Shown: piece after piece, positions 1-64,000 of the stretch
Layout of the letters: every line of letters starts with the position of its first letter
How positions within the stretch are numbered: position 1 is the first letter of the stretch
From: Crambe crambe
Taxonomy: Eukaryota; Porifera; Demospongiae; Poecilosclerida; Crambeidae
Length of the DNA: 64,000 nt
Direction: 5' to 3'
NCBI GenBank assembly: GCA_963924555.1
Contig: OZ004581.1
Location: forward strand, 3,224,001-3,288,000
Notes under the pieces: model-generated
Databases searched by the model: none
Seen by the model: only the letters and a program-made list of their open reading frames with translations
What the model was told of the DNA's origin: nothing
Made by a program: the position numbers and the translations under genes

Positions 1-212
1 CTCAATATTCTTCATTGGTTTTGGTTCCCTACTGTAATTATAGTTCAGAGAAAGATGATGACCTTGTCACTGAAGAAACAGGTCACAGTTCAAATGAAGA
101 ATCACCATTAATTCTCAGCCTTCCAGTGAAGTATGTGAGCCTGTGTGCTGCCAAAAGTCACCTATGCTAATGTCGGGTACGCATGGTGCAATGGGGGTTT
201 GGCCAGGTAAAT

Positions 213-947
213 TTATGTTCCTCTGCCTATGATTGTACCTTCAAGCCTTTTGTGATTATTCCACTCTTGTTGTTCTGCTACTCCATGTGGTTTGGTGCAT
301 TCATCTTTCCCACAGCTTATCAGATTACACATAACAGATTTATTCATTGGATTCAAGACTCCTTGTGGCACTGGTCGAATAGACTTTTCCGTGGTTTCCA
401 GCATCTTTCGCTTGTCATTCCATCTGACAAAGACTCCTGGATTATATTACCAGACACAAGTTCAATAAATATACCAAGTCACAACTGAATCCTAGCTAGC
501 TATGGCTTCCAGCTAGCTATGTCAGTGCCTCCAACCAGTGGACATTGACTTTGGTAGTCCATTCTCAGTATATATTTCAGCCATTTTATAAGACAGCCAA
601 GAGATTAAATCTGTCATAAAAGTATTTCGCATACCTTCATATTCTCTTTGAGATCTCAGTATTCCATCCCAGTTCTCTGCTAGTCCACGAGTGAAGGTGT
701 ATTTACCTATCCTGCAGCTCTCTTTAACATATCCCGGTAGTGCTTGTTGGATAACGTCGACTCTGGTCTGGTCAGTACTATTACTCCATTCAACAAACGC
801 TCTAATACTACTGGTTCCTGGATCTTGGCCTTGGCCGATGGGGTTAGTGCGGAATTTATAAAAGCACTCTTTGCAGACTATAAAACTTGGTCCATTCACA
901 AGTTTTTTTTCAGCAGTCTTCTTTTGTTTCTTACCATCGCGATCCAT
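213..947 (-). CDS. Putative small two-exon gene, unknown function (211 aa)
   Basis: Not recognised. Exon 1 runs 947 to 536 and opens with an ATG followed by a Lys-rich start (MDRDGKKQKK); exon 2 runs 436 to 213 and ends at a stop. Both are open, and joining them across a 99-bp intron keeps phase (412 + 224 nt = 212 codons). The acceptor (ATAATCCAG) is good but the donor (GTTGGA) is weak, so the join is tentative. Exon 1 alone reads on to a stop at 522 and could be the whole protein. Visible features are a CxxC pair (VCKEC) near the N-terminus and a CNLISCGKDEC cluster in exon 2, which could bind metal. No signal peptide or membrane segment is seen. GC boxes lie about 30-45 bp upstream of the ATG. 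It could instead be the decayed end of a longer gene. Confidence 0.38.
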
Positions 948-974
948 CTTCAAGCCCCTGGCTTAGTGAAAAAA

Positions 975-991
975 GGGGCGGGGCGGGGCGC
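975..991 (-). promoter_or_regulatory. Tandem GC boxes upstream of the small minus-strand gene
   Basis: Three overlapping GGGGCGG units lie just upstream of the ATG at 947, next to an AT-rich TATA-like stretch at 991-1003. GC boxes are otherwise rare in this AT-rich region, which fits a core promoter. Spacing to the ATG is short, so a promoter role is inference. Confidence 0.35.
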
Positions 992-1100
992 TATAATTAT
1001 AAGACACCCTCGATCTCCCAATAGCAATTTTATCGTCACCGGGCCTATCTCAGCCCTGTGTCTATCAAGATTCAGCACTAGTCTCGCAAGCTAGACCCTT

Positions 1101-2236
1101 TGGAAGGGACCAGTTCAGAATTGAATCAACCAGGGAATCCAGCTATGAATAGCTAGCTATGATATGCTAATTTTCTGATGGCTTGTTATCTCCACCCTCC
1201 CAAGGTGATTGTTGTAGTCTTACTACTTCTTTTCACTGCATATAGGCGGAGGAAATACAGTGTTTTGTGCATTGGTCGGGCAAATAATCAGGCTCTCTCC
1301 TATAACCGCCTTAAAATAGTGGACCATACAGTTGTAGCTACCAGACTCTCCCTGAAATGAGACCATCAGTGAAAAAGATGTGTGTTGGCTTGATCAGGCA
1401 AATGCCTGATCTGCCTGACCCATGCATGCAATGCAATGCTACACCTATGATATTATCTATAGTAAAACCCTCCATAGAGTGCAAAACTTATTTTCTCATC
1501 CCTGTTTCCTCCATTATATCTATAGCTGACTAAATATCCTACAGTGATCAGCTGTTTATGAAGGGCGAATTCCCAAAATTTATCATGCCCTAAAGCATAA
1601 AAAAAATACTCAAATGTAATACGTAGCTACCATGCAGTGCTTTAGTCTGATGGTGATGAATGCAGAAGGATATTGCGACTAGCTATAGCTATATTGAAGA
1701 GCTGCATGTCTGAAAAAAAAAAAAAAAGTGCCCAAGCTGCTTACAAGAAACAAAGATAGATCTGCACTTATGGAGATATAATTCATTCATGAACTATTTT
1801 GGGAGCATGAAAAAGAACTATAATCTGCCATGGTCGCATTATGTCCTTCAAGTCATTCCAAACTCTTCATATGCAGAAATGATTACTGTATTTTTTGTTA
1901 GCTATGTGGCATCAAAATGTGTAGAACTAGTTCATTATGCAAATAATAACGTTTAAACAGCATTAATGTTTGTGCTTAGTATACCATTAGCTATCATGCA
2001 CAAATCACCAAATGATTCCAGAATAGAATTCATGGGTCCTGTAGTTTCATATAACCTGAGATTTGCTTTTGTAATTTCTAATTGTAAATTATTATGGATT
2101 CATTTTAAGTCCATTTACACAGTTATGCAAGAATTAATGGCTTCTTGAGAAAGTTATTTCAAAAAGGTGACTATAGCTAGTGTACGTAGCTAGCTACTTT
2201 GTCATGATGGAAAGTTATAGCTATAGCTATTCAATA
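1101..2236. other. Non-coding stretch before the receptor cluster
   Basis: AT-rich sequence with many TAGCTAGC-type palindromic words and a short A-run near 1715. No convincing open frame. From about 1940 on it matches the sequence after 8930, marking the left edge of duplicated block A. Confidence 0.6.
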
Positions 2237-2240
2237 AACT

Positions 2241-2246
2241 TTTATT
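2241..2246 (-). terminator. Conserved AATAAA, possible poly(A) signal of receptor gene A
   Basis: TTTATT on the plus strand reads AATAAA on the gene strand, about 490 nt past the stop. The same word in the same context (TTTTATTCTCAAAAA) occurs downstream of receptor gene B at 9156, so it survived in both copies. Confidence 0.4.
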
Positions 2247-2370
2247 CTCAAAAAAAGATGCACACGAATTCTGAATCAATCAATAAAATTAATGAGTGAC
2301 AAAAGCCAATACCATGCACATAAAATTTACCATACAAGTGAAATAATGTTATTATGGCAATATATAATAA

Positions 2371-2628
2371 TATGTGACAGTACTTGGGAAAAGATACCTT
2401 TTCGGCGCAAAACATTAAAAGCTGTTAAACTCTTGTAAAGTTTACAAGCTACATATAAAATGTACAAGAGATGTAAAATTCAATTAAGTATAACTCAGGA
2501 ACAAAGTGGTATATAAATTTGATTTAAAAGCAATGTAAATCTCCAGATTAAGAGCTTTAAAATGATACCAATAACTCAATTATGAATTTTTGCGCGACAA
2601 GGTACCTTTTCCCAAGTACTGTCACATA
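2371..2628. mobile_element. MITE-like inverted-repeat element with TA flanks
   Basis: About 258 bp. The left arm TGTGACAGTACTTGGGAAAA is matched by the reverse complement on the right (TTTTCCCAAGTACTGTCACA), and similarity continues inward to a GCGCAAAA motif. Both ends abut TA, as in Tc1/mariner-type insertions. The corresponding place in block B (about 9290-9330) lacks it, so it inserted after the duplication. No coding capacity. Confidence 0.7.
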
Positions 2629-2736
2629 TTTATGCATAGTCATGATATCTATCAATACAACATGGCTATAAAACTGTTGCAGCAAACACTCAAGTAACTG
2701 TTACAATGAACATTCTAGTGTGTCTTGTTTAGCAAA

Positions 2737-5700
2737 TTAAACACGTGGATCACCTTCATTCCTTCTGTGATCGAGCAGTGACAAATTCAGAGAAGCAGCT
2801 AAGTCACCTTTTGTTTCTTTACGGCAAAAAATGCAGTATCTTCTCAATTTCAACAACACTTCTCTCAGAGTGTACACAATGATGTACAATAACGGTAAAC
2901 AAGCAATAGCGATCTGGATGCTCTCAATGCGACGTATAGTAGTCACACTAATAGTATCAGATGAATGGTTGTACCTGAACAGAGTCAAAGCATTCACGAT
3001 TATAAGTATAGCAAATAGGACAGTGTCGAGTTTATTATGCCAAGCAGTTGTGTATGGCTGATTCCATGCATGAGCTATGAACATTAGTACAAACTGAATC
3101 TCAACTGCTATATAGTACAGAGATAAGTTCTGAAGTGAAGCAAAAGTAACCAAAGTTGAGAGCCTGTAAATGAAATAGAGCCCAGAGAAGTAACGACATT
3201 CGTCCTTGAAGCATCCCTGAAATGAGTCAAAGAAAGGTTTCAACCTTTCCAGAGGGATAATCCTGCAAAGGATCCTTGTGAACTTAGATTCTTGGATTCG
3301 CAATAGAGAGAATACCTTGTAACACAAAGGATAAACCAAGAGCAGTATTGGAGGCAAAATCACTATAGTCAAAATAAAAGCTATTGCAGGGATAGCATAC
3401 AGTAAGTGTTTACCTCTGAAATACTTCAAACTTCCTGCATAAAAGGCAACTGTATCTACTTGAATGGATTCTGTGGAATATATGACAGCTGGGGTTAGAA
3501 TTTGAAGAGAAATTTTGGTACACTGAGAATAGCAAATCACAAGGAAACCGGACAGGCCATGAAGAATCGAGCTACTGATGTTCCGTTTTATTCTTCGTAT
3601 TCGTATCTTCTTCAAGCACCTGTCCAATCTGCAGAAATTCAAAGCTGCTATTGTGAGAAGAATTAGTGAAAATGCAAATACAACTGTGACATATTTGAAG
3701 GCAATCATGTCCAGCGATGATGCGTTTCTCCACAGGCAGAAGGATAGTTGATCATGAGTGAAAAAGCTCAAGTTGAACACATTCAAGAGTAACTTTAAAG
3801 CTAACCAGGAAGTGAAAGTTTCTGCTTCTAGGGGAAGTTGGCCGTTTCCAGTCATGAGGAGTGTGTCGAATAATTGTGAGTAGAGTATGAATCCTTGAAC
3901 AGCACCAGTTGTCAGCTGAATGTCCCATATGATGACCACCAGAAAAAAGACTGTGACAGGGAGAATTTCCGATACGAGATAGAACAGCCATCCCAACTTG
4001 CAGTGACTGCTGTGTGTACATTTTAGATCCTCTGAGTGGTAAAAAGCAGAATACTCTTTTCGGCATTCCCCACAAAGAACACCTGTTCTCTTCTCTCCGC
4101 AAATGGCACTATCCAATTCAGGGATAGATGATGTGTTTGGTAGGAAATATTCACCATTGGTGCAGAAGCTCCTTGGGCATGTATGTGAAACGATATACTT
4201 CTCACATGTGAAGGTTGAAGTTATATTATCATGGATGTTGCTACAACCCAACCAATACCCTCGTTTCAACACAGCTTGGAATCTACTCTGATTGCAGTGA
4301 GAGATGCCAAGGTACTGTTTGCCCTGAGTAGAACAGACACACAAGTCGAGTCCATTTTGTGTCTCGCTGACATAGCCAGGTGGACAGTCAAGCATCACGA
4401 CAGGTAAAAGGATTTCCTCTTCCCCTATGCTAGACAACGAAAAAGCTACATTTCCTTGCTCTCCTGGCCTGCCATAAAGTAGTATTTTATTGTAATACAC
4501 ATTCACATAGTTGGGATCCAACGACATACTGTTATTACTTTTCAGTAGTGCTTGATAGATTCTGTACACAGTTCTGTTGAAGTCATCGTTAATTTCAATG
4601 GGTAGGTCTGTGATTTTTCCTGGTATGACAGGGAAGTCATAGGTGATGTTCATTTTCACTTTAAACTTAGTGCCAGCTGTCGAGATTTCATCACCAGTGC
4701 TGTTTTGGAAGATAACACGTACCACTTTACCAGAATACTCGGTGTAGTTACTATTGGTGATAAAAGGTGATCTTAAGCTCATCACACTTTCGCAAGATTT
4801 CAAAGAATGCATATATATTGAATTACCATGCACAAGAGATTCTGAGTGAGTCATTGAGCCACTGTTTATCAATCTGTTGTTTCTAAAAACGCTTGTAATG
4901 CTGCCATTTTTGGCTTTTGGATTATAGTAATGAAAGAAACACTTTCTCAGTGATATGTATTCCAACGTGTCTATGTATTCCTGGTATATTGCACCACCTT
5001 TAACTATTGCTGTGTTGTTGGTAAAGTTCAAGGTAATATTGTCATGCAGATGAAGAATCGAAGTCCCAAATAACCCCACTGCTCCTCCATAATATCCTGT
5101 GTTGTCGATAAATGATATTGCATTTCCACTGTTTATTACCACAGTGCTGAATACCAAGTAGAGTGCACTTCCTGAGTTATTGATAAACTGCATGCTTGAA
5201 TTGAATTGAACTTTATAGCCAATCGACCCAAAGCAGCCACTACCTCTCTTGTGTACATAAGCCAACTTATCATCCATCAATTTATTAAGAGTGCTCACAC
5301 GATTCCCTTCAAAAATGCAGTTCTTGAATGTCACCTTTGGTAAAAGGCCTTTGCTGTTGTAAGTTCCTTGGTTTTGTAGGTTGAGTTTAACAGCTGAGGA
5401 GTATCTTGCTCTGTTATTCTTCCATGAGCAATTGATAAACATGAACTCATTGCTATCAATGTCAGAGGATTCGGCTATGGCTGAATATACAATTGTCCCA
5501 CCACCTTGCTTTGAATAGTTATTTGTAAAGGTGCTGTTGATAAACACTATTTTGTTGTGCTTCAGAATATTTGTTACATGTTTAAACCAGTAGCCTATGT
5601 TAGTTCCTCCACCTCCACCATTGAAAGCACTATTTCTGTGAAACGTGCAATTCTTGAATACGATGCTATTGTTGCTTGACCAACGATTAATGAGTATATT

Positions 5701-6549
5701 CAATCCTCCTCCATAATTCTGTGCTTTATTAGACTTGAAAGTGCAATCTCGTACTCTGACCACATTATTGTCGGAGCCCCCTAATAAGTTATAATTCAAT
5801 CCTCCACCATGTGATAACTTGAAATAGGAACGATTACCTGCAGTAGAAGCAACATTATTATTAAATGACGTGTTCACAATGTACAGTTCTGATTTCTTTT
5901 CACAATAATTATTAATTCTGCGATCGCGAAAGCATTCTAATAGGATGTAGAGACCTCCACCTCCACGTAATGATTTCTTAGCTCTTCCATAACTGAATCT
6001 ACAGTTAATGATGTCTATTACGGCATAGGAATGAAGTATTACCATCCCCAATCCTTGACTCTTATCTATGTAAGTATTCAGCATTACAATTTTGGAGCTA
6101 TTTCGAATAAGAACACTGCTACTGAACCTATCCTTCTTAATCTTTTGTATACTGCCACAATTCTCTATTCTGAAATTTCGAAACATAACGGTATGAACAT
6201 CTGTGAAATTGATTCCAGCTGATTTCCCTTGGCATCTCAAAACACTCTTAGTGGGCCGATATCCATTTAAATAGACAGCCTGCTTATTGAAGAGTTTCAA
6301 ATCGCCATCCAGAGTAGAAATACTGGCACAAAAGGTGATGTTGACTTTTCTCGCACTTTTGACTGCAGCTGATAAAGTACGGAGAGGAACAGAGAGTGAA
6401 GTGTAATTGCCACACACCTCGACATGAGCAATCCTTGCAGTATCACAGTAAGTGACTAGCAGAAAGACATGCAGTAGATGAAGAATGCCACTCAAGAGCA
6501 TAGTGATATTGATGTATATTGGTACTGATGAAAGTTTGTTCTGCTGCAT
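2737..6549 (-). CDS. Beta-helix multi-pass membrane protein, receptor-like, copy A (1270 aa)
   Basis: Single-exon gene. A hydrophobic N-terminus (residues about 14-35) is a probable signal peptide. Residues about 100-700 are many short N-glycosylation-rich strands with Gly-Gly-Gly turns and recurrent FxNCxFxxN patterns, as expected of a right-handed parallel beta-helix (pectin-lyase-like fold). A Cys-rich segment (about 717-850, beginning LDCPPGYVSE) links this to roughly eight membrane spans between about 850 and 1226, then a short cytoplasmic tail. I infer a cell-surface protein with a large sugar-coated ectodomain; ligand and signalling partner cannot be told. The first ATG is used here. 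Met17 (codon 6499-6501) matches the start of copy B and may be the real start. Copy B is about 90% similar by eye. Confidence 0.88.
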   Translation of the reverse strand: MQQNKLSSVPIYINITMLLSGILHLLHVFLLVTYCDTARIAHVEVCGNYTSLSVPLRTLSAAVKSARKVNITFCASISTLDGDLKLFNKQAVYLNGYRPTKSVLRCQGKSAGINFTDVHTVMFRNFRIENCGSIQKIKKDRFSSSVLIRNSSKIVMLNTYIDKSQGLGMVILHSYAVIDIINCRFSYGRAKKSLRGGGGLYILLECFRDRRINNYCEKKSELYIVNTSFNNNVASTAGNRSYFKLSHGGGLNYNLLGGSDNNVVRVRDCTFKSNKAQNYGGGLNILINRWSSNNSIVFKNCTFHRNSAFNGGGGGTNIGYWFKHVTNILKHNKIVFINSTFTNNYSKQGGGTIVYSAIAESSDIDSNEFMFINCSWKNNRARYSSAVKLNLQNQGTYNSKGLLPKVTFKNCIFEGNRVSTLNKLMDDKLAYVHKRGSGCFGSIGYKVQFNSSMQFINNSGSALYLVFSTVVINSGNAISFIDNTGYYGGAVGLFGTSILHLHDNITLNFTNNTAIVKGGAIYQEYIDTLEYISLRKCFFHYYNPKAKNGSITSVFRNNRLINSGSMTHSESLVHGNSIYMHSLKSCESVMSLRSPFITNSNYTEYSGKVVRVIFQNSTGDEISTAGTKFKVKMNITYDFPVIPGKITDLPIEINDDFNRTVYRIYQALLKSNNSMSLDPNYVNVYYNKILLYGRPGEQGNVAFSLSSIGEEEILLPVVMLDCPPGYVSETQNGLDLCVCSTQGKQYLGISHCNQSRFQAVLKRGYWLGCSNIHDNITSTFTCEKYIVSHTCPRSFCTNGEYFLPNTSSIPELDSAICGEKRTGVLCGECRKEYSAFYHSEDLKCTHSSHCKLGWLFYLVSEILPVTVFFLVVIIWDIQLTTGAVQGFILYSQLFDTLLMTGNGQLPLEAETFTSWLALKLLLNVFNLSFFTHDQLSFCLWRNASSLDMIAFKYVTVVFAFSLILLTIAALNFCRLDRCLKKIRIRRIKRNISSSILHGLSGFLVICYSQCTKISLQILTPAVIYSTESIQVDTVAFYAGSLKYFRGKHLLYAIPAIAFILTIVILPPILLLVYPLCYKVFSLLRIQESKFTRILCRIIPLERLKPFFDSFQGCFKDECRYFSGLYFIYRLSTLVTFASLQNLSLYYIAVEIQFVLMFIAHAWNQPYTTAWHNKLDTVLFAILIIVNALTLFRYNHSSDTISVTTIRRIESIQIAIACLPLLYIIVYTLREVLLKLRRYCIFCRKETKGDLAASLNLSLLDHRRNEGDPRV

Positions 6550-8929
6550 GCAGTCAGGACTGGATTAATTCTTACTTTATATAGCAAAAGCATTAATTTG
6601 GAAAAATGTTATAATAATTTTGGAATGGCAATTATCATGAAAACAGCAAAATGTTTTCTCATGATCATATATGTAGCAATTCCAAACTATTGGTTATTAT
6701 GACCATGATTAAACTGTTCACTTCGTGGTCTAAACATAATGAACATCTCGTGTATTTCCCATAAACCACGATAAGTCCATGGTTTAACCAGCTTATACAC
6801 AAGTTGGCTATGGTTTATGGATGTTACTGCATATAGCATAAGTACTGTATACTGTTACTTTAGTTTTAAATTACAGGTTTCTATCTATAGGATTTTTTAA
6901 TAGGGAGGGAAAGAGTATCTGCGCGCTTGTGCGCGGGAAAATTTTTGCCTTGGCCACGCCCACTTTTGCCTAACCACACCCCTTTTAGATATCAAACCAG
7001 CCAACCACGCAAAAATATATAGCAGTTTGATATGAAGAGATTAAGATTACACCCCTACATGTAGCTAACACTCTCTCTTTATGGTTAATCCACTGGCATG
7101 GGTGTGTGTGATTGATTGCCACATCATGCCCAGGGGTAGTATTAGCAATGGAAATTTTTTTTTTTTTTTTGGGGGGGGGGGGGGGGGGGGAAGCTGGAGG
7201 TTTTGGGGGAGAATAGAACCCTGAATTAGCAGTGGTGCCTATGGCTTCACTCTGGTACAAACTTGATATTTTTTATAGCACATACTTTATAGGAGCTAGC
7301 TATAGCTACCTCATGTGACTATGTACTTATTACATCATCATCTTATTCTGATATGCACAAGATTGTGACTCTTATTTTCTGGTTCCTAACAACAAAAATT
7401 GCATGGTGGAAATATCGTAGAAAATGAATTTTAGCATAACTACTTTTCTAAAGATCATGATAGCTATCTCTTATCATGAAAATCAATTTTATAATTAGCT
7501 ATGTGGCCATACTGAAGTCAAAGCTGATGCATGGGAATCGTTTTGGTATTACAGTGGTTCCTAACAACTTAAACGTTTTTAAATTTGGGTGGAAATATTG
7601 TAGACAATCCAGAAATTGAATTTTAGCATACTTTTCTAAAGATAATGATAGCTAGCTCAAAATCAATAGCTACTATGGTCTTGGGAAGCCATGCGGCCAT
7701 ACTGAAGTCACCAAAGGTTAGCTGATGCAATGGGAACCTCTTTGGTAGCCCACACAATTACTTAAGCTTTTAAAAATTGAAACATTTTGGGTGGAAATAG
7801 CCATTGTAGATAATCCAAAAAATGAATTTTAGTAAAATAAATTTTAGTAAAAACTATGATATAGCTACAGCTTTGCTGGCTTTATGTGTGCTTGCATGCT
7901 TATACTGAATTAGCTATCCCAGTATAGACCACTTGCCTTTTGGGGCGTGTTCAAAACAGAGCCTTCAACCCGTGAACTTTGATTTCAGTATAACATTTTT
8001 TCAGCATTTTTAATACTGTAAATTTCAGTATTTTCAGCCATTTCATAGTAAATCTATATAAAAATTGATGTATATCCATATTTTTTTCAGTAAAAATACT
8101 GATGAATCAGTATGGTTGGAGGCTCTGCTAAAACAGAGGTCTTGAAAATGAAATCTATGGGCTCAATTTTCACTATAGGCATAGCTACGTATGTCAAGAA
8201 AGCTCCAGAATATGAAAGCTCTGGTTGGTATATAGCTACATACTTATAAAGTTTCTCATAGACTTCATACTGTATGGGGTAGTTTTTGCCCTCCTTATAG
8301 CTACTACGTAAGTGTAAAGTCTATAGAGATAGTAGCTGTGTAACCATCATACAAAGCAAGTAATTAGCTTCGATATTTATTATGCCTAGTGATTGATATC
8401 AGTGCAAAATTGAACCCATATCAAAATTTCTGTTTGGACACACCCCAAAAGACAATAGAGTAGCTACTACATACATGTTATATGATGCTATGGATTAGCT
8501 ACTGAGAACCTCAGAGTTACAAATACCAGAGTTATAAACTGACCAAACAGTGCATGATTTCATTGCACACACACATAACCACACCCACCATTCTTAGATA
8601 TGAACATTTCACTGTAATAGACACCAAAACTAGAACAGATACACAACAGAATCTGACTAGCACATGTACTGTAAGATATGTTGATACTGAACATTATTAT
8701 GGCCTGGATGAATTTAAGACCATATAATAACAATCCATTTCATGATTATTTTTGCATATTTTTTAGCTAGTTGCTATCTTATTATGCAAAGGAAAATAAA
8801 ATAATAAGACATCAAAAGACAGACACAGCAAAAAAAAAATTAGTATCTAACACACACCAAATACCCATGCAGTTAAAAATATTTGCATCTCAAAATAATC
8901 AGTATCTACGTATCTATGTAGCTTGTACA
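6550..8929. other. Intergenic region between receptor copies
   Basis: No supportable gene. It holds the upstream region of gene A, an abrupt T16-G20 homopolymer junction at 7155-7190, and AT-rich sequence with two or three diverged internal repeats around 7400-7860 (GAATTTTAGCATACTTTTCTAAAGAT and variants). Much of it recurs at 13200-15900. Confidence 0.6.
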
Positions 8930-9155
8930 TTCATTAAATGGGCAACATTAATATTTTGTGCTTAGCTATAGTACCATTAATTATCACCAATCACCAAAAT
9001 ATGCCAGAATAGAATTCATGGGTCCTGTAGTTTCATGCATATCACCTGAGATTATGGATTCATTTTGAGTCCATTCACATCACACAATAATTATGCAAGA
9101 ATTAATGGCTTCTTGAGAAAGTTGTTTCCACTATAGTGTGCAAAGTTGATAAAAT

Positions 9156-9161
9156 TTTATT
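9156..9161 (-). terminator. Conserved AATAAA, possible poly(A) signal of receptor gene B
   Basis: Counterpart of the word at 2241 in block A, about 265 nt past the stop of gene B. The shorter distance is explained by the absence of the MITE that sits in block A. Confidence 0.4.
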
Positions 9162-9425
9162 CTCAAAAAGATCCCCACAAAATTAATTCTGAATCAATCA
9201 AGTGAATAGCATAATATAATAGAGCCTAGTAAAAATAAAATGGAATGTTAAAATTTGTATAAAAAAAAGAAGCAAATTCAGTAATGATCGAGTATAATAC
9301 ATGTAAATAATATGTATACAGTAGTAACAATTATGCATGCATAGTCATAATATCTATCAATAAAAAGATGTTGCAATGAGCACTCAAGTATGTAACTTTA
9401 AAAGTTTTGTTCAGCAAATTAGATG

Positions 9426-12400
9426 CTACGTAGCTTCATGTGGTTCTTCATTCCTATTGTGATCGAGCAGTGACAAATTCAGAGAAGCAGCTAAGTCACT
9501 TTTTGTTTCTTTATGGCAAAAAACGCAGTAGCTTCTCAATTTCAACAACACTTCCCTCAGAGTGTACACGGTTATGTACAATAACGGAAAACAAGCAATA
9601 ACAATCTGGATGCTCTCGATGCGACGTATAGTGGTCACACTAATAGTATCAGATGAATGGTTGTACCTGAACAGAGTCAAAGCATTCACGATTATAAGTA
9701 TAGCAAATAGGATAGCGTCGAGTTTATTATGCCAAGCGGTTGTGTATGGCTGATTCCATGCATGAGCTATGAGCATCAGTACAAACTGGATCTCAACTGC
9801 TATGTAGTACAGAGATAAGTTCTGAAGTGAAGCAAATGTAACCAAAGTCGAGAGCCTGTAAATGAAATAGAGCCCAGAGAAGTAACGACATTCGTCCTTG
9901 AAGCATCCCTGAAATGAGTCAAAGAAAGGTTTCAACCTTTCCAGAGGGATAATCCTGCAAAGGATCCTTGTGAACTTAGATTCTTGGATTCGCAATAGAG
10001 AGAATACCTTGTAACACAAAGGATAAACCAAGAGCAGTATTGGAGGCAAAATCACTATAGTCAAAATAAAAGCTATTGCAGGGATAGCATACAGTAAGTG
10101 TCTACCTCTGAAATACTTCAAACTTCCTGCATAAAAGGCCACCGTATTTACTTGAATGGATTCTGTGGAATATATGACAGCTGGGGTTAGAATTTGAAGA
10201 GAAATTTTGGTACACTGAGAATAGCAAATCACAAGGAAACCGGACAGGCCATGAAGAATCGAGCTACTGATGTTCCGTTTTATTCCTCGTATTCGTATCT
10301 TCTTCAAGCACCTGTCCAATCTGCAGAAATTCAAAGCTGCTATGGTGAGAAGAATCAGTGAAAATGCAAATACAACTGTGACATATTTGAAGGCAATCAT
10401 GTCCAGCGATGATGCATTTCTCCACAGGCAGAAGGATAGTTGATCATGAGTGAAAAAGCTCAAGTTGAACACATTCAAGAGTAACTTTAAAGCTAACCAG
10501 GAAGTGAAAGTTTCTGTTTCTAGGGGAAGTTGGCCGTTTCCAGTCATGAGGAGTGTGTCGAATAATTGTGAGTAGAGTATGAATCCTTGAACAGCACCAG
10601 TTGTCAGCTGAATGTCCCATATGACAACCACCAGAAAGAAGACCGTGACAGGGAGAAGTTCCGATAAGAGATAGAACAGCCATCCCAACTTGCAGTGACT
10701 GCTGTGTGCACATTTTAGATCCCCTGAGTGGTAAAAAGCAGAATACTCTTTTCGGCATTCCCCACAAAGAACACCTGTTCTCTTCTCTCCACAGATAGCA
10801 CTATCCAATTCAGAGATAGATGATGTGTTCGGTAGGAAGTATTCACCATTGGTGCAGAAGCTCCTTGGGCATGTATGTGAAACAATATACTTTTCACATG
10901 TATGGGTTGAAGTTATAACATGGATATTGCTACAGCCCAACCAATACCCTCGTTTCAACACAGCTTGGAATCTACTCTGATTGCAGTGAGAGATGCCAAG
11001 GTACTGTTTCCCCTGTGTGGAACAGACACACAAGTTGAGTCCATTTTGTATCTCGCTGACATAGCCAGGTGGACAGTCAAGCATCACGACAGGTAAAATG
11101 ATTTCCTCTTCCCCTATGCTAGACAACGAAAAAGTTACATTTCCCCTTTCTCCTGGCCTGCCATAAAGTAGTATTTTATTGTAATACACATTCATATAGT
11201 TGGGATCCAACAACATACTGTTATTACTTTTCAGTAGTGCTTGATAGATTCTGTACACAGTTCTGTTGAAGTCATCGTTAATTTCGATGGGTAGGTGTGT
11301 GATTTTTCCTGGTATGACAGGGAAGTCATAGGTGATGTTCATTTTCACTTTAAACTTGGTGCCAGCTGTCAAGATTTCATCACCAGTGCTGTTTTGGAAG
11401 ATAACACGTACCACTTTACCAGAATACTCGGTGTAATAACTATTGGTGATAAAAGGTGATCTTAAGCTCATCACACTCTTGCATGATTTCAAAGAATGCA
11501 TGTATATAGAATGACCATGCACCAGGGATTCTGAGTGAGTCATTGAGCCACTGTTTATCAATCTGTTGTTTCTAAAGAAGCATGTAATGCTGCCATTCTT
11601 GCCTTTTGGATTATAGTAATGAAAGAAACACTTTCTCAGTGATATGTATTCCAACGTGTCTATGTATTCCTGGTATATTGCACCACCTTTAACTATTGCT
11701 GTGTTGTTGGTAAAGTTCAAGGTAATATTGTCGTGCAGATGAAGAATCGAAGTTCCAAATAACCCCACTGCTCCTCCATAATACCCTGTGTTGTCGATAA
11801 ATGATATGGCATTTCCACTGTTAATTTCCACAGTGCTGGACACCAAATACAGAGCACCTCCTGAGTTATTGATAAACTGCATGCTTGAATTAAATTGAAC
11901 TTTATAGCCAATCGACCCAAAGCAGCCACTACCTCTCTTGTGTACATAAGCCAACTTATCATTCATCAATTTAGTGAGAGTGTTCAAATGATTACCTTCA
12001 AAAATGCAGTTCTTGAATGTCACCTTTGGTAAAAGGCCTTTGCTGTTGTAAGTTCCTTGGTTTTGTAGGTTGAGTTTAACAGCTGAGGAGTATCTTGCTC
12101 TGTTATTCTTCCATGAACAATTGATAAACGTGACCTCATTGCTCTCAATGTCAAAGGATTCAGCTATGGTTGAAAATATAATAGTCCCACCACCTTGCTT
12201 TGAATAGTTATTTGAAAATGTGCTGTTGATAAACACAATTTTATTGTGCTTCAGAATATATGTAACATATTTAAACCAGTAGCCAACATTACTTCCACCT
12301 GCACCAAAAGCACTATTTCTGTGAAACGTGCAATTCTTGAATATAATGCTATTGTTGCTTGATAAACGATTAATGAGTATATTCAAACCTCCTCCATAAT

Positions 12401-13181
12401 CCTGTGCTTTATTAAACTTGAAAGTGCAGTCTTGTACTCTGACCACGTTATTACTTGAGGCCCATAACAAGTTGTAATTCAAACCTGCACCATGTGATAA
12501 TCTGAAGTAAGGACAGGTGGAATTTATAATTTTGTAATAAGGAATAGTAGCAATGTTATTACGAAATAGCGTATTTGCAATGTTCAGTTTACTAATTTTT
12601 TTAGTACGGGAGCGATCCAAGCGGATGTAGAGACCTCCACCACCACATAATGATTTCTTGGCCTTTCCATAACTGAAGCTGCAGTTACTGATGTTTATTA
12701 CTGCATAGGAATAAAGTATAACCATCCCCAAGCCTTGACTCTCATTTATGTAAGTATTTGACATTGAGATCATGGTGCTACTTTGAATAAGAACACTGCT
12801 ACTGAACCTACTCTCATTTATCCATTGCACACTACCACAATTCTTTATTATAACATTTCGAAATTTAACAGTTAGGACTTTTATGAAGCTGATTCCTGCC
12901 GACTCCCCTTGGCATCTCAAAATGCTCATAGCTGTCCAATATCCATTGAAATACACAGCACGTTTATTGGAGAATTTCAAATCTCCATCCAGAGTAGAAT
13001 CATTGGGGCATAAAGTGATGCTGACAGTGTTTGCTTCATTGACTGCAGCTGATAAATTTCGGAGAGGAATTGAGAGTGAAGTGTTATTGCCACACACTTT
13101 AACATGAACAGTCTTTTCTGTGTCACCATATGTGACTAGCAGAAAGACATGCAGCAGATGAAGAATGCCACTCAAGATCAT
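9426..13181 (-). CDS. Beta-helix multi-pass membrane protein, receptor-like, copy B (1251 aa)
   Basis: Tandem paralogue of the gene at 2737, single exon, same plan: hydrophobic signal segment at the start, glycosylation-rich beta-helix repeats with GGG turns, a Cys-rich linker beginning LDCPPGYVSE, about eight membrane spans and a short tail. The start is the ATG matching Met17 of copy A, because sequence upstream is frame-shifted by a small insertion. The spans are nearly identical between copies, whereas the N-terminal third carries most substitutions and several indels (for example a missing Cys-rich stretch near residue 200 and an altered segment around GAGGSN). This suggests the ectodomain tip changes faster. 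The frame is intact, so it is likely functional. Confidence 0.88.
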   Translation of the reverse strand: MILSGILHLLHVFLLVTYGDTEKTVHVKVCGNNTSLSIPLRNLSAAVNEANTVSITLCPNDSTLDGDLKFSNKRAVYFNGYWTAMSILRCQGESAGISFIKVLTVKFRNVIIKNCGSVQWINESRFSSSVLIQSSTMISMSNTYINESQGLGMVILYSYAVINISNCSFSYGKAKKSLCGGGGLYIRLDRSRTKKISKLNIANTLFRNNIATIPYYKIINSTCPYFRLSHGAGLNYNLLWASSNNVVRVQDCTFKFNKAQDYGGGLNILINRLSSNNSIIFKNCTFHRNSAFGAGGSNVGYWFKYVTYILKHNKIVFINSTFSNNYSKQGGGTIIFSTIAESFDIESNEVTFINCSWKNNRARYSSAVKLNLQNQGTYNSKGLLPKVTFKNCIFEGNHLNTLTKLMNDKLAYVHKRGSGCFGSIGYKVQFNSSMQFINNSGGALYLVSSTVEINSGNAISFIDNTGYYGGAVGLFGTSILHLHDNITLNFTNNTAIVKGGAIYQEYIDTLEYISLRKCFFHYYNPKGKNGSITCFFRNNRLINSGSMTHSESLVHGHSIYMHSLKSCKSVMSLRSPFITNSYYTEYSGKVVRVIFQNSTGDEILTAGTKFKVKMNITYDFPVIPGKITHLPIEINDDFNRTVYRIYQALLKSNNSMLLDPNYMNVYYNKILLYGRPGERGNVTFSLSSIGEEEIILPVVMLDCPPGYVSEIQNGLNLCVCSTQGKQYLGISHCNQSRFQAVLKRGYWLGCSNIHVITSTHTCEKYIVSHTCPRSFCTNGEYFLPNTSSISELDSAICGEKRTGVLCGECRKEYSAFYHSGDLKCAHSSHCKLGWLFYLLSELLPVTVFFLVVVIWDIQLTTGAVQGFILYSQLFDTLLMTGNGQLPLETETFTSWLALKLLLNVFNLSFFTHDQLSFCLWRNASSLDMIAFKYVTVVFAFSLILLTIAALNFCRLDRCLKKIRIRGIKRNISSSILHGLSGFLVICYSQCTKISLQILTPAVIYSTESIQVNTVAFYAGSLKYFRGRHLLYAIPAIAFILTIVILPPILLLVYPLCYKVFSLLRIQESKFTRILCRIIPLERLKPFFDSFQGCFKDECRYFSGLYFIYRLSTLVTFASLQNLSLYYIAVEIQFVLMLIAHAWNQPYTTAWHNKLDAILFAILIIVNALTLFRYNHSSDTISVTTIRRIESIQIVIACFPLLYITVYTLREVLLKLRSYCVFCHKETKSDLAASLNLSLLDHNRNEEPHEAT

Positions 13182-14347
13182 AGTGATATTGATGTAAAAT
13201 GATAATTATAACTGATGAAAGTTTGTTCTGCTGCATGCAGTCAGGACTGGATTCTTACTTTATATAGTAAAAAGTATTAATTTGGGAAAATGTTATAATA
13301 ATTTTGGAATGGCAATTATCATGAAAACAGCATGATCATATATTATACGTAGCAATTCCAAACTATTGGTGATTGTGACCATAAATATGTAGCTAGCTAC
13401 ATTATAGAGTTAAACTCTAGCTTAGTTTGCTTCGTGGTCTAAATGAACATCTCGTGTATTTCCCATAGACCAAAATAAGGCATAGTTTTAACTGGCTTTT
13501 TAATTAATTACAAGCTGGCTGTGGTTTATGGGTGTTATTGCATACATGGCATAACTACCCGTTACTTTGATTTTAGCAGTGATGCCTTTCAAGTATGGCT
13601 TCACTCTGGTACAATTACATTTTTATAACACATAATAAGTAAGTATAGCTAATAATAGGAACTAGCTTCTAGCTATACCTCCTGTGACTAGCTATAATGA
13701 ACTATGTACTTATTACATCATCGCCTTATTCTGATATGCACAATTTAACTGCTGGCATTGAAGCTTATTGATCTATTTCGCTGTTTTGGGAAGGAGGAGA
13801 GCTATAGCTATCGTGAAAATCAATACTATCGTTTTTATTATGTGACCATACTGAAGTCAAAGCTGATGCATGGGAGTCTTTTTGGTATAATAGCTAGCTA
13901 CAGTGGTTCCTAACAACTTAAACTTTTAAAAATTGGATGGAGATAATCCAGAATTGAATTTTAGCATACTTTTCTAAAGATTATGATAGCTAGCTCTTGA
14001 TTTTCATGATCAATAGTTACTGTGGTTTTTGGGGAGCCATGTGGCCATATTGAAAACCAAAGTTTAGCTGATGAATGCATGGGAATCTCTTTGGTAGGTA
14101 GCTATCTGATCCCACACAACTTAAGCTTTTAAAAATTGAAACATTTTGGGTGGAAACTCCAGGAATTGACTTTTCTAAAGATTATGATAACTAGCTACAG
14201 CTTTGCTGGCTTATGAATATAGCTATGCAGCTGCATGTGTGCTTGCATGCTTATATTGCATTAACTATCCCAGTAGCTATAGACCACTTGCCTTTTGGGG
14301 CGTGTCCAAAACAGACTAAGATAGTGCCTCCAATCTGTGAACTAAGT
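13182..14347. other. Upstream region of receptor gene B
   Basis: Matches the region upstream of gene A (shared AGTTTGTTCTGCTGCATGC near the start and TTTGGGGCGTGTC near 14297). No open frame of note. TAGCTAGC words are frequent. Confidence 0.55.
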
Positions 14348-14502
14348 TCACTCTTTTCTAGCTCTAAGTGTTTTAATGCACCTGCACGAGAATGATGCTA
14401 TAATGCTCGAGGTGATGTAATGCACAAGCTGAAGGCGAGTGCATTAGCTACATCACTGAGAACATTATAGCATCATTCGAGTGCACCATGCGAAAAGAGT
14501 GA
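14348..14502. mobile_element. Inverted-repeat insertion in block B
   Basis: Arms TCACTCTTTTC and GAAAAGAGTGA bound a foldback of about 155 bp whose inner arms also pair (GAATGATGCTATAATGCTC with its complement near 14460). Block A reads straight through this place, so it arrived after duplication. Confidence 0.55.
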
Positions 14503-14512
14503 TCTAAACATT

Positions 14513-14888
14513 TTAGTGCTGATCACATGACTTGTGACCAATCAAATTCCAGTTGGTCCTTACAGAACCCTAGCCCTAGCCCTAGCCTAGCCCTAGTCTA
14601 GCCCTAGCCTAGCCCTAGTACCTAGCAAGCTCTAACACACTTTGGTTCAGTTAATGAGGTTTTCCTGTTTGAAACCCAATGTAACAAGTGAAATGCTAAA
14701 GTCTATAAAAGAAGACATTAAGATACTGACTTACTGTAAGCACTAGGGACTGATGCTGGAAGGTCATGGATCTTCCACTAGGCTCACGTACCTTCAGCAC
14801 AGTTCCTCAAGTGTGCACTAAATAAGTGCACATTAAAGCACACTTTTTAGAGGATCTGATTGGTCACAAGTCATGTGACCAGCACTAA
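14513..14888. mobile_element. Second inverted-repeat insertion, with TAGCCC array inside
   Basis: Arms TTAGTGCTGATCACATGACT and its near reverse complement ending GACCAGCACTAA enclose about 376 bp. Inside, 14567-14617 is a short array of CCCTAG/CCTAGC words resembling degenerate telomere repeats. No reading frame. Missing from block A. Confidence 0.5.
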
Positions 14889-16425
14889 TATAAAATGCTC
14901 AGTATTTTACCAAGTAGCTATTTTCATATAAAATGAATATAGTAAGTTTACCTAAGTTTCCATATTTTTGAATATTCTTCAGTAGCTATTTTTTCAATAA
15001 AAAATACTGATGAATCAGTATGGTTGGAGGCTGTACTAAAACAGATAATGAAGTTAATTCAATTAACTTCACTAAATTTCGAAAATGAAGTTAATTGAAA
15101 GCTCTGGTTGGTAGTTATAAAGTTATAATTCTGTACTGTGTAGGGCAGTTTTTGCCCTCCTTGTAGTGTAAAGTCTATGGAGATAGTAGTTACTGTGTAA
15201 GTTAACTATCATACAAAGTAAGTAATTAGCTTTGATGTTTTTGGTCTTTTATTATAGTTAGAGATTGATATCAGTGCAAAATTGAGCCCACATAGCTAGC
15301 TTTCATTTCAAAATTTCTATTCTACTCTGTTTTGGACACCCCCCAAGAGACAATATAGCTACAATTTCTTTGCACCCATACAACCACACCCGCTTTTTTC
15401 CAGCTAACCCCATTCAAATACCATTCTTAGATACAAACATTTCACTGTTAGTAATGGACACCAAAATTAGAACAGATAGCTACACAGTTAAAAGAATCTG
15501 TAAGACTACCACGTACATGTAAGATAAGGTTTTTTTGGTTATTTTTTATACAGTAACTAGCTATATGAAAATTTGCAATTGATGCATGGAGACATGAATA
15601 GCAAGCTAGCTAACATGTAAGGTTCATATACTGAGCACGCTCATAAAAGAGGTAGAGGGTGCTTAGAATAATTAGCTATAACTATCATCCTAGGTGGTAT
15701 TATTTGACTTCACCACATCCTTGCTCCTTCACTTGTATGAGTTCAACCTATGTAAATAACAAGTCTGCAGTATTGCACGTAGAGCTGTAGCACAGCTAGT
15801 ACACTTTGATCTCAACCGCAAGTAGACAATAACGATTATTATAGCCTGGGTGCCATATCCCTAAATACTAACCATTCCATTATTATTTTTTTGCACATTT
15901 TTTAAAGTTAGCTGCTATCTTATTATACTGTGTTAATATCTCTAGGAATCATCCTGCTGTGTAGCTGGTTCCCCCCAGATCCAATTGGAGAGGGGGGGAC
16001 AGATTGGTAATGTTCAGAGGCCACCCCCTAGCAAGCTGAGTGTGGTGCCGGGTGCCATTGCTCCAGTGATACCTGCCACGTACCACCTGCCAGGCCATTA
16101 GCTCAGGTCCAGCTAGAGCTGCTATAGAGTTCAATGCCTTACTGCAATAAGCCTGGAACCTCGTTCTGCTGGTAATTATTATTATTATTATTAACGCACG
16201 TGCGCACATGCAATCTAACTGGAAGCGGAGCCGGCAAGAAAAATATGCATTCAATTCAAGACATTATGGCTTCAAGAAAACGTTGTGTATGTCGTGTGTT
16301 TCAGTATCACAATTTTTGGCCCCAGACGTAGACATCGTGAATCCCTAATCCCTTGCTGCGCATGCGCAGCGGGTATCACTTAATTAATCTATACGACTTA
16401 TCAGCTCATGCTCAGGCTATCTAAC

Positions 16426-16432
16426 TATAAAT
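16426..16432 (+). promoter_or_regulatory. TATA box of CaaX gene 1
   Basis: TATAAAT within CTAACTATAAATACTCG, shared with the paralogue at 25110 along with a downstream GTCCATTTGGAAA-type block. It lies 54 bp before the ATG at 16480 and 62 bp before the ATG used. The conserved spacing between paralogues makes a core-promoter role likely. Confidence 0.65.
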
Positions 16433-16487
16433 ACTCGAGCTTGTATCCATTTGGAAACGAAGCTACAGTTTTTCAGGCTATGTCGAC

Positions 16488-19400
16488 ATGTCAGGCTCAG
16501 GAGAAGAAGCATGTATAGGAGCAATTACTGGAGTAGCAAGAGCTGGTGAAGCAATGATGTTACAAAATGGTATAGGTGTTTCTGCTGTGACAGGCACAAG
16601 CGCTGCAAAAGCAGGTGCTGATACTCATGTAACAGATCTTGCAGGTCTAAAGATTCGGTCAGCTGGTGTTGAAGCCAAAATTGGGAATGCAAGTGCAGGA
16701 GCCATGGCTACTCCTATAGGAGCCCAAGCATTTGCCAATGCGAATGCTGCTGAGGCAAGTGCCAATGCAGCACTTGTTGAAGATCTTATTGAGGCCAAAG
16801 CAAGAGCTGTTGCTGCTGAAGCGAAGACAACAGCTGGAGTTGGAGTTGCTCAACTTGGGGCTAATGCAGGTTTGTATTATTTTATGACTACTCACAATCT
16901 GATTGGTCAATAGGTGTGCACAGTATTGCATAGTTGTCAACCGTCCCTATTTTGGAGGCAGTGGGGGTTTCTAAGGTTTCTGGGAACTGGTCAAAGTTCA
17001 CACAGTGTACTCATCTAGCCAGATCGACAGCCACACAATTAGCTACTACAAGCCTATTGCCTGCCACGGAAGTCACAGACACTCTACTACAAGCCTATAA
17101 TTGTCTGCCACGGAGACACTCGGCCTTGCTTAAAAAGAGGGTGTGGTTAATCAGAAGTGGGCATGGTTTAAAAAATTTTTCATGCACACTTATGCGTGCA
17201 GAAGTGTGTTGTGACGTCAAGTTGGAACCTACGTATGATTGTTTGTGCTAAGAAACTAGTCAAGAAATCTCCTGTCCAAGGGACAGTCCCTCTTTTGTAG
17301 TAGTCTACTTTTGTAGAGCCTGTCCCTCCAAAAAGGTCATTTCCCTCTAACCAGATTAAAATAGTGCATTAAATTTGCTGATTTTGGAAGGTTGGGAACT
17401 ACAGTATTACATCTTGCACAGTAGGGCTAATAACTGACTAGGGTTTTCCCTAGGAGAGCACCATGTGGTTAGTCTCTCCTTAACTTTCCTTGGGAAAGCA
17501 CCACAGCAAGCTGTGGTTAGTCTCTTATAACTAAGAGCAGAAGTGCCAGAGTTACTTTCGATTAGGTGTTTGTCTGCAATTCAGCCTATGATTGTGTGTG
17601 GAAGAAGATTAACACCAACTATTTTATAAAATCATTATTAATCATTGCAGTTCCTACAGTGCACAGTATTGCATACTTGTCAACTGTCCCTATTTTGGAG
17701 CCGCAGTGGCAGATCCAGGGGGGTTTCTAAGGTTTCTGGAAATTGGTCAAAGTTCACACAGTGTACTCATCTAACCAGACAGCCACACACAAAATTACTA
17801 CAAGCCTATTGCCTGCGGTGCCAAGGAAGTCACAGACACTCTACTACAAGCCTATTGTCTACCACGGTTAATCAGAAGTGGGCATGGTTTAAACAATTTT
17901 CACGCACACTTATGCACGCGGAAGCGTGTTGTGGTGTCAAGTTGGAACCTATGATTGTATTTGCTAAGAAACTAGTCAAGAAATCTCCTGGATCCGCCCC
18001 TGGCCGACTCCGAGGGACAGTTCCTCTTTTGTAGTCGTCTATTATAGATCCTGTCCCTCCAAAAAGGTCATTTCTATTGTTGTCCCTCTAATCAGACATA
18101 AAATAGTGCACTAAATTTGGATGTTTTGGCTAATTTCCCTTGATTTTGGAAGGTTGAGAACTATGGTATTACATCTTGCACAGAGAGCAGAAGTGCCAGA
18201 GTTACTTTCAAATAGGTGTTTATCTGCAATTCAGCCTATGATGGGTGTCTTGATTCGGTGGAATGGACTAGTGGAATGGAATAGTGGAATGGAATACTGG
18301 AATGGTGGAATGCTTCAGAGGGCATACCTTATCAAGATCATCCAGCACATTATTGTCTAGATTGGTGGAATGGGAATATACTGGAATCTAAGATTTAGAT
18401 TATTAACACATGTTCCGACTTTGGCTTCCATGTTCTATTATTGCATGGGTATTAAATCTGTGCAACAATTGTACCAATTCAGATGCAGGAATCTATAGCA
18501 TATATCAGCATTAAAAGTGGATGTAGCAGCTTTGTGTTAAACATAACCATGAAAAAAATTGCTTTTGCAGAGGGTTGGAGTGCACAAGAGGAGACATGAT
18601 CATGTTGATCACCTGTTACTACTATGGATGTTTGCTGAGTAATATATCTACATATCACTTGAAGGTAGCTAGTAGCTATAGGCCTGTGGATTGGAATACA
18701 GTGCACAAGAGGAGACGTGATCATGTTGATAATGTTGACTACTACTATGGATGTTTGCTGAGTAACATATCTACATATCACTTGAAGGTAGCTAGTAGGG
18801 CCATGGATTGGGAACAGTGGAATGGAATACTGGACTAGAATACTACCAATACTATTGATCTAGCTAGTAGCTAGCTAGCTATTAGGCCCAGTTAACCTAT
18901 AATTCATTTCTTCAATGCTAACAAACATGCCCGTACCAACAATTGCATGTATGATAGCTAATTAAGTGATTGTTATTACTGAAACCTAATATAGAACTTG
19001 TAAGATCCCAGATAAATAATGCTGGCATCATTTTTTTGAGTAGCTATATATCTAGAAATGTTGAGTAATATTAGTTTATAGCTACAGTATCAGTCTGACC
19101 AGATGGTAATATGGAATGTGGATGTGGGATTCAGCATATGACAGATACAATACTCAAGAGCTGCATGCCTATTAGCTACCTTCAAGTGATATGTAGATAT
19201 GTATTTTCATTCATTACTCAGCAAACATCCTCAGGGAACTATAGGTGATCAACATAATCACATCTCTTGTGTTGTGCACTCCAACCCTCTGCAAAAGTAA
19301 TTTTTTCATGGTTATATTTAACACAAAGCTGCTAGCTATATCCACCTTTAACTGCATCACACTGATGCATCTGAATTGGTACAATTGTTGCTAGCAATCA

Positions 19401-21279
19401 CAGATTTAAGAGTCAACAGATTTAAGAGTCAAGCTATGATCAGCCCATAGATACACCATGATTAGCCTAACTGTTACCAAACTTCACACAACAACCAAAT
19501 GCCACGTGCTTAAATTTTCTTCTTCTTCTTCTTCTTCTCTTCCTCCCACGCGTACCTTTTTCGATCTGCCTGCAAAGTGCATGCATGTACGTGCCAGGGA
19601 ACGGGGCTAGCATGCAAATCGAGCAAGCCACTGAAGTCTCCAAAGTTGAACGCGCTGGACGATCATGATGAAATAAGCCTTTAAGTTTTAGAGCATTCCA
19701 CCATTCCAGTATTCCATTCCACTATTCCATTCCACTAGTCCATTCCACCGAATCAAGACACCCGCCTATGATTGTATGTGGAAGAAGATTAACACCAACT
19801 ATTTTGTAAAAATTATATAATTATTATTTTATAATTATTGCAGTTCCTAGGGTCGGGAAATATTCAGTTTGAGGCTGGTAGTATTGGCCTGACCGCAACA
19901 CAGTGCACTAAGATAAGAGATAACTAAGAGAGTTAGTGTTTGTCTGCAATTCAGCCTATTACTGTGTGGAAGAAGATTAACGCCAACTAAAGTCACAATA
20001 ATTATTATTTGCAGTTCCTACTAGGCTAGGATTGGGCAATAATCAGTTTGAAGCTGGTATATTGGCCTAACCCAATACTACCAGTCTCGAACTGAATATT
20101 CCCCATATTGCCCTCCCACTCATATGTACTGTACACAATATTAATTATGTACTGTCAGTTAGTGTGTGTACCAATATATCGAGAGTGCATTAGCACTCTC
20201 TATGTAGGGATGGCGGGTCAAAGGTCATACAAGACTGTATAAACCAAAACTCTTCTTTCTCTTCCACCCTTACTCTACAAGTTCTCAGAAGGCTACAGTG
20301 AAATACTACTTCTACACAGAAGAGGGAAGAATGTTTAAAAGTCTAGAATTCATTCGCTAAGTAACATAAGAAAAAAATGGAGTTCTTTTGTTCTGTTTCT
20401 TTATAATAATAATAAGATCAATGTACCAACTTGCTGGCTATAGTCATCAAAATTCTGTTCGGGCCATCTGTTAGAGCAGCACCTATAGAGGCTGATCTTT
20501 TGCTATTAGTTTTGACTAAGGCTCTACTTCACAAATCAGTGATATTGATAGCACTCGGAACACTATATAGCTAGCTAATCTTTCTACGCTATTTTGATGC
20601 ACATGCAAATGTCATTTACATTGCAAAAGTTTGATATTAAAATAATAGACAAAGCTAAATTCTTCAAACAGTGACTGTGTAGCTATGTACCTACAAAAGA
20701 AGTGGCCATCAATACTGCCACACTTACTTTCAAGTTCAAGCACTAAGAAAAAGGATAGAAACAAGTGAGTGCAAAAAATTCACAGGTTAGCCTAAAATCT
20801 AGCTGGGCTGTAGCTATAAAACAATCCCTACATTTACAATCCAGCTATGACAGTGGGGGGATTGTTTTCATACAAGGCTGCAGTACATTATAGCTACTAC
20901 ATGCAGCCCAGCTAGTTTTTAGGCTATCCCTACTTAACCTTTTTATTCAGAAGAAATTTTTTGCACTCATATAGAAACTAGATTTTTGATGAATTATAGT
21001 AATAACCTTATAGGTGCTTCGGTCACTACAGCAAAAGTTGAAGCTGGTTTAACCAATATTCCTCTGACAAATGTGAGTGCAGAAGGACCAGGAGCTGGAG
21101 CAGATGCTGGTGTGTCATGGAAGCATACAGGAGTAAGTGCTGGAGCGCACTTTGGTGAAGCCAAAGCTGGCCCGTTTCATGTTCGTGCTGGAGTCAAATT
21201 TAGTGCAGGAATTAGAAATGGTATCCCTGCGGCACATGTAGAATTGGGACCAGTTACTGCACCATGCTCAGTTATGTAG
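16488..21279 (+). CDS. Gly/Ala-rich CaaX-box protein, copy 1 (215 aa, two exons)
   Basis: Exon 1 is 16488-16869 and exon 2 is 21014-21279. Donor CAG|GTTTGT and acceptor TTATAG|GTGC give 382 + 266 nt = 216 codons in phase, agreeing with copy 2. The protein is small-residue-rich (Ala, Gly, Ser), with regular alternation that could form beta-strands or a repetitive matrix, and ends in CSVM. That is a CaaX motif whose Met favours farnesylation, so membrane anchoring is inferred. There is no signal peptide. Compared with copy 2 it lacks about 60 acidic and charged N-terminal residues: MSGSG joins directly to EEACIGAITG. An upstream ATG at 16480 opens a 12-codon out-of-frame uORF. The family is not recognised. 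The 4144-bp intron is full of transposons. Confidence 0.72.
16930..17401. mobile_element. hAT-like non-autonomous transposon, copy 1 (in intron)
   Basis: About 472 bp. The left end ATAGTTGTCAACC and right end GGTTGGGAACTA are imperfect inverted repeats. It is flanked by CAGTATTGC (16921-16929) and CAGTATTAC (17402-17410), a target duplication of 8-9 bp with one change. The related site at 28316 reads straight through without it. No transposase frame. Confidence 0.6.
17673..18163. mobile_element. hAT-like non-autonomous transposon, copy 2 (in intron)
   Basis: Second copy of the 16930-17401 element with the same flank (CAGTATTGC before, TGGTATTAC after). Because its flanks match too, it more likely arose by local duplication of a segment than by fresh transposition. 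Confidence 0.55.
18243..19763. mobile_element. Foldback-type DNA element, 1521 bp, perfect 72-bp ends, 9-bp target duplication
   Basis: Perfect 72-bp terminal inverted repeats (18243-18314 and 19692-19763) begin GGGTGTCTTGATTCGG and then consist of GGAATGG-type short repeats. They are flanked by GCCTATGAT on both sides (18234-18242, 19764-19772). Inner arms at about 18481-18840 and 19150-19390 also pair, and the left arm carries a direct duplication (units near 18579 and 18699), so most of the element can fold back. There is no transposase frame. A 9-bp duplication with long inverted ends resembles Mutator-like or foldback elements. Uninterrupted related sites exist at about 17581, 19950 and 29058. 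Confidence 0.8.
20182..20217. repeat. Dispersed hairpin-head repeat (CTCTCTATGTAGGGATG)
   Basis: A small hairpin (GAGAGTGC-TTA-GCACTCTC) followed by TATGTAGGGATG. The same head occurs at about 23772, 59044 and, decayed, 61718. Confidence 0.55.
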
Positions 21280-22560
21280 CTATGACTGTGATATGTAAAA
21301 AAAATTGTAGCAAAATTATTGTCTTCTTGTATGTTTTTTTGTTTGCTTTGGTTTTGTTGTTGTTGTTGTTGTTGTTGTTATTTTTTGTTTTGTTTTTCAT
21401 TTCGACAATTCAAAACATCAAGAATTTGGCCAAATCCTAAGTCAATCTTGTTCAGGGCTTCCTCTCGTGAGATTATTCTCACTGGTAACTATATATAGCT
21501 ATCACTCACTGGTAGCTGTGTAAGTGGAAATTATACATATGTAGAAGGTGTAGCTACCCTAATAATTTAAAGGAAAAAATATTTATTATAAAATAATAAA
21601 GAAAAATAGGGATGGTTATGTGTGCATGGTTCAGTTGCAGCAAGAGAGTGAACTTCAGTTAATTAACCCCTTACCCATCACCAATATTACCAAGCTACGA
21701 GCTAACTATTCCAACTTCACTCCCATGACAGGCCAAGATGAGATATGAAGTAGGAATAGTTAGCTCGTAGTTTAGTAATATTGGTGATGGCTAAGATATG
21801 GTTCAATAGAGGTTTCATCATAATATTGTATGAGCTGAAATGAATCTGATCTGGAAGGACATGCTATCTATAAGATAGCCTTTGACCTAATTTGTATGTG
21901 TGTCTATATAATTTTTTTAGGCCTTTACTGATACGTACCTTAAATTCACACCTTTATATGAATTGTGACTGACCCCACGCATGCTGTAGACGAATTACTA
22001 ATTAGAACTTATGATTTCTATTCAGCAATGAAGGCAGTTTTCCAAGTTAGACTACTGTTATGGAGGTATATTTGAGAGGTAAGTCAATAGAGTGACGTTT
22101 TTCAAAATTTGTATCGACACCGTACCATGTACCACGACCGATTGCTTCTTGCTGCGCATGCACACAGGGGTTAAAGATGCACAGCATTCCACAGGAGAGA
22201 CTCCTTCTCAGGAGGTCAGACAGAAATTTCAAGATCAAGGTTCTCAAAACCATGTAATTCTGCTAGCTATGTACAACACAAAATGAGATCGAGTTCTCAC
22301 CAAATTGATCAGTGATTGTATTTATTAAAGGGTTTACTGGAGGTGAGGCTTCAGCCATGAGATCCAGACCCAGAGTGCAGACATGCAGAATTTGTTGTTT
22401 GTTACTTTCACTGAAAAATGACAGGTCAAAGGAAGATATGCTATACTCCTTACTCAACTTGCCACCAACAAAAATGTTTTTGAATTCACAATTAGCTAGC
22501 TATGTCCAGGAAAAAGGTATGGAGCTTAATATGTGGATATTCTAAAAAAAATATATGACA
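21280..22560. other. 3' flank of CaaX gene 1, no gene seen
   Basis: Starts with a (TTG)n-rich 3' tract at 21355-21395 that is conserved after copy 2 (26160-26210) and near the pseudogene, so probably 3' UTR. An inverted pair, GCTACGAGCTAACTATTCC with GGAATAGTTAGCTCGTAG, sits at 21694-21775. Short open frames here have no protein-like character. Confidence 0.5.
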
Positions 22561-22566
22561 TTTGTG

Positions 22567-22661
22567 CCCAGTTTACAATGGATAAAGCAGCTGGCCTTGA
22601 TCTCCTGCGTGACAATAACCCTGCAGTGCAAGTCATGACTGCTATACTTTGGCTTCTTTGA
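22567..22661 (+). pseudogene. Decayed fragment of the 257/254-aa protein family
   Basis: A 19-bp run at 22572-22590 is identical to 30521-30539 in the intact gene, in the same frame (FTMDKA). Downstream, PAVQVMTAILWLL parallels the intact SSLQILTAALNSL at the right spacing, then a stop replaces the reading frame, with SKM-like sequence after it. Only about 30 codons are recognisable and nothing flanking matches, so this is a relic. Confidence 0.45.
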
Positions 22662-23034
22662 TCAAAGATGCCAGATAAAAATCACCGTTGAATATCTATA
22701 TATTTATTATAACCACACTGACAGCACTAATAATTCCAGTTGGCCACTTGTAATCAGTCTCCCCCTGGAGAGATCTGCATACAGGAGCAATCATAGATCA
22801 TGTAAGGGGGAGACCAGAGTGAAATAAGGATAGCTATATCTTTAAGTAGCTAGTTATTCAAGTTAATTATATAGGAGGTCAGGGCCAAGGGGTATAACTT
22901 AACTCTCTTGTTCATGAACCCTATATACTGCCAAACATCTAGCTAGTTAACTAATAATTAAATGGTACTTCATGCATGAATGATAATAGCTACAATGTGC
23001 TTTTGACTTCTGGTCCAGTTCTGCTTATACGGAA

Positions 23035-23230
23035 GTGTCATGGTAACACCAAATTAGAGTGTCATTTTTGTGCAAAAATGACACCAGTGTTGGTATGACA
23101 TGATCAGTGTATAGTAGATATGACACCTTTCGGTATCACTGTAGCACTGCAGTGTGTTATGGTGACACTCCTTTGGTGTTACTAGCTATAGCACAAAAAC
23201 TTGGTGCCATTGCTATGACACCTCCATTTT
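23035..23230. repeat. Cluster of TGACAC / GTGTCA words
   Basis: Seven or more TGACAC or GTGTCA words in both orientations in under 200 bp, interspersed with GGTAACACC and GGTGTTAC. It could be a decayed element with subterminal repeats. No frame. Confidence 0.4.
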
Positions 23231-23276
23231 TACAGTGTGAATTTACACCTTTAGCTAGATGAATTACGTAACAAAA

Positions 23277-23421
23277 GTGAAATTTACCTCCAAACAAAAG
23301 CCAAGTTCAGAACACCTTTGTAGAGAGGTTGGCCCTTCTAGGATGTTATAGCTAATAAGGAAAGGTCATTTCATTCCATTCAACTTGGCTATTGTAGAGT
23401 TCCCTTGTTTGGAGGTTTCAC
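23277..23421. mobile_element. MITE-like element
   Basis: Ends GTGAAATTTACCTCCAAACAA and TTGTTTGGAGGTTTCAC are inverted copies bounding about 145 bp. The GTGAAACCTCCAAACAAG type of end is typical of small mariner-like elements. No coding capacity. Confidence 0.55.
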
Positions 23422-23769
23422 TGTACTCAAACGTATAAACATGTGTCACGAAAATCATACACGGCCGAGTGATAATAATTTTTAGCTGCTATAGCTAGCT
23501 ATAGCTAGCTAGCTAATACAGTGTATATTGAACTCAAAATACTGTTAGTCAAACTAACTAGAAGCTATACACATTTTATATTGCTGAAATACTGACATTC
23601 ATGTTTATTCTGCTCCCAATTCGTAAGGATCATTAGTTGATTGTACCTATTGCATTGACAGTTGAATGATCAATTTTAAAAAAAACGCACATGTCATGCA
23701 ATAATATAGTCTTGCAGCAGGAAAAACATGCATTCAAGCCAGCGTTCTTTATGCTATCAGCATTAGCTA

Positions 23770-23960
23770 TCAGAGAGCGCGGTAGCGCTCTCTATGTAGG
23801 GATGACCTATGACCCTCCATAGGACTAATACAAAATGAAGTTGGATTTTCTCAGAAAACAGTAAGTTGTAGCTGCTATGACTGCTTATCCTGTCTTTTAT
23901 GCACATTCTTATCATGCAGGAGAATTTTGGAAGCTGAAAGACTCAACACGGAAGAGTAAT
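23770..23960. repeat. Dispersed repeat with hairpin head, longer copy
   Basis: GAGAGCGC-GGTA-GCGCTCTC hairpin, then TATGTAGGGATGACCTATG and about 150 bp that recurs at 61730-61880 (shared CCCTCCATAGGACTAATACA, CATGCAGGAGA and GCTGAAAGACTCAA). A mobile, non-coding family is likely. Confidence 0.6.
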
Positions 23961-24670
23961 AAAAGCGCACTTTTTGCATGATTTCTTATTTTCTTGTTCA
24001 TAATCATAATGGCACGATCTGGAGAAAAAATGGGCCACGCTTGGGCCATGTTCTATATATGAATCTGCTCCATTTTACTCGGACCAGGTCCACGTCCCAT
24101 CGGTTTAGCCTCTAGTTCACTCAGAAAAAAGCCGCTATCTTACTACAGTAGACTATACGAAGAAGCCATTAAACATAACGCGCATGCGTAAACAACAAAG
24201 TTGCCATGACTCTTCTCAAACAAAACTTAAAAGCCATTTCTTCTGAGGTCATAACAAAAAAACTAGTTCTAAGATATACTAAGGACAGGTTTAAACTTTG
24301 AATGGTAAGTAACGCTCGAGTTCCCGTGAGGTGTGCATTATTTAGAAACGAAACCTGGCAGGCTGCTCAGCTGTATCTATTTAGAACTGAAGGCTTTAGT
24401 CTCACTCAATTGTTCACCAGGCTTGATTGTGCATTGCAACACAAGACTTTATGAACTGCAGCTCTCCCACTACCACTCATATTAACCTCATCCCAGGCCT
24501 GACTTACTTATAACTGGTATGTGTAGAAAAAAGAAGCTATAAATGTACAGCACTGATCACCTCCTGAAAAAGAAATCACAAAAATAACGGGCCTGGCATA
24601 ACAAGTAGCTAGCTAGCTATGAGATGGATATAATGACCTGCAAAAAATTAATAAATAAAAAATGAAAGAA
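23961..24670. other. No gene seen
   Basis: AT-rich spacer between repeats. No frame with protein-like composition on either strand. Confidence 0.5.
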
Positions 24671-24952
24671 ACAAGTAAAGAAAAAACATTTATTCGAATA
24701 AATGAAGGTGATGTAGGGATGACTATAGTTAACTGGTCAAAAAAGAGATGAAACAAGATCTGAATAGATGAGATTATGCAAGGATGAAGTCGAATCTGGG
24801 TGCAGTCACTAGGTGTGACGTGCCCACATTCGACTTCATCCTTGCATAATCTCATCTATTCAGATCTTGTTTCATCTCTTTTTTGACCAGTTAACTATAG
24901 TCATCCCTACATCACCTTCATTTATTCGAATAAATGTTTTTTCTTTACTTGT
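24671..24952. mobile_element. Long near-perfect hairpin, 282 bp
   Basis: Arms of about 125 bp (24671-24800 and 24828-24952) are almost perfectly complementary around a spacer of about 25 bp. Each arm has a palindromic CATTTATTCGAATAAATG near its outer end followed by GATGTAGGGATGAC. It ends immediately before the conserved upstream region of CaaX gene 2, which starts at ATGGCTTCAAGAAA (24960), and is absent before gene 1. Same plan as the hairpin at 59812. Confidence 0.75.
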
Positions 24953-25109
24953 ATAATATATGGCTTCAAGAAACGTTGTAAGCAGGATAAGGAACAAGTG
25001 TCCTGAATTTCAAATTTTTGAATCCCTGCGCATGCGCATCGGGAATGTACACGTCATACTTAATACGTCACAGCTGCACTGGATCAGGAAGCAGCTCCGC
25101 CTCTCTAAC

Positions 25110-25116
25110 TATAAAT
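25110..25116 (+). promoter_or_regulatory. TATA box of CaaX gene 2
   Basis: TATAAAT in CTAACTATAAATACTCG, 54 bp before the ATG at 25164, matching the arrangement in copy 1. Confidence 0.65.
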
Positions 25117-25163
25117 ACTCGTGTACGTGTGTCCATTTGGAAAAGGAGCTACTGTCCTTCACT

Positions 25164-26128
25164 ATGTCACGCTCAGGCTCAGACTCAGAGTCAGATTCAG
25201 AGTCAGATGGAAATTATCCCAATGCTTCACACGTATGGAGAGACGATCAGGGAAAATGGAGAGATAAATCGGATAAAGGTATTTACAAGCACAAACAGCA
25301 AGGCGAAGATGGAGAAAGATATACCAGAGATTCTGATAGTAATTGGGTAAGAAATGATTGCAAAGCTAAACCAAAGGGAAGAGAAATAACACAAGAAGCA
25401 TGTAGAGGAGCGATTACTGGAGTAGCAAGAGCTGGTGAAGCAATGATGTTACGAAATGGTGTAGGTGTTTCTGCTATGGCAGGCACAAGCACTGCAAAAG
25501 CAGGTGCTGATACTCATGTAACAGATCTTGCAGGTCTAAAGGTTCTGTCAGCTGGTGCCGAAGCCAAAACTGGAAACGCAAGTGCAGGAGCCATGGCTAC
25601 TCCTATAGGAGCCCAAGCATTTGCCAATGCGAATGGTGCTGAGGCGAGTGCCAATGCAGCACTAGTTGAAGATCTTATTGAGGCCAAAGCAAGAGCTGTT
25701 GCTGCTGAAGCACAGGCAAATGCTGGATTTGGAGTTGCTCATCTTGGGGCTTATGCAGGTTTGTGTTATTGTACACACAGCATGCATGCATGTATGGATA
25801 TAGCTATACGTTTATAGAAAAAATATCTAACTATGTGTTATTATAGTACCTTATACCTAATCTTATAGGTGCTTCAGTCACTACAGCAAAAGTTGAAGTT
25901 GGTTTATCAAATATTCCTCTGGCAAATGCAAGTGCAGAAGGACCAGGAGCTGGAGCAGATGCTGGCGTGTCATGGAAGTATACAGGAGCAAGTGCTGGAG
26001 CGCACTTTGGTGAAGCAAAAGCTGGCCCGTTTGGTGTTCGTGCTGGAGTCAAATTTGGTGCAGGAATCAGAAATGGTATTCCTGAGGTAGATTTGGGACC
26101 AGTTACTGCACCATGCTCAGTTATGTAG
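25164..26128 (+). CDS. Gly/Ala-rich CaaX-box protein, copy 2, full length (284 aa, two exons)
   Basis: Exon 1 is 25164-25758 and exon 2 is 25869-26128. Donor CAG|GTTTGT and acceptor TTATAG|GTGC across a 110-bp intron give 595 + 260 nt = 285 codons. The ATG used lies 54 bp after the TATA box; an in-frame ATG at 24960 lies upstream of that box and is unlikely to be transcribed. Residues 1-75 are acidic and Ser-rich (SDSESDSESD), then charged with repeated aromatic words (WRDDQGKWRD). The rest is the Ala/Gly/Ser-rich core of the family, and the C-terminus is CSVM, a likely farnesylation site. There is no signal peptide, so an intracellular, membrane-tethered protein is inferred. This copy probably keeps the ancestral domain plan. 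The family is not recognised. Confidence 0.75.
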
Positions 26129-26429
26129 CTTATGACTGTGTAGCTAATGATATGTGTTTTCTTGTTGTTGTTTGTTTTGGTTTTGTTGTTGTTGTTTTGC
26201 TTTTGTTCTTCATTTTGACAATTCAAAGAATTTGGCCAAGTATATAATCTAGCTAAGTCAACTTATTTCTTAATTGTTCAGGGCTTCTTCTTGTGTACCA
26301 TATAATTTAGTCGTTGACCAACCTTGAACCTTGAAGTATAAGACCATGTGCCCTCACTTTAGAAAAGGATCCATGGGCAATTGGCAAGATCTCTCCTTTA
26401 AGTCGTACAATATCTGTTGTCTGGTCAAG

Positions 26430-26645
26430 TCATTTTGGTGTCGAAAACTTCTCCCACAAACACACAAATACTCCTTCTAGACACTCTCTGTTGACTTCAC
26501 ACATATTCTTCTTTCTACAGGAAGCCACCTCATTAATCCCCACCTTACAGCATTCAAACCATTTCTTCCTGTCCTTACACATCTCCTCTTTCGCTCCCAA
26601 GGCTTGTAAATCAACTGAGGATATATCCAACACACACACACACAC
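26430..26645 (-). CDS. Doubtful short ORF, Cys/Lys/Glu-rich (71 codons)
   Basis: Reads like protein from an ATATATCCTCAG acceptor-like site onward (GAKEEMCKDRKKWFECC, six Cys in about 45 residues) and ends at a stop. The putative ATG lies in a short (GT)n run and is not credible. It might be an orphan terminal exon, or a relic. No partner exon was found upstream on this strand. Confidence 0.2.
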   Translation of the reverse strand: MCVCVLDISSVDLQALGAKEEMCKDRKKWFECCKVGINEVASCRKKNMCEVNRECLEGVFVCLWEKFSTPK

Positions 26646-26883
26646 ACATTGAAAGTGAGTGACTAGTCACTCTGTTCTTAAGTATAGGTAGGAAAATATG
26701 TTAGGTGGGAAAATGGCATTCCCCCAGGCCCTGGTTGTACCTCTTCAATGAGAAAGTGGGGAGATAATCTCAGCCATGCTACCAATGTACTATAGGTGGG
26801 ATATTACAGTGTAGCTACCTCTTCAATGAGAAAGTGGAGAGATAACCTCAGCCATGCTTAACCTGGTGGGAAAATGGTATTGA

Positions 26884-26970
26884 TGGTTTCCTTTGGTGGT
26901 AGCTGCAACCCAGGGGAAACACCCAGGGGAATAATTCCCCTGGTTTACATGCTACCACCAAAGGAAACCA
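26884..26970. repeat. Short hairpin repeat
   Basis: TGGTTTCCTTTGGTGGTAGC pairs with GCTACCACCAAAGGAAACCA, with an inner CCCAGGGGAATAATTCCCCTGG palindrome. Probably a miniature element end-to-end. Flanks (26690-26880) contain a local direct repeat around CTCTTCAATGAGAAAGTGG. Confidence 0.5.
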
Positions 26971-27943
26971 TCTTGGTTTGGTGCAGGGAGATAACTCATG
27001 TAAATATGGTCAGATTTTAGACTGGGCTTTCAAAACAAACTGTAGCTATAGCTAATGGCTGGAATGCGGGGTTGCATGAGAGCAGCTAGGATTATGGTCT
27101 CAGCTATGGGTTGACTAGAACTCCATAAAGCCACAAAGCCTCCAGAGATGATCAACCCCGGCACCGAAATTTTTTCTGCTTTAAGGAAATCCTCACTACA
27201 TCCCTCGTGATGAGATGAAGTTGGTAATGTGCAAACTTTAAGCGAGATTTAATTGTGCAAATATTTTGATTTTAACTTGTACGCTTGAGTTTATTCTCCC
27301 TTTTCACATGCATTAATCTGTAGTGAGTCTGACTATCCATCTAACACCATGCCACCAGTCCACATAGGTACCTGGAATCAAATCAAACTCTCATGCAGCT
27401 GTGGGACTTCAGGTTCCCATACCACTTACTGGAGAAGTAGTCAGTTTGAGACAATAATTGTGTACAGCTGACCATCTGCCTTTACTGTCCTATATAGGAT
27501 GTAGGTTCTGACTTTACTAAGTACCACAACCTGCAATAGAGGGTTGCAAGTGTTTGCATAAGGATTGATTTTCTCACGTGCAACATAGCTAGCTAGTTAC
27601 TCAATCCATTTCTCAACTGGAGTAAATCCTTTTAGTGATCAATTCCAAGTTGTCCCAAATTTCATTTTAACCAGTAAACAGTTCTTTGAGTGCAGAAGGA
27701 TAATCAGTAAGAGGTAGCTAGTCCATTGTGACAGCAGTTGAATATAAAAAAAAACCCCAGCATATCTGATCTGTTTTTGTTTTTTGTTTGTCCCTTATTT
27801 GTTTCTCTTTTGGTGTTATCTTATCAGAATTCAGTCAAAAACAAAAAAACTAAACCAAAAAAAAACAACAACAAAAAACAATAGCATATCTGATTTGCAA
27901 TACCCTTTGAAATCTTTTTAAAAAATCAAATATTGATAGCATT

Positions 27944-28060
27944 TCCGTTGTAGTCGTGCGGTAGTGGGTTGGCCGGCGAGGTCCGAGGACTCGGGTTCGA
28001 GCCCCAAATCAATTAGGTTTTTTTCTTTTTCTTTCTCAATTATTATTAACTGTGATACAT
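27944..28060 (+). mobile_element. tRNA-derived SINE-like head
   Basis: A GGTTCGAGCCC B-box (27994-28004) lies about 35 nt after an A-box-like GTGCGGTAGTGG, the spacing of a pol III internal promoter. The acceptor stem does not pair as in a working tRNA and the sequence runs into a T-rich tail (TTTTTTTCTTTTTCTTTCTC). A SINE or a tRNA pseudogene fits better than a tRNA gene. Confidence 0.45.
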
Positions 28061-28151
28061 ACCTTGACATAATGTGACGTAGTGCGTATGTACGCACTGA
28101 CAAGCACATTATTTAATTATGTTAGCTAAAGTACAATACATAGCTAGACTA

Positions 28152-28153
<2 letters not shown>

Positions 28154-28185
<32 letters not shown>

Positions 28186-28195
28186 ACTTTTATTT
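28154..28195. repeat. Poly(C) tract, 42 bp
   Basis: Uninterrupted run of C. Length may be an assembly estimate, since homopolymers of this size are read poorly. Confidence 0.8.
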
Positions 28196-28284
28196 TGTTT
28201 CCTCCGCCTATGAGATATGTATAAATGGTCAGACTTCAGACTGGGAAAAACAAGGTGGATGAGTCCGTAGTGCTATTCAAATCT

Positions 28285-29664
28285 ACCAAAGACTGGGTTG
28301 GTCAATGGGTGTACACAGTATTGCGTCTTGCACAGTAGGGCCAATAATTGACATTAGTTGCCTAGCAACTTTAGGGGTTTTCCCTAGGAAAGCACCACAG
28401 CTAGTCTTTTGTACACAGCCTTCACTTGATAACAGATATCCCTGGGAAAACACCACAGCTATCTATAATTGTGGTTAGTCTCTTGCACACAGCCTTCACT
28501 TGATAACAGATCAAGGGTGTAGGTAAGGGGGGGCTTGGGGGGCTAAAGCCCCCCCAGAATTTTTGAATCGTATAGTATTATAATGAAACTATGCTATTGC
28601 CAAATATTTAGTATGAACTCGTTTTGAGTCTCGTTTTGCAATGTAAGTAAAGGAATGGTCAGTTTTGTTCTTGTGTACATGTGTGAGCTTGTAAGTAGTG
28701 CATCATTGACTAATTAATTGATTGTGCATGTACTGTTATATAGTAAATGAATAGTGATATAATTACCTCATATCACACCAGAAGCAATCTCAGAACACCT
28801 GAGATTCAAAATTTTCCCGGGGGAGCATGCCCCCGGAAACCCCCTAGATAATGTAGTGCTGCACTTCAAACATAATATACATTCATGCATGCATTTTAGC
28901 CCCCCTAGTTGAAAAAACTTATCTACACCCTTGCAGATAGCTAACTTTCCCGGGGAAAGCACCACAGCTAGCTGGGGTTAGTCTCTTGTACACAGTTTGC
29001 AGATAACTAAGAGCAGAGGTGCCAGAATTACTTTCAATTAGGTGTTTGTCTGGAATTCAGCCTATGACTGTGTTGGAAGAAGATTAACACCAACTATTAT
29101 TTTTGTAAAATCATATAATTATTGCAGTCCTAGGGTCGGGTTGATATTAGCCCGACTGCAACACAAAGAGAGCAGAGGTGCCAGAGTTACGTACTTTCCA
29201 TTAGTGTTTGTCTGCAATTCAGCCTATTAGCTACTGTATGGAAGAAGATTAACGCCAAAGTCACAGTTATAGCAGTTCCTAGGATGGAGTTTGAGGCTGG
29301 TATATTGGCCTGACCGCAAGGAGGGACAATAGCTACTATACCAGCCTCGAACTGGATATTTCCCCATATTTTCCTCCCACTCATATGTATAGTAATAGCT
29401 ACCTAACCTTTAACCTTAGGTGCTTCGGTCACTACAGCAAAAGTTGAAGCTGGTTTATCAAATATTCCTCTGGTGCAGAAGGACCAGGAGCTGGAGCAGA
29501 TGCTGGTGTGTCATGGAAGTATACAGGAGCAAGTGCTGGAGCGCACTTTGGTGAAGCAAAAGCTGGCCCATTTGGTGTTCGTGCTGGAGTCAAATTTGGT
29601 GCAGGAATCAGAAATGGTATTCCTGAGTTAGATTTGGGACAAGTTAGCATGCTCAGTCATGTAG
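28285..29664 (+). pseudogene. Truncated third copy of the CaaX gene (intron part plus exon 2)
   Basis: 28285-29419 matches the copy 1 intron from about 30 bp past its donor to its acceptor but lacks the transposons found there. Exon 2 starts at 29420 after a kept CTTAG acceptor. A 10-bp deletion near 29474 breaks the frame and a second small deletion near 29645 removes the CaaX box (the TGCTCAGTTATG end becomes AGCATGCTCAGTCATG). No exon 1 precedes it. It is a partial segmental duplication, not a retrocopy, because intron sequence is present. Confidence 0.7.
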
Positions 29665-30082
29665 CTAATATTTCCTAGCTAACTATTATCTATTGTACAA
29701 TTATTTTGTACCTATTGTTTTATTTTTGTTAATTGTTTGTTTGTTTTTTGTCTGTTTGGTTTTTTGTTGTTGTCTTTTTTGTTTGTTTTGGGGGTTCGTT
29801 TGTTTATTTGTTTGCTTTTTTTTTTCTTTTTTTTCTTTTTTCTACTTGGTATCACTTCATGACAATCCAATTATTGTGGCTACTTCCTGCTGAGTGTATG
29901 TGCAAAGATAGTGAGGGGGAAAGGGAGACTACATCTATTTTTGCCTGCTGTGTGATCATTAAAGTATTTGATCTCCATCTTTTAAGGGGACAAAATATTT
30001 TTTCTTCACATACCACACAGGAAAATTGCGGTCTCTTGATGACGCCTTCAAAGTATATGAATAAAGGCAGCCCCGCCCCGCC

Positions 30083-30099
30083 AATGGGTGTGGCTCGCT
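30083..30099 (+). promoter_or_regulatory. Shared upstream motif of the 257-aa gene
   Basis: AATGGGTGTGGCTCGCT, repeated exactly before the next gene at 31028. Immediately upstream is CCCCGCCCCGCCAAT, a GC box merging into a CCAAT-type word. It lies 75 bp before the ATG. Confidence 0.5.
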
Positions 30100-30157
30100 A
30101 ATTGATCGAAAGAGAAGAACCCTTCTACTCACCTTTTCTGCTACAATACGATTGAGA

Positions 30158-30931
30158 ATGGCCAAATCAATCAGTGATCGTATCGCATTTATTGAAGGGC
30201 TCGAACTGGCCGATTCTGCAGTATCTGAGGGAGTCAAAATTAGGACTCTAAAAGAGCAAGCTCCACCTGTAAGTGCAGACAATAAGAAAGAAGCTTATGT
30301 AGTTGGAGGATCTATTTATGCATTCACTGAAAATGTGAAAGGCCAGGCCAAGAAAGATATCATGAATGCCGCAAACCTTGCTCAACTCGCTGCCAATAAA
30401 AAATACGATCGTGAATCAAAGTCGAAAGAATGGTACCAGGTTTTTGAGACTGTTCTGGAAAATATTGGTTTTATTGTCGAAAGCTTTGCATTCAATGAGT
30501 ATGATAGTCATGGATCCTCGTTTACAATGGATAAAGCAGTCATCAGTCTATTGAGTGCAATAGCTACTGGTTCCAGTTTGCAAATCTTGACGGCTGCATT
30601 GAATTCCTTGTCTAAGATGGCCGATAGCAGTGGTCAAATCACACTCTTTGAAAGCCAGAGCTCAAAGGGTAAGATGGGGAATTTCCAAATAGGAGCTTGT
30701 GATCAGTCTCCCAGTGGTGATGTCAGCTTTGCCCTCGGGGCTTACTATTACAGCACTCATAAAAGCTCTCATCATGTTCTATTTGTCAAGTGGGGTCATA
30801 GTGATGTCAACTTCTATCAAAGCTCCACGAAAGTTGTTTTAAATTCGAGCATCTATGAACAAGTGAGGGATAAAATAATCAAGAAGCTGGGAGACAAAGC
30901 TAATACCAATATCGATTCAATTGAAATTTGA
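30158..30931 (+). CDS. Unrecognised intronless protein, paralogue 1 (257 aa)
   Basis: Start chosen at the first ATG (GAGAATGG, good context); the frame continues upstream only through TTG. No signal peptide, membrane segment or Cys pattern, so a soluble cytoplasmic protein is likely. Landmarks shared with paralogue 2 are ERIAF/DRIAF near residue 9, KGQAK near 57, ANKKY near 80, a WYQ motif near 94, MGNFQ(I/L)AACDQSP near 172, VSFALGA near 187 and a KLGD near the C-terminus. It has the look of a complete single-domain alpha/beta protein. I cannot name the family. Similar-length uncharacterised proteins may exist in microbes, but that is only an impression. It is intronless in a genome whose neighbours are spliced. 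Confidence 0.82.
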   Translation: MAKSISDRIAFIEGLELADSAVSEGVKIRTLKEQAPPVSADNKKEAYVVGGSIYAFTENVKGQAKKDIMNAANLAQLAANKKYDRESKSKEWYQVFETVLENIGFIVESFAFNEYDSHGSSFTMDKAVISLLSAIATGSSLQILTAALNSLSKMADSSGQITLFESQSSKGKMGNFQIGACDQSPSGDVSFALGAYYYSTHKSSHHVLFVKWGHSDVNFYQSSTKVVLNSSIYEQVRDKIIKKLGDKANTNIDSIEI

Positions 30932-31022
30932 ATTTGTTGCATAATTTTAGTGACAGTGCGGTGCTAAAGAAAAGAGTAGCTAGCTACAAGCATAATTTAT
31001 AATTTTTTTAGACTGTGCTAAT

Positions 31023-31028
31023 AATAAA
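31023..31028 (+). terminator. AATAAA between the two paralogues
   Basis: Possible poly(A) signal of paralogue 1, about 92 nt past its stop and directly touching the promoter motif of paralogue 2, so the two genes are packed very tightly. Confidence 0.45.
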
Positions 31029-31044
31029 ATGGGTGTGGCTCGCT
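31028..31044 (+). promoter_or_regulatory. Shared upstream motif of the 254-aa gene
   Basis: Exact copy of AATGGGTGTGGCTCGCT found at 30083, here 98 bp before the ATG. The sequence just before each ATG is also shared (CAATACGATTGAGA), so the duplication carried the promoter. Confidence 0.5.
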
Positions 31045-31125
31045 TGTCGGTTATAAACTTATAAGCTCTCCTTGTCAGACACTAGCCAAGCGAAGTCTGT
31101 TCATTCTGCCACAATACGATTGAGA

Positions 31126-31890
31126 ATGGCCAAAACCACCAGTGAGCGCATTGCATTTGTTGAAGGGCTTGAACTATCGCATCCTCCGATACCTGACGGG
31201 TTCAAAATGAGGACCCAGTTGGAGCATCCTGTAGTAAGTGCAGACAATAAGAAAGAAGCTGATGTAGTTGCAGGATCCGTTGTTGCTTTCACTGATAAAG
31301 TGAAAGGCCAGGCCAAGCAAGATATCAAAAATGCCACACTCTTCGCTCAATTTACTGCCAACAAGAAGTACAATCGCCAATCATCCCCAAGAGAATGGTA
31401 TCAATTTTATGAGCATGTTCTGGAAACCATTGGTTTTACAGTCGAAAAGTTCGATTTCAACAAGTACGATAGCCATGAAACAGTTGGAAAAGCAGCCATT
31501 GATACTCTGCATGTAACAGCTACTGGCTCAAGTTTACAAGCTTTGACTTCTGCTTTGGATTCTATAGCAAAGATGGACGATCACAGTAGCCACGTCTCGA
31601 TCTTCAGTAGCCACACCACAACAGACAGAATGGGAAACTTCCAACTGGCTGCATGTGACCAATCACCCGATGGTGTTGTCAGCTTTGCCCTCGGGGCTTT
31701 CTATTTTCTCACTCACACTCATACTAAACGAATCCTAGGAATCAAGATCAGTCATCATAAACATACGGAGTTCTATCGAGGTGCATCAAAGGCTATCTTA
31801 AATGCGACTATTTTTGGACCATTAAGGCAGAAAATAGCAGAGAAACTTGGAGACTGCGCTGTCGCCTTTGTGGATTCTCTTGAAATCTGA
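31126..31890 (+). CDS. Unrecognised intronless protein, paralogue 2 (254 aa)
   Basis: Head-to-tail paralogue of the 257-aa gene, 194 bp after its stop. The ATG aligns exactly with that of paralogue 1; in-frame sequence upstream has only TTG. The proteins align end to end with a short deletion around residue 120 (paralogue 1 has GSSFTM where this has ETVG). The most constant parts are the N-terminal IAF.EGLEL, ADNKKEA, the MGNFQ..ACDQSP block and VSFALGA, so these are probably the functional core. His residues are enriched in the C-terminal third. No signal peptide or membrane segment. Intact frame and matching ends argue that both copies are in use. Confidence 0.82.
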   Translation: MAKTTSERIAFVEGLELSHPPIPDGFKMRTQLEHPVVSADNKKEADVVAGSVVAFTDKVKGQAKQDIKNATLFAQFTANKKYNRQSSPREWYQFYEHVLETIGFTVEKFDFNKYDSHETVGKAAIDTLHVTATGSSLQALTSALDSIAKMDDHSSHVSIFSSHTTTDRMGNFQLAACDQSPDGVVSFALGAFYFLTHTHTKRILGIKISHHKHTEFYRGASKAILNATIFGPLRQKIAEKLGDCAVAFVDSLEI

Positions 31891-33341
31891 ATTTGTTCAT
31901 GTGCCAGGAGCATTATTATAGTGTTAAAGGGAAAAAAAGTGGCTACTAATTGACTTCTAGCCTTTGTTCATTTATATTATTATTATGATTGTTAACCAGC
32001 ACCAATAGGTACCCATACCCTTCTTTGTTCAATTATGATTGTTAACCAACACCAAAACTCCCTTAATATTTGTATCCAGTATGAGTGGAGTGCTCAGTCC
32101 TTGTATGCTATGATAATCATGTATTACACTTGTTGAGGTTTGAATCAGCTATTCATTATTGGAGATTCTATTATAGCACAAATTAATTAGAAGCTGGCCA
32201 GACCAACAGGTTCCACTAGATACCCAAAATTCAGCCAGCTCAGGTCAGTCTGATATGTAGTTTACAAAATAGCTAATTGACCCTAATGATCCCTTTCTCC
32301 TCCTCTATATTAATACGTATCCCAAGACATTATTACTTTGTATGATGTAGCTAGCAGGGATTGTGGTTGCACACTTCTTCCTTTTGGAGGGTAATTCTTG
32401 TTCTCTGGATCCAATGACTGAGATCATAATACACAACCATAGAGTGTAGTATTTCCCTTTGTGTCTTTTTCAGAGTAGTGTCCTTTATTGGATGGAGTAG
32501 TGTTGATTAATTTCATTGAGAATAATGAATACACTGATGAGTGCAACTGCTGACAACAGGCTGCCTGAGGCTGGGTCCCAAGTGCATCATTATCATAATG
32601 GAGGTTGCGTTACACCGAGTGCTGGCCTAAAATAATAACATGAAGCTTACTTTGTATACTTCTTCTTTTGGAGCATATTATTGATTTCGATGCAGAGTAC
32701 AATGCATAGTGTCCTTATTAGAAGTTCCAGGTCCAATGACTGTTGTTGTATTCATGAATAATTCTACAGAATCATGAAGATAAACACTATGAAAAAATTT
32801 AATAGGAGATATCCTATCCTGAAACCTGAAGGAAACATGAAAATCATTAATTATAGGATACAAAAGGGCATGGCATGTTTCCTAGTATGAAATAATAATG
32901 CCATGCCCTTGCATACAAAAAGTATACTGTGTTTCCTTCAATTTTTTCATAGTGAAAGATGAAATATAATTATAGCATAATTTTAGAGCCTGGGCACTTG
33001 TCACAATATGTCATACCCAGGCTCTAAATAATGCAGAGCCGGGAGGTAAATTTTAGAGCCTGGGGACGAGGCTACATGCCGGGTCAAGGTTTTATAATAC
33101 TGGAATGGTGAGCATTAGCAGAATGAACCCCCAAATCTGAAGCTTACTTTTATATAAGTTGCAACAAAGTGTACATATAGTATAGCAGTATAAAAGTTGT
33201 GACAAAGACTGATAATGACTGACACTGAATTGTATTACAAAAATGAGGGAGTCGAGTATAAAATGTTTAGCAACAATAAAAAAAGGAAATAAAACTCCAT
33301 ATGGTATTATACGAAGGTCCATGTGTTATGTGGATGACGAT

Positions 33342-33392
<51 letters not shown>

Positions 33393-33443
33393 ATGTATAC
33401 ATGCGTGTGTATTTTTTTGGTGATAGAGAAGTCTGCAAGAGTT
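31891..33443. other. Intergenic: 3' flanks of convergent genes
   Basis: No gene supported. Contains a local duplication (TATTATTATGATTGTTAACC / CAATTATGATTGTTAACC near 31975-32048), a hairpin at about 32868-32925 (GGGCATGGCAT with ATGCCATGCCC), repeats of TTTTAGAGCCTGGG at 32981 and 33052, and a (GT)25 microsatellite at 33342-33391. The 3' end of the large minus-strand gene must lie here. Confidence 0.55.
33342..33391. repeat. (GT)n microsatellite
   Basis: About 25 GT units just beyond the stop codon of the large minus-strand gene, so probably within its 3' UTR as (AC)n. Confidence 0.85.
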
Positions 33444-34000
33444 TTAAGAAACCATGACGTCTTGTGGTCCTGCCACTGATTGGTAGACATGTTTTCCAAA
33501 TTGTTGGTATGCCCTGAGGAAAAGAAGAAGAAAGAAGAAAAACATGGTTACTGTAACTGTCACAAAAAGTTCTACCATTATCGGTTATCCTGTATAAGAA
33601 ATGGATTAAGGTTTTATAAGCTTTCTTCACACTTCAAACGCTTTCTACTATTATGCACGTTAGTAGGTGTGTGGCCATGAAAAGTGGTGGGTGTGGCTAG
33701 GAGAGTGAGATATGGCCACACAATGAAAAAAAAAAAAAGAGTAAACAATGACAATAACAAAAATAATAATACTTGGAACATACTTTGTTGGACTGGGAAT
33801 GCGTCTCAACTCCATGTCTATTCCAGTGGTCTCATCCACACTCCATGCCAGCCAAGAGTCAGGATAGAGTACAGAGTTCACCACTCTCACCAGCGAGCCC
33901 TTATTCAGGGTCATGTCCTTACTATCAGATGGGGTGTGGTCAACATCCACTCGGATGTAGAATGATTCAAACTCAAACTGATCTCGAATAGACTTGTACT
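33444..34000 (-). CDS. Exons 20-21 of the chimeric gene: MAGUK-type SH3 and C-terminus
   Basis: ESFYIRVDVD, LVRVVNSVLY and SWLAWSVDE match the SH3 that follows PDZ in MAGUK/CARMA/DLG5/ZO proteins (F-Y/F-I-R start, D-T/S-L-Y, W-L-A). In those proteins a guanylate-kinase-like domain follows. Here a strong acceptor (TTTTCCTCAG) joins a 70-nt last exon that ends after 22 codons, so that domain is absent. Confidence 0.72.
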
Positions 34001-37000
34001 CTGCAGAGAGTGATAAAATAATGATTAGACTATTGTATGCATATCATGAAGGTGGTTCACATGTCACAAGGAAAAAAAAATTAATGTGCTAGACCACGAT
34101 CAACCGACTCATGGTTCAAGGTCAATTTCTACGTAAGTGCCATGCATATATCACAAACAGACTAGCTAAGGACGGTCAGGAGCACGAAGACAGAACAAGC
34201 AAGATGCCAGAGATAACACTGTAGTAAGCCTCTAGAGGCTAGTGAAGAGAGCAACAAGAGACTTCAGTAAGCCCTCTAGGTCTGGAATTTGATACCTTAC
34301 CCGATATTTAGTGATAATTCTGTAGTTCACATTAAATTTTATCACAGAATTGACAGCTGATATTATGTATGATGATGCATGCAAATGTCTGACTTACTGG
34401 CAGCATTTTGGGTGACTTTCAACTGCAATGTGTCCTTGGCCTGGGCGATGATTTCAGAAGCTTCATAGTGACTCATTTCCACAGCACTGCGACCAGCAAT
34501 CTCCAATATCCGGTCACCGACTTGAAGCTCTTTTCTCCCTGCCTTCACTTCAGAGACGAACAGACCCACAATATTGCCTCCGATGAATTTAAAACCGAAT
34601 CCTTTGTCCGCAGCAGAGTAGCGGAGAGTCACACTCCGCTTAAATCTGTAGAGTCAGCATGTATAAATGAATAATTCAGCAGTGCAATACACCAGAACTG
34701 GCAATTTAAAAATAATTCATACACAGTGGGTCTTGCCTATAGATGTACTAAATTCTCTATTGTTTGCTCCTGATAGCCCCAACTTCCATTCATTTGGGTT
34801 GGTAAAGGGTAGTCAAATAAAAAAGCCAGACATTTACACCCGAGAGATATTGAACCTCTCAATGCAACAAAGGACGGTCTAAAAGTACCACATAATTTAT
34901 ACTCCAAAAGAGGACAACCTCTCTATAAAAGACAAAGGATGGGTACCAAATGTGTTGTACATTATATGTATCTTACCCTGATCCTTTCATGCTGAGAAGA
35001 TTAGAGACTTTCATGGTGATCGAGTCCACGAGGTGTTGCTCGCTCCTCCCGGTGGACACATCCAGGGAGCTGTACCCAATGGATGAGTTAATGGACGAGG
35101 TGGTGGGAGGCGGAGACACACGGGGAACGATGCGTACTGATGTCCCCTTCACTGCTTCCGTTTGAAGGAGTTCTGCGAAATCATCTGGTCCCTTACCACG
35201 AACAGGAACATCTCCAATCTAAAGCATAATAAATATTTTTACATACAATTTTATGTATGCTATAAAAGACATACGTACATAATTATATGTCAATGCATGT
35301 ATTATGTTATGTTAACATGTAGGTACATATACTGTACATACAAAACATACATGAAACATGCAGTGACACATGCATGTACACACATGCTCATGTATGTACA
35401 CACATGCTCATGCATGTAACATACATGTAGATATGCACACACTACAGATCAAATGTTATTGTACCTGTATGATTCTATCGCCAGCTTTAAATATGACACT
35501 GGTGGCATCACTTTGGGGAGGGTAGTCGTCAGTCACTTGGAACAGACACTCGTACTGAAGAGCACTGGCAACTGCAGGAAAAATACAGAAGATAATGCAC
35601 AGCATCAAAGTTTAAATAGTCATACTTAATGCTGTAGGACATATGTATGAACTCATTATATGAACTTACAAGTGTAGCCAGCTTCAGGATCAATGTTAAT
35701 GTTGACAGCAGAGCCATCAAAACTGGACATGTTCAATGAATAAAGTCCAGAAAGTGCTAAGCTGGCACTGTTTCTCCTAGCAACCTCTTGCTCGTAATCA
35801 TTATCTTTATCAAAGGACTGCAAAAAAAAAAAAAAAAAAAAAAAGTTCATTATGCAGTACATCACATTATTACTGTCCTATTTGGAGCACACCCTTCCAC
35901 TCCAATCTTACCATGGAAACAGCTGAGTCAGCAGCATCAGAATAAGTGGAGATGAGTATTCTTCTGGGGCCAGGGCCTCCTCTTCTGGTGGGTACCACAG
36001 GACGCAGGGGAGGCAATTGGTCATCCGTCTCTGCAATGGAGGTGCGACTGTGGATCTCCACAGGAAGAGACAACTCATCATCTGAATAGGAAGATTATTA
36101 TTAAAAATGCTGCATCACTATACCACTATGATGAACATACATACATGCTAATACATGTACATACATGCACTACACATATAATACAAGTAACAGCACATGT
36201 AAAGGATCAGTGAGCCATGAATACATGTATTACAATACATGTATTATGTAACAAACTACACATGTACATGCTAATACATACATGCTATAAATACCTATAA
36301 TATGTACTACACATGCAATATGCATGCACATTCTGTAAAGTCAACTAATTATCACATGAACACATTATTATGTAAGTACTATACATGCTATAGGTAATAC
36401 AGAACACTGTCAACCTTACCATCTCTGACGGACTGTGGCTGGCGTTGGAGCTTATTGGTTGAGCTGCGTCTTCTTTGACCCGTGGTCTCATTCAGCCCAC
36501 CACTGCTCTCCGGCTGCAAACCGGATGCCTTTTCTGGGTCTGGGGCGGGGACAGGACTGGCGGGTTGGATTGTGGGACTGGAGGGGACCTGTTGCTCCCT
36601 CTCCTCCTCAAACTTTGTGCGCTGGTCCATCTTGTGGATGCGAATAAGACGAGACATGATCTTCATTCCTCCATCTGGTGAATAATGATACAAATCTAAT
36701 AGTCTACTGTATCTTCATTGAAATTGAGAGGGGGCGTAATCCCTACATTGAGTGCTGGCTATTAATGTGTATCTATACTGCAATGGTATTATCAATTGTA
36801 TTCAATTTGACTGACCTTCAGCATCAGAAGAATTGTCAAGTCTACTGAGTGCCTTGCGCGCCTCCTTGCTGGCAAGCACTGACTGCTTGTCTTCATCGCT
36901 ACGTGGGGTGATCTCCAATAGGTCAACCAGCACCTGCAGAATCTCAGCCAGTTTGCTGTGGTTGTGCTCCTCACAAAGACTCTGTGCTTTACGCAGCTAC

Positions 37001-37079
<79 letters not shown>

Positions 37080-40000
37080 AAAATCAAGTATTGTACAGTT
37101 TGACTCCAATTCAAGGACCATATTTTAAATTGTGCCAAGTGCATTCTATATTCACATCAACTTCATATCAACAAGCAAGCAGCTGACCACGTACTGATTT
37201 CTTATTACTCACATACATACATACATACATACATACATACATACATACATACATACATACATACCTGTTCAGTATTGATTGACAACATGCTTGGCAACTG
37301 GAGAGTGGCAAAGACGAGTTCCTCAATGCCCAAGCGACAGGAACCCAAAAGCAGGTTATAAGAAGTCGATGGGATATTGTCATAATAACCAGACGAGTAT
37401 GCATTCCCCCCTATCCCACCTGTCCCTTCAGGTCCCATCCCTTCCATACTACCCCCCACCTCTGGGAAGTAGCTGGGAAAGTTCTGGACGAGGTACTGGA
37501 AGAGAAGGTCACTGTTATACTGGGCGTTGGCATAGTAGGTGAAGTCAGTCTGGGCAACCACTTGTCCGGAAGACATGATCACTTCAAGAGTCACATTCTC
37601 AGGAATATCGTGCTCTGGAAAAAAATATGAAGATGAATACCATGAACTGTGTACAATACAAATCATAACACTGTTCACATGAAAGCCACATGCATGGTTT
37701 TAGGTGAAACACCCACTATAGTTATGCTTCCAAGGAAAACAACACAATATCTAAAATATTTGGTATGAAATACGATTAATCCCCGACACCTCAGCTTTTT
37801 TTTTGTCCAAATTTTACCTCATCAGCAAAGCATATCACACAAATATACTATCACATGATGGGGGTAGTCCCACTTGTCAATTTTGAAGATGTGGTACATA
37901 CTTTAGTTTGGTTAATTAATGCAATTATTGACTCTGTTTTTGTAAGCTGCACTATAGGGTATTTTTTTGGTAGAGCTTGGTAAGAATTCCAGTAAAGCAA
38001 CCTTGACTAAGATAATGGTCTACCATAATTATGGTACATAATAATTATGTCATTGTATGCTTTAGATATCACCTCTGTGGACTAAATAATGCACACCTTA
38101 GCATATTGAATTTTTGAGGAGATCTTCACAGATATGCACACTACATGCTACATACATACATACATATTACGAAATACCGAGCTGCATGGGCTCGCAGACA
38201 CCTCTAGACTAGTTGCTTAGATGATTTAGGAACCATATGAATTGACGGAGACTTAGTTATTCCAGGAAAAACTTGATTCCAGCTAATGTAAACAATTATC
38301 AGGAACATAGCACATGGAACTTCCACAATATCATTGCCAAAGGAACCTACCCATACAGCTTATAATTGACTTGTGTATATAGATCGGCCAGACATACTTA
38401 TGTTACAATATGTACCATGATGACAGCTATCATGGGAATTTGACCATGTTGACAAATAAATACAAAGGCTATAGAAGCTGAAATAAGATGTTTAAATGTC
38501 CTGGTGTCAGGCAGGTAGAGCACTGCATGGCCAATAACCAAAGAGTTACATGTAAGTTGTTCAAATCTATCAGTGAAGTTTTTGCTTCAAAAGGTTAAGT
38601 ACTAGGATTGTATAAATCATGGTGACTATTTTGTCCAGTATCGCATCTCACATGATATTTCCTGTATGTATTTGATTTCAGCCTGGGTTAATATAATTAT
38701 TATTATTATTATAACCAACAATGGATAATATCACCACATCTGGAACCATAACTTCATCAGATCCATGAGGTCATGTGATCATGTGCACTTCCTGTTCTCA
38801 TATGGATTTTGTAATATAATCATACTTGGTAGTATATATAATTTGTGTACTTCCAGTTCTTAGAGGTGCATTGGTTGATATATATTATATATATATTATT
38901 TTTTTGCATAAAGCTATGCATGTTATTGAAAATTGGTGATGGCTCATCTAGTGGCCAAAATGGCTGAATGGTATACAGTGAAAATGCTGTACATTATAAT
39001 ATATACGTAGTACGTAGGTAATTGATTCTTACTTGGTATGATGGTCGTGAGAGTCATGGGGTTCTCCTCCAGGGCCTCCACTTGATGAATGTACTCCGGT
39101 CGCTGCTGAGAGTTGAAGCTCAGCCATTTCCTTCCCGGGGGAAGCTGTCCCCCGAACACGAGGGCAAGCTTACCACCACCCTGAAAGACAGACAGAGAAA
39201 GGGAGAGTTTGAAACACAACTAGTAATAACCAACTGTCCTCAAAACACAAGGGCAAGCTTAGCTTATCACAGGTCTGAAAGACAGATAGAGAAAAGACTT
39301 TAAAAACACTACTGGTAACTTCTACCCAAGACACAAGGGCAAGCTTATTTATCACCATCCTGACTTAGTAAGTTTTACTTTAATCACAAATGCATCATAA
39401 TGACCTCAAAAGGAAAGGTCACTTATGTACTGGATGTTCGCAATGTTGTCATATCCACTATGCCATCATAGCAACTAACCTTTTGAGACTATATTGTTAA
39501 CAACGAGGACATGCAAAGGTCATCTAGTTGTACTACAACACAGAACACTTCAGTTCCACTAATCACAATCGACCAGCTTCTTAAAACAGTGAAAATAAAC
39601 CACTCACACACACACGTCTAATTAAAGCTAAAGCATAATTCTAATCATGCAGTGTTCTTAGCCTAATGAGCAGAAAGAGAAATCGCGTGCCAACATCTTA
39701 ATCCCACCAAAAGCAACATGGAACTACACACAAAAGACTATGTAGATGTTCTCTAAATAGGGTGTAGCTTGAACCACAGAATATGGATGCTAATAAGAAC
39801 CATGCTAATTGGAAATTCTGGCTTCAATCCTTAGCCAGCTTGTGCTAATGCAAATCCCATATATGTACGTAACAAATCACTACATCCCATGTCACACAAC
39901 TGTCATCACCTCATTCCTGCAAGCACATCATTCATGCAAGCACATACACCCTCAGTTTCATCCCCAGCATATTATATCAGTCACATGATGAAGAGCCCCT

Positions 40001-43000
40001 TCCCCTCCTTCGAAATGTGCTTAATAATAATGCCAAATAAGTACATATCTCCTCCACTCCATATCATTAAAAAAAAAAAAAAAAAATCTACCTGTTTGAA
40101 ACCCTAGATGGCAATAGTTATGAGAACTGAAACACATACCTAGGCACCACTAAAGAGATCATAAAAGGAAGGAGATAACAGTTGTGAATGAGCAAGTCAC
40201 ACACTCATTATCCAATTAAGGTCCTATGAAACCTGAAACCTATCAAGCTTACTGTTACATGTATTACTAAAATTAATAGTAAATACGGAGCCAGCTTGCC
40301 CTACTGTCTCTTTTTTAATTCCAATTTATGGCGCACCTCAGGTTTAACATCACAACAGTATGGTATTAAACCTGAGGTAGTGATGTAAATTTACATATGT
40401 GACAGTCGAGGGTAGCTAGAAATCAAATGTTATCCACGTTTTAGTCAAAGTTTACTTTTGTCATGACTGATATGCTTTACAATAAAAATTTCTGCCTTTC
40501 GAACAAAAAGTAGAAAGCGTGAATAACGTTTGATTTCTACCCTCGACTGTCTATATTATAGAGAATGTTACGTGCACCATAAAAAATAGACTAATAATTA
40601 TTCTGAGTAGTTAAGAGCCACAACACGCACACTACATGCATGTATAAATGTGACGTAACACATAATTCAACAAGGATCATGACTTGACTGAGTGAGTGTC
40701 CATTAACAAACAGGTCATGCTATAGTACAATTCTGATAATTATCATAATCATGTCATTAAGGCATCATAACTGGAAAACCCAATTCTATAGTTGGGCATT
40801 AAATGGAATTATCCCTACTGTATAGGTGTGTACCATGAAAAATTTTTAAAATCATGTTCAATTGAACATGTACAAAAAATTAATACGCTGTACTTAAGAG
40901 TAAGCTGTAATGAGAAGATTATTTCCCCTTGAATCATCTATCATACTGGACACGTGTCATGACCATGACAACTAAAAATAATGTAATTCCAGTTGAAGGA
41001 CAAGATAGAGTGCATGGTATTTGAACTATCGGCAATGGCTACATGTGTTGCGTTACACACAAAGCCCACATTCGGCTCTAAGAGCATTCAGCAAAACATG
41101 AAACGCCATACATTAACACCAATACATGATCATATTAACAGCAGGTTTGTTTTGATACCAAACTGTATGAAATTCCATCCCTCAAAGCAGAAAAATATAT
41201 AGTGTTACTTCAATATGGAACTACTACATCAAAACATGTCCCACACTAAATGTCTATTAGAGTTCACTTGACATGTAGAACTAGCTGGCTGATATAACTC
41301 TTATAGATAAGCACAGTAGATTGAATGTCCATGGCATGGCATTTTCCGACTTTGCTGGACTTGCATGAATGGCAGAAAGATATGAGTTTTATTACGCACA
41401 TGGAACACTAATTAATAGAAGCTCTGCAAGCTAAACTCTGATATGTCTGAGACTATTTTAGAGTTCAAGTTTCTCACGCTCTTAATATATTTTTCCTATG
41501 GAGCTATGCCCTGTTTTGCCACACGTGTATTATGCAAGTCTGCAGAAGTCAGGAAATTTGGATCAATATGGATGAACGGCCCCCCACTCTTTAATCGCAT
41601 TCTTTTTTAATTCTTTTTTATTATAATTATATAAGAATACGCGAAATTAAAAAAGAATGCGATTAGAGAGTGGGGGCCGTTCATCCATATTGATCCAGAA
41701 ATTTCAGTGGACGTTCGATTGACTCTGCCATCGAAAATATGATCAAGAATCTTACAGCCTCATATGCGCATAGTATGTACCATCCATTGGACCTTTAAAA
41801 GATGGAATTTTAGCAGTTACATACTTGGAGAGTACAACTTTGCCACCCACAGTAAATTACAATACATAGACTTAGCCCTAGATAGAGCCTTGTACATAGA
41901 ACTGAAATCTGTAGATATGATATGTATCACCCCTAGACCTAAAGAGGAGAATTTTGGCACACAAGACAGTTACTTAAGAGCACAACCTTGCCATCCACAG
42001 TACACTAATGCATAAACTTACCCTTCCTACAATGCTCTGATTATAATAAGCATTATCTATTTGTAAGGGGGCACAAGTCTGGAGCACACAATGCAGTTAC
42101 TTATAAGTACAAAAACTTACCATAATCATTCATTTTTGTCATTAATTTTCTATGTAGCTAAAAATTATACTCACCTCAAGTGGGCTCTGGTCAGGATAGG
42201 TCTTCACCTCCAGTAGGGCTGGAATTCCCATAGTAATGAAGAAAATAATGATAAATAGATAAGTACTAGCTGAAAAATAGAGCTAGAATCACTCTAAAAG
42301 TGCTATTTCTCTATCTACAGCACTACACACTACAGTCAGTGTTTCTAAGTGACTGCCCTGGCAAAAATGAGCCACCTGTGACAGTCAGGCTGCCTATAAA
42401 CACTAGCATTATTCATATTGGAACTGCAACTAAGCTATTCTATAACAAGGTTATGCACTACAAAGGCTTCGCAACGCGTAAAGTCACGCATACCAGACCA
42501 CATACAAGGCAATACAGACACTATGGTAACAGTATACTGCTTATAGTGCAGCCTAATCGCTGCCAAATACTATTCATGACCAGTAGTTGACACTATTAAT
42601 TGCAACTACATGCAATGAATTCAGTTGTGGGAGCTTTGTAGAATGGAGCTGGTGCTTCAGGTCAGTTCTGTTGACACAAAGCCTCTAAAGAATGTTATGC
42701 AACTTACTTGCTACTGTAACAATATAATCCTTGGATATGCCCATGCAAGGCTACAAGGTTGTAGTGAAGCAAACTGCAGTGTTATTTACTAACTTGAATG
42801 TTGACATAATGTCCTCACATCTTCACTCTGACAGGATATTTGACAGGCTATCGTACCTAAAATAATACATTTTGGCCACCAGTCACTATACGAGTATTCC
42901 TGATAAATGGTCCCGATGAATCATGAAACATTACGGTGCAATTTCCTCTGAAGAGTGGAGATCTCTCTATTAAGGAAAATAAGGACAGAAATAGCCGGTC

Positions 43001-46000
43001 CCAAGTGTCCACTATATAGAGGTCGTTGTAACTGTTTTTCTATAATTCATTCTGTATACATACAGAGTGTGTGGGGATGGGACGGGGAAGGACTTTGGCT
43101 AGAATGCTCTTACCCAATATCCTGAATGTACTAATAGAGAAGTCATAATTATTGTTGATTTACAGTTATGCATGTTTGAGTGTAGTCACACAGTCCAATC
43201 ACGGAGTTCTAATTTGCGAGTTTGTAATGTCAACATGCAAGGCTCTCAAGACCACAGTCTACTCTTTGATATAGCAAGGTTGGTCTGCCCACCTGGCACT
43301 GGTTGCTAGAATCTCTTCACCTAGACTTGTGTTAATCAAGTGCACATTTCTACCCACAGGTGACTGTGAAGAAGTCTTCTCCCACTGATGTCACACAGGA
43401 GGTACCTGGATTCTTGCAATGGAGAGAGATGATTATTATTATAGCCGGCCAACAGATGTTATAAGCAAGAATCAGCTCCCGGCTGGCTAGAATACACATT
43501 TCTATTCCTATATGGTGAAATGTTCTATCTTCTCCAACTGACGTTATACAGGGAAGGGTACCTGCATGGATACTTGGAAAAACTATTATAGCCACTGCTA
43601 TAAGCATTTGTTTATAAGCAAGATACTGAGAATCGGCTCCAGGAAACACATTTCAAATGTTCCGACTGGAAATGCAAGAATGTATGCACGGGGAGGCGGG
43701 GTATCTGGGGTAGGTATCTGGATGTCATGGGGAGGGGGGTGGGGTAGGTACCTGGACATGATAATTACAAATAAACAGGATATGATATCAGGGGGAAAAA
43801 AAGGTTAGCATAATCATCTGCTGTCTGTATACATAAATTTCCTCGTCCATAGGAAATAGGTGTTAGGAAACGGATCCAGACTTCCTGACTCTTGCAGCTT
43901 ACACTTTAGGGGGTTAGGATTCTATTATTGTGTTGACTTAAGTTTCTGAGAGTTAAGGAAATGTATATGTATGTTCAAGTCAAGTCCCACGTACTGTAAT
44001 AGATCTTCAGCTGGGAGTTCCTGTTGTTCAAACCTAGACAGAAGTTGGGAGTAACTGCCTAGTTCCACCTACTATTGCAAAAGGGGAAGTTTTCAGGTGT
44101 GGTCAGGTTGAATTGTGCTTATGAAATCAAGTCCCACATGGTATCTATTGAATAGAAGCCTCTGACCACCTTAGTCCTTCACTACGTCATAATAGCAGTG
44201 ATCTTGCAACATAAAAATCCAGAACAGCAAAACCAAAATTTACATAATCTCCTTTCAAATGGCTCTGGAATTGGGTTATTTTGAAAGGAGGCTATGTAAA
44301 TTTTGGTTTTGCTGTTCTGGATTTGTGTATTGCAAGATCACTGCAATCTGCTGTACCTGAGAATACACACCAAACCTAGATCATGTAGGTAAGTGCTTGT
44401 TTAGGGTAATGGAGTTAAGTTGTAACTATCGGTGTACCCAAGCTCTAAATTCATGACCTTTCCAATATAAATGCAATATAAGCTCTTAATTCATAATAGC
44501 CCTCTCTAACAGGCAATATTGAGCTCTTAATTCATTCATTCCTGGCTATAGTCTGTATAACACAGTACGAGATTGCATATTTGCTAATTTTCTTTTTATT
44601 GAATTTGGATAATACTTTTAGCACATCAGGGGTGCGATCTTCAGGATTGTTGGTAATTGAATTCTTTTGAGAAACTACAATGATTAAATGCACTCAGGCA
44701 CTAATTGTAAACCTCTCCAAGCAAAACGTTCCATTATGCACCCAGTACACTAAATGTAGGGCAGGCCACCCTGTTTGGATATAGAACTTCAAAGAAAGTG
44801 GGCTGGGTCTATGGCATTTATATTCTCATGAATATACTTAAGGACCCTGTTTGAAAGTACGGAGACTCTGATGCATAATGGAGTTTGACAAGCAAAGAAT
44901 TCTGTACCTCATGCCCAAGTTGGCTCCTAGATTATTAAATTAAGGCTAAGTCCCCATGAGGTACGTATGCATATGTAACTATACAATCCTAATGTAATTT
45001 GCTGCTGGTGAATTGAAGAGAAGAAGCAGCAAGAGTGCATACCAGGGAATAAGGAAGTGGTTGGATTTCTCAGAGACCCATGGCAGTCAAATTCCGCAGC
45101 AAATTCAAGGAAAAAAGGAAAAAGGAAAATAGGAAAAGCTTCGAGCATGTGCACCCTCCAACCTAACACATGTCGAGCAGGCAGCAATGTGAACTAAAAA
45201 GTCTTTGTAAGCACTCAAAAGCCAATTCCATACATAAAACATGCACCGTAATTGGAATGTGGTATTCGCCTACATCTCTCTTGTGAACTCATCCCGAGAA
45301 TCGCTACTTTGTGATTTAAAACTATGCACGGCACTAATGAGTGGGAGGTGGGAGTTTATCAGGTAATTACCCAGAAGCCAATCAAGCAGGCTAAATATGT
45401 GCATGCCAAAAAAAAAAACATCAATTGGGAAATTAAATTATATACAGCTCAGCTTTTACACTTATGGTTTCATGTACTGAACAACATAAATTTCCCAATT
45501 AACAGGCTACAGTGAAACCTGCTTACTGGTGCATGGCTTTAGGTTGGGAGATGGTGGAGTGACCTCATTGGATTTCACTGTATTACTAGCATTAAGAAAT
45601 TTGGCAGTATCGAGTATGAATGAAGCATGTAAATGCAGAGTCTCCCCCTAGCTGTACTCTCAAACAGGGTCCTTAAGTATTATTCATGAACAATTAGTGC
45701 CATAGACCCAGCCCATTTTCTTTGAAGTTCTAACTATATCCAAACAAAAAGAATTTAACTGCACAAAAAGGTATGTTCCACACCAGTAAAGCAGTACACT
45801 AATGACATCACCTTGCATCACTTGGCACATAATCTGATTCACTGAAAGCAAAGCTTCCTCAAGTATCTTTATGAAAATAGCCTTTTCCCTGGGAATGTTG
45901 TATGTACGAAAACAGCACTAAGAGTAAGACTTCATTGAATACACACAATGAATCGCCAACTGATAGTAATTTGATGAAGGAGAGACCACGCTGATGGCCA

Positions 46001-48688
46001 CTACCACGAAGCTCGGAAGTATAGGAAACTAAATTCTAGGAAAGAATTCTTACTGTGCTGTAAGTAACTAACACACAGCCAGAGCTCACTTCAATAACTT
46101 ACAGAGTTCCATAATATGTAAGTCAATAACTTACAGAGTTCCATAATCTGTAAGTCAACGTTTGTGGGTGGGAGGAATATTTATGGTTTTAAAACCTGCA
46201 CTTTGAAGAAATGGACCCTATGCATCTTGAATGCGCTGGGAATCTAGCTGCTATGATGACTCAGCACTTCACTTAGCACCATGTCTGCTATGAATATGAT
46301 TTATCACTAACCTATTTCCTTGTGGAACAATATAGACATTCCACGCATACTTTGGTGGGAAAATGTTTGACCTCTATGTATTGTATACGTCTGAACTATT
46401 GGATCTATAGTGCCTTAACTACGTAAAATGACACTATGACTATGATCAGTACCACTCCTCTATGGGTACATATAACCAGACACTGTCAACACAAGACTTA
46501 GAGCTGCATACAAGATTTGTCTGGCTGTGACGTTGCATATTGTTAGGTACATGTCCTGTCAATGTCCAGTCAAATGCTAGGACATCACATCAGCTAGGAT
46601 GCTACCAATTCCCTCTGTGACTGTATCTTCGCTCACACTAAGGTGCTGATTCAAGTGGATTTCACAGTGGTCATTATTGTTAAGTGTTGTCATTTTCACA
46701 CCTAGTCTACTGACTGCATGCTAATGATTTATTGTTGTTGTTGTTGTTGTTTTTTGTTGTTGTTGCTGTTTCTTACCTTGTTGTTGAGGAGGCTGCTGCA
46801 TTGGGGGCAGGACCTGGTTCATCACATGATGGTGAGTCTAAACAAAAATTAGAAAAAATCAAAGATCATTAAAATAATTACATGCAAGGAGCTATGCATG
46901 ATGGAATAGTTAAGTTGTTGTTGTTGTTGTTATTGTTGTTGTTTGCTTCAATAACTGCATACATATTTCATTGATCACATCTGGAAGATAATGTAAGGAG
47001 TCTCTAGAGGAGCTACAAGTCTATACAATTTGTACAAGGAATAGGCACCAGTATAAATAATATGTAGGACTCTGGGATAGAAGAGAGCATTTTGTGTTGA
47101 CAGGTGGTCACATTCTATCATATATATATATAAGAACCAACCAACATTCAAACAAGCCACTATCAGTAGATAATTCAACAGATGTGGTCCAGTTATTAGT
47201 ACTACAGTTAAACCTAATAACTACAGTTAAACCTAAACCTGCCTATTGCAGGAACAAGTGGCTTAAAATAGGGAGGTGGTCTCCTTGCATGATGGTGGAG
47301 TGGCCTTAATAGAGAGGTGATCTCTTTAGGGAGCTGGAATAGGTGTTGTTGGGACATGGTGGAGTGGAAGATGGTCTCTTTAGGGAGGTAGAAATAGCAG
47401 AAATAGGTGCTGATGTGATATAAGACATGGCAGAGTGACTAGGTGGACGCACAGCAATTAGCTTACCAGAAGTGTCAAAATTGTATCATGTGACTGTTGC
47501 ATGATTAGTATCATGTGACTATATAGTTGCATTCCAGAATCCTACCCTGGTCTTATATACACCTATACTATCACTTTAATTTGTTACTTGTTCCTGGTGT
47601 TTTTTTTTTCTTCTGGTTTTATACAAATGAAAGAGAATAGTTCTCCAATGGCAATGATTATTCATCAGCAAATCAAGGCTTGGAAGTGTTGAGCTATACT
47701 TGGAGGTTGAGGATGCAGATGAATCTGTCTCATCATAATCTTTTTTAAGGCATTTTTCGTCACTGGAGCAATGTTCAGCAGTATCATGACTTTATTACTC
47801 TTGTTCATATGTCTGTCTAGTCGTGGGCTTGTATTTTATGGTACATGTGTGTGTTGTGTTCATATGTTTGTGATAATAGGAGGAAAACACGACTAGTACT
47901 CAAACAATTAAGAAACAGAACAATTGAATATTATTGACAGCATTTTTCACTTAAGTAATAGTCCATAGAACATTAGATAAACATAAAATGTAGTAATGAT
48001 TTCTACCTATTACATTATGTATGAGAGGAAAATCCAATGACCATAGCCTATAATTAGTAGATTTTGGAGACAGCTTGTCCTGCTATTTAATATAAAGCAA
48101 AGCACAATTTCACTCACATGCCTGACACATATATACACTAATTATAATCAGCCAAGCTAAGAATACAAACGATAAATTTCCACTGGAATGTTCTACCGCA
48201 TATGCACCCAACCTGCAACTCTTGCTTGGGGAGTTGCACTAGGAACTGAAAGCACTTCATATTGTAAACTATATAGTTAAAACTGGCAACTAACAGTCAA
48301 CATATTTTGATCTTACACTCACCGAAAAACCTAAACATGAATACTCATTTAGCACTTTGCCCCTTAACTTCATACACAGCATTACATTATGATTCAGCAT
48401 TCCGATTTCATTTTTTCTTTTTCCGTACATTCCAAGGCATCATCTTTCAGTTGTTACTACCTCTTGATCTATATTTTCGACGGCAGTATTGCAGTTGCTA
48501 TAGCAATTGCCCGCTTCACTAACCTAGCAAAGCAATATTTCACCTGGCAACCAAGTATGGAATAAGGGTTCACCTAATTGTGTCCGGGATTGCATTCCCG
48601 TACAGCTCATCTATGTTTCCAGGGCTACAATTCCAAAGCCACATCGACTTCAGATAACACAGCTAGTCTTGAGTCCACAATGATGGGA

Positions 48689-48745
<57 letters not shown>

Positions 48746-51700
48746 GCCATCATTTTATGCAAGCAAGTGGTGGATCCACACAGAAGACATTGAAGTGGTC
48801 CTCACAGGAACTGAAAACAAAATTCTTAACTACATACAGTAGATACTTTGGAAAGGAATTTTGTCCTGAAAGGAATTTTGTCCTTCAGCAATTGAATCTA
48901 GATTGAGTGGAGTCAGGATTCCTAACCATTTTGAGGAAATAACCAACTGAATTTCAGCATCCTTTGACAGCCATTTTGGTGCACAATTTATATTATGCTC
49001 TATAGAGATAATGATCGCTGTTGGCATGGTAAAATTGAAAAAAAAAATGCTCTGTACAGTACTTTGCAGGAACTGGATAGCATTCCATGTATATTATAGG
49101 TCTGTAGGTTCTCTTTAAGCTTGTACGCTTGATATGTACTGGTCATCACCCTTTTATACGAGTCAAAAGGTATGTATGTATGTATGTATGTATGTATGTA
49201 TGTATGTATGTATGTAGTACATTCATTATAGACATTAATTACCATGTCAACTGGGGGACTTGGATTGGGTTGGAAATTCGGTTCAGGAGAGTAGGAAGGT
49301 GTGGAACTCTGCACCCAGTCATTCCCTATTATCCCATCTGCTGAAGTGGGAGGGACCTACACATACAGATATTATGAGGCAGTGATCAATATAGTTTATC
49401 AATTAAGACCAATTAAGACCTCCTATATACCATACAATATAGTTTATCAATTAAGACCAATTAAGACCTCCTATATACCATACAAAATTTTACACATACT
49501 ATTCTAACAAGAATTTTACATTTTGGCTGCTAATTGGCATATTATGTATACCGTATAGTGCGATATTTTCGTAGGTAAAAAATTTCGTGGATGTCGTGTT
49601 TTTGAAAAAAAATTGAATAAGGAATTTAATATTTGCAAAACCACGAAAAAAATTTACCCACGAAAATATTGCACTATACAGTATGACAGACCAAGTAAAA
49701 CAATAAAAAGGTCCACCAATAATTATACCCTTGAGTTGGTAAAGGTTGATTACTGTACAAGTACTGTCATATGGATGCTGTACCTGAAGCACAGAGCCAT
49801 AAGAGTAAGGTCCTCCACCAGGTGACATGCTACCATTCATGGAGTAAGGACTGGTCTGGTTGTCATAACCTGCATGAAAACATACTTAGCAATTGTGTAG
49901 CCAATAATTAGAACAAACCAGTTGACCTGACAGTTCAAACACCTGCTACACTCCTTTATCAACACCAAATTGCAGTTTTGCCGGGACAGACTAATAGGAA
50001 AATAGCTCGGCCATACTGTAGTTTTGCTGGGACATACTAATAGGAAAATAGCTCGGCCATACTGCAGTTTTGCTGGGACATACTAATAGGAAAATAGCTC
50101 GGCCATACTGCAGTTTTGCTGGGACAGACCAATACACCATTTGTCCTTTGTGGAGGATTGGAGGTCATTTTGTATACATATGTACCCTTCTTTTTTTCTT
50201 TTTTTTTGCCCTCACTTGGAGTATTCTTTACTGGGGGATTCCACTAAATAATGTATTATACATATTTTATGTAAGAAGCTTACTTGCTGCATCACTGACG
50301 ATTTGATTGCTGACTCCAGGACTTGGGTTGCCTCCCCCTCCATTCAGGTAGCCAGTGTAAGGAGAAGCTGACTGAGATGTTGATTCCGATGGACTTCCGT
50401 CGATGTCAAGGTCAATCACTCCACCACCTAAACATTGAGATGGGATGGTTATAATAAATGTGTTTTCCACGAAGCGCAACATTTCAGAGCTGGTAAAAGG
50501 TCAGCTAGCTAGGAAGTATGTAAGTACATTCGATCCAGGATATGGTTCTTTAACTATCAAATTGAGCAAAAATGTCCTTCCACAAAGCACAACAAAAGGT
50601 CAGCAAGCTAGCAAGACTACACATTCTTAAATTGGTAAAGGGTCGTCAATATACATACTCGGCTAGAGCTAGCTCAGGCTTCTCTTGAGTTGGTAAAGGG
50701 TCATCTGATATACATACCAGGATTGCTGTAAGGGCTGTGGTTGCTGTAAGGAGAAGTGTTCTCCACCTTGACATGAGCACTTCCAGGGGAAGGCATGCTC
50801 ATGGGGGAGGGATTGTAGCTTTCACTCGACTTCATCTTAAGAGACTGCTGATGATTGGCCAGCACTTCCATAGAAGGGGAATAGCCCCCCTGGTACATGG
50901 AAGTGGCTGGGAGGAACTGGGAAGTGGGCGGTGCCATGCCACTTGATGTGGACATATACCCATTTCCAAGGTTGGGCTGAGGATTGTAGTAAGACTGCAA
51001 GGAATAACAAGAAGGCAGGTAGGAGTTTTTAATTTGTACAAGGATGACCTTTACTGCACGGAATGAGGATTACATTGGTTTACAATGTATACAAGGATCC
51101 ACAGAAACCAGATCCTTATCCATGCAGCAGGGCCGGAGGAAGTGGTCAGGCAGGTCCGATTTTTTGAATTGATTAGGCCAAACAGGGTTTATTTCAAGGG
51201 CCCCCACCCCACCCAAACGATGGCTTGTCCCCCCTAGGAATTAGCTAGCTTGAATTCCACATACTGGTCCCCTCAAATTTTTTTAACTATGGCATTTGAC
51301 CCCCCTCGAGCAAATAAACCCTGACAGCTATAGCACACAATGTGTGCCATTCAGGAAAATCTTAGATTGCAATTGGAAAGGCACAACTAGGGTTGAAGGA
51401 AAGTCAGAAATATTGTAGAAATACTGCACACTTTTTATTGCATGCAATATACCCACACATACTATGGTGACACCATGGCCTGTAAATCATAGATGTTATC
51501 CACCTATTCAAACCAGCCGGAAATTGACAGTACAGTGGATTGCAGGTTGCTTGACACTAGTACTTCAGCCACCAAGGTGACATGGACCAATCAGATATAC
51601 CCACACATACTATGGTGACAATGTTATACACCTATTCTAACCAGCCGGAAATTGACAGTAACACTAGTACCAAGGTCACATGGACCAATCAGATTTGCAG

Positions 51701-54700
51701 GCAATGATGTTAGCATGAATCTGATAGGTCCATGTGACCTTGCTGGCTGAATAAGCAACCTGCAATCTACAGTATCTGCTTAATGGCTTCAGTGGTCAGG
51801 TGATTAAATACATATATACCCTTGAGATCATTTTGTAAAGGTGGTTGACCACCAATGATTATAGCATTCACCCAAGATAGTAGTTAGCTCGTGTGTACCA
51901 TGAGCTAATCAACACACACACACTTCTTGCAATTCGGGCATAGCACTTGAGATATCATGTAAAACATGATTTAAATGATATCCAATTTTGCTCCATAAGA
52001 CGTACCCCTTTCTCAAGCAATAACATACAACTATCAGGATATTTTTGTAGAGGGGGGAATGACCATGTGGCCATTCTACTTGTTTTTGGAGAACTTCTTT
52101 TTCCTACCATTTTCATTTTCATGAGTATCAGCAAATGCCAATGTTGTGTATTGAGTTAAAGAATTGGACTTTAGTCACTTTAGTTATTGTTTTTAACCTT
52201 GGGTGGGAAAATCCCAGGTCTATGAAACCCTGACTAGCAGTGTTTCCCCCAGTATACTAAGTGCAGGGCGGGCCACCCTGTTTGGATATAGAACTTCAAA
52301 GAAAGTGGGCTGGGTCTATGGCACTAATTAAATTATATTCTCATGAATAATATACTTAAGCACCCTGTTTGAAAGTACAGCTAGGGAAGACTCTGGACTA
52401 GCATGACAAAATTATTAGCACTGACTGAGATTAAACACCTGCTATACTTCTTTATACTGGGTATCAGACTGTTGTTTAGAAGTGCCCACTGTTGCCACTA
52501 CCTTATTTTTACACACCCAGGAGCAGTGCATACATCTACATACTTACTGTAACAGTTCCATTGGGGTAACCTCCAGTTGGTTTATTCACATACAACTGGA
52601 CCTCTGCAGAAACAAAACAAAACAAATATATCTATCCATTGCAATTCCGGATGTGTGCAAGTTGGTGGACCTATATATACAGCACACCAGTCTCCACTCT
52701 GTTGATAGATCGAACCCTTACATGTGATCACCACTCTGATATCAAACCCTGGCAGTATTGGCACACATGCATGATAGTTGACAAATCACGATGCAATACC
52801 TCCAAGTGTATGTTTTGATCATGATCAATATAAAATAATATAATTATATAGCTGGGCTGAAAGATATACCATGCTAAGCAAAATAGCTGAAATAGGTACA
52901 CAGATCTGTATTCTACTTGGAAATGTCATGTGATACATTATAGTACGCATGACTACCTCTAGCATCATGTTCCTAATGAGCATGTCAATCATTGTTACCT
53001 GGCAACTGTGCATGTGAACAGCTGGCCCTTATGTACACACAGTGTGTACACATGCATGCACATGCCAGTACGTCATTTATCTGTGCATGCATGCTTGTCT
53101 AAACTCTGCACAGTCTTGGTGTGTGTACGTCAAAGTGTTATGTGAGCACCGTTTTTTGATCGGCACCAGTGGTATTTAGTTTCACTGCATTGATACCATA
53201 GATATGCTGACGTGACTATGCAATTAATATACCTAGGTTGTCAATGCTCACTGCACAAGAGTAGCCATCTTATTAATAATCTACATGAACATGGAATGGA
53301 AACCCTCCTGAACCCCTCAAGCTCAATAATTTTGAACAAGGAACCCCTCAATATGCTGAATATGGAAACCTTCAATATGCTGAACCAAACATAAAACCCT
53401 CTTTAAAATGCTAGGGAACCCCTCGATAAACCCCCCCCCCCCCCCGTATGCTAAACATGGAACCCACAATAATTTGATGAACATAGGCATGCATGTACAT
53501 GTAGTGCCATGTAATAAATGAAAACAGAGGCACATCTCTATACATTCATGTACATATGATATACATACTGTATCCAGCAATGATTGATTGCAGAAGTTGA
53601 CATTCATATTTGTGACCTTCTCTGAGAAAACCCAGAAGTCAGCCAAAAATTTATCTATATCTCTACAGCTCATAGAATGCTCCAGGAGCATTTAGAAAAG
53701 GCAACTTGAACATAATTATTACATCCGTTTGCTACTAAGAAGTGAGTGGGTGGGGTTCGAAGTTTCTCGCCTCCTGGGGTTACAGAGCGACTAAAGCCCT
53801 GAGAAAGTACCAAAGGTCAGCGCAGATAGCATTAACATTTCCAAAGTGTATAAGCTGGAAAGCCTACCTCGGCATTCTCCGTGCACAAGCCTTCATGGCT
53901 GACTAGCTAGCTTTAGCACTTTATTTGAAACCTTTCTACTTTATTCGAAGCTCTGAAACTTGGTCAGAGTTTAGTTTAAGGATCATAAGGGTTAAAAATA
54001 ATATGGCTCACTAAAATTATGAAAATTTATATTTTTGGCTAAGTGCCGGATTTTCCCAGAATAGGTCACATTTATGATAAGATGAAACCTGATAAGCAGG
54101 AAACTCTTTGTGGTCTATTGAACTTGAGAAATTTCGCAAATCCACACAATAGTTCCCTTCTTCTCACACAATAGTATCCCCTCTCCCTCCCCCTCACCCA
54201 CCACCACCACACACACTATATAGAACCAATTGCCATCCAATAGTGTATACATGTGGCCTCGTCCCCCCAGGCCCTCCTTTTTAATTATGATTGTGGAGGG
54301 CCTGATACGCAAAGTCATAGAACTAGACTTAATTGGGTGTGGGCAGTGCATGAGAGCATTATGACCTTGCCCACACATTTGGGCTATGGACTGGACTGAC
54401 TACAGGATCGACCTAAAGGCACCAGGTGTTCAAAAGAATTTCTGCTGTTTTGCTACAACAAAATGACCAATTCGCTATGACCATACAACCAAGGACTTAC
54501 TAACACTCGTGAAGAATTCTGAGACCGATCTATGTAAGGGATGAACAAAATCTAGACTGCTTGATAGCTTACTATCTAATGATAAGCAGCTCAAATACTA
54601 TCTGCTGCAAGGCTAGCAAAGAATTCAGCTCAACACCCCTTCTCTTTTCTCAGGCCTGGCCATGGGGTAGTATACACAAATTCGTCATGGTGACATATGC

Positions 54701-56519
54701 AATAGAATGTGTTTCCTTGGACACACCCACGCTATGGGTTTCTATGGTTTCTATGAAATTTTCACCTCCACAATCAAGGAGGGCCTGGGGATGAGGCTAT
54801 ATAGGTGCATTTAGCTACATAGGTGTAATAATCTGATTGTCGGTAAGAAGTGTTAACTGCATAGAGTTCTGGTCTTTGGGGAAATTGCTAAATGCTAACA
54901 CTAACTAACATGCGAACAACCATCTCTCTCTATTCCTTACAGGGTTCATCATACTCAGGTGGTGGACAAAAGAAATTCTTTTGAGCACACCCATACATAA
55001 GCTAGCATGATAGAGTGTTGCCCTTGATTGCTCAGGCTTACAATGTATGCTTACCTTGCACTAAGGCAGGAGTGGCTTGGAAGACTCTACTTCTGTACTG
55101 GGTTCCTTCCTTGATGCTCTCTGTCTTGACCTCCTCCAATCCTGGAAAGGCTCGTGGGAGACCTTTGCGCAGCATGCATGGAGCATCAACCTGTGGAGTG
55201 AGAACATGTGGAGTGAGGACATGTGGAATGAGGGCATGTGGAGTGAGGGCATGTGGAGTGAGGACATGTGGAGTGAGGACATGTGGAGTGAGGGCATGTG
55301 GAGTGAGGACATGTGGAGTGAGGGCATGTGGAGTGAGGACATGTGGAGTGAGGACATGTGGAATGGAGCGAAAATAAGTGGAATGGAGTAAAAATGCAGG
55401 ATGGAGTGATAACATGCAGAGCAGAATACGTGAAATAAGGAGTGAGAACATGGTTGAGTGAGAACATGTGGACTGAACATGCAGGTATAAGTCATCAATT
55501 GAGTGGTTTGAGGTGGTCTATCAAGTGACATAGTCGTACTACTCACTTGGTCTGAACTGCGTGGCTTTTCCTTGAACCATTCTTCAGCAATGTTGTGCCA
55601 CTCTGTCAGTTCAAACTTGCCAATGGTGATGTCTATCCAGCGAGCTTGTTTCTGATAAGGAGATACATACAATGTGAAGCTGAATATCAATTACGTATGT
55701 AAATTGTTCATCAGCATATGCAATGTACTGTTGTCATGGAAAAGGGTATGTAATTAATATAAGGGTCAAAGTTCACCAATAAGAAAAAATATTGGAATAA
55801 TCATGGAATGAAATTACTTTCATTTGCAATACCAAAACATGAATGCAACATTTTGAAAGTGAAAGCCAATTGTGTGCTTTTTTAAAATGGCATTTATACG
55901 ACATTCACTACCTATAAAGGGACAATCACACCAAATTTTTTGGTATGATTAAATTAGGGATGTTGTCATGCATGATGTCGTACTATCATCTAGTTTTACA
56001 TCTATGGTACTATTCCAAGAATGCTCAGGGCATCAGAAGTAACAAAGGCTTCTGGGGCACAGAAGAGAAGGCTGTCTGATCGATCATCAGAGCAACTAGT
56101 GGAGAGGCAACCAGTACTGTGCTATGCTCTGTGCGCTGTTCTTTCTTTGGGAATGCCAAGTTTCTGCAGCAATGGAGAAATGAGGAGCAGCAGCAAAACT
56201 ATCGCTAGCAACATAGCTGTACTAGCACTGGTTATGAAACCACGCCCATTAATTATGACAATCATGTAGCGGAAATATCCAAGTGAATATCCTAATTCGA
56301 AGAAAAAGGAAGCAAACTTACACTGTTTTCCAGCTTTTGCACTATAAACTGTGCCATCTTGCCTCTCTTCCTAGTGCCCGCCCATGATCTCCAGGCCTTC
56401 AGCCAGTCCTGCATCATAGGAGTGCCACCCAACTGGTTGCCATGGTGCTGGTGTGGCTGCTGAGTCAACATGGGTGGCTGTTGAGGGGAGTGATGGGACG
56501 GGAAGGTCATTACAGACAT
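33444..56519 (-). CDS. Chimeric transcription-factor/scaffold protein: winged helix, IPT/TIG, PDZ-PDZ-SH3 (1118 aa, 21 exons)
   Basis: Exons on the minus strand, 5' to 3': 56519-56322, 55651-55547, 55190-55055, 52603-52548, 50994-50718, 50427-50284, 49869-49784, 49356-49243, 46837-46777, 42218-42175, 39180-39033, 37614-37265, 36996-36816, 36674-36420, 36081-35912, 35817-35670, 35571-35465, 35218-34977, 34645-34398, 34000-33784, 33513-33444. All introns are GT-AG, mostly GTAAG or GTATGT, and every phase agrees; the sum is 3357 nt. Domains: winged helix about 40-140, low-complexity activation-type region 147-392, IPT/TIG about 393-485, helical region 560-635, basic linker 635-815, degenerate PDZ about 815-885, PDZ 941-1022, SH3 1024-1095. 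The start is the first in-frame ATG after a stop. I know no family with this plan. The exon chain is seen; transcription as one mRNA is inferred. Confidence 0.75.
34398..34645 (-). CDS. Exon 19 of the chimeric gene: canonical PDZ domain
   Basis: One exon carries one full PDZ domain: RSVTLRYS strand, GFGF carboxylate loop, GLFVSEV, a GDRILEIAG turn, HYEASEIIAQA alpha-B helix with its leading His (class I-type position), and LQLKVTQ. This is a clean, conserved domain and should bind C-terminal peptides. Confidence 0.85.
34977..35817 (-). CDS. Exons 16-18 of the chimeric gene: degenerate PDZ domain
   Basis: Residues about 815-885: SVIFKAGDRIIQIGDVPVRG matches the PDZ GDRI-x-x-x-x-x-x-x-x core and the following DDFAELLQ and SVRIVPR match the alpha-B helix and last strand. 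The expected GLGF-type carboxylate loop is not obvious (ALQYECLFQV in its place), so peptide binding may be weak or altered. A Ser-rich linker leads to the next domain. Confidence 0.5.
35912..36996 (-). CDS. Exons 13-15 of the chimeric gene: helical and basic linker
   Basis: Exon 13 (LRKAQSLCEEHNHSKLAEIL and following) is helix-rich and faintly ankyrin/TPR-like, but one unit is too little to call. Exon 14 has a charged KFEEEREQQ helix, Pro-rich sequence and QRRRSSTNK, a basic patch with a possible kinase site and nuclear-signal character. Exon 15 has PTRRGGPGPRR. No known domain. Confidence 0.6.
37003..37076. repeat. (GA)n microsatellite forming the pyrimidine tract of exon 13 acceptor
   Basis: On the gene strand this is about 36 CT units running to within 6 nt of the CTGTAG acceptor at 36997. 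No other pyrimidine tract is present, so the microsatellite itself must act as one. Confidence 0.85.
37212..37264. repeat. (CATA)n microsatellite starting at the exon 12 donor
   Basis: On the gene strand exon 12 ends CAG and the intron opens GTATGTATGTATG, continuing as about 13 GTAT units. Each unit is itself a good donor core (GTATGT), so many in-register donor choices exist. Confidence 0.85.
37265..42218 (-). CDS. Exons 10-12 of the chimeric gene: IPT/TIG domain and Gly-rich tail
   Basis: EVKTYPDQSPLEGGGKLALV starts an Ig-like IPT/TIG fold: P-x-x-GG-x-x-hydrophobic-x-G, then WLSF, a run to a TTIIP turn, then ENVTLEV and DFTYY closing strands. CAMTA, EBF and Rel-type factors carry such a domain; CAMTA looks closest by eye. 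Exon 12 continues with a Gly/Met-rich stretch and a helical CRLGIEELVFATLQL segment. The domain is split by introns at residues 407 and 456. Confidence 0.65.
38500..38580 (+). mobile_element. Possible degenerate tRNA-derived SINE head (intron 11)
   Basis: AGGCAGGTAGAGCACTG resembles an A-box region, AATAACCAAAGAGTTAC an anticodon-arm region and TTGTTCAAATCT a weakened B-box, at tRNA-like spacing. Too decayed for a tRNA gene. Confidence 0.3.
40401..40551. mobile_element. MITE-like hairpin in intron 10
   Basis: Arms GACAGTCGAGGGTAG and CTACCCTCGACTGTC with continued pairing inward (AAATCAAATGTTATCCACG against CGTGAATAACGTTTGATTT). About 151 bp. Confidence 0.65.
41559..41697. mobile_element. 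MITE-like hairpin in intron 9-10 with 6-bp target duplication
   Basis: 139 bp, ends TGGATCAATATGGATGAACG and its reverse complement, flanked on both sides by GAAATT (41553-41558, 41698-41703). Arms pair over about 55 bp through AAAAAAGAATGCGATT. The match is nearly perfect, suggesting recent insertion. Confidence 0.7.
44195..44344. mobile_element. Hairpin element in intron 9
   Basis: 150 bp. GCAGTGATCTTGCAA at the left pairs with TTGCAAGATCACTGC at the right, with long inner pairing (CCAGAACAGCAAAACCAAAA). No frame. Confidence 0.65.
44752..44870 (+). repeat. Dispersed repeat family R1, copy 1
   Basis: Core GGATATAGAACTTCAAAGAA, then GTGGGCTGGGTCTATGGCA and CACCCTGTTTGAAAGTAC. Further copies are at 52253-52385 (same strand) and 45640-45745 (opposite strand), all inside introns of the chimeric gene. 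Confidence 0.7.
45640..45745 (-). repeat. Dispersed repeat family R1, copy 2 (inverted)
   Basis: Reverse-strand copy (TGCCATAGACCCAGCCCA and AACAGGGTCCTTAAGTATTA), about 800 bp from copy 1, in the same intron. Confidence 0.65.
46085..46165. repeat. Short tandem duplication
   Basis: ATAACTTACAGAGTTCCATA followed by ATATGTAAGTCA or ATCTGTAAGTCA, present twice in a row with one substitution. Confidence 0.6.
46777..52603 (-). CDS. Exons 4-9 of the chimeric gene: activation-type low-complexity region
   Basis: Residues 147-392 are rich in Ser, Pro, Gly, Tyr, Asn and Gln, with repeated SPYSN and NPSP words, an acidic DLDIDGSPSES stretch and a Gln/Pro end (MQQPPQQQ). HVKVENT near residue 242 matches the psi-K-x-E sumoylation motif. 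This is typical of a transactivation or phase-separating region. Small exons (56-277 nt) and phase-compatible borders would allow alternative splicing. Confidence 0.65.
48692..48742. repeat. (GA)n microsatellite in intron 8
   Basis: About 25 GA units, no relation to a splice site. Confidence 0.85.
49170..49216. repeat. (TATG)n microsatellite just after the exon 8 donor
   Basis: About 11 units, starting 27 nt into intron 8 on the gene strand. Confidence 0.85.
49551..49681. mobile_element. Mariner-type MITE with TA duplication, intron 7
   Basis: 131 bp. Ends CCGTATAGTGCGATATTTTCG and a matching reverse complement CGAAAATATTGCACTATACAG, each next to TA (49549-49550, 49682-49683). Second-level pairing of AAAAAATTTCGTGG arms. 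Confidence 0.7.
49973..50126. repeat. Tandem repeat of about 46 bp, four units
   Basis: Unit: CAGTTTTGCTGGGACATACT then AATAGGAAAATAGCTCGGCC. Lies in intron 6. A shorter two-unit repeat of about 50 bp sits at 49390-49490 (TTTATCAATTAAGACCAATT). Confidence 0.75.
51430..51780. repeat. Nested direct and inverted repeats in intron 4
   Basis: ACCCACACATACTATGGTGA to GACCAATCAGAT occurs twice (51448-51595, 51599-51695), and a third part lies inverted at 51718-51770 (ATCTGATAGGTCCATGTGAC). It suggests a foldback element that partly duplicated. Confidence 0.55.
52253..52385 (+). repeat. Dispersed repeat family R1, copy 3
   Basis: Near-identical to 44752-44870 over GGCCACCCTGTTTGGATATA and beyond, with a small insertion (AATTAAATT). 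Confidence 0.7.
53430..54820. other. Intron 3 sequence without features of note
   Basis: Holds a C15 run near 53430 and two GGCCTCGTCCCC/GGGATGAGGC-type matches (54252, 54785) to a dispersed repeat also seen at 33052. No coding exon fits the phase here. Confidence 0.45.
55055..56519 (-). CDS. Exons 1-3 of the chimeric gene: ETS/IRF-like winged-helix region
   Basis: After a Pro/Gln/His-rich start, residues about 40-140 read QFIVQKLENS, then RWID, GKFEL, EWHNIAEEWF, LRKGLPRAF, EEVKTES and YRSRVFQ. In ETS domains the order is QFLLELL, a Trp, EFKL, VARRW, LSRGLR and a final YRF. IRF domains share the Trp spacing and an EEVK...VYR end. The first half fits ETS spacing and the second half resembles IRF. 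The ETS arginine pair is only partly kept (RKGLPR for RGLR), so DNA contact may be altered. A basic TRKRGK precedes the fold and may be a nuclear signal. A divergent winged helix is the best call; exact family uncertain. Confidence 0.5.
55193..55400. repeat. 15-bp minisatellite abutting the exon 3 acceptor
   Basis: About a dozen units of GTGGAGTGAGGACAT and variants (GAGGGCAT, GAGAACAT). On the gene strand the last unit ends CTCCACAG, the acceptor at 55191-55192; all other units end CTCCACAT, so one base change makes the splice site. Confidence 0.8.
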
Positions 56520-57029
56520 GGCAATCAGCTCTACACGAAATATCACCAAATGAAAAACTGTCTGAGCTCCTCAGCTTTTACTCCTGCAGATGTGAGGATA
56601 AATAATTATTATGAATCAATTCTCATGTTGAAATAATAGGTGCTAATATTTAATAGGTGCTCATTTCCACAACTTGGCAGAGAGGAACTACTAAAGTGAA
56701 CTGTGACTGTTTCTACGAGCCTTGCAGTCAGGAATTCAGCCAAACAGTGTGACAGTATGTATAATCAGGTTATATAAGAGTTCCTTCAATTAATTGTTTG
56801 TTCTATAGTCATGAAGTGGTTTACCATAACAGTCTGTGCTATTTTATTTAGTCTATGTGGTGCAAGGGTATGCACTTCAGTGCCAACCTACGCTTGGGGC
56901 ATTTGGCCCCTCCAAAAAGATAAAAAAATAAAATAAAATAAAAACACGCTTCTCTTTCAGCTCTTTCATGAGTATATAGGCACTTCAGTCATAATGATTG
57001 AGGAAATAGTACTGTGGGAAACCTCTCTT
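56520..57029. other. Upstream flank of the chimeric gene
   Basis: In-frame stop at 56571-56573 fixes the first ATG at 56519. TTTCGTGTAG just before it could be the acceptor of a 5' UTR intron, so the promoter may lie further right. A (AATAA)n run near 56925. Confidence 0.45.
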
Positions 57030-57262
57030 AGTGAACTCTCATACATAATGTCCTTAGTAATCATCTCTCTTTTTGACTGTACAGGTGATTCTTACAGGAT
57101 TTCGAGGTTGCTAGGGGAGAGAGTGCACTGAATTTTACCATAGCTCTGTTAGTGAACTCTCATGCATAATGTCCTTAGAAATGATTGTACAGGTGATTCA
57201 TACAGGATTCTGAGGTTGGTAGGGGAGAGAGAGTGCACTGAATTTTGCCACAGCTCTGTGAT
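57030..57262. repeat. Tandem duplication of about 118 bp
   Basis: GTGAACTCTCATACATAATG to GTGCACTGAATTTTACCATA is repeated at 57148-57262 with a 14-bp deletion (the CTCTCTTTTTGACT part) in the second unit. Confidence 0.65.
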
Positions 57263-59035
57263 CAGAATTATCTGCTTTGAAATAATGATTAAGTACGTTT
57301 TTATGGCAAAGCTGGAGGGCTCACAATAACATTCCATTACTGTCCAGACATGATTATGTAATAGCAGTTTTAGCTATAAGAAAAATAATAAAAAGGACTG
57401 GAAAATGTCCAGGGACCAAGGACTCAGGGGACCTATATACAAAAAACATGTAACCATGGAGACCACACAGAAGTGCCAAACCACAAGGAAGGAAGTATGG
57501 GTTACCATCTACCCACTCCATCTCTTAATATGGCCAGAAGCCCATCATGACAGCCAGTATGTGTGGAACTAGAATTGACAATGTACAATACTCCAGACTA
57601 CACAGGGATGCAATAGGCTTTATCCTAATTAACCGTCCATGTTATTTTTTAAAAATTTTTTATGGAGTAGTAGTTGTATAGTGTAATATGAAATGTTTTT
57701 ACTTGTGGAAAAAAGCTTTTTATCACTTTCGAAATACTGAAAATTAAACAACCATTTCTTTAAAATGGAACTAAGCGAGCTCTTGAGGGTCTTCCCTTCC
57801 CATGCTAGAGTTCCAGGAAGCATTCATGGTGATGTTTCTGAGAACAGTCATTAATAGAATTTGGATGGAAAAACTCTGCCTTGCGGCTTCGTTTTAAAAA
57901 TGCAGAGAGTAAAAGGGGAAACCCTGACCTGGTTATATATAATTACCTATTGTCATTTCAATCTGCAGCATACAATGATTAATTTGATAACTTGCATGCT
58001 AGGAATTCTCACACTATGCTCTGGTTACCTTTGTCTCTAACGTAATCATTATTGACACTCATATAATTTCATTAGAGCAGAATACAGATGCAGCACAATA
58101 TAATTAGTTCCATATAATTATTGAAGACTATAGGTTAGGTCCAGATTATTCAGCCAGTGAGCTGACTCTCAGGTCATGACTTATTCAAAGTGTAGGTCTA
58201 CACTCCAAAATGCCCCAGGGTATGTAGAGTAAGTGCCTGGTGCCTGTGTGTGCATGATGTGCATGTAATCAAACTAAATTGTTTTCTACAGCCTTTTGTC
58301 TTAGAGGCGCTAGGCTTATCTAAGTGGATTGTAGGTAGGGACATGCAAATTATGCCGGCATAGTTTTGGGCATAATGGGTTGAATTGCACAATGGTGGCA
58401 TAATAGGGGGTTTTTACTTTCAGGGGTGGAGGTATTGATGTCAACTCTTGAGTTCCTTTGTTTAAACTGCTGAATTAGAGTAGCCACCTACATAATTGGT
58501 GATGGTAACAAAAAAAAAATGTCTTCTGCTGCTGCTAAATGTTCCAGCTAACTAACTTGCTGCTGATAAAAGAGGCTGAAATTATGCTACAATAAACCAT
58601 ATTTTCTTTAAAGCATTTTTGTTGAGCATAATAGGTTCTGGCATTGGAGCATAGCATAATATGGAAGGAAAAAAAAGCATAATTTGCATGTCTCTAATTG
58701 TATAGGCCCTTGGCTTATCTAAGTGCTTGTGGTGAGCATTTACAGCTTTCTATGAATGGAGCTTCCTGGTTGGAACAAAATCTTACAAGGAATTGAAGCA
58801 CGAAATGAATATTCTATAGAAAAACAAGTTGTTGGCTTGCTCGCTGTGACTCAATTGTTGCACATTGCCCTAGTATAGTGAAACCTTTTAAAAATGGTCT
58901 TGTCTGTGAAGGGAAGTGTCTATTTCATCATAGTAGACAGTATAGGTCAGGTTTCTATGGATTAGCATCATATGTATGTATAATTCTGAGTATAATCTCA
59001 AATTCAGGTTCTTAGATATAGAGCCTGTACATGAA
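57263..59035. other. No gene seen
   Basis: AT-rich. A pair of GCATAATTTGCATGTC / GACATGCAAATTATGC words at 58342 and 58676 in opposite orientation may mark another inverted-repeat element of about 350 bp. Confidence 0.45.
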
Positions 59036-59039
59036 AGCA

Positions 59040-59080
59040 TTATCAGAGAGTGCAGTAGCACTCTCTATGTAGGGATGACT
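59040..59080. repeat. Dispersed hairpin-head repeat, copy 3
   Basis: GAGAGTGC-AGTA-GCACTCTC hairpin then TATGTAGGGATGAC, as at 20182 and 23770. It is followed by a GC-rich patch and an (ATT)n run at 59269-59301. Confidence 0.55.
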
Positions 59081-59269
59081 CGGACGGCCGCGCACGCCAC
59101 CTATAGACTAATACTAAAGTGAAATTCTAGTTCCCCCACTTAGACCTAACAAAAGCTACTGTGAATGATTATCCAGCCTACTACAGCCTACTACAATGTG
59201 CAGACCAAGTTTCAGGACCAGGGAGCTTACCGTTTCAGAAATATGGCAAGCAGGTAAATCGCTGGATTC

Positions 59270-59301
<32 letters not shown>

Positions 59302-59811
59302 TTAGACAACCATATCTCTCGAACCACTCAAGCTACAGCCATAATTTCTGGACAAATCCACTCCAAATTCTACGAACTACGATCTTTTCTACTCGTTGAT
59401 CCTCAAAAGAGTCGATGAAAAAGGAGACAATACGGAGCACAGCACTCAACTAATTCACCATCTTTTCTATAATACGCATGCGCATGTATTTGAATATCCA
59501 ATTATTCGAAATCATAATTATTACTCAGCTGTCTCAGCTAGCCAGCTAGCTAGCTCTAGCTCTGGATAATGATGATAGACTACTGTATCGATTCGGGGAT
59601 TTAGATTCACCACGGTAGATTCTATATCAGCATCTTCGACCTCCAAGTATGGCTCAATAAAACACAACACCTTGACTCGATAATGATTGGGCTGGTATGC
59701 TATCGGAGAACTATTGGAGAACTTCTTTCATCTGTCCCTGCATACACATAGAAGAATGAACTCTATACATAGCTAAAACCATAGAAGAGAGGAAAAAAGA
59801 CCAGGAACAAG

Positions 59812-60111
59812 TAAGGGAAAAAGCATTTCTTGAAATGAAAAAAGATGTAGGGATGACCACTGCTCAAAAAAGTAAGGAAACAAGAAGGATGAAATGGGAT
59901 CAATCTTTGTTCTGTACATCCAGCCAACATTCCCTACATATACGTCGGATAGCTTCAGATTATAGTGCAGTAATGTACGTATATGTAGGGATTGTTGGCT
60001 GGATATACAGAACAAAGATTGATCCCATTTCAATCCTTCTTATTTCCTTACTTTTTTGAGCAGTGGTCATCCCTACATCTTTTTTCATTTCAAGAAATGC
60101 TTTTTCCCTTA
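59812..60111. mobile_element. Long hairpin, 300 bp, same plan as the one at 24671
   Basis: Arms TAAGGGAAAAAGCATTTCTT and its exact complement at the right. Inward are a CATTTCTTGAAATG palindrome, GATGTAGGGATGACCA, a TCAAAAAAGTAAGGAAA stretch and GGGATCAATCTTTGTTCTGT. The loop holds two inverted ATGTAGGGA words. No target duplication stands out. Confidence 0.72.
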
Positions 60112-60519
60112 TAACAATACATGAAGCTCATACACTCCACAAGTACTAAGTTTTGAAGGTGGTAAGAGGGTGTAGTGTTGGGTACATGGTATGCATAGTC
60201 GTGAGGTTGTACATGATTGCTCTGACATTTTTCCCCCCGGGATACGTAACCCATAAAATTGGCTTTGCTGCTTGGACAAAGGAAAGTGGGCTAGGTTTAT
60301 GGGGAAGACTCTATTATTGTATGCAAAAATTGGTTCAAAGTGTGAACTACTCCTGTCTACTTCCTGCTTCAGAGCAGGAGATTTTTCATGCATATACAAA
60401 ACTGTACATGATCCCCACAGACATGATCCCACAATGTATATATTGTGCTACAAAGAGGACTTCCCATCCAGACAATACATACCTACATGAAGAAATGGAG
60501 GACTATAGGAGGGTTCAAA

Positions 60520-60700
60520 GAGTGCCACGAAGGGGGAGAGGGGGAGAAAATGGAGAAGATAAGAGGGGAGAGGGGGAAAGAATTGGAGAGGAAGGGAAGA
60601 ATTGGAGAAGCAGGGAGAATTGAAGAGGAGAGGAAAGGAGAGGGGGAGGAATTGGAAAAGTGGGGAGAACTAGAGACGAGGGGAGAGAGGGAGAAAGTTA
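60520..60700. repeat. Purine-rich GGGGAGA tract
   Basis: Imperfect repeats of GAGAGGGGGAGAAA over about 180 bp. Its open frames are low-complexity artefacts. Confidence 0.65.
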
Positions 60701-61705
60701 GTATTCTCTATTCTATAGGTAACAGTATCATCAGTATTTGCAGCCTCAAATCAGTTCTTCAAAACTATTTACATAAGCTTCATACACAAACATTGACCTG
60801 CTGAGCTTCCTTTTTTAGCATCATGCAGTAACCATGGATATAATACATAAGTGCATAGAGTTGATATAGTCAAGATTGAAATTTCAGTATCTATAACTGT
60901 AAATGTGTTGCTATGGATACAATTTTGGTCTGACAAAAGGCAGAAAATGGCTAGAAATTATCATGTGACAGACTGTTGAGTGAAAGGTGTGCTAGCACTG
61001 CTTTCTACACTTGTGTCTCCTCTTCAGGTTGATTTGCACAATTAACTTTTATTGTGCTTTTGTGAATCACGATTTGCTAGTGAACATACACAGACAGTAG
61101 AAGTTCAAGTAACATATGCATGCATATGTACAATGACATACAATGTGCAAGTTGTATACGACCAAGCAAAATTAATGTAAGCGAAAGGATGCAAGGTCAA
61201 AAGTCCAAACTAGAGCATACGAGTCTTGTAGTATTACTATGGCAACATGTACACATACAACATGTGGTACTAGCAACATGATGTATGTACCTAGCATGTG
61301 CATGCTGTGCTAGCTGGGCATGTACAGTACATGCATGTAGACTGAATACACTCATATATTACTTGTCATAATAACATCCATAAGGGCTAAACAGTTATAA
61401 TCAGAAGAGTGCTTTCTTGATATGTCATTATTTTAGGGACGTTAGGATAACTGCCTTTGATTAAATATATATTCGATGTGTATACCTACCAATTCAAATT
61501 TGATGAGTGCACTGATTTCCCATACTTGTAATAGAGTCAGACCAACAGGGAAATGACCAGCGGACATTTCCTGTGTCAGACTGTCATGTGATACAGAACT
61601 GATACATGAGGTATATATATTTTTTCTTACAGAAACTATACTCCATTAGACTTATTGTGACTATCTGGCTAGTACATGCCCCACACTCAGGAGTTGGCTT
61701 AGGAA
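60701..61705. other. No gene seen
   Basis: AT-rich spacer with ACATGCATGT-type words near 61100-61340. No supported frame. Confidence 0.45.
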
Positions 61706-61709
61706 TTTA

Positions 61710-61880
61710 ATTTTAGATAGCACTGTCTAATGTATAGGGATGACCTATGACCCTCCATAGGACTAATACAAGAAAGTTGAGCAAGTTGTATATAGCTGCT
61801 GTGATGCTCACCCTGTATTTTGTAATCATGCAGGAGAGTTTTTGAGGCTGAAAGACTCAAACATGGTAGAATAATAAAAA
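61710..61880. repeat. Dispersed repeat, second long copy (see 23770)
   Basis: Decayed head (AGATAGCACTGTCTAATGTA) then the same body as 23770-23960: TAGGGATGACCTATGACCCT, CATGCAGGAGA, GCTGAAAGACTCAA. Confidence 0.6.
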
Positions 61881-62238
61881 CAAACCGAGCATGTGCACTC
61901 ACACCACTTCCATTGTAACATTATTACTGCGAATTTCACTTCCGTTTGAACATTGAGTTTTGCATATGACCTTTGACCCCCATTACCACTGTATAAAATT
62001 GCAATACAAAACATGCGCAGTAGCCCACGGAATTTTCAAACGCAAGTGAAATCTGCAGCATTGCAGACCGCATATTAAACATACTAAGCCTAGGCCTCCC
62101 CGCATAGAGTCGGTCAAGAGAAACCCAGAAAGGAATCCTCAGTATTATACAGCTTGAGGTAATCACATACATACTAAGTAGAAACAGGATCACCTGATGC
62201 AGTTAAGCTTTTTGCACTAATGATGTATGGGATATGGA

Positions 62239-62411
62239 GCTAAAGTCTATTTGCATTCACCTTGCCCCTTGATCTAGAACTGCTATAGCTTTCTCAATTC
62301 TCAAATTTCAAACACCAACAGAGAGAGATGCATTCAACTAGAAATTCGGTTAAGAATTGAGAAAGTTATAGTGAATGATCAAGGGGTAGGGTGAATGCAA
62401 ATAGACTTTAG
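62239..62411. mobile_element. MITE-like hairpin
   Basis: 173 bp. CTAAAGTCTATTTGCATTCA at the left and its reverse complement at the right, with a CAATTCT...AGAATTG inner stem. TA is present at both edges. Confidence 0.65.
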
Positions 62412-62761
62412 TTGGATACCATGCCATATACGTACATACACTGCCCAAGGTTCTTCCATACTCAAACACAAAAGGTCCATCCCGGGACAGTCTGTTGGCA
62501 GAATCAAGTATTTCTCTACTACAGGATACCACTTCATCTACTCCTTCCCTGCTTCTCTCAGACTATCCTGACTACAACACAACTACATTCTGAAATGACC
62601 CCACAAGGCACAAACATTTTCTGCCATAGCTAGGCATTGCCAAAATGTAGGCTCCATTATCAGTTTCCTAAAACTGTGGATGGCTTCAAGGTTCAAAGTT
62701 CAAGATGTGTGTGTGCATTGGGTGGGAGGAGGAAGGGGTGTTCCCTCCAGCCTGGGACGAG

Positions 62762-64000
<1,239 letters not shown>

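Follow-up and report, generated by a model that had tools for sequence, protein, structure and literature searches.

Gene model and exon chain

On the minus strand of the window, the whole stretch of 64,000 nucleotides of Crambe crambe DNA that was analysed, a chain of 21 exons runs from 56519 to 33444. The exons, assembled by script from three reading frames, comprise 3,357 nt and encode a protein of 1,118 aa, with the gene start at 56519 and a TAA stop that ends at 33444. They lie at 56519-56322, 55651-55547 and 55190-55055 (exons 1-3), 52603-52548, 50994-50718 and 50427-50284 (exons 4-6), 49869-49784, 49356-49243 and 46837-46777 (exons 7-9), 42218-42175, 39180-39033 and 37614-37265 (exons 10-12), 36996-36816, 36674-36420 and 36081-35912 (exons 13-15), 35817-35670, 35571-35465 and 35218-34977 (exons 16-18), and 34645-34398, 34000-33784 and 33513-33444 (exons 19-21). 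All 20 introns are GT-AG and the phases are consistent throughout. The initial annotation had claimed a phase-perfect chain of 21 exons, which was rebuilt here with identical ends and returned by a gene finder as one gene of 252 bits; as a gene model, the chain is genuine.

Introns 12 to 17 measure 268, 141, 338, 94, 98 and 246 bp, and introns 3, 8, 9 and 10 are 2.4-4.6 kb long. Hairpin-like inverted repeats, 97-100% complementary, were found in intron 10 (41559-41697), and further hairpin-like repeats in intron 9 (44192-45732), where those at 44192-44347 are 91% complementary. These repeats are perhaps small transposable elements. In intron 2, a tandem repeat at 55200-55400 extends up to the exon 3 acceptor and would read as (HMSSL/HMPSL)n in one frame.

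The gene finder was home-made and not trained on the gene region; its codon log-odds were derived from 30 long ORFs (16,040 codons) lying outside 33-57 kb, and its splice matrices were written from general knowledge. It predicted a single 22-exon gene that included all 21 exons and differed from the model in the start Met (56510), the acceptor of exon 10 (42269) and an additional candidate in-frame exon of 57 nt (42022..42078, minus strand), which was proposed by the gene finder only. As controls, the opposite strand gave 30 bits and 20 Markov shuffles gave at most 11.8 bits, while six further strand-regions of the window, two of which doubled as codon background, gave 38, 5, 3, 0, 120 and 16 bits. 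The 120-bit control is the plus strand of 24.5-32.3 kb, with two intronless ORFs that are both in the training set.

Each exon was also compared with length-matched open AG..GT pseudo-exons. The coding score was reached by at most 17.4% of the pseudo-exons for 18 of the 21 exons, and exons 13-17, which bridge both halves of the protein, score as coding, with pseudo-exons reaching their scores in 11.4, 1.0, 1.2, 4.9 and 5.1% of cases, respectively. Exons 1, 9 and 10, matched by 46, 31 and 27% of pseudo-exons, look no better than chance as coding sequence. Exon 10 is a weak exon of 44 nt (42175..42218, minus strand), with an acceptor of 3.7 bits that is matched by 16.6% of background AG sites; its donor was retained, and another acceptor chosen, in 15 of the 15 gene-finder settings with a gene cost of -6 or heavier.

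The C-terminal PDZ-PDZ-SH3 block

The tail of the protein is a PDZ-PDZ-SH3 block of the ZO/DLG5/CARMA type without a guanylate kinase, encoded on the minus strand. A linker in exons 15-16 (35670..36081) leads into PDZ1 (aa about 806-895; exons 16-18, 34977..35817), followed by PDZ2 (aa about 944-1022; exon 19, 34398..34645), a MAGUK-type SH3 (aa about 1023-1095; exon 20, 33784..34000), and a C-terminal tail with the TAA stop (exon 21, 33444..33513). Pfam searches of the whole protein gave PDZ (3e-11) and PDZ_6 (1.3e-8), with two stretches each. PDZ1 was matched by PDZ_6 with 34.9 bits in the whole protein (cut-off 27), and as a 72-aa piece alone with 23.9 bits (3.4e-5), below the cut-off; PDZ2, the PDZ match at 3e-11, was also recovered by a genome-wide PDZ search.

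A phmmer search of PDB with aa 939-1118 found 57 sequences at E<=0.01, mostly as PDZ-only alignments, including the top match, a DLG1 PDZ (6.9e-7). The ZO-1 sequences 3tsw (E 8.1e-7) and 3shw (1.4e-6) were aligned continuously over PDZ, linker and SH3. The likeness to ZO-1 PDZ3-SH3 is unbroken from PDZ2 through the linker to the SH3 and includes the SFYIR motif; unlike ZO-1, the sponge protein has no guanylate kinase and ends about 20 aa past the SH3. When the SH3 was searched alone, ZO-1 came first again (E 0.093) and SH3_2 reached 0.05, below the Pfam cut-off; the SH3 exon folded alone had a mean pLDDT of 49.6, an unreliable fold. For this end of the protein, a pair of PDZ domains and an SH3 of MAGUK type had been claimed, and the PDZ and PDZ_6 matches together with the ZO-1 PDZ-SH3 alignment uphold that claim.

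No guanylate-kinase match was found in the window, and the 11 matches of a genome-wide GUK search at E<=0.01 all lie elsewhere; Pfam likewise gave no CARD or TIR match in the protein. Of the features that define a MAGUK, the PDZ is present and the SH3 adjoining the last PDZ is recognised through its context, but the guanylate kinase is missing, and the protein thus falls outside the MAGUKs. To our knowledge, its front resembles no known MAGUK.

The N-terminal head and activation-type region

Exons 1-3 (55055..56519, minus strand; aa 1-146) contain the start codon and a basic, winged-helix-like region at aa about 41-146, with 20 K/R against 13 D/E and an RKRGK motif at aa 50. The sole Pfam match of this region at E<=10 was Ets, with E 0.0023 when searched alone and 0.061 within the whole protein. 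Its 18.6 bits fall short of the Pfam cut-off of 26.9. The match covers profile positions 2-49 of 81 and lies on exons 1-2 (aa 55-99), so that the likeness to ETS/IRF factors is a weak one to the first half of the Ets domain, with the recognition helix and wing unmatched. PDB sequences gave no match to aa 41-146 at E<=10.

Two family assignments of the head were tried and set aside. For ETS, an HMM built from nine ETS matches of the same genome scored 9.5 bits on the head, a value reached by 5 of 4,809 and 0 of 968 scored shuffles; despite this rarity, the match is only half-length and below the Pfam cut-off. For IRF, the segment PGLEEVKTESIKEG...RVF looked IRF2-like by eye, yet an HMM built from two IRFs of the same genome and PDB relatives scored it at shuffle level (284/991; 1,088/4,944), and no Pfam IRF match was obtained. 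In a cross-check of these models, the genome's own IRF against the ETS HMM was reached by 284 of 910 shuffles, and an ETS against the IRF HMM by 213 of 950, so that neither stood out. Separate ETS, IRF, NF-kappaB and CG-1 matches over the cut-off are present elsewhere in the genome, and its three IRF matches are all on contig C18.

The head is followed by an acidic region of activation type, rich in Ser, Pro, Gly, Gln, Asn and Tyr (aa 147-392; exons 4-9, 46777..52603, minus strand), in which P, S, T, G, Q, N and Y make up 69% of the residues and 14 D/E stand against 4 K/R. A SUMO-type motif, VKVE, lies at aa 240, and the protein has two such motifs in all.

The IPT/TIG-like middle region

Exons 10-12 (37265..42218, minus strand) encode a beta region at aa about 393-490 that is IPT/TIG-like by eye, with a GG turn, alternating strands and a final FTYY strand. 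No Pfam family matched it at E<=10. A TIG HMM built from 12 loci of the same genome gave a score that 265 of 1,000 shuffles equalled, and no score was obtained on the region with an HMM built from two NF-kappaB IPTs. Of three control pairs made up of true TIGs, however, two failed likewise and the third was weakly above shuffles (11/636 as high); the test thus has little power, and its failure does not refute an IPT. The domain labels of the initial annotation accordingly divide: the two PDZ domains and the PDZ-SH3 stand, whereas the winged helix is weak, with a sub-threshold half of Ets, and the IPT/TIG is seen by eye without profile support. With an Ets match of 18.6 bits over half the profile and an IPT label that sequence profiles do not back, the earlier description of the front as a transcription factor is not established.

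The final part of exon 12 through exon 14 (36420..37347, minus strand) encodes a helical-looking stretch that is ankyrin-like by eye (aa about 546-665). Ankyrin repeats were rejected here, as no Pfam family matched and 283 of 1,952 scored shuffles attained the consensus score. A BCAP-like DBB middle was likewise not supported, with no DBB profile match in the protein; the DBB family profile had 0 matches in the genome, and the control genomes likewise gave 0. The two matches of the RHD_dimer profile in the genome lie outside the gene, at C9:8017587-8018098.

In the adaptors BCAP, BANK1 and Dof the DBB has a TIG fold, and BCAP and BANK1 also have TIR and ankyrin parts. By analogy, the Crambe protein may resemble these adaptors in carrying an IPT/TIG-type dimerisation module within a signalling scaffold; it differs in having no TIR and no DBB profile match, and in the PDZ-PDZ-SH3 that replaces their unstructured tail. 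NF-kappaB, CAMTA and EBF combine a DNA-binding domain with an IPT, and their order, a DNA-binding-like head before an IPT-like fold, is similar by eye; but the head is a different one, the IPT-like region of the Crambe protein is invisible to profiles, and we know of no PDZ or SH3 in these factors. According to PMC7128310, the TIG of BCAP is a cytosolic dimerisation module without DNA binding, 8.6-14.8% identical to five transcription-factor TIGs. The premise that an IPT/TIG is a nuclear domain is contradicted by this example, and because the BCAP IPT/TIG is cytosolic, an IPT is no proof of a nuclear role.

The same example favours a rather unlikely alternative, in which one gene encodes a purely cytoplasmic adaptor: the IPT-like region would dimerise, the head would bind protein and the tail would scaffold membrane partners, with no nuclear role. 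The evidence for a single gene applies equally to such an adaptor, the BCAP TIG works in just this setting (PMC7128310), and all DNA-binding families are below the Pfam cut-off in the protein. It accounts less well for the basic head with RKRGK and weak Ets-type similarity, the activation-type region and the two SUMO-type motifs, and the silence of the DBB model in the genome also speaks against it, though control genomes are equally silent.

Continuity of the exon chain

The chain was probed by forcing a gene boundary every 100 bases and recording the cost in bits. Splits between exons 12 and 17 lost 9-32 bits. Exons 1-2 could be removed for 1 bit (cut between 56.4 and 55.5 kb), and forced breaks cost 4 bits in intron 3 (54.4-54.5 kb), 6 bits in intron 5 (50.5-50.7 kb) and 5-7 bits in intron 9 (42.3-43.9 kb). 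A scan of the minus strand for AATAAA and ATTAAA found neither of these two hexamers anywhere on the way from 39,384 to the stop codon; 33.0-50.0 kb holds 12 of them on the minus strand and 21 on the plus strand, and beyond the stop the first occur at 32803 and 32489. The initial annotation had seen exons 12-16 as the doubtful join. With introns of 94-338 bp, neither hexamer and the split cost given above, this part proved to be well joined, and the join of exons 12-17 is sounder than the joins of the front, owing to its short introns, the lack of both hexamers and its dearer splits. The winged-helix part (exons 1-3) is the least secure, and exons 1-2 are the most loosely attached.

The gene finder was run with 21 parameter settings. 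With a gene cost of -9 or heavier (12 settings), exons 1-21 formed one gene in seven; in the remainder, exons 3-21 without exon 7 were joined in four, and exons 1-3 were separated from exons 4-21 in one. Exons 10-21, with the other acceptor for exon 10, were one gene in all 15 settings with a cost of -6 or heavier, and in the five of these with a coding weight of 0.5, exons 1, 2 and 7 were dropped. At a gene cost of -3 the finder predicted 24-47 genes, separated exon 13 from exon 14 in two of three weights, and kept exons 11-21 intact in one of three; at a gene cost of 0 the region was tiled by 225-293 mini-genes, none bridging both halves.

That part of the chain is wrong is improbable. In this case exons 1 and 2, or the small exons 9 and 10, would be false, the true protein would have a different front, and the winged-helix or IPT labels would rest on mis-spliced sequence. 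The 1-bit removal of exons 1-2 and the poor showing of exons 1, 9 and 10 as coding sequence point in this direction, as do the shifts made by the gene finder (another start, another exon 10 acceptor and an added exon) and its dropping of exons 1, 2 and 7 at halved coding weight. They are opposed by the agreement of all phases and by the 18 of 21 exons whose coding scores few pseudo-exons reach.

The cheap splits in introns 3, 5 and 9 are also what two genes, or an operon-like pair, would leave, an alternative that we regard as somewhat unlikely. The break would fall after exon 9 or at exons 13/14. In the former case, one gene would consist of exons 1-9, ending where a read-through of exon 9 meets a stop at 46721, next to an AATAAA at 46733; the other would extend over 42231-33444, as the in-frame ATG at 42231, upstream of exon 10, could be the start of a separate gene, and the IPT-like region would still be joined to PDZ-PDZ-SH3. 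In the latter case, the read-through stop of exon 13 at 36802 and an ATG at 36666 would delimit a stand-alone PDZ-PDZ-SH3 gene, in line with the parting of these exons in two of three weights at a gene cost of -3. Spliced-leader operons, which are known in some animals, offer a precedent for an operon-like pair. Close-set genes have been taken for one at the Botryllus fuhc locus, which PMC3691228 describes as first reported as one gene and then found to be two, 227 bp apart. Opposing such a division, however, exons 10-21 were never separated in the 15 settings at a cost of -6 or heavier, the donor of exon 13, at 8.3 bits, ranks with the top 1.3% of background GT sites and precedes an intron of only 141 bp, and the hairpin-like repeats can account for the length of introns 9/10 without an intergenic region.

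Relatives in the genome and comparison with known proteins

Searches of the 143-Mb, 119-contig genome with aa 35-165, 390-663 and 824-1118 (E<=1; aa 166-389 and 664-823 were left out) gave 13 matches, all 13 to the gene described here. One collection of contigs (genome_contigs) was scanned with the whole protein, as six short peptides (62 stretches), and another (viral_contigs) with aa 939-1118 (12 stretches); no relative was confirmed among these 62 and 12 stretches, a silence that says little, since the collections are bacterial, archaeal and viral.

Inspection by eye of the GUK loci suggested MAGI (C5:602275), an LRGUK-like gene (C21:87576) and a PDZ-SH3-GUK gene of MPP type (C13), and the positions of PDZ and GUK matches suggest two MPP-like genes on C9 and a DLG gene on C14. 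No ZO/DLG5/CARMA gene with a GUK was seen among these 11 loci, an exon-level lower bound with C5:1587771 left out. Amphimedon has a CARD-PDZ-SH3-GUK protein that is placed as sister to DLG5, ZO and CARMA (PMC2859873). It is a sponge member of the PDZ-SH3 superclass that the Crambe protein resembles; the latter differs from it in having neither a CARD match nor a GUK. The domain combination was not described among the matches listed in a search of the open-access literature, and the PDZ-PDZ-SH3 tail with its odd front is probably a novel combination.

Proposed function of the protein

The explanation that we put forward, tentatively, is that one gene encodes a single protein of 1,118 aa, a dimeric scaffold anchored at the cell cortex with a latent regulatory head. 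The head would be a basic winged-helix-like module that binds nucleic acid or protein, followed by a long, presumably disordered region of activation type. The IPT-like Ig fold would dimerise the molecule, and the dimer would attach to membrane-associated partners through its PDZ and SH3 domains. Once the protein is released, the head could work in the nucleus or on some local complex. Of these steps, anchoring is the more likely and nuclear action the less certain; no DNA-binding family was found in the protein at the curated Pfam cut-off.

A stronger version of this explanation is unlikely. Here the single-copy gene would encode a dimeric DNA-binding regulator, in which a winged helix, an activation region and an IPT precede a ZO-like PDZ-PDZ-SH3 from which the guanylate kinase has been lost. 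If it were true, a DNA-binding regulator would carry its own junction anchor, and one molecule could relay the state of contact or polarity to transcription.

Should the join hold in RNA, the combination of domains would be new: a PDZ-SH3 unit of ZO type, freed from guanylate kinase, would stand behind about 800 regulator-like residues. Amphimedon has been reported to be without ZO, CASK and MPP5 (PMC2859873), and a sponge regulator anchored by a ZO-type unit would be relevant to the way in which junction scaffolds became tied to gene control in early animals. Even if exons 10-21 alone hold, they would still form an unusual scaffold.

Other features of the window and genome

Two neighbouring intronless ORFs on the minus strand, at 2737-6564 and 9426-13205 (1,275 and 1,259 aa), are closely alike; by eye they are rich in asparagine at the front and hydrophobic towards the C-terminus, and their sole match was a sub-threshold Chlam_PMP repeat. 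On the plus strand, tandem intronless ORFs of 288 and 277 aa (30065-30931 and 31057-31890) are clearly related and gave no Pfam match (E<=0.1 and E<=0.01). Also on the plus strand, the related Ala/Gly-rich ORFs at 16431-16913 and 24957-25817 have the segment GAITGVARAGEAMML in common, and the latter had no Pfam match at E<=0.01.

Elsewhere in the genome, a CG-1 (CAMTA-like) gene, L071 (C18:5435400-5439900), has IQ-like motifs after Ser/Thr-rich exons. Among its listed ORFs of at least 40 aa, no IPT or ankyrin exon was seen by eye, and a loss of IPT and ankyrin in this gene is possible. A very long (GA)n/(TC)n run occupies 62700-63200 of the window; CT runs recur across the inspected loci, and one of them is the tract before exon 13.
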